Below are positions 1-64,000 of a stretch of 64,000 nt of DNA, piece by piece. The stretch is from Antedon bifida (taxonomy: Eukaryota; Echinodermata; Crinoidea; Comatulida; Antedonidae): NCBI GenBank assembly GCA_963402885.1, contig OY727093.1, positions 12,969,501-13,033,500 of the forward strand, written 5' to 3'. The notes under the pieces are model-generated. The model saw nothing but the letters and a program-made list of their open reading frames with translations. It was not told the DNA's origin and made no database searches. Each line of letters opens with the position of its first letter. Position 1 is the stretch's first letter. The translations under genes and the position numbers were made by a program.

Positions 1-537
1 TTTATACATTAAATAATTGTTCAATGTTGATTTCTTTTGGGCTCTTTCGAACCATTCTCGATCATCATTATTACAATTTACTGGCATCAAATTTAACGAA
101 AGGTCAACTGATGGATCTATATTAAAATAATTACACAAATCGTATTTTGAAAGTAGGCATCGAATATGGCTTAGCCACTTCCATTTCAGTTTATTTTGAT
201 TTTGCATGATTGCTTTGAAGAGTAAACGTGGCCACCTATCATCATCTTTCTTCAACCGTTGGAAATATTTTATTCTAAAGTTGTTATGTATAGTGGCAAG
301 TGAGTACCATCCTAGGTCACCATAGAGAGCTTCTTTAGCTGTATTTCTAGGTGCTTTTAGAATTATCCTTGCCATTTGATACTGAAGATTTTCTATTTTT
401 TTAGATTTCCCTCCACTTAACCAAACGGAGCATCCATAATTGATAGTGGGCAAGCTAATCACTCTCCAAAGCAAATCACCAAAATAAACTCTATTAAAAT
501 CATCTTGGTTGTAAATTATAGATTTTATGTTGTGAAC
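1..537 (-). pseudogene. C-terminal fragment of a non-LTR (LINE) reverse transcriptase
   Basis: Read on the minus strand from about 537 to the window edge, one frame stays open for about 179 codons. It has the texture of the region after the catalytic palm of LINE reverse transcriptases: a hydrophobic stretch LPTINYGCSVWL, then KKIENLQYQMARIIL, then a block with DLGWYSL. The LPxxxYG..vW and ie..Q..aRiIl pattern is known from the C-terminal domain of jockey/CR1-like elements. Just upstream on that strand, KYLGF-like residues occur in another frame and run into a stop, so the copy is frameshifted and lacks its catalytic core here. The rest lies beyond position 1. It looks like a dead transposon remnant rather than a host gene. 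The family assignment is by eye and the clade is uncertain. Confidence 0.6.
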
Positions 538-952
538 CCAAGATATTTATAAGAATTAGTTTCCATAATTGTTAACAACCTAAGGGATTTGTGTGAATCT
601 AGCCAATGGAAATTGGTTTTATTAAGGTGTTAGGTTGCTAAACTTTCTAACAAGAATTTGTGAATCGTTGACTGTGATTGGCTATAGAGAAAAATGACGC
701 TCTCCTATTGGATGACGCTTTTGTTTACGATTAAACAGCATGGCTTCACCGTAGTTTTTCGAATGAACGTTTCAACATTTTGTTAATATTTAGGAATTTA
801 ATCGTTATTTTTATTCATATATTTTTTTTAAATAACAAAAAATATAATATTATGTACCACACAGTGATATATTGTTGACTAGTTTGACATTATTGAGAAG
901 AAAATGGGTTAGTTAGCGAGTTTTGACAGAGAGTCTTGTCGCGTTGATCGGC
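538..952. other. AT-rich intergenic stretch, no gene seen
   Basis: No credible coding frame or RNA gene is visible. Two ATTGG words (about 680-710) could be inverted CCAAT boxes, but nothing downstream supports a promoter. Confidence 0.4.
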
Positions 953-1002
953 GGGCTAGGCTAGGCCATATGGAACGCCTCCTCTGCCTTCAGTTCACAT
1001 TT

Positions 1003-1192
1003 ATCATGCAGTACACATCAATCGTCATGCAGTACACACCAATCGTTATGCAGTACACACCAGTCGTCATGCAGTACACACCAATCGTCATGCAGTACAC
1101 ACCAAACATACACACCAATCGTCATGCAGTACACACCAAACATCATGCAGTACACACCAATCGTCATGCAGTACACACCAATCGTCATGCAG
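1003..1192 (+). repeat. 21-bp minisatellite, left arm
   Basis: About nine copies of CAGTACACACCAATCGTCATG with point variants (ATCGTC, AACATC, GTCGTC). One unit is disrupted near 1105-1125. Confidence 0.85.
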
Positions 1193-1527
1193 TCAAATAT
1201 TGCGTAATTTATACCGCCACCTATCGACAAAATCGAATATCACGTGACGTTTATTAGACGGCTGTAAAACTAAGACTATTTATTATTTCTTTTATGGAAT
1301 TCAATAATTACAATGGCCTCCTAGCCGCGCCTACGTCCTATAGATTCCAACATTTCTTTAATAGTTTTGCCAGCCATTTTAGTCATAAAGCACGTGCGAT
1401 GTAGTAGTAGACATCGTGAGTTGCTGTAGTATACAGTTTGAATAGCCTTAGTTTTACAGTCGTCTAATAAACGTCATGTGATATTGGATTTTGTCGATAG
1501 GTGGCGGTATAAATTACGCAATATTTG

Positions 1528-1830
1528 ACTGCATAACGATTGGTGTGTACTGCATGACGATTGGTGTGTACTGCATGATGTTTGGTGTGTACTGCATGAT
1601 GTTTGGTGTGTACTGCATGACCATTGGTGTGTACTGCATGACGATTGGTGTGTACTGCATGACGTTTGGTGTGTACTGCATGATGTTTGGTGTGTACTGC
1701 ATGACGATTGGTGTGTACTGAATGATGTTTGGTGTGTACTGCATGACGATTGGTGTGTACTGCATGACCATTGGTGTGTACTGCATGACGATTGGTGTGT
1801 ACTGCATGACCATTGGTGTGTACTTCATGA
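1528..1830 (-). repeat. 21-bp minisatellite, right arm
   Basis: About fourteen copies of the same 21-bp unit in inverted orientation (plus strand ATTGGTGTGTACTGCATGACG). The array is longer than the left one, so the two arms have changed copy number independently. Confidence 0.85.
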
Positions 1831-1876
1831 TAAATGTGAACTGAAGGCAGAGGAGGCGTTCCATAAGGCCAAGCTA

Positions 1877-2090
1877 ATCGGCGTCGCTACTTCATTGTTG
1901 ATTTTCTCAAAATGAAGATTTCCTGAGCTAGAAAGTGACTCGTATGTTTTCATTAATAACTTGTCATATAATAAACCAATTTTAATAAACAACGGCTTAT
2001 TTTAAAGTTTATTAAATATAGATTATAAATATATAAAAATCTAAAAAATTATTATTTCCGACACTATGCCAATTTTGTGATGCCATGCCT
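1877..2090. other. AT-rich spacer
   Basis: No gene or repeat structure is recognised between the two inverted-repeat elements. Confidence 0.4.
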
Positions 2091-3948
2091 CACTTGTTAA
2101 AATAAGCAATACTTATATCTCTCATTCGAGCTATATTATCTATACCATTCCGGTAGGTCGAGTCAACCTTCAATCAAATACTGTACATCGTTCATGTTGT
2201 GATTATAGACGGGGTACACTCGACCCGACCATGGAGGAATTCCTCCATAACCCGACCGGTTTGGTATTGTATACTGTATCTGTTTATCACGTGACGATGC
2301 CAGGCATGGGCAGAGGGCACGTGTATCGTCACCTCGCTCCTCCTCAGGAATGTACAGTATACGTTACGCCTCATTGATTCTGAAGGCTTTCCCAGTCAGT
2401 GCGAAAATCGGCAAACGTAAACTGAATCTCCAAATGATGTTACACAATTGTGATGAATTTTTATAGAAAATTGACTTTATAAATGGGAAGACCGACTAAG
2501 ATTACATCAGATAAGTATAAGTTTACAAAAGTAATTGATATGGTTAATGATAACGAGTCGTCGGAAGATTGACCATTTCACGAATTTCCTATTCTGTAAC
2601 CACAGTGTGATTTTACCGTAGCTGCACTTGTAATCTGGCCTCATTTTACAGCCTTCGTTCTGCTTCACTGGGCTTATATAAATTGAAACTTTTACTGTTC
2701 AAGAGACAAACAAATATATTTTATATTTTTTACTATTCATTTTAAACCCGGAACCTCCCTTTAAACTATGCTATAGGAATCATTATTGCCAAGGAATCAT
2801 TAATTATTCTCGGAAATATATTTCCCTTAGCGCTCCTTCGAGCAAAATATCATTCCCTCGGGGATGTCAAATCGTATATTTCACCTCTAAGCAGGCAATA
2901 TCTGTATAATATTAATTAATATACCTACTAACATTTTAAAAATATAAATTCGATTTCTGTATTGTGTCTGTGTTTGTTAGAGCATGTACAGTTTTATGTT
3001 TGTCTATATCCAACCAAGAAGTATATAATAGAGAGATAAATATAATATACTAAATTAATAAAACACTGTGTAACCGGTCATTCATTTATTTATTCATGGA
3101 CAAACACAGTAAAATATGCACATGGTTTGAAATTATTTTTGTTTGTTTAAAGTTAAAAATTCATATAAAAATATAAAAATGAGTTAAAAAGGTTAACATT
3201 TTGTAAAATAAAACACATCATTTAAAATACATAGTTTAAAATACAAAATACAAGCACGATTGGTGTGTGTAAGGGTATAAAATGATCAACGTTAGGTCAT
3301 AATACATTAAAGGGGGGTTCCGGGTTTTTTCTCTTGAACGGTAAAAGTTTTAATTTATATAAGCGCCCAGTGAAGCAGAACGAAGGCTGTGAAATGAGGC
3401 CAGATTACAAGTGCAGCTACGGCGATATGACACTGTGTTACAGAATAGGAAATTCGTGAAATGGTCAATCTTCCGACGACTCGTTATCATTAACCATATC
3501 AATTACTTTTGTAAAATTATACTTATCTGATGTAATTTTAGTCGGTCTTCCCATTTATAAAGTCAATCTTCTATGAAAATTCATCAAAACAGTGAAAAAT
3601 TAGATATGTTTGCACTTTACGTTTGCCGATTTTCGCACTGACTTAGGGAAAGCCTTCAAAATCAATGAAGCGCAACGTATACATTCCTGCTGAGTGTAAG
3701 GAGAGCGAGACGACGATACACGTGCTCTCTCGCCCCATGCCTGGCATCGTCACGTACGTGATAAACAGATACAGTATACAATACCAAACTGGTCGGGTCG
3801 AGTATACCCCGTCTATAATCACAACAAGAACGATGTACAGTAATTTGATTGAAGGTCGACTCGACCTACCGGAATGGTATAGATAATATAGCTCGAATGA
3901 GAGAGTTGGAATATTTGTAAACATAAGTATTGCTAATTTTAACAAGTG
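2091..3948. repeat. Large inverted repeat, arms about 640-680 bp with about 540-bp loop
   Basis: The left arm (about 2091-2765) and right arm (about 3308-3948) are reverse complements with scattered mismatches and small indels. Outer ends share CACTTGTTAAAAT (2091 rightwards; 3948 leftwards). Inner ends share CCGGAACC-type sequence next to TCTTGAAC. Shared internal landmarks include the reversed pairs around 2280-2320/3740-3780 and 2555-2600/3440-3480. The left arm carries about 35 extra bases near 2710-2745. The short open frames in the arms (2192-2374 minus, 3665-3886 plus) are the same sequence seen twice and have no recognisable domain. It is best read as a palindromic non-autonomous transposon or two inverted copies of one. 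No convincing target duplication was found. Confidence 0.75.
2766..3307. other. Loop of the large inverted repeat
   Basis: This is AT-rich sequence without a coding frame longer than a few dozen codons, and no similarity is recognised. Confidence 0.4.
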
Positions 3949-4154
3949 TAGCCTATAGTAAAAGGCCTGGTAGTATCAATTGGCGTAGGGTCTACTACAC
4001 TAGCTAGATTAACTTTTATCTGGGCCGGATCGGCTAGGTATCCTTCCTACTACCTGGTATACTTGCTTGATGCAGTATCCGCTTTTTTGGAGAGTAAACT
4101 AGGCTTATTTTAGGCCTACTTAGACGATCGGGACACCATACGTGCGGAGGTAAC

Positions 4155-4758
4155 GGGACGATTCGGCCCTGAGACGATTCGGCACGGGGCGATTCGGCCC
4201 TGGGACGATTCGGCCCGGGACTATTCGGCCCTGGACGATTCGGCCCTGAGACGATTCGGCACACTTAAATTTATCGGCGTTGATATGCATTTTATAAGCA
4301 TAAAATAAGCTTTTTCCCCAAACTTTATTTCCAGAGAGACTATGGGGTAGTACAGAATGGATAACGATGCAATAAAGCAAACATTTTGAAAACATTGTCG
4401 AAAATGATCAATTTTTAGTCACGCGAACGATGTAAACAAGTTACGCCCTCTGTTGGCCGCTTGGCGAATGCACGAAATAAACAAGGTTTTCGTAGTAATA
4501 AATTCATTATAAAATTACGTTTTTTTAGTAATTTATTATATATATTATATCAAAATTGTCAATATCAATAAAATACGGATTGTTAAACACCTTTAAAAAC
4601 TTGATAAATACCCAAAAAAATGAATATGAATTTGGTCTGAAGTGAGACGTTTCGGCCCACAAAGTGGGATGTTTCGGCCCAAAAGTGGGCCGAATCGTCC
4701 CACCAAAAGTGGGCCGAATAGTCCCGGGCCGAATCGTCTCAGGGCCGAATCGTCCCTG
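4155..4758. repeat. GC-rich minisatellite in inverted orientation around an AT-rich core
   Basis: At 4155-4262 the word ACGATTCGGCCC recurs about every 15-17 bp. At 4645-4758 the same word recurs, mostly as its complement GGGCCGAATCGT, so the two clusters can pair. The roughly 380-bp core between them is AT-rich and lacks a gene. Flanks outside the clusters share partial inverted similarity around GTGCGGA. Open frames rich in GPNRPG or AESSQGRIV across this area come from the repeat and are not proteins. It is probably another foldback-type element. Confidence 0.65.
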
Positions 4759-4762
4759 AACC

Positions 4763-5873
4763 CGTGCGGACGGCGATCGGACCTTGTTTTGCCTCAATAT
4801 TTACAGCCGATATGTTTTAGGTTTAGATCGTTTAGGAGTTTGGTTGATAGGATAGGTTTTGAATCCACTGAGTTTTGTTATTTATGGGCCAATCGTTTAG
4901 TAGTAGGCTAGCTAGGCCCATGATGAGCCCCAATGTTTTAAAGTAGCCATCGTGGCATGGATTCCCAATCAGAATGGCTCTCACCCATGAAAAAAATGAT
5001 TTAGGCTAGGCCTAGCCTAGTACGTGAAGCCGATCTGTACTATTCGAGGTATAAAAATAGTATATAATTTATGACTCCGTAATCTGTACTAAATTTTGTA
5101 TTTCATTAAATGTCAAATAAATATATGCTACTACTGTTATTAATTACACTTTAGGCCTAGCTTAGAAAATCTACAAAAAATGTATTTCACAATGATCGGG
5201 TGGTCGTCGTTTGACAGGGAGAGAGTTGACAAACACAACGTACACGAGTTTGGAATACCACTGATGACGTGACTTTGTGAATATCTCATGAATATTAATG
5301 AGCTTCCCTAAGCTGCTGAAAAACAGACTTTCCATGAATTTACCCTAAAATGTATATGAAATTTTTTTTTTAAATTTCTCGTTATTACTTCTTTATTCTG
5401 ACATGTCTATATTGTTATAATATTTTTTATTTAATAAATAAACGATATTTAAAAGCAATTTTAAACCCAGAATCCCCATTTAAACGCCAGGTAGAACCTT
5501 ATTAAACTGAAAAGTTATCAAGTATATGCTACAGTAATATTTAGCTATGTTAAATCTTACTAGTTGACATGTTATACAATAATACGATACAATATTATTT
5601 CAACACACATTGACCTTAGATCATGTTATTAATATGTACTTGCTGACATTATAAATCACTGAATATACCTTAGTATGATCGACCATGGAGGTATGACAAT
5701 ACCGTTAATAGGCTACATGGCCATTAATGTGTATCATCATTAGACTTATTTTCTGGCACAATATTATTATTTTCATTTACAATAATGCCGATATAGATTA
5801 TTATTATTATTATTATTATGTTTATTTTATAATATTTCTGAAACCCTAAAACAGTACAATTTAATAATTTCAG
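4763..5873. other. 1.1-kb non-coding stretch upstream of the giant exon
   Basis: No exon with a signal peptide and a phase-1 donor could be identified. The stretch contains TAGGCCTAG-like palindromic words near 4990-5020 and a short segment near 5460-5490 resembling the inner end of the 2091-3948 repeat (TTTTAAACCCAGAATCCCC). There is an ATT microsatellite at about 5799-5819, and a splice acceptor (TTTAATAATTTCAG) ends at 5873. It is probably intron sequence of the mucin-like gene. Confidence 0.5.
5799..5819 (+). repeat. (ATT)n microsatellite
   Basis: About seven ATT triplets lie just before the acceptor of the giant exon. Confidence 0.8.
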
Positions 5874-8800
5874 AGGATATTACAACTGCCGAAGAAGAAA
5901 CAACGCAAAATTCGACAACTTTGTTTAGTACTTCAACAACAGATGCAACTACTAGTGAAGGTATAACAACCCAAAGATCAACCAAATTGTTTGACTCAAC
6001 AACAGGTGTGGAATTAACAACACAGGAAGATTCTACAACAGTTGACGTTACTACTGATGAAGGTATAACAACACAAGCCTCAACCACATTGTTTGACTCA
6101 ACAACAGGTGTGGGTATAACAACACAAGAAGGTTCTACAACAGTTGACATTACTACTGATGAAAGTATAACAACACAAGCTTCAACCACTTTGTTTGACT
6201 CAACAACAGGTGAGGGTATAACAACACAAGAAAGTTCTACAACAGTTGACGTTACTACTGATGAAGGTATAACAACACAAGCCTCAACCACATTGTTAGA
6301 TTCAACAACAGGTTTGGATGTAACAACACAGCAAGATTCTACAACAGTTGACGGTACTACTGATGAAGGTATAACAACACAAGCCTCAACCACATTGTTT
6401 GAATCAACAACAGGTGAGGGTATAACAACACGAGAAGGTTCTACAACAGTTGACGTTACTACTGATGAAGGTATAACAACACAAGCCTCAACCACATTGT
6501 TTGACTCAACAACAGGTGTGGGTATAACAACACAGCAAGATTCTACAACAGTTGACGTTACTACTGATGAAAGTATAACAACACAAGCCTCAATCACATT
6601 GTTTGACTCAACAACAGGTGTGGGTATAACGACACAGGAAGGTTCTACAACAGTTGACGTTACTACTGATGAAGGTATAACAACACAAGCCTCAACCACA
6701 TTGTTTGAATCAACAACAGGTGTTGGTATAACGACACAAGAAGATTCTACAACAGTTGACGTAACTACTGATGAAGGTATAACAGCACAAACTCCAACCA
6801 CATTGTTTGACTCAACAACAGGTTTGGATGTAACAACACAGGAACATTCTACAACAGTTGACGTTACTACTGATGAAGGTATAACAACACACGCCTCAAC
6901 CACATTGTTTGACTCAACAACAGGTGAGGGTATAACAACACAAGAAGGTTCTACAACAGTTGACGTTACTACTGATGAAGGTATAACAACACAAGCTTCA
7001 ACCACTTTGTTTGACTCAACAACAGGTGAGGGTATAACAACACAAGAAAGTTCTACAACAGTTGACGTTACTACTGATGAAGGTAAAACAACACACGCCT
7101 CAACCACATTGTTTGACTCAACAACAGGTGTGGGTATAACAACACAGCAAGATTCTACAACAGTTGACGTTACTACTGATGAAAGTATAACAACACAAGC
7201 CTCAATCACATTGTTTGACTCAACAACAGGTGTGGGTATAACGACACAGGAAGGTTCTACAACAGTTGACGTTACTACTGATGAAGGTATAACAACACAA
7301 GCCTCAACCACATTGTTTGAATCAACAACAGGTGTTGGTATAACGACACAAGAAGATTCTACAAGAGTTGACGTAACTACTGATGAAGGTATAACAGCAC
7401 AAACTCCAACCACATTGTTTGACTCAACAACAGGTTTGGATGTAACAACACAGGAACATTCTACAACAGTTGACGTTACTACTGATGAAGGTATAACAAC
7501 ACAAGCCTCAACCACATTGTTTGACTCAACAACAGGTGAGGGTATAACAACACAAGAAGGTTCTACAACAGTTGACGTTACTACTGATGAAGGTATAACA
7601 ACACACGCCTCAACCACATTGTTTGACTCAACAACAGGTGAGGGTATAACAACACAAGAAGGTTCTACAACAGTTGACGTTACTACTGATGAAGGTATAA
7701 CAACACAAGCTTCAACCACTTTGTTTGACTCAACAACAGGTGAGGGTATAACAACACAAGAAAGTTCTACAACAGTTGACGTTACTACTGATGAAGGTAA
7801 AACAACACACGCCTCAACCACATTGTTTGACTCAACAACAGGTGAGGGTATAACAACACAGGAAGGTTCTACAACAGTTGACGTTACTACTGATGAAGGT
7901 ATAACAACACAAGCCTCAACCACATTGTTTGACTCAACAACAGGTGTGGGTATAACGACACAAGAATATTCTACAACAATTGACGTTACTACTGATGAAG
8001 GTATAACAGCACAAACTTCAACCACATTGTTTGACTCAACAACCGGTTTGGATGTAACAACACAGCAAGATTCTACAACAGTTGACGTTACTACTGATGA
8101 AGGTATAACAACACAAGCCTCAACCACATTGTTTGACTCAACAACAGGTGAGGGTATAACAACACAAGAAGGTTCTACAACAGTTGACGTTACTACTGAT
8201 GAAGGTATAACAACACAAGCCTCAACCACATTGTTAGATTCAACAACAGGTTTGGATGTAACAACACAGCAAGATTCTACAACAGTTGACGGTACTAGTG
8301 ATGAAGGTATAACAACACAGGCTTCAACCACTTTGTTTGACTCAACGACAGGTTTGGATGTAACAACACAGCAAGATTCTACAACAGTTGACGTTACTAC
8401 TGATGAAGGTATAACAACACAAGCCTCAACCACATTGTTTGAATCAACAACAGGTGAGGGTATAACAACACGAGAAGGTTCTACAACAGTTGACGTTACT
8501 ACTGATGAAGGTATAACAACACAAGCCTCAACCACATTGTTTGACTCAACAACAGGTGTGGGTATAACAACACAGCAAGATTCTACAACAGTTGACGTTA
8601 CTACTGATGAAGGTATAACAGCACAAACTTCAACCACATTGTTTGACTCAACAACAGGTTTGGATGTAACAACACAGCAAGATTCTACAACAGTTGACGT
8701 TACTACTGATGAAGGTATAACAACACAAGCCTCAACCACATTGTTTGACTCAACAACAGGTGAGGGTATAACAACACAAGAAGGTTCTACAACAGTTGAC

Positions 8801-11800
8801 GTTACTACTGATGAAGGTATAACAACACAAGCCTCAACCACATTGTTAGATTCAACAACAGGTTTGGATGTAACAACACAGCAAGATTCTACAACAGTTG
8901 ACGGTACTACTGATGAAGGTATAACAACACAGGCTTCAACCACTTTGTTTGACTCAACAACAGGTTTGGATGTAACAACAAAGCAAGATTCTACAACAGT
9001 TGACGTTACTACTGATGAAGGTATAACAACACAAGCCTCAACCACATTGTTTGAATCAACAACAGGTGAGGGTATAACAACACGAGAAGGTTCTACAACA
9101 GTTGACGTTACTACTGATGGAGGTATAACAACACAAGCCTCAACCACATTGTTTGACTCAACAACAGGTGTGGGTATAACAACACAGCAAGATTCTACAA
9201 CAGTTGACGTTACTACTGATGAAAGTATAACAACACAAGCCTCAATCACATTGTTTGACTCAACAACAGGTGTGGGTATAACGACACAGGAAGGTTCTAC
9301 AACAGTTGACGTTACTACTGATGAAGGTATAACAACACAAGCTTTAACCACATTGTTTGAATCAACAACAGGTGTGGGTATAACGACACAAGAAGATTCT
9401 ACAACAGTTGACGTTACTACTGATGAAGGTATAACAGCACAAACTCCAACCACATTGTTTGATTCAACTACAGGTGTGGGTATAACAACACAGCAAGATT
9501 CTACAACAGTTGACGTTACTACTGATGAAGGTATAACAACACAAGCCTCAACCACATTGTTTGACTCAACAACAGGTGAGGGTATAACAACACAAGAAGG
9601 TTCTACAACAGTTGACGTTACTACTGATGAAGGTATAACAACACAAGCCTCAACCACATTGTTAGATTCAACAACAGGTTTGGATGTAACAACACAGCAA
9701 GATTCTACAACAGTTGACGGTACTACTGATGAAGGTATAACAACACAGGCTTCAACCACTTTGTTTGACTCAACAACAGGTTTGGATGTAACAACAAAGC
9801 AAGATTCTACAACAGTTGACGTTACTACTGATGAAGGTATAACAACACAAGCCTCAACCACATTGTTTGAATCAACAACAGGTGAGGGTATAACAACACG
9901 AGAAGGTTCTACAACAGTTGACGTTACTACTGATGGAGGTATAACAACACAAGCCTCAACCACATTGTTTGACTCAACAACAGGTGTGGGTATAACAACA
10001 CAGCAAGATTCTACAACAGTTGACGTTACTACTGATGAAAGTATAACAACACAAGCCTCAATCACATTGTTTGACTCAACAACAGGTGTGGGTATAACGA
10101 CACAGGAAGGTTCTACAACAGTTGACGTTACTACTGATGAAGGTATAACAACACACGCTTTAACCACATTGTTTGAATCAACAACAGGTGTGGGTATAAC
10201 GACACAAGAAGATTCTACAACAGTTGACGTTACTACTGATGAAGGTATAACAGCACAAACTCCAACCACATTGTTTGATTCAACTACAGGTTTGGATGTA
10301 ACAACACAGCAAGATTCTACAACAGTTGACGTTACTACTGATGAAGGTATAACAACACACGCCTCAACCACATTGTTTGACTCAACAACAGGTGAGGGTA
10401 TAACAACACAAGAAGGTTCTACAACAGTTGACGTTACTACTGATGAAGGTATAACAACACAAGCTTCAACAACTTTGTTTGACTCAACAACAGGTGAGGG
10501 TATAACAACACAAGAAAGTTCTACAACAGTTGACGTTACTACTGATGAAGGTAAAACAACACACGCCTCAACCACATTGTTTGACTCAACAACAGGTGAG
10601 GGTATAACAACACAGCAAGATTCTACAACACTTGACGTTACTACTGATGAAGGTATAACAACACAGGCCTCAACAACATTGTTTGACTCAACAACAGGTG
10701 TGGGTATAACGACACAAGAAGATTCTACAACAGTTGACGTTACTACTGATGAAGGTATAACAGCACAAACTTCAACCACATTTTTTGACTCAACAACAGG
10801 TTTGGATGTAACAACACAGCAAGATTCTACAACAGTTGACGTTACTACTGATGAAGGTATAACAACACAAGCCTCAACCACATTGTTTGACTCAACAACA
10901 GGTGAGGGTATAACAACACAAAAAGGTTCTACAACAGTTGACGTTACTACTGATGAAGGTATAACAACACAAGCCTCAACCACATTGTTTGATTCAACAA
11001 CAGGTTTGGATGTAACAACACAGCAATATTCTACAACAGTTGACGGTACTACTGATGAAGGTATAACAACACAGGCTTCAACCACTTTGTTTGACTCAAC
11101 AACAGGTTTGGATGTAACAACACAGCAAGATTCTACAACAGTTGACGTTACTACTGATGAAGGTATAACAACACAAGCCTCAACCACATTGTTTGACTCA
11201 ACAACAGGTGAGGGTATAACAACACAAGAAGGTTCTACAACAGTTGACGTTACTACTGATGAAGGTATAACAACACAAGCCTCAACCACATTGTTTGACT
11301 CAACAACAGGTGTGGGTATAACAACACAGCAAGATTCTACAACAGTTGACGTTACTACTGATGAAAGTATAACAACACAAGCCTCAACCACATTGTTTGA
11401 CTCAACAACAGGTGTGGGTATAACGACACAGGAAGGTTCTACAACAGTTGACGTTACTACTGATGAAGGTATAACAACACAAGCCTCAACCACTTTGTTT
11501 GACTCAACAACAGGTGTGGGTATAACGACACAAGAAGATTCTACAACAGTTGACGTTACTACTGATGAAGGTATAACAACACAAGCCTCAACCACATTGT
11601 TTGACTCAACAACAGGTGTGGGTATAACAACACAGCAAGATTCTACAACAGTTGACGTTACTACTGATGAAAGTATAACAACACAAGCCTCAACCACATT
11701 GTTTGACTCAACAACAGGTGTGGGTATAACGACACAGGAAGGTTCTACAACAGTTGACGTTACTACTGATGAAGGTATAACAACACAAGCCTCAACCACT

Positions 11801-14800
11801 TTGTTTGACTCAACAACAGGTGTGGGTATAACGACACAAGAAGATTCTACAACAGTTGACGTTACTACTGATGAAGGTATAACAACACAAGCCTTAACCA
11901 CATTCTTTGATTCAACAACAGGTGTGGGTATAACAACACAGAAAGATTCTACAACAGTTGACGTTACTACAACAACACACGCCTCAACCACATTGCTTGA
12001 CTCAACAACAGGTGAGGGTATAACAACACAGCAAGATTCTACAACAGTTGACGTTACTACTGATGAAGGTATAACAGCACAAACTCCAACCACATTGTTT
12101 GACTCAACAACAGGTTTGGATGTAACAACACAGGAACATTCTACAACAGTTGACGTTACTACTGATGAAGGTATAACAACACAAGCCTCAACCACATTGT
12201 TTGACTCAACAACAGGTGAGGGTATAACAACACAAGAAGGTTCTACAACAGTTGACGTTACTACTGATGAAGGTATAACAACACAAGCCTCAACCACATT
12301 GTTAGATTCAACAACAGGTTTGGATGTAACAACACAGCAAGATTCTACAACAGTTGACGGTACTAGTGATGAAGGTATAACAACACAGGCTTCAACCACT
12401 TTGTTTGACTCAACGACAGGTTTGGATGTAACAACACAGCAAGATTCTACAACAGTTGACGTTACTACTGATGAAGGTATAACAACACAAGCCTCAACCA
12501 CATTGTTTGAATCAACAACAGGTGAGGGTATAACAACACGAGAAGGTTCTACAACAGTTGACGTTACTACTGATGAAGGTATAACAACACAAGCCTCAAC
12601 CACATTGTTTGACTCAACAACAGGTGTGGGTATAACAACACAGCAAGATTCTACAACAGTTGACGTTACTACTGATGAAGGTATAACAGCACAAACTTCA
12701 ACCACATTGTTTGACTCAACAACAGGTTTGGATGTAACAACACAGCAAGATTCTACAACAGTTGACGTTACTACTGATGAAGGTATAACAACACAAGCCT
12801 CAACCACATTGTTTGACTCAACAACAGGTGAGGGTATAACAACACAAGAAGGTTCTACAACAGTTGACGTTACTACTGATGAAGGTATAACAACACAAGC
12901 CTCAACCACATTGTTAGATTCAACAACAGGTTTGGATGTAACAACACAGCAAGATTCTACAACAGTTGACGGTACTACTGATGAAGGTATAACAACACAG
13001 GCTTCAACCATTTTGTTTGACTCAACAACAGGTTTGGATGTAACAACAAAGCAAGATTCTACAACAGTTGACGTTACTACTGATGAAGGTATAACAACAC
13101 AAGCCTCAACCACATTGTTTGAATCAACAACAGGTGAGGGTATAACAACACGAGAAGGTTCTACAACAGTTGACGTTACTACTGATGGAGGTATAACAAC
13201 ACAAGCCTCAACCACATTGTTTGACTCAACAACAGGTGTGGGTATAACAACACAGCAAGATTCTACAACAGTTGACGTTACTACTGATGAAAGTATAACA
13301 ACACAAGCCTCAATCACATTGTTTGACTCAACAACAGGTGTGGGTATAACGACACAGGAAGGTTCTACAACAGTTGACGTTACTACTGATGAAGGTATAA
13401 CAACACAAGCTTTAACCACATTGTTTGAATCAACAACAGGTGTGGGTATAACGACACAAGTAGATTCTACAACAGTTGACGTTACTACTGATGAAGGTAT
13501 AACAGCACAAACTCCAACCACATTGTTTGATTCAACTACAGGTTTGGATGTAACAACACAGCAAGATTCTACAACAGTTGACGTTACTACTGATGAAGGT
13601 ATAACAACACACGCCTCAACCACATTGTTTGACTCAACAACAGGTGAGGGTATAACAACACAAGAAGGTTCTACAACAGTTGACGTTACTACTGATGAAG
13701 GTATAACAACACAAGCTTCAACAACTTTTTTTGACTCAACAACAGGTGAGGGTATAACAACACAAGAAAGTTCTACAACAGTTGACGTTACTACTGATGA
13801 AGGTAAAACAACACACGCCTCAACCACATTGTTTGACTCAACAACAGGTGAGGGTATAACAACACAGCAAGATTCTACAACACTTGACGTTACTACTGAT
13901 GAAGGTATAACAACACAGGCCTCAACAACATTGTTTGACTCAACAACAGGTGTGGGTATAACGACACAAGAAGATTCTACAACAGTTGACGTTACTACTG
14001 ATGAAGGTATAACAGCACAAACTTCAACCACATTTTTTGACTCAACAACAGGTTTGGATGTAACAACACAGCAAGATTCTACAACAGTTGACGTTACTAC
14101 TGATGAAGGTATAACAACACAAGCCTCAACCACATTGTTTGACTCAACAACAGGTGAGGGTATAACAACACAAAAAGGTTCTACAACAGTTGACGTTACT
14201 ACTGATGAAAGTATAACAACACAAGCCTCAACCACATTGTTTGATTCAACAACAGGTTTGGATGTAACAACACAGCAATATTCTACAACAGTTGACGGTA
14301 CTACTGATGAAGGTATAACAACACAGGCTTCAACCACTTTGTTTGACTCAACAACAGGTTTGGATGTAACAACACAGCAAGATTCTACAACAGTTGACGT
14401 TACTACTGATGAAGGTATAACAACACAAGCCTCAACCACATTGTTTGACTCAACAACAGGTGAGGGTATAACAACACAAGAAGGTTCTACAACAGTTGAC
14501 GTTACTACTGATGAAGGTATAACAACACAAGCCTCAACCACATTGTTTGACTCAACAACAGGTGTGGGTATAACAACACAGCAAGATTCTACAACAGTTG
14601 ACGTTACTACTGATGAAAGTATAACAACACAAGCCTCAACCACATTGTTTGACTCAACAACAGGTGTGGGTATAACGACACAGGAAGGTTCTACAACAGT
14701 TGACGTTACTACTGATGAAGGTATAACAACACAAGCATCAACCACTTTGTTTGACTCAACAACAGGTGTGGGTATAACGACACAAGAAGATTCTACAACA

Positions 14801-17800
14801 GTTGACGTTACTACTGATGAAGGTATAACAACACAAGCCTTAACCACATTCTTTGATTCAACAACAGGTGTGGGTATAACAACACAGAAAGATTCTACAA
14901 CAGTTGACGTTACTACTGATGAAAGTATAACAACACACGCCTCAACCACATTGTTTGACTCAACAACAGGTGAGGGTATAACAACACAGCAAGATTCTAC
15001 AACAGTTGACGTTACTACTGATGAAGGTATAACAGCACAAACTCCAACCACATTGTTTGACTCAACAACAGGTTTGGATGTAACAACACAGGAACATTCT
15101 ACAACAGTTGACGTTACTACTGATGAAGGTATAACAACACAAGCCTCAACCACATTGTTTGACTCAACAACAGGTGAGGGTATAACAACACAAGAAAGTT
15201 CTACAACAGTTGACGTTACTACTGATGAAGGTATAACAACACACGCCTCAACCACATTGTTTGACTCAACAACAGGTGAGGGTATAACAACACAGGAAGG
15301 TTCTACAACAGTTGACGTTACTACTGATGAAGGTATAACAACACAATCCTCAACCACATTGTTTGACTCAACAACAGGTGTGGGTATAACGACACAAGAA
15401 GATTCTACAACAGTTGACGTTACTACTGATGAAGGTATAACAGCACAAACTTCAACCACATTGTTTGACTCAACAACAGGTTTGGATGTAACAACACAGC
15501 AAGATTCTACAACAGTTGACGTTACTACTGATGAAGGTATAACAACACAAGCCTCAACCACATTGTTTGACTCAACAACAGGTGAGGGTATAACAACACA
15601 AGAAGGTTCTACAACAGTTGACGTTACTACTGATGAAGGTATAACAACACAAGCCTCAACCACATTGTTAGATTCAACAACAGGTTTGGATGTAACAACA
15701 CAGCAAGATTCTACAACAGTTTACGGTACTACTGATGAAGGTATAACAACACAGGCTTCAACCACTTTGTTTGACTCAACAACAGGTTTGGATGTAACAA
15801 CACAGCAAGATTCTACAAAAGTTGACGTTACTACTGATGAAGGTATAACAACACAAGCCTCAACCACATTGTTTGACTCAACAACAGGTGTGGGTATAAC
15901 AACACAGCAAGATTCTACAACAGTTGACGTTACTACTGATGAAAGTATAACAACACAAGCCTCAATCACATTGTTTGACTCAACAACAGGTTTGGATGTA
16001 ACAACACAGCAAGATTCTACAACAGTTGACGTTACTACTGATGAAGGTATAACAACACAAGCCTCAACCACATTGTTTGACTCAACAACAGGTGAGGGTA
16101 TAACAACACAAAAAGGTTCTACAACAGTTGACGTTACTACTGATGAAGGTATAACAACACAAGCCTCAACCACATTGTTTGATTCAACAACAGGTTTGGA
16201 TGTAACAACACAGCAATATTCTACAACAGTTGACGGTACTACTGATGAAGGTATAACAACACAGGCTTCAACCACTTTGTTTGACTCAACAACAGGTTTG
16301 GATGTAACAACACAGCAAGATTCTACAACAGTTGACGTTACTACTGATGAAGGTATAACAACACAAGCCTCAACCACATTGTTTGACTCAACAACAGGTG
16401 AGGGTATAACAACACAAGAAGGTTCTACAACAGTTGACGTTACTACTGATGAAGGTATAACAACACAAGCCTCAACCACATTGTTTGACTCAACAACAGG
16501 TGTGGGTATAACAACACAGCAAGATTCTACAACAGTTGACGTTACTACTGATGAAAGTATAACAACACAAGCCTCAACCACATTGTTTGACTCAACAACA
16601 GGTGTGGGTATAACGACACAGGAAGGTTCTACAACAGTTGACGTTACTACTGATGAAGGTATAACAACACAAGCCTCAACCACTTTGTTTGACTCAACAA
16701 CAGGTGTGGGTATAACGACACAAGAAGATTCTACAACAGTTGACGTTACTACTGATGAAGGTATAACAACACAAGCCTTAACCACATTCTTTGATTCAAC
16801 AACAGGTGTGGGTATAACAACACAGAAAGATTCTACAACAGTTGACGTTACTACTGATGAAGGTATAACAACACAATCCTCAACCACATTGTTTGACTCA
16901 ACAACAGGTGTGGGTATAACGACACAAGAAGATTCTACAACAGTTGACGTTACTACTGATGAAGGTATAACAGCACAAACTTCAACCACATTGTTTGACT
17001 CAACAACAGGTTTGGATGTAACAACACAGCAAGATTCTACAACAGTTGACGTTACTACTGATGAAGGTATAACAACACAAGCCTCAACCACATTGTTTGA
17101 CTCAACAACAGGTGAGGGTATAACAACACAAGAAGGTTCTACAACAGTTGACGTTACTACTGATGAAGGTATAACAACACAAGCCTCAACCACATTGTTA
17201 GATTCAACAACAGGTTTGGATGTAACAACACAGCAAGATTCTACAACAGTTTACGGTACTACTGATGAAGGTATAACAACACAGGCTTCAACCACTTTGT
17301 TTGACTCAACAACAGGTTTGGATGTAACAACACAGCAAGATTCTACAAAAGTTGACGTTACTACTGATGAAGGTATAACAACACAAGCCTCAACCACATT
17401 GTTTGACTCAACAACAGGTGTGGGTATAACAACACGAGAAGGTTCTACAACAGTTGACGTTACTACTGATGAAGGTATAACAACACAAGCCTCAACCACA
17501 TTGTTTGACTCAACAACAGGTGTGGGTATAACAACACAGCAAGATTCTACAACAGTTGACGTTACTACTGATGAAAGTATAACAACACAAGCCTCAATCA
17601 CATTGTTTGACTCAACAACAGGTGTGGGTATAACGACACAGGAAGGTTCTACAACAGTTGACGTTACTACTGATGAAGGTATAACAACACAAGCCTCAAC
17701 CACATTGTTTGAATCAACAACAGGTGTGGGTATAACGACACAAGAAGATTCTACAACAGTTGACGTTACTACTGATGAAGGTATAACAGCACAAACTCCA

Positions 17801-20800
17801 ACCACATTGTTTGACTCAACAACAGGTTTGGATGTAACAACACAGGAACATTCTACAACAGTTGACGTTACTACTGATGAAGGTATAACAACACAAGCCT
17901 CAACCACATTTTTTGACTCAACAACAGGTTTGGATGTAACAACACAGCAAGATTCTACAACAGTTGACGTTACTACTGATGAAGGTATAACAACACAAGC
18001 CTCAACCACATTGTTTGACTCAACAACAGGTGAGGGTATAACAACACAAAAAGGTTCTACAACAGTTGACGTTACTACTGATGAAGGTATAACAACACAA
18101 GCCTCAACCACATTGTTTGACTCAACAACAGGTGTGGGTATAACGACACAAGAAGATTCTACAACAGTTGACGTTACTACTGATGAAGGTATAACAGCAC
18201 AAACTTCAACCACATTGTTTGACTCAACAACAGGTTTGGATGTAACAACACAGCAAGATTCTACAACAGTTGACGTTACTACTGATGAAGGTATAACAAC
18301 ACAAGCCTCAACCACATTGTTTGACTCAACAACAGGTGAGGGTATAACAACACAAGAAGGTTCTACAACAGTTGACGTTACTACTGATGAAGGTATAACA
18401 ACACAAGCCTCAACCACATTGTTAGATTCAACAACAGGTTTGGATGTAACAACACAGCAAGATTCTACAACAGTTTACGGTACTACTGATGAAGGTATAA
18501 CAACACAGGCTTCAACCACTTTGTTTGACTCAACAACAGGTTTGGATGTAACAACACAGCAAGATTCTACAACAGTTGACGTTACTACTGATGAAGGTAT
18601 AACAACACAAGCCTCAACCACTTTGTTTGACTCAACAACAGGTGAGGGTATAACAACACAAGAAAGTTCTACAACAGTTGACGTTACTACTGATGAAGGT
18701 ATAACAACACAAGCCTCAACCACATTGTTTGACTCAACAACAGGTGTGGGTATAACAACACAGCAAGATTCTACAACAGTTGACGTTACTACTGATGAAA
18801 GTATAACAACACAAGCCTCAATCACATTGTTTGACTCAACAACAGGTGTGGGTATAACGACACAGGAAGGTTCTACAACAGTTGACGTTACTACTGATGA
18901 AGGTATAACAACACAAGCCTCAACCACATTGTTTGAATCAACAACAGGTGTGGGTATAACGACACAAGAAGATTCTACAACAGTTGACGTTACTACTGAT
19001 GAAGGTATAACAGCACAAACTCCAACCACATTGTTTGACTCAACAACAGGTTTGGACGTAACAACACAGGAACATTCTACAACAGTTGACGTTACTACTG
19101 ATGAAGGTATAACAACACAAGCCTCAACCACATTGTTTGACTCAACAATAGGTGAGGGTATAACAACACAAGAAGGTTCTACAACAGTTGACGTTACTAC
19201 TGATGAAGGTATAACAACACACGCCTCAACCACATTGTTTGACTCAACAACAGGTGAGGGTATAACAACACAAGAAGGTTCTACAACAGTTGACGTTACT
19301 ACTGATGAAGGTATAACAACACAAGCTTCAACCACTTTGTTTGACTCAACAACAGGTGAGGGTATAACAACACAAGAAAGTTCTACAACAGTTGACGTTA
19401 CTACTGATGAAGGTAAAACAACACACGCCTCAACCACATTGTTTGACTCAACAACAGGTGAGGGTATAACAACACAGGAAGGTTCTACAACAGTTGACGT
19501 TACTACTGATGAAGGTATAACAACACAAGCCTCAACCACATTGTTTGACTCAACAACAGGTGTGGGTATAACGACACAAGAAGATTCTACAACAGTTGAC
19601 GTTACTACTGATGAAGGTATAACAGCACAAACTTCAACCACATTTTTTGACTCAACAACAGGTTTGGATGTAACAACACAGCAAGATTCTACAACAGTTG
19701 ACGTTACTACTGATGAAGGTATAACAACACAAGCCTCAACCACATTGTTTGACTCAACAACAGGTGAGGGTATAACAACACAAACAGGTTCTACAACAGT
19801 TGACGTTACTACTGATGAAGAAATAACAACACAAGCCTCAACCACATTGTTTGATTCAACAACAGGTTTGGATGTAACAACACAGCAAGGTTCTACAACA
19901 GTTGACGGTACTACTGATGAAGGTATAACAACACAGGCTTCAACCACTTTGTTTGACTCAACAACAGGTTTGGATGTAACAACACAGCAAGATTCTACAA
20001 CAGTTGACGTTACTACTGATGAAGGTATAACAACACAAGCCTCAACCACATTGTTTGACTCAACAACAGGTGAGGGTATAACAACACAAGAAGGTTCTAC
20101 AACAGTTGACGTTACTACTGATGAAGGTATAACATCACAAGCCTCAACCACATTGTTAGATTCAACAACAGGTTTGGATGTAACAACACAGCAAGATTCT
20201 ACAACAGTTGACGGTACTAGTGATGAAGGTATAACAACACAGGCTTCAACCACTTTGTTTGACTCAACGACAGGTTTGGATGTAACAACACAGCAAGATT
20301 CTACAACAGTTGACGTTACTACTGATGAAGGTATAACAACACAAGCCTCAACCACATTGTTTGAATCAACAACAGGTGAGGGTATAACAACACGAGAAGG
20401 TTCTACAACAGTTGACGTTACTACTGATGAAGGTATAACAACACAAGCCTCAACCACATTGTTTGACTCAACAACAGGTGTGGGTATAACAACAAAGCAA
20501 GATTCTACAACAGTTGACGTTACTACTGATGAAGGTATAACAGCACAAACTTCAACTACATTGTTTGACTCAACAACAGGTTTGGATGTAACAACACAGC
20601 ATGATTCTACAACAGTTGACGTTACTACTGATGAAGGTATAACAACACAAGCCTCAACCACATTGTTTGACTCAACAACAGGTGAGGGTATAACAACACA
20701 AGAAGGTTCTACAACAGTTGACGTTACTACTGATGAAGGTATAACAACACAAGCCTCAACCACATTGTTAGATTCAACAACAGGTTTGGATGTAACAACA

Positions 20801-23800
20801 CAGCAAGATTCTACAACAGTTTACGGTACTACTGATGAAGGTATAACAACACAGGCTTCAACCACTTTGTTTGACTCAACAACAGGTTTGGATGTAACAA
20901 CACAGCAAGATTCTACAACAGTTGACGTTACTACTGATGAAGGTATAACAACACAAGCCTCAACCACATTGTTTGAATCAACAACAGGCGAGGGTATAAC
21001 AACACGAGAAGGTTCTACAACAGTTGACGTTACTACTGATGAAGGTATAACAACACAAGCCTCAACCACATTGTTTGACTCAACAACAGGTGTGGGTATA
21101 ACAACACAGCAAGATTCTACAACAGTTGACGGTACTACTGATGAAGGTATAACAACACAGGCTTCAACCACTTTGTTTGACTCAACAACAGGTTTGGATG
21201 TAACAACACAGCAAGATTCTACAACAGTTGACGTTACTACTGATGAAGGTATAACAACACAAGCCTCAACCACATTGTTTGACTCAACAACAGGTGAGGG
21301 TATAACAACACAAGAAGGTTCTACAACAGTTGACGTTACTACTGATGAAGGTATAACATCACAAGCCTCAACCACATTGTTAGATTCAACAACAGGTTTG
21401 GATGTAACAACACAGCAAGATTCTACAACAGTTGACGGTACTAGTGATGAAGGTATAACAACACAGGCTTCAACCACTTTGTTTGACTCAACGACAGGTT
21501 TGGATGTAACAACACAGCAAGATTCTACAACAGTTGACGTTACTACTGATGAAGGTATAACAACACAAGCCTCAACCACATTGTTTGAATCAACAACAGG
21601 TGAGGGTATAACAACACGAGAAGGTTCTACAACAGTTGACGTTACTACTGATGAAGGTATAACAACACAAGCCTCAACCACATTGTTTGACTCAACAACA
21701 GGTGTGGGTATAACAACAAAGCAAGATTCTACAACAGTTGACGTTACTACTGATGAAGGTATAACAGCACAAACTTCAACTACATTGTTTGACTCAACAA
21801 CAGGTTTGGATGTAACAACACAGCATGATTCTACAACAGTTGACGTTACTACTGATGAAGGTATAACAACACAAGCCTCAACCACATTGTTTGACTCAAC
21901 AACAGGTGAGGGTATAACAACACAAGAAGGTTCTACAACAGTTGACGTTACTACTGATGAAGGTATAACAACACAAGCCTCAACCACATTGTTAGATTCA
22001 ACAACAGGTTTGGATGTAACAACACAGCAAGATTCTACAACAGTTTACGGTACTACTGATGAAGGTATAACAACACAGGCTTCAACCACTTTGTTTGACT
22101 CAACAACAGGTTTGGATGTAACAACACAGCAAGATTCTACAACAGTTGACGTTACTACTGATGAAGGTATAACAACACAAGCCTCAACCACATTGTTTGA
22201 ATCAACAACAGGCGAGGGTATAACAACACGAGAAGGTTCTACAACAGTTGACGTTACTACTGATGAAGGTATAACAACACAAGCCTCAACCACATTGTTT
22301 GACTCAACAACAGGTGTGGGTATAACAACACAGCAAGATTCTACAACAGTTGACGTTACTACTGATGAAAGTATAACAACACAAGCCTCAATCACATTGT
22401 TTGACTCAACAACAGGTGTGGGTATAACGACACAGGAAGGTTCTACAACAGTTGACGTTACTACTGATGAAGGTATAACAACACAAGCCTCAACCACATT
22501 GTTTGAATCAACAACAGGTGTGGGTATAACGACACAAGAAGATTCTACAACAGTTGACGTTACTACTGATGAAGGTATAACAGCACAAACTCCAACCACA
22601 TTGTTTGACTCAACAACAGGTTTGGACGTAACAACACAGGAACATTCTACAACAGTTGACGTTACTACTGATGAAGGTATAACAACACAAGCCTCAACCA
22701 CATTGTTTGACTCAACAACAGGTGAGGGTATAACAACACAAGAAGGTTCTACAACAGTTGACGTTACTACTGATGAAGGTATAACAACACACGCCTCAAC
22801 CACATTGTTTGACTCAACAACAGGTGAGGGTATAACAACACAAGAAGGTTCTACAACAGTTGACGTTACTACTTATGAAGGTATAACAACACAAGCTTCA
22901 ACCACTTTGTTTGACTCAACAACAGGTGAGGGTATAACAACACAAGAAAGTTCTACAACAGTTGACGTTACTACTGATGAAGGTAAAACAACACACGCCT
23001 CAACCACATTGTTTGACTCAACAACAGGTGAGGGTATAACAACACAGGAAGGTTCTACAACAGTTGACGTTACTACTGATGAAGGTATAACAACACAAGC
23101 CTCAACCACATTGTTTGACTCAACAACAGGTGTGGGTATAACGACACAAGAAGATTCTACAACAGTTGACGTTACTACTGATGAAGGTATAACAGCACAA
23201 ACTTCAACCACATTTTTTGACTCAACAACAGGTTTGGATGTAACAACACAGCAAGATTCTACAACAGTTGACGTTACTACTGATGAAGGTATAACGACAC
23301 AAGCCTCAACCACATTGTTTGACTCAACAACAGGTGAGGGTATAACAACACAAAAAGGTTCTACAACAGTTGACGTTACTACTGATGAAGAAATAACAAC
23401 ACAAGCCTCAACCACATTGTTTGATTCAACAACAGGTTTGGATGTAACAACACAGCAAGGTTCTACAACAGTTGACGTTACTACTGATGAAGGTATAACA
23501 GCACAAACTTCAACCACATTTTTTGACTCAACAACAGGTTTGGATGTAACAACACAGCAAGATTCTACAACAGTTGACGTTACTACTGATGAAGGTATAA
23601 CAACACAAGCCTCAACCACATTGTTTGACTCAACAACAGGTGAGGGTATAACAACACAAACAGGTTCTACAACAGTTGACGTTACTACTGATGAAGAAAT
23701 AACAACACAAGCCTCAACCACATTGTTTGATTCAACAACAGGTTTGGATGTAACAACACAGCAAGGTTCTACAACAGTTGACGGTACTACTGATGAAGGT

Positions 23801-26800
23801 ATAACAACACAGGCTTCAACCACTTTGTTTGACTCAACAACAGGTTTGGATGTAACAACACAGCAAGATTCTACAACAGTTGACGTTACTACTGATGAAG
23901 GTATAACAACACAAGCCTCAACCACATTGTTTGACTCAACAACAGGTGAGGGTATAACAACACAAGAAGGTTCTACAACAGTTGACGTTACTACTGATGA
24001 AGGTATAACATCACAAGCCTCAACCACATTGTTAGATTCAACAACAGGTTTGGATGTAACAACACAGCAAGATTCTACAACAGTTGACGGTACTAGTGAT
24101 GAAGGTATAACAACACAGGCTTCAACCACTTTGTTTGACTCAACGACAGGTTTGGATGTAACAACACAGCAAGATTCTACAACAGTTGACGTTACTACTG
24201 ATGAAGGTATAACAACACAAGCCTCAACCACATTGTTTGAATCAACAACAGGTGAGGGTATAACAACACGAGAAGGTTCTACAACAGTTGACGTTACTAC
24301 TGATGAAGGTATAACAACACAAGCCTCAACCACATTGTTTGACTCAACAACAGGTGTGGGTATAACAACAAAGCAAGATTCTACAACAGTTGACGTTACT
24401 ACTGATGAAGGTATAACAGCACAAACTTCAACTACATTGTTTGACTCAACAACAGGTTTGGATGTAACAACACAGCATGATTCTACAACAGTTGACGTTA
24501 CTACTGATGAAGGTATAACAACACAAGCCTCAACCACATTGTTTGACTCAACAACAGGTGAGGGTATAACAACACAAGAAGGTTCTACAACAGTTGACGT
24601 TACTACTGATGAAGGTATAACAACACAAGCCTCAACCACATTGTTAGATTCAACAACAGGTTTGGATGTAACAACACAGCAAGATTCTACAACAGTTTAC
24701 GGTACTACTGATGAAGGTATAACAACACAGGCTTCAACCACTTTGTTTGACTCAACAACAGGTTTGGATGTAACAACACAGCAAGATTCTACAACAGTTG
24801 ACGTTACTACTGATGAAGGTATAACAACACAAGCCTCAACCACATTGTTTGAATCAACAACAGGCGAGGGTATAACAACACGAGAAGGTTCTACAACAGT
24901 TGACGTTACTACTGATGAAGGTATAACAACACAAGCCTCAACCACATTGTTTGACTCAACAACAGGTGTGGGTATAACAACACAGCAAGATTCTACAACA
25001 GTTGACGTTACTACTGATGAAAGTATAACAACACAAGCCTCAATCACATTGTTTGACTCAACAACAGGTGTGGGTATAACGACACAGGAAGGTTCTACAA
25101 CAGTTGACGTTACTACTGATGAAGGTATAACAACACAAGCCTCAACCACATTGTTTGAATCAACAACAGGTGTGGGTATAACGACACAAGAAGATTCTAC
25201 AACAGTTGACGTTACTACTGATGAAGGTATAACAGCACAAACTCCAACCACATTGTTTGACTCAACAACAGGTTTGGACGTAACAACACAGGAACATTCT
25301 ACAACAGTTGACGTTACTACTGATGAAGGTATAACAACACAAGCCTCAACCACATTGTTTGACTCAACAACAGGTGAGGGTATAACAACACAAGAAGGTT
25401 CTACAACAGTTGACGTTACTACTGATGAAGGTATAACAACACACGCCTCAACCACATTGTTTGACTCAACAACAGGTGAGGGTATAACAACACAAGAAGG
25501 TTCTACAACAGTTGACGTTACTACTGATGAAGGTATAACAACACAAGCTTCAACCACTTTGTTTGACTCAACAACAGGTGAGGGTATAACAACACAAGAA
25601 AGTTCTACAACAGTTGACGTTACTACTGATGAAGGTAAAACAACACACGCCTCAACCACATTGTTTGACTCAACAACAGGTGAGGGTATAACAACACAGG
25701 AAGGTTCTACAACAGTTGACGTTACTACTGATGAAGGTATAACAACACAAGCCTCAACCACATTGTTTGACTCAACAACAGGTGTGGGTATAACGACACA
25801 AGAAGATTCTACAACAGTTGACGTTACTACTGATGAAGGTATAACAGCACAAACTTCAACCACATTTTTTGACTCAACAACAGGTTTGGATGTAACAACA
25901 CAGCAAGATTCTACAACAGTTGACGTTACTACTGATGAAGGTATAACGACACAAGCCTCAACCACATTGTTTGACTCAACAACAGGTGAGGGTATAACAA
26001 CACAAAAAGGTTCTACAACAGTTGACGTTACTACTGATGAAGAAATAACAACACAAGCCTCAACCACATTGTTTGATTCAACAACAGGTTTGGATGTAAC
26101 AACACAGCAAGGTTCTACAACAGTTGACGGTACTACTGATGAAGGTATAACAACACAGGCTTCAACCACTTTGTTTGACTCAACAACAGGTTTGGATGTA
26201 ACAACACAGCAAGATTCTACAACAGTTGACGTTACTACTGATGAAGGTATAACAACACAAGCCTCAACCACATTGTTTGACTCAACAACAGGTGAGGGTA
26301 TAACAACACAAGAAGGTTCTACAACAGTTGACGTTACTACTGATGAAGGTATAACAACACAAGCCTCAACCACATTGTTAGATTGAACAACAGGTTTGGA
26401 TGTAACAACACAGCAAGATTCTACAACAGTTGACGGTACTAGTGATGAAGGTATAACAACACAGGCTTCAACCACTTTGTTTGACTCAACGACAGGTTTG
26501 GATGTAACAACACAGCAAGATTCTACAACAGTTGACGTTACTACTGATGAAGGTATAACAACACAAGCCTCAACCACATTGTTTGAATCAACAACAGGTG
26601 AGGGTATAACAACACGAGAAGGTTCTACAACAGTTGACGTTACTACTGATGAAGGTATAACAACACAAGCCTCAACCACATTGTTTGACTCAACAACAGG
26701 TGTGGGTATAACAACACAGCAAGATTCTACAACAGTTGACGTTACTACTGATGAAGGTATAACAGCACAAACTTCAACCACATTGTTTGACTCAACAACA

Positions 26801-29800
26801 GGTTTGGATGTAACAACACAGCATGATTCTACAACAGTTGACGTTACTACTGATGAAGGTATAACAACACAAGCCTCAACCACATTGTTTGACTCAACAA
26901 CAGGTGAGGGTATAACAACACAAGAAGGTTCTACAACAGTTGACGTTACTACTGATGAAGGTATAACAACACAAGCCTCAACCACATTGTTAGATTCAAC
27001 AACAGGTTTGGATGTAACAACACAGCAAGATTCTACAACAGTTGACGTTACTACTGATGAAGGTATAACAACACAGGCTTCAACCACTTTGTTTGACTCA
27101 ACAACAGGTTTGGATGTAACAACAAAGCAAGATTCTACAACAGTTGACGTTACTACTGATGAAGGTATAACAACACAAGCCTCAACCACATTGTTTGAAT
27201 CAACAACAGGTGAGGGTATAACAACACGAGAAGGTTCTACAACAGTTGACGTTACTACTGATGGAGGTATAACAACACAAGCCTCAACCACATTGTTTGA
27301 CTCAACAACAGGTGTGGGTATAACAACACAGCAAGATTCTACAACAGTTGACGTTACTACTGATGAAAGTATAACAACACAAGCCTCAACCACATTGTTT
27401 GATTCAACAACAGGTTTGGATGTAACAACACAGCAAGGTTCTACAACAGTTGACGGTACTACTGATGAAGGTATAACAAGACAGGCTTCAACCACTTTGT
27501 TTGACTCAACAACAGGTTTGGATGTAACAACACAGCAAGATTCTACAACAGTTGACGTTACTACTGATGAAGGTATAACAACACAAGCCTCAACCACATT
27601 GTTTGACTCAACAACAGGTGAGGGTATAACAACACAAGAAGGTTCTACAACAGTTGACGTTACTACTGATGAAGGTATAACAACACAAGCCTCAACCACA
27701 TTGTTAGATTCAACAACAGGTTTGGATGTAACAACACAGCAAGATTCTACAACAGTTGACGGTACTAGTGATGAAGGTATAACAACACAGGCTTCAACCA
27801 CTTTGTTTGACTCAACGACAGGTTTGGATGTAACAACACAGCAAGATTCTACAACAGTTGACGTTACTACTGATGAAGGTATAACAACACAAGCCTCAAC
27901 CACATTGTTTGAATCAACAACAGGTGAGGGTATAACAACACGAGAAGGTTCTACAACAGTTGACGTTACTACTGATGAAGGTATAACAACACAAGCCTCA
28001 ACCACATTGTTTGACTCAACAACAGGTGTGGGTATAACAACACAGCAAGATTCTACAACAGTTGACGTTACTACTGATGAAGGTATAACAGCACAAACTT
28101 CAACCACATTGTTTGACTCAACAACAGGTTTGGATGTAACAACACAGCATGATTCTACAACAGTTGACGTTACTACTGATGAAGGTATAACAACACAAGC
28201 CTCAACCACATTGTTTGACTCAACAACAGGTGAGGGTATAACAACACAAGAAGGTTCTACAACAGTTGACGTTACTACTGATGAAGGTATAACAACACAA
28301 GCCTCAACCACATTGTTAGATTCAACAACAGGTTTGGATGTAACAACACAGCAAGATTCTACAACAGTTGACGTTACTACTGATGAAGGTATAACAACAC
28401 AAGCCTCAACCACATTGTTTGACTCAACAACAGGTGAGGGTATAACAACACAAGAAGGTTCTACAACAGTTGACGTTACTACTGATGAAGGTATAACAAC
28501 ACAAGCCTCAACCACATTGTTAGATTCAACAACAGGTTTGGATGTAACAACACAGCAAGATTCTACAACAGTTGACGTTACTACTGATGAATGTATAACA
28601 ACACAGGCTTCAACCACTTTGTTTGACTCAACAACAGGTTTGGATGTAACAACAAAGCAAGATTCTACAACAGTTGACGTTACTACTGATGAAGGTATAA
28701 CAACCCAAGCCTCAACCACATTGTTTGAATCAACAACAGGTGAGGGTATAACAACACGAGAAGGTTCTACAACAGTTGACGTTACTACTGATGGAGGTAT
28801 AACAACACAAGCCTCAACCACATTGTTTGACTCAACAACAGGTGTGGGTATAACAACACAGCAAGATTCTACAACAGTTCACGTTACTACTGATGAATGT
28901 ATAACAACACAAGCCTCAACCACATTGTTTGATTCAACAACAGGTTTGGATGTAACAACACAGCAAGGTTCTACAACAGTTGACGTTACTACTGATGAAG
29001 GTATAACAACCCAAGCCTCAACCACATTGTTTGAATCAACAACAGGTGAGGGTATAACAACACGAGAAGGTTCTACAACAGTTGACGTTACTACTGATGG
29101 AGGTATAACAACACAAGCCTCAACCACATTGTTTGACTCAACAACAGGTGTGGGTATAACAACACAGCAAGATTCTACAACAGTTCACGTTACTACTGAT
29201 GAAAGTATAACAACACAAGCCTCAACCACATTGTTTGATTCAACAACAGGTTTGGATGTAACAACACAGCAAGGTTCTACAACAGTTGACGGTACTACTG
29301 ATGAAGGTATAACAAGACAGGCTTCAACCACTTTGTTTGACTCAACAACAGGTTTGGATGTAACAACACAGCAAGATTCTACAACAGTTGACGTTACTAC
29401 TGATGAAGGTATAACAACACAAGCCTCAACCACATTGTTTGACTCAACAACAGGTGAGGGTATAACAACACAAGAAGGTTCTACAACAGTTGACGTTACT
29501 ACTGATGAAGGTATAACAACACAAGCCTCAACCACATTGTTAGATTCAACAACAGGTTTGGATGTAACAACACAGCAAGATTCTACAACAGTTGACGGTA
29601 CTAGTGATGAAGGTATAACAACACAGGCTTCAACCACTTTGTTTGACTCAACGACAGGTTTGGATGTAACAACACAGCAAGATTCTACAACAGTTGACGT
29701 TACTACTGATGAAGGTATAACAACACAAGCCTCAACCACATTGTTTGAATCAACAACAGGTGAGGGTATAACAACACGAGAAGGTTCTACAACAGTTGAC

Positions 29801-32800
29801 GTTACTACTGATGAAGGTATAACAACACAAGCCTCAACCACATTGTTTGACTCAACAACAGGTGTGGGTATAACAACACAGCAAGATTCTACAACAGTTG
29901 ACGTTACTACTGATGAAGGTATAACAGCACAAACTTCAACCACATTGTTTGACTCAACAACAGGTTTGGATGTAACAACACAGCATGATTCTACAACAGT
30001 AGACGTTACTACTGATGAAGGTATAACAACACAAGCCTCAACCACATTGTTTGACTCAACAACAGGTGAGGGTATAACAACACAAGAAGGTTCTACAACA
30101 GTTGACGTTACTACTGATGAAGGTATAACAACACAAGCCTCAACCACATTGTTAGATTCAACAACAGGTTTGGATGTAACAACACAGCAAGATTCTACAA
30201 CAGTTGACGTTACTACTGATGAAGGTATAACAACACAGGCTTCAACCACTTTGTTTGACTCAACAACAGGTTTGGATGTAACAACAAAGCAAGATTCTAC
30301 AACAGTTGACGTTACTACTGATGAAGGTATAACAACACAAGCCTCAACCACATTGTTTGACTCAACAACAGGTGAGGGTATAACAACACAAGAAGGTTCT
30401 ACAACAGTTGACGTTACTACTGATGAAGGTATAACAACACAAGCCTCAACCACATTGTTTGACTCAACAACAGGTGTGGGTATAACAACACAGCAAGATT
30501 CTACAACAGTTGACGTTACTACTGATGAAAGTATAACAACAGAAGCCTCAACCACATTGTTTGACTCAACAACAGGTGTGGGTATAACGACACAGGAAGG
30601 TTCTACAACAGTTGACGTTACTACTGATGAAGGTATAACAACACAAGCCTCAACCACTTTGTTTGACTCAACAACAGGTGTGGGTATAACGACACAAGAA
30701 GATTCTACAACAGTTGACGTTACTACTGATGAAGGTATAACAACACAAGCCTTAACCACATTCTTTGATTCAACAACAGGTGTGGGTATAACAACACAGA
30801 AAGATTCTACAACAGTTGACGTTACTACTGATGAAAGTATAACAACACACGCCTCAACCACATTGTTTGACTCAACAACAGGTGAGGGTATAACAACACA
30901 GCAAGATTCTACAACAGTTGACGTTACTACTGATGAAGGTATAACAGCACAAACTCCAACCACATTGTTTGACTCAACAACAGGTTTGAATGTAACAACA
31001 CAGGAACATTCTACAACAGTTGACGTTACTACTGATGAAGGTATAACAACACAAGCCTCAACCACATTGTTTGACTCAACAACAGGTGAGGGTATAACAA
31101 CACAAGAAGGTTCTACAACAGTTGACGTTACTACTGATGAAGGTATAACAACACACGCCTCAACCACATTGTTTGACTCAACAACAGGTGAGGGTATAAC
31201 AACACAGGAAGGTTCTACAACAGTTGACGTTACTACTGATGAAGGTATAACAACACAAGCCTCAACCACATTGTTTGACTCAACAACAGGTGTGGGTATA
31301 ACGACACAAGAAGATTCTACAACAGTTGACGTTACTACTGATGAAGGTATAACAGCACAAACTTCAACCACATTGTTTGACTCAACAACAGGTTTGGATG
31401 TAACAACACAGCAAAATTCTACAACAGTTGACGTTACTACTGATGAAGGTATAACAACACAAGCCTCAACCACATTGTTTGACTCAACAACAGGTGAGGG
31501 TATAACAACACAAGAAGGTTCTACAACAGTTGACGTTACTACTGATGAAGGTATAACAACACAAGCCTCAACCACATTGTTAGATTCAACAACAGGTTTG
31601 GATGTAACAACACAGCAAGATTCTACAACAGTTTACGGTACTACTGATGAAGGTATAACAACACAGGCTTCAACCACTTTGTTTGACTCAACAACAGGTT
31701 TGGATGTAACAACACAGCAAGATTCTACAACAGTTGACGTTACTACTGATGAAGGTATAACAACACAAGCCTCAACCACATTGTTTGAATCAACAACAGG
31801 CGAGGGTATAACAACACGAGAAGGTTCTACAACAGTTGACGTTACTACTGATGAAGGTATAACAACACAAGCCTCAACCACATTGTTTGACTCAACAACA
31901 GGTGTGGGTATAACAACACAGCAAGATTCTACAACAGTTGACGTTACTACTGATGGAAGTATAACAACACAAGCCTCAATCACATTGTTTGACTCAACAA
32001 CAGGTGTGGGTATAACGACACAGGAAGGTTCTACAACAGTTGACGTTACTACTGATGAAGGTATAACAACACAAGCCTCAACCACATTGTTTGAATCAAC
32101 AACAGGTGTGGGTATAACGACACAAGAAGATTCTACAACAGTTGACGTTACTACTGATGAAGGTATAACAGCACAAACTCCAACCACATTGTTTGACTCA
32201 ACAACAGGTTTGGATGTAACAACACAGGAACATTCTACAACAGTTGACGTTACTACTGATGAAGGTATAACAACACAAGCCTCAACCACATTGTTTGACT
32301 CAACAACAGGTGAGGGTATAACAACACAAGAAGGTTCTACAACAGTTGACGTTACTACTGATGAAGGTATAACAACACACGCCTCAACCACATTGTTTGA
32401 CTCAACAACAGGTGAGGGTATAACAACACAAGAAGGTTCTACAACAGTTGACGTTACTACTGATGAAGGTATAACAACACAAGCTTCAACCACTTTGTTT
32501 GACTCAACAACAGGTGAGGGTATAACAACACAAGAAAGTTCTACAACAGTTGACGTTACTACTGATGAAGGTAAAACAACACACGCCTCAACCACATTGT
32601 TTGACTCAACAACAGGTGAGGGTATAACAACACAGGAAGGTTCTACAACAGTTGACGTTACTACTGATGAAGGTATAACAACACAAGCCTCAACCACATT
32701 GTTTGACTCAACAACAGGTGTGGGTATAACGACACAAGAAGATTCTACAACAGTTGACGTTACTACTGATGAAGGTATAACAGCACAAACTTCAACCACA

Positions 32801-35800
32801 TTTTTTGACTCAACAACAGGTTTGGATGTAACAACACAGCAAGATTCTACAACAGTTGACGTTACTACTGATGAAGGTATAACAACACAAGCCTCAACCA
32901 CATTGTTTGACTCAACAACAGGTGAGGGTATAACAACACAAAAAGGTTCTACAACAGTTGACGTTACTACTGATGAAGGTATAACAACACAAGCCTCAAC
33001 CACATTGTTTGATTCAACAACAGGTTTGGATGTAACAACACAGCAAGGTTCTACAACAGTTGACGGTACTACTGATGAAGGTATAACAACACAGGCTTCA
33101 ACCACTTTGTTTGACTCAACAACAGGTTTGGATGTAACAACACAGCAAGATTCTACAACAGTTGACGTTACTACTGATGAAGGTATAACAACACAAGCCT
33201 CAACCACATTGTTTGACTCAAAAACAGGTGAGGGTATAACAACACAAGAAGGTTCTACAACAGTTGACGTTACTACTGATGAAGGTATAACAACACAAGC
33301 CTCAACCACATTGTTTGATTCAACAACAGGTTTGGATTTAACCACACAGCAAGATTCTACAACAGTTGACGTTACTACTGATGAAGGTATAACAACACAA
33401 GCCTCAATCACATTGTTTGACTCAACAACAGGTTTGGATGTAACAACACAGCAAGATTCTACAACAGTTGACGTTACTACTGATGAAGGTATAACAACAC
33501 AAGCTTCAACTACTTTGTTTGACTCAACAACAGGTGAGGGTATAACAACACAAGAAGGTTCTACAACAGTTGACGTTATTACTAATGAAGGTATAACAAC
33601 ACAAGCCTCAACCACATTGTTTGAGTCAACAACAGGTTTGGATGTAACAACACAGAAAGGTTCTACAACAGTTGACGTTACTACTGATGAAGGTATAACA
33701 ACACAAGCCTCAACCACATTCTTTGACTCAACAACAGGTGTGGGTATAACAACACAGAAAGATTCTACAACAGTTGACGTTACTACTGATGAAGGTATAA
33801 CAACACAAGCTTCAACCACTTTGTTTGACTCAACAACAGGTGAGGGTATAACAACACAAGAAGGTTCTACAACAGTTGACGTTACTACAGATGAAGGTAT
33901 AACAACACAAGCCTCAACCACATTTGTTGACTCAACAACAGGTTTGGATGTAACAACACAGCAAGATTCTACAACAGTTGGTGTTACTACTGATGAAGGT
34001 ATAACAACGCAAGCCTCAACCACATTGTTTGACTCAACAACAGGTGAGGGTATAACAACACAAGAAGGTTCTACAACAGTTGACGTTACTACTGATGAAG
34101 GTATAACAACACAAGCCTCAACCACATTGTTTGACTCAACAACAGGTTTGGATGTAACAACACAGAAAGATTCTACAACAGTTTACGTTACTACTGACGA
34201 AGGTATAACAACACAAGCCTCAACCACATTGTTTGACTCAACAACAGGTTTGGATGTAACAACACAGCAAGATTCTACAACAGTTGACGTTACTACTGAT
34301 GAAGTTATAACAACACAAGCCTCAACCACATTGTTTGACTCAACAACAGGTTTGGATGTAACAACACAGAAATATTCTACAACAGTTGACGTTACTACTG
34401 ATGAAGGTATAACAACACAAGACTCAATCACATTCTTTGACTCAACAACAGGTGTGGGTATAACAACACAGAAAGATTCTACAACAGTTGACGTTACTAC
34501 TGATGAAAGTATAACAACACAGTCTTCAACCACTTTGTTTGACTCAACAACAGGTTTGGATGTAACAACACAGCAAGATTCTACAACAGTTGACGTTACT
34601 ACTGATGAAGGTATAACAACACAAGCTTCAACCACTTTGTTTGACTCAACAGCAGGTGAGGGTATAACAACACAAGGAGGTTCTACAACAGTTGACGTTA
34701 CTACAGATGAAGGTATAACAACACAAGCCTCAACCACATTTTTTGACTCAACAACAGGTGTGGGTATAACGACACAAGAAGATTCTACAACAGTTGACGT
34801 TACTACTGATGAAGGTATAACAGCACAAACTTCAACCCCTTTTTTTAACTCAACAACAGGTTTGGATGTAACAACACAGCAAGATTCTACAACAGTTGAC
34901 GTTACTACTGATGAAGGTATAACAACACAAGCCTCAACCACATTGTTTGACTCAACAACAGGTGAGGGTATAACAACACAAAAAGGTTCTACAACATTTG
35001 ACGTTACTACTGATGAAGGTATAACAACACAAGCCTCAACCACATTGTTTGATTCAACAACAGGTTTGGATGTAACAACACAGCAAGGTTCTACAACAGT
35101 TGACGGTACTACTGATGAAGGTATAACAACACAGGCTTCAACCACTTTGTTTGACTCAACAACAGGTTTGGATGTAACAACACAGCAAGATTCTACAACA
35201 GTTGACGTTACTACTGATGAAGGTATAACAACACAAGCCTCAACCACATTGTTTGACTCAAAAACAGGTGAGGGTATAACAACACAAGAAGGTTCTACAA
35301 CAGTTGACGTTACTACTGATGAAGGTATAACAACACAAGCCTCAACCACATTGTTAGACTCAACAACAGGTTTGGATGTAACAACACAGAAAGATTCTAC
35401 AACAGTTTACGTTACTACTGACGAAGGTATAACAACACAAGCCTCAACCACATTGTTTGACTCAACAACAGGTTTGGATGTAACAACACAGCAAGATTCT
35501 ACAACAGTTGACGTTACTACTGATGAAGGTATAACAACACAAGACTCAATCACATTCTTTGACTCAACAACAGGTGTGGGTATAACAACACAGAAAGATT
35601 CTACAACAGTTGACGTTACTACTGATGAAAGTATAACAACACAGTCTTCAACCACTTTGTTTGACTCAACAACAGGTGAGGGTGTAACAACACAGCAAGA
35701 TTCTACAACAGTTGACGTTACTACTGATGAAGGTATAACAACACAAGCTTCAACCACTTTGTTTGACTCAACAGCAGGTGAGGGTATAACAACACAAGCC

Positions 35801-38800
35801 TCAACCACATTTTTTGACTCAACAACAGGTGTGGGTATAACGACACAAGAAGATTCTACAACAGTTGACGTTACTACTGATGAAGGTATAACAGCACAAA
35901 CTTCAACCACATTTTTTGACTCAACAACAGGTTTGGATGTAACAACACAGCAAGATTCTACAACAGTTGACGTTACTACTGATGAAGGTATAACAACACA
36001 AGCCTCAACCACATTGTTTGACTCAACAACAGGTGAGGGTATAACAACACAAAAAGGTTCTACAACATTTGACGTTACTACTGATGAAGGTATAACAACA
36101 CAAGCCTCAACCACATTGTTTGATTCAACAACAGGTTTGGATGTAACAACACAGCAAGGTTCTACAACAGTTGACGGTACTACTGATGAAGGTATAACAA
36201 CACAGGCTTCAACCACTTTGTTTGACTCAACAACAGGTTTGGATGTAACAACACAGCAAGATTCTACAACAGTTGACGTTACTACTGATGAAGGTATAAC
36301 AACACAAGCCTCAACCACATTGTTTGACTCAAAAACAGGTGAGGGTATAACAACACAAGAAGGTTCTACAACAGTTGACGTTACTACTGATGAAGGTATA
36401 ACAACACAAGCCTCAACCACATTGTTTGATTCAACAACAGGTTTGGATTTAACCACACAGCAAGATTCTACAACAGTTGACGTTACTACTGATGAAGGTA
36501 TAACAACACAAGCCTCAATCACATTGTTTGACTCAACAACAGGTTTGGATGTAACAACACAGCAAGATTCTACAACAGTTGACGTTACTACTGATGAAGG
36601 TATAACAACACAAGCTTCAACTACTTTGTTTGACTCAACAACAGGTGAGGGTATAACAACACAAGAAGGTTCTACAACAGTTGACGTTATTACTGATGAA
36701 GGTATAACAACACAAGCCTCAACCACATTGTTTGAGTCAACAACAGGTTTGGATGTAACAACACAGAAAGGTTCTACAACAGTTGACGTTACTACTGATG
36801 AAGGTATAACAACACAAGCCTCAACCACATTCTTTGACTCAACAACAGGTGTGGGTATAACAACACAGAAAGATTCTACAACAGTTGACGTTACTACTGA
36901 TGAAGGTATAACAACACAAGCTTCAATCACTTTGTTTGACTCAACAACAGGTGAGGGTATAACAACACAAGAAGGTTCTACAACAGTTGACGTTACTACA
37001 GATGAAGGTATAACAACACAAGCCTCAACCACATTGTTTGACTCAACAACGGGTTTGGATGTAACAAAACAAGAAGGTTCTACAACAGTTGACGTTATTA
37101 CAGATGAAGGTATAACAACACAAGCCTCAACCACATTGTTTGACTCAACAACAGGTTTGGATGTAACAACACAGAAAGATTCTACAACAGTTGACGTTAC
37201 TACTGATGAAGGTATAACAACACAAGACTCAACCACATTCTTTGACTCAACAACAGGTGTGGGTATAACAACACAAGAAGGTTCTACAACAGTTGACGTT
37301 ACTACAGATGAAGGTATAACAACACAAGCCTCAACAACATTTTTTGACTCAACAACAGGTGAGGGTATAACAACACAAGAAGGTTCTACAACAGTTGACG
37401 TTACTACTGATGAAGGTATAACACAAGCCACAACCACATTGTTTGATTCAACTACAGGTTTGGATGTAACAACACAGCAAGATTCTACAACAGTTGACGT
37501 TACTACTGATGAAGGTATAACAACACAAGCATCAACCACATTGTTTGACTCAACAACAGGTGTGGGTTTTACGACACAAGAAGATTCTACAACAGTTGAC
37601 GTTACTACAGATGAAGGTATAACAACACAAGCCTCAACCACATTGTTTGACTCAACAACAGGTTTGGATGTAACAACACAGCAAGATTCTACAACAGTTG
37701 ACGTTACTATTGATGAAGGTATAACAACACAAGCTTCAACCACTTTGTTTGACTCAACAACAGGTGAGGGTATAACAACACAAGAAGGTTCTACAACAGT
37801 TGACGTTACTACAGATGAAGGTATAACAACACAAGCCTCAACCACATTGTTTGACTCAACAACAGGTTTGGATGTAACAACACAAGAAGGTTCTACAACA
37901 GTTGACGTTATTACAGATGAAGGTATAACAACACAAGCCTCAACCACATTGTTTGACTCAACAACAGGTTTGGATGTAACAACACAGAAAGATTCTACAA
38001 CAGTTGACGTTACTACTGATGAAGGTATAACAACACAAGCCTCAACCACATTGTTTGACTCAACAACAGGTTTGGATGTAACAACACAGAAAGATTCTAC
38101 AACAGTTGACGTTACTACTGATGAAGGTATAACAACACAAGACTCAACCACATTCTTTGACTCAACAACAGGTGTGGGTATAACAACACAAGAAGGTTCT
38201 ACAACAGTTGACGTTACTACAGATGAAGGTATAACAACACAAGCCTCAACAACATTTTTTGACTCAACAACAGGTGAGGGTATAACAACACAAGAAGGTT
38301 CTACAACAGTTGACGTTACTACCGATGAAGGTACAACACAAGCCACAACCACATTGTTTGATTCAACTACAGGTTTGGATGTAACAACACAGCAAGATTC
38401 TACAACAGTTGACGTTACTACTGATGAAGGTATAACAACACAAGCATCAACCACATTGTTTGACTCAACAACAGGTGTGGGTTTAACGACACAAGAAGAT
38501 TTTACAACAGTTGACGTTACTACTGATGAAGGTATAACAGCACAAGCTTCAACCACATTGTTTGACTCAACAACAGGTTTGGATGTAACAACACAGCAAG
38601 ATTCTACAACAGTTGACGTTACTACTGATGAAGGTATAACAACACAAGCCTCAACCACATTGTTTGACTCAACAACAGGTGAGGGTATAACAACACAAGA
38701 AGGTTCTACAACAGTTGACGTTACTACTGATGAAGGTATAACAACACAAGCCACAACCACATTGTTTGATTCAACTTCAGGTTTGGATGTAACAACACAG

Positions 38801-41800
38801 CAAGATTCTACAACAGTTGACGTTACTACTGATGAAGTTATAACAACACAAGCCTCAACCACATTGTTTGACTCAACAACAGGTTTGGATGTAACAACAC
38901 AGAAAGATTCTACAACAGTTGACGTTACTACTGATGAAGGTATAACAACACAAGCTTCAACCACTTTGTTTGACTCAACAACAGGTTTGGATGTAACAGC
39001 ACAGCAAGATTCTACAACAGTTGACGTTACTACTGATGAAGGTATAACAACACAAGCCTCAACAACATTTTTTGACTCAACAACAGGTTTGGATGTAACA
39101 GCACAGCAAGATTCTACAACAGTTGACGTTACTACTGATGAAGGTATAACAACACAAGCTTCAACCACTTTGTTTGACTCAACAACAGGTTTGGATGTAA
39201 CAGCACAGCAAGATTCTACAACAGTTGACGTTACTACAGATGAAGGTATAACAACACAAGCCTCAACAACATTTTTTGACTCAACAACAGGTGAGGGTAT
39301 AACAACACCAGAAGGTTCTACAACAGTTGACGTTACTACTGATGAAGGTATAACAACACAAGTCACAACCACAATATTTGATTCAACTACAGGTTTGGAT
39401 GTAACAACACAGCAAGATTCTACAACAGTTGACGTTACTACTGATGAAGTTATAACAACAAAAGCCTCAACCACATTGTTTGTCTCAACAACAGGTTTGG
39501 ATGTAACAACACAGAAAGATTCTACAACAGTTGACGTTACTATTGATGAAGGTATAACAACACAAGCTTCAACCACTTTGTTTGACTCAACAACAGGTGA
39601 GGGTATAACAACACAAGAAGGTTCTACAACAGTTGACGTTACTACAGATGAAGGTATAACAACACAAGCCTCAACCACATTGTTTGACTCAACAACAGGT
39701 TTGGATGTAACAACACAGCAATATTCTACAACAGTTGACGTTACTACTGATGAAGGTATAACAACACAGGCTTCAGCCACTTTGTTTGACTCAACAACAG
39801 GTGTGGGTATAACAACACAGGAAGGTTCTACAACAGTTGACGTTACTACTGATGAAGGTATAACAACACAAGCCTCAACCACATTGTTTGACTCAACAAC
39901 AGGTGTGGGTTTAACGACACAAGAAGATTCTACAACAGTTGACGTTACTACTGATGAAGGTATAACAGCACAAGCTTCAACCACATTGTTTGACTCAACA
40001 ACAGGTTTGGATGTAACAACACAGCAAGATTCTACAACAGTTGACGTTACTACTGATGAAGGTATAACAACACAACCTTCAACCACCTTGTTTGACTCAA
40101 CAACAGGTGTTGGTATAACGACACAGGAAGATTCTACAACAGTTGACGTTACTACTGACGAAGGAATAACAACACAGGCTTCAACCACTTTGTTTGACTC
40201 AACAACAGGTGTGGGTATAACAACACAGGAAGGTTCTACAACAGTTGACGTTACTACTGATGAAGGTATAACAACACAAGCTTCAATCACATTATTTGAC
40301 TCAACAACAGATGAGGGTAGAACAACACAAGAAGGTTCTACAATAGTTGACGTTACTACTGATGGAGGTATAACAACACAAGCCTCAACCACATTGTTTG
40401 ACTCAACAACAGATGAGGGTAGAACAACACAAGAAGGTTCTACAATAGTTGACGTTAGTACTGCTGGAGGTATAACAACACAAGCTTCAACCACATTGTT
40501 TGACTCAACAACAGGTTTGGATGTAACAACACAGAAAGATTCTACAACAGTTGACGACGTTACTACTGATGAAAGTATAACAACACAGTCTCCAACCACT
40601 TTGTTTGACTCAACAACAGGTGAGGGTATAACAACACAAGAAGGTTCTACAACAGTTGACGTTACTACTGATGAAGGTATAACAACACAAGCCTCAACCA
40701 CATTGTTTGACTCAACAACAGGTGTTGGTATAACTACACAGGAAGATTCTACAACAGTTGACGTTACTACTGATGAAGGTATAACAACACAAGCCTCAAC
40801 CACATTGTTTGACTCTACAACAGGTGAGGGTATAACAACACAAGAAGATTCTACAACAGTTGACGTTACTGCTGATGAAGGTATAACAACACAAGCCTCA
40901 ACCACATTGTTTGACTCAACAACAGGTGAGGGTATAACGACACAAGAAGATTCTACAACAGTTGACGTTACTACTGATGAAGGTATAACAGCACAAGCTT
41001 CAACCACATTGTTTGACTCAACAACAGGTTTGGATGTAACAACACAGGAAGGTTCTACAACAGTTGACGTTACTACTGATGAAGGTATAACAACACAAGC
41101 TTCAATCACATTGTTTGACTCAACAACAGGTGTGGGTATAACAACACAGGAAGGTTCCACAACAGTTGACGTTACTACTGATGAAGGTATAACAGCACAA
41201 ACCTCAACCACATTGTTTGACTCAACAACAGGTTTGGATGTAACAACACAGCAAGATTCTACAACAGTTGACGTTAGTACTGATGAAGGTATAACAACAC
41301 AAGCCTCAACCACATTGATTAACTCAACAACAGGTGAGGGTAGAACAACACAAGAACGTTCTACAATAGTGGACGTTACTACTGATGAAGGTATAACAAC
41401 ACAAGCCTCAACCACATTGTTTGACTCAACAACAGGTTTGGATGTAACAACACAGCAAGATTCTACAACAGTTGACGTTACTACTGATGAAGGTATAACA
41501 ACACAAGCCTCAACCACATTGTTTGACTCAACAACAGGTGTGGGTTTAACGACACAAGAAGATTTTACAACAGTTGACGATACTACTGATGAAGGTATAA
41601 CAACACAAGCCACAACCACATTGTTTGATTCAACTTCAGGTTTGGATGTAACAACACAGCAAGATTCTACAACAGTTGACGTTACTACTGATGAAGTTAT
41701 AACAACACAAGCTTCAACCACATTGTTTGACTCAACAACAGGTTTGGATGTAACAACACAGCAAGATTCTACAACAGTTGACGTTACTACTGATGAAGTT

Positions 41801-44800
41801 ATAACAACACAAGCTTCAACCACTTTGTTTGACTCAACAACAGGTGTGGGTTTAACGACACAAGAAGATTTTACAACAGTTGACGTTACTACTGATGAAG
41901 GTATAACAACACAAGCCACAACCACATTGTTTGATTCAACTTCAGGTGTGGGTATAACAACACAGGAAGGTTCCACAACAGTTGACGTTACTACTGATGA
42001 AGGTATAACAGCACAAACCTCAACCACATTGTTTGACTCAACAACAGGTTTGGATGTAACAACACAGCAAGATTCTACAACAGTTGACGTTAGTACTGAT
42101 GAAGGTATAACAACACAAGCCTCAACCACATTGATTAACTCAACAACAGGTGAGGGTAGAACAACACAAGAACGTTCTACAATAGTGGACGTTACTACTG
42201 ATGAAGGTATAACAACACAAGCCTCAACCACATTGTTTGACTCAACAACAGGTTTGGATGTAACAACACAGGAAGGTTCTACAACAGTTGACGTTACTAC
42301 TGATGAAGGTATAACAACACAAGCTTCAATCACATTGTTTGACTCAACAACAGGTGTGGGTATAACAACACAGGAAGGTTCCACAACAGTTGACGTTACT
42401 ACTGATGAAGGTATAACAGCACAAACCTCAACCACATTGTTTGACTCAACAACAGGTTTGGATGTAACAACACAGCAAGATTCTACAACAGTTGACGTTA
42501 GTACTGATGAAGGTATAACAACACAAGCCTCAACCACATTGATTAACTCAACAACAGGTGAGGGTAGAACAACACAAGAACGTTCTACAATAGTGGACGT
42601 TACTACTGATGAAGGTATAACAACACAAGCCTCAACCACATTGTTTGACTCAACAACAGGTTTGGATGTAACAACACAGCAAGATTCTACAACAGTTGAC
42701 GTTACTACTGATGAAGGTATAACAACACAAGCCTCAACCACATTGTTTGACTCAACAACAGGTGTGGGTTTAACGACACAAGAAGATTTTACAACAGTTG
42801 ACGATACTACTGATGAAGGTATAACAACACAAGCCACAACCACATTGTTTGATTCAACTTCAGGTTTGGATGTAACAACACAGCAAGATTCTACAACAGT
42901 TGACGTTACTACTGATGAAGTTATAACAACACAAGCTTCAACCACATTGTTTGACTCAACAACAGGTTTGGATGTAACAACACAGCAAGATTCTACAACA
43001 GTTGACGTTACTACTGATGAAGTTATAACAACACAAGCTTCAACCACTTTGTTTGACTCAACAACAGGTGTGGGTTTAACGACACAAGAAGATTTTACAA
43101 CAGTTGACGTTACTACTGATGAAGGTATAACAACACAAGCCACAACCACATTGTTTGATTCAACTTCAGGTGTGGGTATAACAACACAGGAAGGTTCCAC
43201 AACAGTTGACGTTACTACTGATGAAGGTATAACAGCACAAACCTCAACCACATTGTTTGACTCAACAACAGGTTTGGATGTAACAACACAGCAAGATTCT
43301 ACAACAGTTGACGTTAGTACTGATGAAGGTATAACAACACAAGCCTCAACCACATTGATTAACTCAACAACAGGTGAGGGTAGAACAACACAAGAACGTT
43401 CTACAATAGTGGACGTTACTACTGATGAAGGTATAACAACACAAGCCTCAACCACATTGTTTGACTCAACAACAGGTTTGGATGTAACAACACAGCAAGA
43501 TTCTACAACAGTTGACGTTACTACTGATGAAGGTATAACAACACAAGCCTCAACCACATTGTTTGACTCAACAACAGGTGTGGGTTTAACGACACAAGAA
43601 GATTTTACAACAGTTGACGTTACTACTGATGAAGGTATAACAACACAAGCCACAACCACATTGTTTGATTCAACTTCAGGTTTGGATGTAACAACACAGC
43701 AAGATTCTACAACAGTTGACGTTACTACTGATGAAGTTATAACAACACAAGCTTCAACCACATTGTTTGACTCAACAACAGGTTTGGATGTAACAACACA
43801 GCAAGATTCTACAACAGTTGACGTTACTACTGATGAAGTTATAACAACACAAGCTTCAACCACTTTGTTTGACTCAACAACAGGTGTGGGTTTAACGACA
43901 CAAGAAGATTTTACAACAGTTGACGTTACTACTGATGAAGGTATAACAACACAAGCCACAACCACATTGTTTGATTCAACTTCAGGTTTGGATGTAACAA
44001 CACAGCAAGATTTTACAACAGTTGACGTTACTACTGATGAAGGTATAACAGCACAAGCTTCAACCACATTGTTTGACTCAACAACAGGTTTGGATGTAAC
44101 AACACAGCAAGATTCTACAACAGTTGACGTTACTACTGATGAAGGTATAACAACACAAGCCTCAACCACATTGTTTGACTCAACAACAGGTGTGGGTTTA
44201 ACGACACAAGAAGATTTTACAACAGTTGACGTTACTACTGATGAAGGTATAACAACACAAGCCACAACCACATTGTTTGATTCAACTTCAGGTTTGGATG
44301 TAACAACACAGCAAGATTTTACAACAGTTGACGTTACTACTGATGAAGGTATAACAGCACAAGCTTCAACCACATTGTTTGACTCAACAACAGGTTTGGA
44401 TGTAACAAAACAGCAAGATTCTACAACAGTTGACGTTACTACTGATGAAGTTATAACAACACAAGCTTCGACCACTTTGTTTGACTCAACAACAGGTGAG
44501 GGTATAACAACACAAGAAGGTTCTACAACAGTTGACGTTACTACAGATGAAGGTATAACAACACAAGCCTCAACCACATTGTTTGACTCAACAACAGGTT
44601 TTGATGTAACAACACAGGAAGATTCTACAACATTTGACGTTATTACTGAAGAAGGTATAACAACACAAGCTTCAACCACATTGTTTGACTCAACAACAGG
44701 TTTGGATGTAACAACACAGCAAGATTCTACAACAGTTGACGTTACTACTGATGAAGGTATAACAACACAAGCCTCAACCACTTTGTTTGACTCAACAACA

Positions 44801-47800
44801 GGTGAGGGTATAACAACACAAGAAGGTTCTACAACAGTTGACGTTACTACAGATGAAGGTATAACAACACAAGCCTCAACCACATTGTTTGACTCAACAA
44901 CAGGTTTTGATGTAACAACACAGGAAGATTCTACAACATTTGACGTTATTACTGAAGAAGGTATAACAACACAAGCTTCAACCACATTGTTTGACTCAAC
45001 AACAGGTTTGGATGTAACAACACAGCAAGATTCTACAACAGTTGACGTTACTACTGATGAAGGTATAACAACACAAGCTTCAACTACATTGTTTGACTCA
45101 ACAACAGGTGTGGGTATAACAACACAGGAAGATTCTACAACAGTTGATGTTACTACTGATGAAGGTAGAACAACACAAGCTTCAACCACTTTGTTTGACT
45201 CAACAACAGGTGAGGGTATAACAACACAGGAAGGTTCTACAACAGTTGACGTTACTACTGATGAAGGTATAACAACACAAGCTTCAGCCACTTTGTTTGA
45301 CTCAACAACAGGTGAGGGTATAACAACACAGGAAGGTTCTACAACAGTTGACGTTACTACTGATGAAGGTATAACAACACAAGCTTCGACCACTTTGTTT
45401 GACTCAACAACAGGTGAGGGTATAACAACACAAGAAGGTTCTACAACAGTTGACGTTACTACAGATGAAGGTATAACAACACAAGCCTCAACCACATTGT
45501 TTGACTCAACAACAGGTTTTGATGTAACAACACAGGAAGATTCTACAACATTTGACGTTATTACTGAAGAAGGTATAACAACACAAGCTTCAACCACATT
45601 GTTTGACTCAACAACAGGTTTGGATGTAACAACACAGCAAGATTCTACAACAGTTGACGTTACTACTGATGAAGGTATAACAACACAAGCCTCAACCACT
45701 TTGTTTGACTCAACAACAGGTGAGGGTATAACAACACAAGAAGGTTCTACAACAGTTGACGTTACTACAGATGAAGGTATAACAACACAAGCCTCAACCA
45801 CATTGTTTGACTCAACAACAGGTTTTGATGTAACAACACAGGAAGATTCTACAACATTTGACGTTATTACTGAAGAAGGTATAACAACACAAGCTTCAAC
45901 CACATTGTTTGACTCAACAACAGGTTTGGATGTAACAACACAGCAAGATTCTACAACAGTTGACGTTACTACTGATGAAGGTATAACAACACAAGCTTCA
46001 ACTACATTGTTTGACTCAACAACAGGTGTGGGTATAACAACACAGGAAGATTCTACAACAGTTGATGTTACTACTGATGAAGGTAGAACAACACAAGCTT
46101 CAACCACTTTGTTTGACTCAACAACAGGTGAGGGTATAACAACACAGGAAGGTTCTACAACAGTTGACGTTACTACTGATGAAGGTATAACAACACAAGC
46201 TTCAGCCACTTTGTTTCACTCAACAACAGGTGAGGGTATAACAACACAGGAAGGTTCTACAACAGTTGACGTTACTACTGATGAAGGTATAACAACACAG
46301 GATTCAATCACTTTGTTTGACTCAACAACAGGTGAGGGTATAACAACACAGCAAGATTCTACAACAGTTGACGTTACTACTGATGAAGGTATAACAACAC
46401 AAGCTTCAATCACTTTGTTTGACTCAACAACAAGTGAAGGTATAACGACACAGGATTTAATCACTTTGTTTGACTCAACAACAGGAGAGAGTAAAACAAC
46501 ACAAGAAGGTTCTACAACAGTTGACGTTACTACTGATGAAGTTATAACAACACAGGATTCAATCACTTTGTTTGACTCAACAACAGGTGAGGGTATAACA
46601 ACACAGCAAGATTCTACAACAGTTGACGTTACTACTGATGAAGGTATAACAACACAAGCTTCAATCACTTTGTTTGACTCAACAACAAGTGAAGGTATAA
46701 CAACACAAGAAAGTTCTACAACAGTTGACGTTACTACTGATGAAGGTAAAACAACACAAGCCTCAACCACATTTTTTGACTCAACAACCGGTTTGGATGT
46801 AACAACACAGCAAGATTCTACAACAGTTGACGTTACTACTGATGAAGGTATAACAACACAAGCTTCAGCCACTTTGTTTGACTCAACAACAGGTGAGGGT
46901 ATAACAACACATGAAGGTTCTACAACAGTTGACGTTACTACTGATGAAGGTATAACAACACAAGCTTCAATCACTTTGTTTGACTCAACAACAGGTGAGG
47001 GTATAACAACACAAGAAGGTTCTACAACAGTTGACGTTACTACTGATGAAGGTATAACAACACAAGCTTCAACCACTTTGTTTGACTCAACAACAGGTGA
47101 GGGTATAACAACACAAGAAGGTTCTTCAACAGTTGACGTTAGTACTGATGAAGGTATAACAACACAAGCCTCATCCACATTGTTTGACTCAACAACAGGT
47201 GTGGGTATAACGACACAGGAAGATTCTACAACAGTTGACGTTACTACTGATGAAGGTAAAACAACACAAGCTTCAACCACTTTGTTTGACTCAACAACAG
47301 GTGTGGGTATAACAACACAGGAAGATTCTACAACAGTTGACGTTATTACTGATGAATTTATAACAACACAAGCTTCAACTACATTGTTTGACTCAACAAC
47401 AGGTGTGGGTATAACAACACAGGAAGATTCTACTACAGTTGATGTTACTACTGATGAAGGTAGAACAACACAAGCTTCAACCACTTTGTTTGACTCAACA
47501 ACAGGTGAGGGTATAACAACACAGGAAGGTTCTACAACAGTTGACGTTACTACTGATGAAGGTATAACAACACAAGCTTCAATCACTTTGTTTGACTCAA
47601 CAACAAGTGAAGGTATAACGACACAGGATTTAATCACTTTGTTTGACTCAACAACAGGAGAGGGTAAAACAACACAAGAAGGTTCTACAACAGTTGACGT
47701 TACTACTGATGAAGGTATAACAACACAGGATTCAATCACTTTGTTTGACTCAACAACAGGTGAGGGTATAACAACACAGCAAGATTCTACAACAGTTGAC

Positions 47801-50800
47801 GTTACTACTGATGAAGGTATAACAACACAAGCTTCAATCACTTTGTTTGACTCAACAACAAGTGAAGGTATAACAACACAAGAAAGTTCTACAATAGTTG
47901 ACGTTACTACTGATGAAGGTAAAACAACACAAGCCTCAACCACATTTTTTGACTCAACAACCGGTTTGGATGTAACAACACAGCAAGATTCTACAACAGT
48001 TGACGTTACTACTGATGAAGGTATAACAACACAAGCTTCAGCCACTTTGTTTGACTCAACAACAGGTGAGGGTATAACAACACATGAAGGTTCTACAACA
48101 GTTGACGTTACTACTGATGAAGGTATAACAACACAAGCTTCAATCACTTTGTTTGACTCAACAACAGGTGAGGGTATAACAACACAAGAAGGTTCTACAA
48201 CAGTTGACGTTACTACTGATGAAGGTATAACAACACAAGCTTCAACCACTTTGTTTGACTCAACAACAGGTGAGGGTATAACAACACAAGAAGGTTCTTC
48301 AACAGTTGACGTTAGTACTGATGAAGGTATAACAACACAAGCCTCATCCACATTGTTTGACTCAACAACAGGTGTGGGTATAACGACACAGGAAGATTCT
48401 ACAACAGTTGACGTTACTACTGATGAAGGTATAACAACACAAGCCTTAACCACATTGTTTGACTCAACAACAGGTGAGGGTATAACAACACAGCAAGATT
48501 CTACAACAGTTGACGTTACTACTGATGAAGGTAAAACAACACAAGCTTCAACCACTTTGTTTGACTCAACAACAGGTGTGGGTATAACAACACAGGAAGA
48601 TTCTACAACAGTTGACGTTACTACTGATGAACGTATAACAACACAAGCTTCAACCACTTTGTTTGACTCAACAACAGGTGAGGGTATAACAACACAAGAA
48701 GGTTCTACAACAGTTCACGTTACTACTGATGAAGGTATAACAACACAAGCTTCAACTACATTGTTTGACTCAACAACAGGTGTGGGTATAACAGCACAGG
48801 AAGATTCTACAACAGTTGATGTTACTACTGATGAAGGTAGAACAACACAAGCTTCAACCACTTTGTTTGACTCAACAACAGGTGAGGGTATAACAACACA
48901 GGAAGGTTCTACAACAGTTGACGTTACTACTGATGAAGGTATAACAACACAAGCTTCAGCCACTTTGTTTGACTCAACAACAGGTGTGGGTATAACGACA
49001 CAGGAAGATTCTACAACAGTTGACGTTACTACTGATGAAGGTATAACAACACAAGCCTCAACCACATTGTTTGACTCAACAACAGGTGAGGGTATAACAA
49101 CACAGGAAGATTCTACAACAGTTGATGTTACTACTGATGAAGGTATAAGAACACACGCCTCAACCACTTTGTTTGACTCAACAACAAGTGAAGGTATAAC
49201 AACACAAGAAAGTTCTACAACAGTTGACGTTACTACTGATGAAGGTATAACAACACATGCTTCAGCCACTTTGTTTGACTCAACAACAGGTGTGGGTATA
49301 ACGACACAGGAAGATTCTACAACAGTTGACGTTACTACTGATGAAGGTATAACAACACAAGCCTCAACCTCATTGTTTGACTCAACAACAGGTGAGGGTA
49401 TAACAACAAAGCAAGATTCTACAACAGTTGACGTTAATACTGATGAAGGTATAACAACACAAGCCTCAACCTCATTGTTTGACTCAACAACAGGTGAGGG
49501 TATAACAACAAAGCAAGATTCTACAACAGTTGACGTTACTACTGATGAAGTTATAACAACACACGCCTCAACCACATTGTTTGACTCAACAACAGGTGTG
49601 GCTATAACAACACACGAAGATTCTACAACAGTTGACGTTACTACTGATGAAGGTATAACAACACACGCCTCAACCACATTGTTTGACTCAACAACAGTTG
49701 AGGGTATAACAACACAAGAAAATTCTACAACAGTTGACGTTACTACTGATGAAGGTATAACAACACAAGCTTCAACCACATTGTTTGACTCAACAACAGG
49801 TTTGGATGTAACAACACAGCAAGATTCTACAACAGTTGACGTTACTACTGATGAAGGTATAACAGCACAAGCTTCAACCACATTGTTTGACTCAACAACA
49901 GGTTTGGATGTAACAACACAGCAATATTCTACAACAGTTGACGTTACTACTGGTGAAGGTATAACAGCACAAGCTTCAACCACATTGTTTGACTCAACAA
50001 CAGGTTTGGATGTAGCAACACAGCAAGATTCTACAACAGTTGACGTTACTACTGATGAAGGTATAACAACACAAGCTTCAACCACATTGTTTGACTCAAC
50101 AACAGGTTTGGATGTAGCAACACAGCAAGATTCTACAACAGTTGACGTTACTACTGATGAAGGTATAACAGCACAAGCTTCAACCACATTGTTTGACTCA
50201 ACAATAGGTTTGGATATAACAACACAGCAAGATTCTACAACAGTTGACGTTACTACTGATGGAGGTATAACAACGCAAAGCTCAACCACATTGTTTGACT
50301 TAACAACAGGTGTGGGTATAACAACACAGAAAGATTCTACAACAGTTGACGTTACTACTGATGAAGGTATAACAACAGAAGCCTTAACCACATTGTTTGA
50401 CTCAACAACAGGTTTGGATGTAACAACACAGAAAGATTCTACAACAGTTGACGTTACTACTGATGAAGGTATAACAACACAAGCTTCAATCACTTTGCTT
50501 GATTCAACAACAGGTCCGGATACAACAACACAGCAAGAATCTACAACAGTTGATGTATCTACTGATGAAGGTATAACAGCACAACCTTCAACCACTTTTT
50601 TTGACTCAACAACAGGTGTGGGTATAACCACACAGGAGCATTCTACAACAGTTGATGTATCTACTGATGAAGGTATAACAGCACAACCTTCAACCACTTT
50701 GTTTGATTCAACAACAGGTGTGGTTTTAACCACACAGGGGGATACTACAACAGTTGACGTAACTACTGATGAAAGTATAACAACCACATTGTTTGACTCA

Positions 50801-51188
50801 ACATCAGGTTTGGATATAACAACACAGGAAGGTTCTACAACAGTTGACATTACTACTGGTAAAGGTATAACAATCCAAACTTCAACCACTTTGTTTGACT
50901 CAACAACAGGTTTGGATAAAACAACACTTGCAGACCCTACATCAGTTGTACTTTCTACAACCATATTCGATTCAACAACGGGTGTTGATATGTCAACTGC
51001 AGATGTATCTACAATAGATGATTTAATTACTGGTACAACTGTCATTAATGATTTAACAACCATGTATTCTACAACTGTACCTGATTTAACCAGTATAGAA
51101 ACGACATATGTCACCACGGCTGAATATACTCGTAAAGAGACCTTCTCAACATCTGAAATGTTATCTACCATCTTTACAACTATTCCAG
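5874..51188 (+). CDS. Giant exon encoding the Thr/Ser-rich tandem-repeat (mucin) domain
   Basis: The acceptor TTTAATAATTTCAG precedes 5874 and the donor GTAGGG follows 51188; both ends are phase 1. The exon is 45,315 bp with 15,104 whole codons, open except for TGA at 26384-26386. About 440 copies of a 34-residue unit (pattern [17 protein letters not shown] then [17 protein letters not shown]) fill it. About 44% of residues are Thr or Ser, so heavy O-glycosylation is expected. Asp and Glu make it acidic. Pro is rare, Cys occurs only in two units (about 28591 and 28897), and Lys/Arg are sparse. The first codons ([16 protein letters not shown]) are a degenerate half-unit; the last 250 bp or so (from about 50930) decay into unique Ser/Thr-rich sequence. 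In-frame ATG codons are lacking in the main array, so it cannot be a self-standing gene. Confidence 0.9.
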
Positions 51189-54100
51189 GTAGGGTATTAT
51201 TTTAATAGGATTATTTAATTGATAATTTAATCATTTTAAATCGAATTTAATTTTTATCTGGTGCTTACGTATATTTTATTTGAACACATTCTAGTGTAGT
51301 TAGTTTGTAATTTATGTAATTGTTACAGATGTAAAGTGCCCTACAGATCAGGTTTTGTGTGTTGGCAGTACTATTTGCATACCAAAATCCTATTTATGTG
51401 ATTTACACACCGACTGTATTAACGGATATGATGAGACCGAAGAAGCTGGGTGTGGTAAGTAAATTTTGGTTTCTACTTGGACGCAACGTAATGACGTAAG
51501 TACAACGCAAGTGAGCTAATGGTAACCAAACGTTGTATTATTTTTGTAGCAAAATATTAGCTTGGTCGCTGTTCAGTAGGTATGTGTATTGTATGTAATA
51601 ATAAATGTATTCAAATGTTTCTACACTCATTGAGGATAGGTGGACGTTCTTCTAGTACTCTTTCACTAACACTGGTGTCCCTCAGGGATGTGTTCTTTCT
51701 CCTGTTCTTTTCTGTCTGAACACAAATGACTTTAACATTGAAAGTACTAACGTTAGTATAGTTAAATATGCAGATGATTCTGTTGGTACGGGTATAATTC
51801 AGTATAACTGTGAATATGAGTATAGAAATACACTTAAGTAGTTTGAGTCGTGGTGTAAAAAAAATTGTTAATGTTGTTAATAAATCAGGTAGAATTCGTG
51901 CTTTAATGTGCAGTACCACTCGATGTAGGAAATCATTTGTCCACAATTCTATACATGTTTCCAACTGAACATTTCAAAGTTTTTTTATTCCTTTTGTAAA
52001 TATAACTGTTTACTTATATATTTTTAATGTATTGTATTTATATTTTTAATGTTTTATATATTGTATGTGTTTTAAGCATCAAGGAAAAACAAATTTCATG
52101 TTCGCCTTGTTGTGTTCATGACAAAGGTTTATCTTATCTTATCTTACAAGTATGTTACAGTTCATTCCAGGAACAGATGTAGCCGTATTTATAAAATAAA
52201 TGAAACAAAATTTACTATACATCCCTTTTAAAAATAAAAATGACATTCTTATTTTCAATGTTTTAACATTTGTAATAACACTCCTCTAACTTTAATTAAA
52301 ATTCCTTATTTCTACCTTTAGTTTGCAAAAGTGATGACTACCAATGTAGCAATGGAGAATGTGTACCATATGATTATTTATGTGATGATTATAAAGATTG
52401 TGTCAATAACGAAGATGAAGAACTTGACATCTGTTATGGTTTGTAAACAATGTGTAATAATGAAAATGATGTAATAAACAAAGTAATATAATATTAAAAT
52501 GCAAACATTGGGTATAATATAATATGTATAATAATATATATAATAATATTATATTGATTGTAGTTTCTGAATATAGGTCAAAACCAATCATCCAATTGTG
52601 AAAATATCTTTTCTGTATTATTATATCAGTTTTATTTTGAATTAACTTATTTGAGAATTTTGTTCAATTTTCAAATTTCAGAGACTTGTTCCTTTCCCAA
52701 TAATGATCCTAATGGATATTTTGTACCGTTCAAGTTTAAATATAAACCAGATGAGACCATAACTTACATGTGTCTACAAGGGTATACATTAGTTGGTCAT
52801 AGGACTAGTATTTGCAACAACACAAAATGGTCAAATGAATCTCCACAATGTCATAGTAAGTATTTAGATTACATAACGAAATGTACAGAGCATAACAAGT
52901 GACATTATGTGTCAATATGGCAAGCTTCAGCTGTCTGAAGTATTCGAAATAGAGTATTAGTATACAATTTTTTATTATATTATGTATTTTATTGTAATGA
53001 ATTACACTTTTATATTGATATAATAATACTTGAGGCTTGCCATATTTTAATGTGGTTAATAGTTGGATGACGTGGACCAATATATTATTATTCACATCCA
53101 TACATTTCAATTTAAACAGAGGTTTGCAATAGTTTAACTGCACCAAGCAATGGTCAAGTTGTCCCTAATGGTTCAGTAGACCACGGAGAAACTGTTTCGT
53201 TTATGTGCAATAATGGATACAATTTAGTTGGTAGAGAAACGCTAATGTGTGATGATGGAAAATACAATGAAGTCATCCCTACATGCGTTGGTAAATATTT
53301 CTCCTTTTATTTATACATTGCAAATAATTAATTACTTCGTCTAAAACATATTTTGATACTGTTTGATACTAACAATTTCTAGCCCTAAAATTAATCAGTG
53401 TAACCAAATATATCTTTTTAAAGAATACACGATGTGATATACTATTTAAATGACCATCGTATTAGTTTTAGTTTTAGGCTACTGACAGTTGCATATGTCT
53501 ACTGTGTGAGTAGGCCTATAAAGAATAATATTGCTTGGGCTAGCCTTATTAATAGATAGTAGAGGGGAGCCAAGAATTAGCATGACCGTTAACTGTACTA
53601 ATAACACCAAGAAAAGTCATTGGAACGTTCATTTTTGTTACTGCCAATAAAACATCCCAGATTACTAATTTTGGTTTAGAACATACAGTATATCTGCAAT
53701 CCCGCTCCACCTTGTTTCGGATGGGGAAGTTGACACAAAACGTTAAACTTTTTTTCCTTTATAGAAATTAACGACTGTGAATCGGAACCGTGTTTAAATG
53801 GCGGTACATGTTTAGATGGTGTATCACAATATACCTGTACTTGCCCTGAACAGTGGAAAGATGCAAACTGCACCACAGGTATAAAATAGTGACTTAACTT
53901 GAAATGTATATAGTCCAAATGTTTAATTCTCAACATGTTGCACTCACATTTTCAGTAGTTTAACATTAAATACATCATCATAATTATAACATTCTCTGTC
54001 TCACAATTTAGCCCATTGAACATGTGGATTTCTACACCATGAGACAATATGATGTTTTATTATTTGTGTAACTACATGTGCTATGGAATGAACCCTATAT

Positions 54101-57100
54101 ATTTATAATACTTACTCAACAGATGTTGATGAATGTACTGAAGCGAAATACGAATGCGATGTGCATGCATCCTGTAATAATACAATTGGAAGTTACAACT
54201 GTACATGCAACGATGGTTATACAGGCGACGGAATAACGTGTTACGGTAAATATTATGACAGGAGACAGGTGTAGTACACCCATAAACATGATAATACCAG
54301 TTTTATTTTATATATACAATCCAGGAAAACACTAATCTTGATAGAATTCTAATTTTTAGAACAAACCTTTTTTGACTACAACCAAGAAACAAGCTCAAGT
54401 TTACGAGAAAATCATGATTCAACAAATGGCACGGAACTGATTTCACTCACATTTAAACCATCGTGTGGATTCCCATATGGAAATAAATTTTACAAAGAAT
54501 TGTATGTAAGTATGTGTTAAGTAAAGTCATGCTAAACGGTAACACAAATATATAACCTATGTTATGCCTTCATTCATTCATTCATTCATTCATCTAATTT
54601 AATTTATTGTCATTTGCATATAAAATATACATACACATTTTTGCTCTGAGATATACAAAAAGAGAAATAAATGAAAACTAACAATTACAAAGTGTCACAT
54701 CACTCGTGTACGGTATATTGACAAGCATTCAGTTCCCGAATGGCAGCTGGATAAAAGCTGTTACGAAATCTATTTGTAGGTAAAGTCTACCGCTACGTAA
54801 CACCTCAAATACATTATGCATGGGATGAGTAGAATCTTGCCATATAGAATGTGTTTTCTTAATTAATCGATTTTCAAAAACAAATTCAATAGAATAGTCC
54901 AATTTCAATTTCTTATGATATTAACACAAAACACAGAGCGGGTGGTTGAGCTGTAACCCGCTGAGGATAGATACATATTATACGTGGGACGAGCTACGCG
55001 TTTTCCGCTTACCGTTACCGCTCGTCTGTGTAAATTGGCCGTGATAACTTCCGTTTGATGTCAGAAATTCGTTATGTTTACTATTTATTATTGCCGTATG
55101 TAGTTAGGACCAATACCTGAATTATAAACATATTGTTTGTTTTGTGTGACATAGTTTACCGAGAATGGTGTCATCGCATTCATTGAAGAAAATGCAGAAA
55201 AATATGGATATCCGAATGCATACGACAATGGGTTTAATGGTGATAGTGCTCAAGCTATGCTCATTGCACCATTTTGGACCGACGTTGACCTAACTCAAGA
55301 GTATGGTGATGTCTATTATCAGGTAATGTACTCGTCATGCTAAAAACAAAATTGTTATTAAATATTACACAGTTTTGACAATGTATTATGTATTATGTTA
55401 ATCTGGTCATAATGACATACAATCTAGTTTTACTTTTATAGGTCCACGACACATATGACTCTGTTATTATGGATGCTAACCAAAGAATTCAAAATAATCA
55501 GGATACCAGTAATTTACAGTTTAATGGAACTTGGATGTTGGTTGTTACTTGGTACCAAGTCCCTCAATATTTAGTAAATTACACTTATGAAAAGGTAATT
55601 CATTTATTGTTAAAATAAACAATTAATACATATACAAATATATATATATATATATTATATTGTCTACGAGAAAAAGATAACCGGTTACAGTGCTTGATAC
55701 CATTGGTAGAGCTAGATATGTATAACTAATAAAAATAAAACTTGGTTACTTCATGGTACTGTATTCACTACAAATTTGTTTCGTATGCTAGCAGGGCTAA
55801 CACACTCATCAGGTCAAAAGTACAACTTTTCAATTTTATGCTTAATTTATGTTTATTTATTTTAGCCAAACACATTCCAAGCAGCTTTGATAACAGATGG
55901 AATATATGGATATATATTTTTCAATTTTGAGGAGCCAAAAATGTTATGGGATACATCTATTATAGTGAATAAAAACTTGATAATTGGATATAACCGCGGA
56001 GACGCGTTAGTGAATGTGCAGTCGGATTTCTTTCAATCTATGAATGACGCCTATAAACCAGATAGTATAAATGGAAACACAAATTTGAGAGGAAGGTGGA
56101 TTTATCGAAGCGAGAGCAATACAGAAAATACAGTGAATCCATGTCTTAAGTGTGTAGAATGGTACACCAGGCAGCCAGAAAATGACGAATGGATTGGAGA
56201 GCTAGGCTCGTGTCCTTGTGGCTTTAGTCAGGGTAGTGGTGATCTGGCGTATTCACAAAGTAACAACAACACCGACTTGGATCCACAATTGGATGATGAT
56301 ATATTGGCTAATATAGAAAAATTATCTGGTAGGTGAAACACACCTGGTATATATACTTATGATATGGCAAACACAAATCAGCTGCTCATACGATGCAATT
56401 TCATGCAGTGTTATTATGCCTTTCTGTAATTTTTTCTTATTATCAACGTTAATATTGTTATTACCTTCTATAGGCTCCCCTTTCTGTTTGATTACTGCAC
56501 TACCAAATAGTAATGGAGCGGGCATGCAATGCTGTTACAGGGACGATCATTCACTAATTGAAGGTTTTGGAACAACTCAATCCAGTAGCTTTGTACTCAT
56601 GCATCAATTTCTAACAGGGAATGCATTTCTTTCTGATCAATATCAAAATTACATTGGTAAATGTTATGTTCTTAATGCTTATGTGATAAAATATTTATTA
56701 TGATTGCTATGATTGATTGAACTTTATACAAAATTCTATTTTGCCTACAATACTTTAATTAGTACTTGAAATCCTATATTTCCTTTTTTTTTAAATGATA
56801 GATGACGATTTGTATCCACGTTACTACTGTTGTGGAGCATCTCAAGATGAACAATTATGTAATATGTATGCTGAAAAACGACCGGCTGGGAAATGTGAAG
56901 GATACATTCCTCCTAAAACCGGTAAGGATTGTTGTTATGTTCCAAAGGTTCTTTTTTAATAGGGGTTGCACTTTCTTGATTTACTTAATGATACCTCATT
57001 TTTTAGGATGGATGTTTGGTGATCCTCATCTTGAAACACTTGATGGATTAAACTTTACTTTCAATGGATTAGGAGAATACACACTTCTTGATGTGGATGA

Positions 57101-60100
57101 TGGATTTATTGTTCTGCAAGGGAGAACTGAGAAGGTTGATGAAAGTCTAAATGCCACCATATTTACAGCATTTTCTGCACAGCAAGCAGAGTCTACAAAG
57201 GTATTACTATGATTTGGAAGATCATATTAAACATGATCAAATATTCAAATCACGCTCCGATAATGCCATTTTAACACTGTGTAACAAAATTCTAGCAAAT
57301 ATGTTTTTTTCTTCTTATAGTTTCAAATAGTGTTAAAAGGAAGTAGTGGCTTTGAAGTTATTCTCAATGAGACAGATTCAATTAATCGCACTGATATCAT
57401 AACTGGTAAAAAATAATTATATTATTACATATCCTGTACCGTGTATTAGTTGTGAAATGATTGTATTAACTACCAATGGTGACTTGAACTATCTCCATAA
57501 CTATTAACCAATTTCATGGCCGGAAAACATTATTAGGAAGATTGCATGAAAGTAATACTAACATTAATATGTAGGCTACTGATTAAAACTTTATTATACT
57601 GCTTTTAACAGGTCCTTACGTTCCACCAGAAGATCCTAATTTTTCTGTACAACTAAAAGTCGATGATAACAATAAAGAATACATTGTGGCACTATGGTCT
57701 TCTAAATTTGCAATATCGGTCTCCCCACTCTTCAACATGTTGGAAATTGTAGTTTCAACTCCTGACAGATTTATGAACAAAACAATAGGTTTACTGGGTA
57801 AGGTAGTAAGAAGTTTGTTGATTATAAATGTTTATTTGGAGTGTAGTAGAACAGAATGCATCAAGAACTTTCTCTCATAGTATAGATTCTCTTACAGATG
57901 TAAAAACGAAGCCATACTATCGATTTAGTTTGATTTAGGCTTGATCACATGATATATTATGTTCAAACAATGACAGGTTTGTTTTTGTTTATTCTGCATA
58001 GTTAAATATAAATTGTTATTTTTAAAAAATAGGAGTTTGGAATGGTAACACAGACGATGATTTCACATACAAGAATGGAGATATTTTGCCAAAAGATAGT
58101 AGTGAACAAGAAATATTCGATTATGGAGAAACTTGTAAGTTAAATAAAATTGTAAATGTTGATACTGATATCAGTTTCATGTTACTATTAAATATTAGGC
58201 CTAAACAAAGTTAAAATGTTTTTTTAGATAATAATTATTTTTTGTATAATACTATTTTTAGTTTAATATACACAAGGGGAAAGTAAAATGTTTTAGAATA
58301 TAATTAATTATTGAATAATATTATTTTCAGGGAGAACAACACCAGAGACTTCTCTATTTTATTATACACAAGGGGAAAGTTGGAATACTTATAATAATGT
58401 TCAGTTTGTACCAGTTTTTCTCGACGACTTAATGTCTTCCATGGAAATTGGAATTCAAGCTAATTTTACTGATATATGTGGAGAGGACGTTAGTTGTCTG
58501 TATGATGGGTTAGTGACAGGGAACATGAACATTGCTATGAATACAAAGACTACCAATGATATAAACAAAGATACTGCGGATAAACTTGGTAAATGTGTGG
58601 GCTTTTTTTTCATTTACTGAAAAGTAGGAAACATCGTTTCTATGTATGCTATAAGATGATTTTATTTACATTTAGTAGTGTTGTATTATACATGAATCAT
58701 TGTATTATGTGTCATTACAGAGAACTTTCCTCCGCGTATACTTAATGGACCACAGGAATTGAGGGTAGAGGTAAACCAATCAGTTCATTTGAATATCACA
58801 GCAATTGACCCAGAAGGGAGCATTGTATCCTATTCTTTGCTGACGTCTTCAGAAGAAGCGAACATTGACATAGACTGTAAGTACTATTAAAAAAATAGAT
58901 TTTTTTGTGAATAATCCTTTGAAACTAATCTGAAAGTGAATGTGAAAAAGAAGCTGTAAGTCATATTGATTTAACCAGACAATTAATGTATTGAATCAAT
59001 CTGAAAGCTGATTCTATCCTCTTTTATTTTTCTTGATCAGCTGGACTCTTTACCTGGACTCCATTCAGTAGTTCCGTGACGCAAATTACGTTCATCGCTA
59101 CTGATGATAAATTTGCAACAGTAGCTCTTCAGCCAATCATTTATTTGTGTGAGTGCCACAATGGCGGGATATGCAACTATAACCAGCAAAGACCTGAATC
59201 TGATATAAATGTTGATAAGTTTGCTGTAAGTACGATATCGTTAATGTCCTTTCCGTCATAGTTTCAAAAGTCTCAAATTGTTGTCAAGAATTCGTTCTAC
59301 AAGCATATTGTTTTCTTTGTAGCTTGTTGAATGTGTGTGTCCACCTGGGTATGTTGGATCTGATTGTGGGACGGTCTATGATGCATGTGCAGACAACTAT
59401 TGCTACCCAGGCGTCACATGCGTTGACAGGCTTCCTCCTGCTATAGATGCTACATGCTCAGCTTGTCCTACGGGTTTTGATGGCACTGGAGTGAAGTGCT
59501 GGGGTATGTAAACATAGGTTTTATTTATATACATCCGAACAATACTATCTGCTTACAATGACGAAAACGAATGACTCTGTGTGAGAAGGCATTAGTTTCA
59601 GACTTTCTTCTCTGTGCCGTTTTGTTTTTTAGGCAAGATGAAACGCACATTGCTTCATCTGAATATGTGACATCCTTTAGTATTAAGTGTTTTCATATGT
59701 ATTTCAGATGTTGATGAGTGTATGAATGCAGACAACAATTGTCAACAGGGTTGTCAGAATACAGCTCCTGGATATGAATGTTACTGCTTTGTCGGCTACA
59801 GACTACAACAACTTGAACAATCAAGTGAATGTGTCGGTAAGTTTTTTAAAAACCTGCTGTTTTGTCTATAAACCAATACATTCTTTACGTAAGAAGTGTT
59901 TTTTAGTGTTATTCTATAACAATTTAAATTACACAATGTCATAAACAGTATTGCATATCCAAAAATTACAATTATTATTTGTATTGCAGATATAAATGAA
60001 TGTATAGGGTTGGCAATGAATAACTGTAGTAGCGATGCCGTATGTAACAACACACTTGGCTCATATAATTGCACATGCAATGATGGTTATACTGGAGATG

Positions 60101-63100
60101 GATATACTTGTATGGGTATGATTTTAAGCTTTTTTTCTAAATTTGATTGTGGATGTAAGCCTGTTTTCTCTCACAAGCTCACGTTTAACTTTGACACATA
60201 ATATGCTAGTTGATTTCAGAGCTTGGATCAACTGAAATCACATAATTCTGGACACCGTTCTTAAATTGAAGATTGGAATTAAAGCGCTTTTTAATTTTAA
60301 ATTGTTACTGACTAAATTACAGATATAAATGAATGTTTCATTACAAATGGCTGCCATGAATATGCTACTTGTGAAAATATAATTGGTTCTTACATGTGCG
60401 AATGCCGAACAGGATTTATAGGAGATGGATTCAACTGTATAGGTAACAAACAACCTTCATTATCATTATGGTATAATATTAATAAAAACAATAGGATTGC
60501 TAACCTTTTTTTTGTATGACAAAGGTATAGGCCTAATTCTTGTAGGTTACTCATCTCAAGATTTGACTTCTGGGCCTGTAAAAAATAAATATATGTTGCT
60601 AGTTTATTTACAAAAGTTTCAATACATGGAAGATAAATTGAACAAGATTTACACATATTATAATATCCTACTATTGTCTTATTTAGATATCGATGAATGT
60701 TCTACTGCCACCAACTTATGTGATATGAATTCTGTATGTACTAACACAAATGGATTCTATAGTTGCGAATGCATTATTGGATTTACGGGTAATGGGACGT
60801 ATTGTGGTGACATAGATGAGTGCCAATTAGCGAGATACAATTGCAACCGATTTGCCAACTGTAGGAACGTTGAAGGAGGATATATGTGTAGTTGCATCGA
60901 AGGTTATGAAGGGGATGGGAAAATATGTAACAGTAAGTACTTTATGGTAACAGTATAACATCCCGCAAACATGTTCACAATTTCCACAATGTGTGGAGTA
61001 TGCCTATGGAGTGCAAACTCTGCCAAAATTCAAAGTGAAACAAATGTTTTTGCTTTGTATAGAAATAGACGTGTGCCTTACAAAAGTGTGTCCAGAAAAT
61101 TCAACATGTATTGAAGAAATCAACGATTGTAGATGTAACAGCGGATTCTACTATTTAGAAGGAATATGTGCTGGTAAGTTTAAAACTACTTTCGATAATT
61201 TATTCAAATTCTCGAACACAACAGATCATCAATTTTTATCAATGTAAATGAATGACAAAAGTTAAAATCAGTGTAGGCCTATAGATTATATTTGTACCGT
61301 AATTTTTCAACAATTGTGTAACGTTTGCTACTACAGATTTTGACGAATGCGCCAATAACAGAAACCTTTGCAAACCAGGTTCCACGTGTATAAATTCACC
61401 TGGAACTTATGAATGCAAGTGTGATGCAGGCTATATACAAAACCAAGATGAATGTGATGGTAACAAATCTACTATTATATTATAAACATAACATTATATT
61501 ATCAAACAAGATGTTATTGACATAGAAACTGATTTCTATAATAATAAGTAAAAGAAGAATGACTTTTTCTAATGTGTGATCAACGAAAAAATGAAAACAA
61601 ATAAAAGAATTAGGATGGCTATAACGAGGCATTTAATAAAAAGGCAAATTGCCTTAAAATGTAAATGTGACATGTTTCGAGAAATATTCTCATCATCAGA
61701 ACAGTAAACAACGCCTATAGTGCTTATATACCAATAGGACATATTGCATGTAAATAAGTAAGTAATTAGCATAATAATGAAACAAGAAATGAAGGCAACA
61801 ACCAATCATATGGCAAGTGTGACGCCTAAGTTATAGATTTGTTTGTTCAAGAAAGGCTTACTCCACGAGATGTGGAGGGCTTCCTTGACCTTAAGTTTGA
61901 AAGCGGAATCTGCAGAATCCAGAACAGTGAAGCAACCCGCATTAGCGAGGGCCTTACACCGTTCTGAATCCTGCAGATGTTGAAAAATGGTTTCACCAAT
62001 ATACATGGAATTACATCCCATACATTTAAATTTATATACAACACGAGAGCGGAACACATCAGGGATAGGGTCCTTAAGACTAAACAAGTTTGAAATTTTG
62101 AATGATTTGAAAGCTAATTTAATATTAATACCTTTGCAATATTTACGTGTAATTTTGTCGATTCTTTGTTGTGCGCATTTGGCAAACTGTAAGGTAATTT
62201 AAAATAAAGAACCTTGTTTTGTTCAATAATCGACTCAACTGACGCAACATTGCAAGGAGAAAAAATATTACTAAGATATCTGTAAATATTGTCATTAATT
62301 AGACTGAGTGGAAAACAGTTTTTACTTAAAATGGTTTTAAGAGTTGAAATGTCATTGTTAAAGCTAGACCAGGAATTATTCAATTTGTAAACTCTGTCAA
62401 TCAAAGTACGAACAAGCCCAATTTTGTAAGAAAAGGAAGTGAAACTGTTAAAATTAGTGAGGAGACCCGTGAAGGTAGGCTTTCTGAAGACCGAAGTTAC
62501 GACAGAAGAACCATTATTGTTTAACATTATATCTAAAAATGGAAGACAATGGTCAATCTCATATTCAACTGTGAACTTTATGTTGGGGTGCTGATCGTTA
62601 AAGATTTATTGTCCTCCTAAAAAAATATTTTGTTAAAATGTTTTTGTTGAATATGTTATTTTAATGTCACATAATAGTTATTCACTCTCACAAAAAATTG
62701 GGTCTGAAAAAAATGTATTTACCTGAGAAAAATGTAATTTAAAGCAAAAAATGGTCAAATTGTCTGGAAGACAATGAGTTTTTGGGTAATTTAACTGTTT
62801 ATTTTGTCTTTTTATAGGTGAAATAATTTTTTTTCCCCGTTTTTTTTCTTATGGAAGTGAACAACTTCATTAAAACTGCAAAATGGCCTATTTAAAGTTC
62901 GATTTTAAAAATCTCTATTTTTCATGATTTTGGGGGACAATACATCTTTAATATAGTCAAAGAAAGTATTTGCATCATCTTTTGTATTGAATAAACAAAA
63001 AATGTCATCAACATAACGACGGTAAAACATGACCGAAGCTTGTGAGAAGTTCTTTAACCATGTTTGTTCATGATGACCCATAAATAAATTGGCTAAAACA

Positions 63101-64000
63101 GGTGCAAGTGGGGATCCCATTGACACACCGTCTATTTGATCATAAATATCACCATTGAATATGAAATTGGTTTTTTCCGTAGCAAAAAGCCTTTCAGGGA
63201 CAAGGCTTCTCACATTTTTCAACATCTGCAGGATTCAGAACGGTGTAAGGCCCTCGCTAATGCGGGTTGCTTCACCGTTCTGGATTCTGCAGATTCCGCT
63301 TTCAAACTTAAGGTCAAAGAAGCCCTCCACATCTCGTGGAGTAAGCCTTCCTTGAACAAACAAATCTATAACTTAGGCGTCACACTTGCCATATGATTGG
63401 TTGTTGCCTTCATTCCTTGTTTCATTATTATGCTAATTACTTACTTATTTACATGCAATATGTCCTATTGGTATATAAGCACTCTAGGCGTTGTTTACTG
63501 TTCTGATGATGAGAATATTTCTCGAAACATGTCACATTTACATTTTAAGGCAATTTGCCTTTTTATTAAATGCCTCGTTATAGTCATCCTAACTCGCAAG
63601 TTTGGTGGTATTATTCATGATTTATCTAACAAATAAAAGACTCAAATGAGTGAAATTTAATAAAAATATAAATTTAATAATTATGGATGTTATTCCTACA
63701 AAATGTTCATTTAAAATGCTTTATCTTCTTGTTTTCAGATATTGATGAATGTCTGTTAGGTATTAATGAATGTACTCAGGTTTGCACAAATGATGTTCCA
63801 CTGTATCACTGTTCGTGTGAAGAAGGCTTTGAACTAGCACAAGATAGTGTCACATGCAATGGTGAGAACCTATTCACGATATGGATACAGAACAATAAAA
63901 CCGTCTTTCCTTCTATTTAATAACATTTTTTTTTCAGAATTTTGCTATTTATCTAATATTATTTTATGTTACGTTTATTCTTTAGCAACATCGCCATGTG
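5874..64000 (+). CDS. Giant MUC4-like mucin gene (incomplete at both ends, 29 exons visible)
   Basis: One spliced reading frame runs from the acceptor at 5873 to the window end: 5874-51188, then 27 complete exons, then 63986 onward. It totals about 16,570 codons here. Every junction has GT..AG ends, and all phases are compatible (mostly 1-1; 0-0 inside NIDO and VWD). Domain order is Thr/Ser repeat array, LDLa x2, CCP x2, EGF, EGF-CA, NIDO, AMOP, VWD, cadherin/Ig-like linker, EGF-like, then EGF-CA modules. NIDO-AMOP-VWD-EGF is the signature of MUC4, an epithelial gel or surface glycoprotein; LDLa and CCP in front are additions. The inferred role is a very long O-glycosylated extracellular filament with a Cys-rich C-terminal part. 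The start codon, signal peptide and any membrane anchor are not in the window. One in-frame TGA at 26384-26386 must be explained before calling it intact. Confidence 0.85.
20131..22578 (+). repeat. 12-unit (1,224-bp) higher-order repeat, two adjacent copies
   Basis: The rare variant AACATCACAAGCC (ITSQAS instead of ITTQAS) starts at 20131 and again at 21355, exactly 1,224 bp apart. The order of subtypes after it is the same for about 11 units: [14 protein letters not shown] with [24 protein letters not shown] and TTVYG. A third copy starts at 24007, 26 units after the second. Confidence 0.85.
26384..26386 (+). other. In-frame TGA nonsense codon in the repeat array
   Basis: Sibling units read TTA GAT TCA ACA ACA (LLDSTT); here TCA is TGA. 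The same frame continues after it for more than 8,200 codons with no other stop. It could be a recent null allele, a polymorphism, or a base-call error. Confidence 0.95.
41311..43360 (+). repeat. Interleaved 8/4-unit higher-order repeats
   Basis: The rare variant CACATTGATTAACTC (TLINST, creating an Asn-Ser-Thr sequon) starts at 41311, 42127, 42535 and 43351, so the steps are 8, 4 and 8 units. First to third and second to fourth are both 1,224 bp, indicating duplication of a 12-unit segment. Neighbouring subtypes ([15 protein letters not shown]) are carried along. Confidence 0.85.
44601..45830 (+). repeat. 9-unit (918-bp) higher-order repeat
   Basis: The [20 protein letters not shown] variant is marked by TTGATGTAAC at 44601, 44907, 45519 and 45825. 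The steps are 3, 6 and 3 units, so a 9-unit block containing a 3-unit pair was duplicated. Confidence 0.85.
46451..48340 (+). repeat. 11.5-unit (1,173-bp) higher-order repeat carrying a half-unit deletion
   Basis: CAGGATTTAATCAC (QDLITLF) starts at 46451 and 47624, 1,173 bp apart, which is 11.5 units. The block contains a junction where a second-half GITTQ motif passes straight into a first-half LITLF motif, missing 17 codons. The surrounding 11-plus units are the same in both copies, so the block was duplicated after the half-unit loss. Confidence 0.85.
51329..51454 (+). CDS. Exon 2: LDL-receptor class A domain 1
   Basis: The acceptor TTGTTACAG precedes it and the donor GTAAGT follows; phase 1-1. 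The translation has the six Cys of an LDLa module (C at [21 protein letters not shown]). The acidic calcium cage reads [15 protein letters not shown], matching the D-x-x-x-D-C-x-x-x-x-D-E pattern of the family. LDLa modules fold around calcium and bind protein ligands or matrix partners. The exon directly follows the giant mucin exon after a 140-bp intron. Confidence 0.88.
51612..52147 (+). pseudogene. LINE fragment in intron 2 (reverse transcriptase palm plus 3' tail)
   Basis: In plus sense the frame [15 protein letters not shown] (from about 51668) and KYADDS (YADD at 51777-51788) gives reverse-transcriptase motifs B and C of LINE-type elements. In-frame stops at TTC TAG upstream and AAG TAG downstream show decay. 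Sequence between about 51860 and 51900 jumps to the C-terminal RCRKSF-type end, so an internal part is missing. The 3' end is an AT-rich trailer finishing in TATCTTATCTTATCTTA (52130-52146), a short-repeat tail like those of CR1/Rex1/L2-type LINEs. It lies in the same orientation as the gene, inside an intron. Confidence 0.75.
52322..52438 (+). CDS. Exon 3: LDL-receptor class A domain 2
   Basis: The acceptor CTACCTTTAG precedes it and the donor GTTTGT follows; phase 1-1. The six Cys fit LDLa: [15 protein letters not shown], then LCDDYKDC, then DIC, with the calcium cage residues in [13 protein letters not shown]. The intron before it holds the LINE fragment. Confidence 0.88.
52682..52855 (+). 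CDS. Exon 4: sushi/CCP domain 1
   Basis: The acceptor TCAAATTTCAG precedes it and the donor GTAAGT follows; phase 1-1. It encodes one complement-control-protein module: four Cys (ETC, YMC, SIC, PQC), the YxCxxGYxLVG core as [11 protein letters not shown], and the invariant Trp in [14 protein letters not shown] modules mediate protein binding at cell surfaces. Confidence 0.9.
53120..53290 (+). CDS. Exon 5: sushi/CCP domain 2
   Basis: The acceptor TTTAAACAG precedes it and the donor GTAAAT follows; phase 1-1. It has four Cys (KVC, FMC, LMC, PTC), the core [17 protein letters not shown], and the end YNEVIPTC. The usual Trp before the last Cys is replaced by Tyr (GKYNE), a tolerated but less common substitution. 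Confidence 0.88.
53291..53764 (+). other. Intron 5
   Basis: This 474-bp intron has standard splice ends (GTAAAT, TTTATAG). No transposon or RNA gene was recognised in it. Confidence 0.6.
53765..53878 (+). CDS. Exon 6: EGF-like domain
   Basis: Acceptor CCTTTATAG, donor GTATAA; phase 1-1. It has the classic six-Cys EGF pattern: [13 protein letters not shown], then [14 protein letters not shown]. The CxNGGTC signature is typical of Notch-type EGF repeats. It lacks the full calcium-binding D-x-D/N-E start (EINDC), so calcium binding is uncertain. Confidence 0.88.
54123..54245 (+). CDS. Exon 7: calcium-binding EGF domain
   Basis: Acceptor TACTCAACAG, donor GTAAAT; phase 1-1. It starts with DVDEC, the calcium-binding consensus, and continues with [16 protein letters not shown] and [13 protein letters not shown]. 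CxNxxGSYxC contains the usual hydroxylation-site pattern. NNT is a possible N-glycosylation sequon. Confidence 0.9.
54360..56328 (+). CDS. Exons 8-11: NIDO domain and start of AMOP
   Basis: Exons are 54360-54505 (phase 1 to 0), 55155-55322 (0-0), 55442-55594 (0-0) and 55866-56328 (0 to 1). The second contains FTENGVIAF and the NIDO hallmark [10 protein letters not shown]; the third has [14 protein letters not shown]; the fourth continues with [18 protein letters not shown] and [13 protein letters not shown] is the extracellular domain first named in nidogen and present before AMOP in MUC4. The last exon also enters [23 protein letters not shown], then [10 protein letters not shown]. Intron positions inside NIDO are phase 0, unlike the flanking shufflable modules. 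The first intron of this group carries a LINE 3' end. Confidence 0.9.
54571..54910 (-). pseudogene. LINE 3' end in intron 8
   Basis: On the minus strand the region ends in ATGACAATAAATTAAATTAG followed by an ATGA-type tail (plus-strand CATTCATTCATTCATT, 54571-54593). Upstream of the tail, [16 protein letters not shown] is encoded at about 54726-54776, the conserved last block of many LINE reverse transcriptases. Stops interrupt the frame before it. Its 5' limit near 54910 is an estimate. Confidence 0.65.
55636..55658 (+). repeat. (TA)n microsatellite in intron 10
   Basis: A short pure TA run; no function is suggested. Confidence 0.7.
55866..56921 (+). CDS. Exons 11-13: AMOP domain
   Basis: Exons are 55866-56328 (second half), 56474-56656 and 56802-56921. 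The AMOP signature is spread over them: CxxCxxWY and a CPC motif in the first, [11 protein letters not shown] in the second, and [20 protein letters not shown] then CEGYIPP in the third. The CC-x-C-x-Y-x-x-x-RP-x-x-x-C pattern is characteristic of AMOP, an adhesion-associated extracellular domain found in MUC4 and SUSD2. It is placed, as in MUC4, between NIDO and VWD. Confidence 0.9.
57007..58588 (+). CDS. Exons 14-18: von Willebrand factor type D domain
   Basis: Exons are 57007-57200, 57321-57405, 57612-57797, 58033-58134 and 58331-58588. The first opens with [20 protein letters not shown], very like the start of the MUC4 VWD domain, with GDPH at 57018-57029. The middle exons carry the beta-rich core. 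The fourth supplies the conserved turn: LLG at the end of the third joins to [15 protein letters not shown], matching the G-L-L-G-x-W-N-G-N-x-x-D-D-F pattern. The last holds [12 protein letters not shown] and two Cys (ICGEDVSC). In MUC4 and gel-forming mucins GDPH is a cleavage site between Asp and Pro; whether it is cut here is inference. Confidence 0.9.
58721..59225 (+). CDS. Exons 19-20: cadherin/Ig-like linker and start of an EGF-like unit
   Basis: Exons are 58721-58876 (phase 1-1) and 59041-59225 (phase 1 to 0). [13 protein letters not shown], then [17 protein letters not shown] and GLFTWTP, then ITFIATDDK read as one beta-sandwich of the putative-Ig/cadherin-like class (He_PIG style: NxPP start, DPEG..VxYS, F.WTP, ATDD). 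Such a module follows VWD in many mucin-like proteins. The end, [14 protein letters not shown], begins a Cys-rich EGF-like segment that continues in the next exon. The domain name is by pattern only. Confidence 0.75.
59323..59503 (+). CDS. Exon 21: Cys-rich EGF-like segment
   Basis: Acceptor CTTTGTAG, donor GTATGT; phase 0 to 1. [14 protein letters not shown] closes the EGF started in exon 20. A further Cys-rich unit follows ([16 protein letters not shown], then [15 protein letters not shown]) that resembles the variant EGF of thrombospondins and MUC4-like proteins. Confidence 0.8.
59708..59836 (+). CDS. Exon 22: calcium-binding EGF
   Basis: Acceptor ATTTCAG, donor GTAAGT; phase 1-1. It starts [16 protein letters not shown] and ends with [12 protein letters not shown] and SSEC. 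The short CQQGCQN spacing is that of complement-type cbEGF (as in C1r/fibulin). Confidence 0.88.
59990..60115 (+). CDS. Exon 23: calcium-binding EGF
   Basis: Acceptor TATTGCAG, donor GTATGA; phase 1-1. DINEC starts the calcium-binding motif; [16 protein letters not shown] and [13 protein letters not shown] follow. It is close in sequence to exon 7 (54123-54245), pointing to exon duplication. Confidence 0.9.
60323..60442 (+). CDS. Exon 24: calcium-binding EGF
   Basis: Acceptor AAATTACAG, donor GTAACA; phase 1-1. Reads [34 protein letters not shown]: six Cys with calcium-binding residues. Confidence 0.9.
60687..60932 (+). CDS. Exon 25: two calcium-binding EGF domains in one exon
   Basis: Acceptor CTTATTTAG, donor GTAAGT; phase 1-1. 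The first module is [35 protein letters not shown]; the second begins [13 protein letters not shown] at about 60807 and ends [13 protein letters not shown]. Every other EGF-CA in this tail has its own exon, so an intron was probably lost here. A sequence resembling neither donor nor acceptor sits at the join. Confidence 0.9.
61063..61173 (+). CDS. Exon 26: EGF-like domain
   Basis: Acceptor CTTTGTATAG, donor GTAAGT; phase 1-1. Reads EIDVC or KIDVC across the splice, then [21 protein letters not shown] and GIC: six Cys, compact spacing. It lacks the aromatic residue and full calcium-binding set of its neighbours. Confidence 0.82.
61337..61459 (+). CDS. Exon 27: calcium-binding EGF
   Basis: Acceptor CTACTACAG, donor GTAACA; phase 1-1. 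Reads [39 protein letters not shown]. It is the last exon before the 2.3-kb intron holding the Penelope-like element. Confidence 0.9.
61596..61608 (+). repeat. Left target-site duplication of the Penelope-like element
   Basis: AACAAATAAAAGA here is repeated exactly at 63628-63640. The two copies bracket the whole inverted-repeat element. Confidence 0.75.
61610..61989 (-). repeat. Left arm (380 bp) of the Penelope inverted repeat
   Basis: Reverse complement of 63213-63592 with roughly a dozen mismatches and no obvious large gap. It holds the end of the endonuclease frame ([10 protein letters not shown] to the stop) and the 3' untranslated part. Confidence 0.9.
61669..61699 (-). ncRNA. Hammerhead-ribozyme-like core, left copy
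   Basis: Minus strand reads CTGATGA, T, then GAGAA-TAT-TTCTC (perfect 5-bp stem II), then GAAA, then CATGTC. CUGANGA and GAAA separated by a hairpin is the hammerhead catalytic core, known to occur in Penelope-like elements. ACATGT between GAAA and the C is self-complementary, as expected if two molecules form helix III together. Helix I pairing is not obvious beside the core, so activity is uncertain. Confidence 0.5.
61806..62087 (-). pseudogene. Damaged GIY-YIG endonuclease segment of the Penelope-like element
   Basis: Open for 93 codons on the minus strand. It begins in the linker ([10 protein letters not shown]), has [18 protein letters not shown] with the Y-I-G half of the motif, then jumps to [10 protein letters not shown] and the conserved end [14 protein letters not shown]. 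Family members normally have about 20-25 residues with a catalytic Arg and a His/Glu-bearing helix between these parts. Their absence predicts no nuclease activity. Confidence 0.8.
62114..62590 (-). pseudogene. Reverse-transcriptase thumb region of the Penelope-like element
   Basis: The minus-strand frame carries [25 protein letters not shown] and [17 protein letters not shown], then VRTLIDR, the conserved block downstream of the YVDD motif. A frameshift near 62195 separates it from the endonuclease frame. Confidence 0.8.
62598..62951. mobile_element. TTAA-flanked MITE inserted in the Penelope-like element
   Basis: A 346-bp segment (62602-62947) lies between TTAA at 62598-62601 and TTAA at 62948-62951. 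Its ends are inverted repeats: AGATTTATTGTCCTCC and, reversed from the right, AGATGTATTGTCCCCC, 14 of 16 matching. Removing it with one TTAA rejoins the reverse-transcriptase frame. There is no coding frame inside; a small internal palindrome (ATTGTCT..AGACAAT) lies at about 62758-62774. TTAA targets are characteristic of piggyBac-type transposases, so it is probably a non-autonomous piggyBac-like MITE. Confidence 0.85.
62905..63225 (-). pseudogene. Reverse-transcriptase palm fragment (motifs B and C) of the Penelope-like element
   Basis: Encodes [18 protein letters not shown] and [13 protein letters not shown], with the catalytic Asp pair of motif C. The frame then enters the MITE and stops. 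Motif A with the third catalytic Asp is not present, because the element is truncated at about 63212 where the inverted arm begins. Confidence 0.85.
63213..63592 (+). repeat. Right arm (380 bp) of the Penelope inverted repeat
   Basis: Same sequence as the left arm in opposite orientation. The plus-strand frame ending in [13 protein letters not shown] here is the endonuclease C-terminus, not a host gene. Confidence 0.9.
63503..63533 (+). ncRNA. Hammerhead-ribozyme-like core, right copy
   Basis: Identical 31-nt core to the left copy but on the plus strand, so it would be transcribed within the mucin pre-mRNA intron. A 7-nt complement further out (AGGCGTT 63486-63492 with AATGCCT 63569-63575) could close an outer helix. 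Confidence 0.5.
63628..63640 (+). repeat. Right target-site duplication of the Penelope-like element
   Basis: Exact copy of AACAAATAAAAGA at 61596-61608. Confidence 0.75.
63739..63861 (+). CDS. Exon 28: calcium-binding EGF
   Basis: Acceptor TTGTTTTCAG, donor GTGAGA; phase 1-1. Reads [32 protein letters not shown]. It shows the host frame resumes unchanged after the transposon-filled intron. Confidence 0.9.
63986..64000 (+). CDS. Exon 29 (start only)
   Basis: The acceptor TTATTCTTTAG ends at 63985; the phase-1 frame then reads ATSPC to the window edge. This is too short to name a domain. Confidence 0.5.

Follow-up and report, generated by a model that had tools for sequence, protein, structure and literature searches.

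The window, that is, the whole stretch of 64,000 nucleotides analysed here, contains on its forward strand a predicted giant exon of 45,315 bp (5874..51188). Taken as a whole, the data are best explained, and very likely so, if this exon forms the middle of a gene for a tethered mucin of the MUC4 type. In such a gene, a signal-peptide exon would be spliced in phase 1 to the one giant exon, and the long, acidic, Thr/Ser-rich rod that it encodes, probably O-glycosylated to judge from its composition, would be joined to LDLa-Sushi-EGF-NIDO-AMOP-VWD-C8-EGF modules, an SEA-like domain and then a hydrophobic membrane segment with a short tail. The product may form a brush or barrier at the cell surface. 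Its VWD domain contains the GDPH motif, at which MUC4 is putatively cleaved; cutting there could yield a shed alpha part and a tethered beta part. The gene would have been duplicated recently in tandem. The array would change in length by in-register block duplication, growing and shrinking, with selection maintaining an open frame and dense Ser/Thr, not a fixed sequence.

Organisation of the gene

An ORF scan found the forward frame free of stops at 5786-26383 and 26387-51202, the sole interruption being a TGA at 26384..26386 (codon 6,837 of 15,104), where the neighbouring gene copy has a sense codon. The exon comprises 15,104 full codons with a split codon at each end. Its acceptor (...taataatttcag|AGG at 5874) and the donor after 51188 (ATTCCAG|gtaggg) share phase 1. 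The exon that follows, 51329..51454, encodes the first LDL-receptor class A (LDLa) domain; it is phase 1 in and out and is entered in the matching phase. Thus, an earlier note on this DNA was right that one frame, open apart from a single TGA, lies between a phase-1 acceptor and donor and runs in phase into domain exons. Given these splice sites and phases, the whole array may be transcribed and used as one exon. The exon is symmetric (phase 1-1), so skipping it would also be in frame.

TRF identified a 102-bp unit spanning 5948-50948 with matches of 89–91%. Codon-level segmentation divided the array into 448 units of a 34-codon repeat, 432 of them full-length at 34 codons exactly; the others differ by whole codons, and no frameshift was seen in this segmentation. 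Thr and Ser make up 34.5% and 9.1% of the 15,104 codons (44% together), a Thr/Ser-rich tandem repeat as in MUC4-type mucins, which bears out the mucin-like repeats described previously. Proline, at just 0.15%, is scarcer than is usual in a PTS mucin, and the encoded rod is acidic and almost devoid of cysteine and proline. Fully extended, it would measure ~3.8–5.4 micrometres if 0.25–0.36 nm per residue is assumed. A 500-aa piece of the array matched Pfam DSBA and Tautomerase, with 0 stretches passing on their own; we regard these matches as artefacts of the repeat. An Rfam search gave no match at gathering scores.

A candidate signal-peptide exon, a hydrophobic exon with an ATG and a phase-1 donor, lies outside the window, 12 kb upstream (contig positions 12963274-12963373); it was judged by hydropathy score, and the exon and its donor phase are the same in both gene copies. 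When upstream frames of the gene and of a diverged paralogue were compared, no convincing match for a conserved upstream exon was obtained. The paralogue is largely collinear, with its own giant Thr/Ser-rich exon in the same place and a phase-1 LDLa junction; together with the intact second copy described below, it lends further weight to the giant-exon reading.

Downstream of the first LDLa exon, a second one is predicted at 52322..52438 from the gene model and Pfam, followed on the same strand by predicted exons for two Sushi domains (52682..52855 and 53120..53290) and two of EGF type (53765-53878 and 54123-54245, region 53765..54245). The NIDO region (54360..55964; E=2.7e-27, 96.4 bits against a Pfam cut-off of 25) and the AMOP region (56022..56921; E=8.6e-12, 45.8 bits, cut-off 25) each span several exons; their boundaries, like those of the VWD region (57007..58134; E=6.4e-14, 53 bits, cut-off 22.9; GDPH motif at 57018-57029), come from a crude gene model and are approximate. 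All three domains are expected of a MUC4-type mucin, although AMOP and VWD were missed in an earlier, cruder gene model. A predicted C8-3_MUC4 exon (58331..58588; E=6.4e-8) also scored above its Pfam cut-off, so that the MUC4-type C-terminus previously proposed is supported. A predicted run of EGF and calcium-binding EGF exons (59323..61459) and a further EGF exon (63739..63861) come next. The gene extends past the window to about contig position 13039376 with more EGFs, an SEA-like domain, a hydrophobic membrane stretch and a tail. The SEA-like domain scored 23.5 and 21.5 bits, under the Pfam cut-off of 26.4, and Pfam gave no SEA match in the paralogue piece. The hydrophobic stretch and tail, near 13038964-13039247, complete the signal-peptide and transmembrane pair of a MUC4-type mucin, the membrane stretch being recognised by eye. 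The gene finder used was crude; many predicted exons that were tiny or transposon-derived were dropped by eye, and 48 of 95 (2,157 aa) were kept for the domain length.

Probable selection on the array, and the neighbouring copy

A minimum-spanning tree linking 229 distinct units, both gene copies pooled, served to count changes within the array. Stop-making changes in the sense frame numbered 1 against 12.1 expected (P=6e-5), and in the antisense frame 24 against 20.9. Since stops are depleted in the sense but not the antisense frame, the reading frame of the array looks to be under selection. Counting distinct variants, a more conservative approach, gave weaker support: stop variants were 2 of 9 possible against 49 of 81 synonymous ones in the sense frame (Fisher P=0.037), and 10 of 19 against 36 of 53 in the antisense control (P=0.27). 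Amino-acid change was near neutral, with 105 synonymous changes (107.5 expected) and 289 non-synonymous (275.4 expected). Eight residue classes were tested, and events that alter Ser/Thr (82, with 111.3 expected; P=5e-4) or Pro (6, with 21.8 expected; P=5e-5) fell short of expectation. This pattern suggests a mucin selected for composition, with an open frame and Ser/Thr density kept rather than a fixed sequence.

A second gene copy lies 171 kb upstream on the same contig in a head-to-tail tandem arrangement. Its giant exon of 47,160 bp has no stop (an ORF of 15,754 codons), and large blocks of its array are rearranged relative to that of the window. The aligned flanks of the copies are 97–100% identical, and the tandem junction is at contig positions 12895945-12895948, with ~4 bp common to both sides. 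Repeat units lacking a partner in the other copy number 172 of 465 in the upstream array and 155 of 448 in the window array, and the differences between the arrays are near neutral (17 synonymous, 48 non-synonymous, 1 stop). Predicted domain exons, taken from a hand-picked list of 47, diverge by 0.189% between the copies, compared with 0.194% for the rest of the aligned region, and 10 of the 12 exonic differences are non-synonymous. The domain exons being as divergent as the remaining aligned region, no recent constraint is visible. An intronic insertion of ~2 kb (61590..63629) is absent from the other copy and has fragments that we take to be of a Penelope-like reverse transcriptase with GIY-YIG.

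Exact self-repeats reach at most 1,759 bp within the window copy and 2,998 bp within its neighbour. As none exceeds 3 kb, collapse or artificial expansion of the array, the latter named in the earlier note as grounds for abandoning its reading, is unlikely. The product of about 15,100 codons fared less simply: the exon does span 15,104 codons, but the window copy as assembled stops at codon 6,837 and would not yield such a product, which the neighbouring copy could make. Because the exon of the upstream copy has no stop whereas that of the window copy has a nonsense codon, the window copy probably represents a null allele or paralogue, or else gives shorter products. The interpretation offered in the earlier note is thus partly supported.

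Alternative explanations

An array with a 102-bp period, a multiple of three, might be a non-coding minisatellite whose unit is open by chance, which would give a long frame for free beside an unrelated gene. The antisense frame is indeed also largely open, with 11 stops in one copy (A) and 14 in the other (B), and the near-neutral amino-acid changes fit this reading too. However, stops are depleted in the sense frame only, observed length changes comprise whole codons, phase-matched splice sites flank the array on both sides, the second copy has no stop at all, and a diverged paralogue shares the layout. The sense-only depletion, the splice sites and the intact second copy largely refute a minisatellite, which we regard as highly improbable. 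A coding array that is normally spliced internally, leaving a much shorter and variable mature exon, is less easily dismissed but still improbable. Sites of the form CAG|GTGAGG or CAG|GTGTGG number 249 in the window array and 273 in the other, all in phase 1, so that they would join the LDLa exon in frame; 136 CAG|GTGAGG sites score above the real terminal donor on a generic matrix not trained on this species, and 124 of the 249 window sites precede the TGA. The symmetry of the giant exon likewise favours such splicing. Against it, only 8 acceptor-like sites in the array score at or above the real acceptor on the same kind of generic matrix, and stops would hardly be depleted across the array unless most of it were translated on some occasions. 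In an extension of this reading, which is likewise improbable, the repeat would double as a splicing ruler, its strong donor-like sites in LDLa phase letting one array yield a graded series of in-frame mucin lengths. The window copy could then bypass its nonsense codon via an earlier donor, and the locus would be a tandem pair of giant-mucin genes with product lengths set by array turnover and donor choice.

Instead of a true tandem duplication, two haplotypes of one locus may have been placed end to end by the assembler, which is somewhat unlikely. Aligned parts that are 97–100% identical, insertions present in one copy and absent from the other, and strongly different arrays would all resemble two alleles; however, the copies meet in a head-to-tail join with ~4 bp shared, no N occurs in the 273 kb fetched around them, and a contig join would require spanning reads. 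Under duplication and haplotype readings alike, two versions of the giant exon exist.

Comparison with known mucins

Human MUC12 is not known to have the MUC4 domain set. Its VNTR exon resembles the exon described here in being a giant, repetitive part of a tethered-mucin coding sequence whose length varies extremely, and in some people it is longer than the 45–47 kb found here: a 2026 preprint reports a size range of 55,233 bp, implying an exon of >55 kb, and a predicted 23,080 aa (PMC13345508). Given these MUC12 alleles and human MUC4 alleles of up to 27,843 bp (PMC13345508), it goes too far to call the present exon twice the largest known or its product one of the longest polypeptides. Vertebrate MUC4, whose order of parts is that of the human protein as outlined in PMC5354666 and PMC8660890, shares the signal peptide, large Thr/Ser repeat region, NIDO, AMOP, VWD with GDPH, EGF and transmembrane parts in the same order, and the Pfam C8-3_MUC4 domain is common to both. 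Unlike MUC4, the crinoid gene has LDLa and Sushi domains before NIDO, a long EGF_CA run, an SEA-like domain, a proline-poor repeat of 34 aa and an exon exceeding the longest human MUC4 allele.

MUC4-like mucins of the sea anemone Actinia tenebrosa, according to portions of PMC9080433, likewise combine NIDO, AMOP and VWD with variable extra domains, a C-terminal SEA in some, and low-complexity regions of variable length. They differ in that they were reported there from transcriptomes, their extra N-terminal domains are CUB, ZP and FN3, and section 13 of that source mentions no giant exon. These anemone mucins raised the idea of a cnidarian origin for the present DNA, which the mitochondrial contig does not support: COX1 stays open when TGA is read as Trp, and Ser suits AGA/AGG at conserved sites of COX1 and ND1, as in invertebrate bilaterians. 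A search for the GFP family gave no match, nor did it in its 14 controls, so that it carries no weight either way; innexin yielded 3 weak matches. Drosophila Muc14A is also a very large repeat-rich mucin gene, spanning 52.6 kb, with EGF-like regions, but its exon structure and any NIDO, AMOP or VWD go unmentioned in the passages on it in PMC2515642 and PMC7108745.

Exons of 45–47 kb, near the size now reported for human MUC12, thus occur also in Antedon bifida. The two copies form a natural comparison, with ~0.2% substitutions across the gene region set against the large share of partnerless repeat units. This gives a direct measure of the rate of array turnover and would show what selection on a mucin preserves, namely an open frame and a high density of Ser/Thr rather than the sequence itself.

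The predicted giant exon of the window copy

On the + strand of the window, the frame at 5786-51202 is free of stops except for one TGA at 26384-26386, and phase-1 splice sites flank it (acceptor before 5874, donor after 51188), as the earlier note had proposed; the giant exon of this copy (copy B) would thus be symmetric, with a length of 45,315 bp. The claim that it continues in phase into domain exons also holds, as the LDLa exon at 51329-51454 is phase 1 in and out. A 102-bp tandem repeat was found by TRF at 5948-50948. By cyclic codon alignment, 448 units were recognised in the exon, and 432 are complete, with exactly 34 codons each; the other units, array ends included, deviate by whole codons, and hence no frameshift is seen across 45 kb. 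The 34-aa unit is itself a doublet of 17-aa halves that are alike at 9 of 17 residues.

The TGA is codon 6,837 of 15,104, and in the unit alignment its position is a sense codon in copy A, a second copy upstream on the same contig (OY727093.1, C1), where the window occupies 12969501-13033500. Given its location, copy B as assembled would be truncated before all folded domains, and its transcript could be a target of nonsense-mediated decay.

On a generic splice-site matrix, the terminal donor of the giant exon scores 11.2 and its first acceptor 7.2. By the same matrix, the array of copy B includes 136 CAG/GTGAGG sites (score 13.2) and 113 CAG/GTGTGG sites (10.4), and 8 acceptor-like sites reach the score of the real acceptor. 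The 249 donor-like sites all share phase 1, so that an in-frame junction with the LDLa exon could form from any of them; 124 precede the TGA. Internal splicing of the array is possible on these matches.

On the minus strand at 35410-46215, the antisense of the array stays open over as many as 3,602 codons. Upstream of the exon lie two 21-bp minisatellites (1004-1193 and 1528-1830), the units of which are mutually reverse complement, and a stretch of ~184 bp (5300-5483) that has at least 34 genome copies at 97–98% identity and is a young dispersed repeat.

A probable tandem duplication and turnover of the array

The array frame of copy A (C1:12804551-12851812) is a single uninterrupted ORF of 15,754 codons, and its giant exon comprises 47,160 bp, 15,719 full codons and 465 units. 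Aligned stretches flanking the two arrays are 97–100% identical, most blocks being 99.5–100%; identity is 99.0% in the signal-exon region and 97–99% for markers near the duplication ends. Insertions are present in one copy or the other, and a ~2-kb intronic insertion at window 61590-63629, which we take to be Penelope-like, occurs in copy B and is absent from copy A. Marker searches placed the first duplication unit at ~C1:12714690-12895947 and the second from there to ~13069085, head to tail. The duplication (C1:12714690-13069085, ~173–181 kb) carries the giant mucin gene together with an inverted paralogue.

The two copies could instead be two haplotypes joined end to end in the assembly (315.6 Mb, 27 contigs). 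However, the junction between the units shares ~4 bp of common sequence and no N occurs in the 273 kb fetched around the copies, and a true tandem duplication fits these features better. The mitochondrial contig of the same assembly (C27, L031) has COX1, assigned by Pfam, and COX2 and an ATP6-like frame, assigned by eye, on one strand and ND1, also by eye, on the other. In it TGA reads best as Trp and AGA/AGG as Ser, a code pattern pointing to an invertebrate bilaterian.

In a unit-by-unit alignment of copies A and B, 293 units pair with a difference of ~0.24% (72 differing bases), whereas partners are lacking for 172 units of copy A and 155 of copy B, in blocks of up to 167 units. Turnover of whole blocks thus far outpaces base substitution. 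The longest exact self-repeats, 2,998 bp in copy A and 1,759 bp in copy B, are well inside long-read length, which argues against the array being an artefact.

Tests for selection on the array

Changes were counted on a minimum-spanning tree built from 229 complete units, all distinct, with the exclusion of 41 codons that had changed at several bases; because the repeats recombine, steps of this tree are not fully independent. Single-base changes gave 105 synonymous against 107.5 expected and 289 non-synonymous against 275.4; hence the tree showed no general reduction of non-synonymous change. Stop-making changes numbered 1 against 12.1 expected in the sense frame (P=6e-5) and 24 against 20.9 in the antisense frame, which is also largely open, approximately as without selection. 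Among 8 residue classes tested, changes across the class were fewer than expected for Ser/Thr (82 against 111.3, P=5e-4) and Pro (6 against 21.8, P=5e-5), in excess for Asp/Glu (86 against 56.3) and Gly (63 against 36.2), slightly above expectation for Gln/Asn (48 against 35.7), and near expectation for Lys/Arg, Cys and hydrophobic residues.

When each distinct variant was counted once, the ratios were 2/9 for stops and 49/81 for synonymous changes in the sense frame (P=0.037), 10/19 and 36/53 in the antisense frame (P=0.27), and 36/68 for Ser/Thr loss against 99/145 for other non-synonymous changes (P=0.034). This count supports the depletion of stops and Ser/Thr changes less than the tree does. 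Besides the unreduced non-synonymous change on the tree, two comparisons of copies A and B count against strong constraint: differences between the arrays (17 synonymous, 48 non-synonymous, 1 stop) are in line with neutrality (18.2, 45.8 and 2.0 expected), and divergence in the predicted domain exons (12 of 6,359 bases) is as high as in the remainder of the aligned region (27 of 13,909), the 12 differences being 2 synonymous and 10 non-synonymous.

Domain exons and related genes

The top-scoring candidate of a scan for an ATG signal exon lies upstream of the window at C1:12963274-12963373; it encodes MEETFGNIKRIYKHVLLLLLICNVISIIRLTSA, ends in a phase-1 donor (CAG/GTAAAT) and, though not a proven exon, has a counterpart in copy A at C1:12778899. 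Downstream of the array, a model from a home-made gene finder and comparison with the diverged paralogue predicts two LDLa, two Sushi, EGF, NIDO, AMOP, VWD, C8-3_MUC4 and a long EGF_CA run, followed by a C-terminal part with a SEA-like region, a hydrophobic stretch that would span the membrane, and a tail. Matches above the Pfam cut-off were obtained for NIDO (2.7e-27), AMOP (8.6e-12), VWD (6.4e-14) and C8-3_MUC4 (6.4e-8), in support of a MUC4-type C-terminus attached to the array; Sushi, LDLa and the EGFs also passed, and the SEA match in the predicted protein was below its cut-off. AMOP and VWD were matched only with exon ends taken from the raw frames, having been missed in a cruder model. 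A GDPH motif, described in an excerpt of PMC8660890 as the putative MUC4 cleavage motif, is present at window 57018-57029. The retained predicted exons encode ~2,157 aa; thus, with its giant exon, the product of copy A would be roughly 17,900 aa.

The inverted paralogue (C1, minus strand) has a signal-like exon near 12961008, an array at ~12936272-12953952 and domain exons at lower coordinates, and is duplicated at C1:12750486. It is largely collinear with the mucin gene (36.5% identity in the main alignment between the two crude models). A 3.8-kb retroelement insertion splits the giant Thr/Ser exon of this paralogue into open pieces of 4,111 and 515 codons; the insertion includes a 994-aa ORF (C1:12948884-12951865, minus strand) that by eye is endonuclease/reverse-transcriptase-like. 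A NIDO-AMOP query gave at least 24 matches, which are exons and not genes, on C1, C7, C8, C9, C11 and C16.

Among the matches listed, no paper was recognised as describing this gene, which does not show that the gene is unpublished. An excerpt of PMC9080433 describes MUC4-like genes of sea anemones with NIDO/AMOP/VWD, in common with the present gene, and sometimes SEA. The array-to-LDLa junction of the inverted paralogue is phase 1 and its repeat, judged by eye, is of the same 34-aa type as in the mucin gene, so the giant exon is probably older than the split between the two. In its predicted architecture the mucin gene resembles MUC4-type tethered mucins, and it probably functions as they do.
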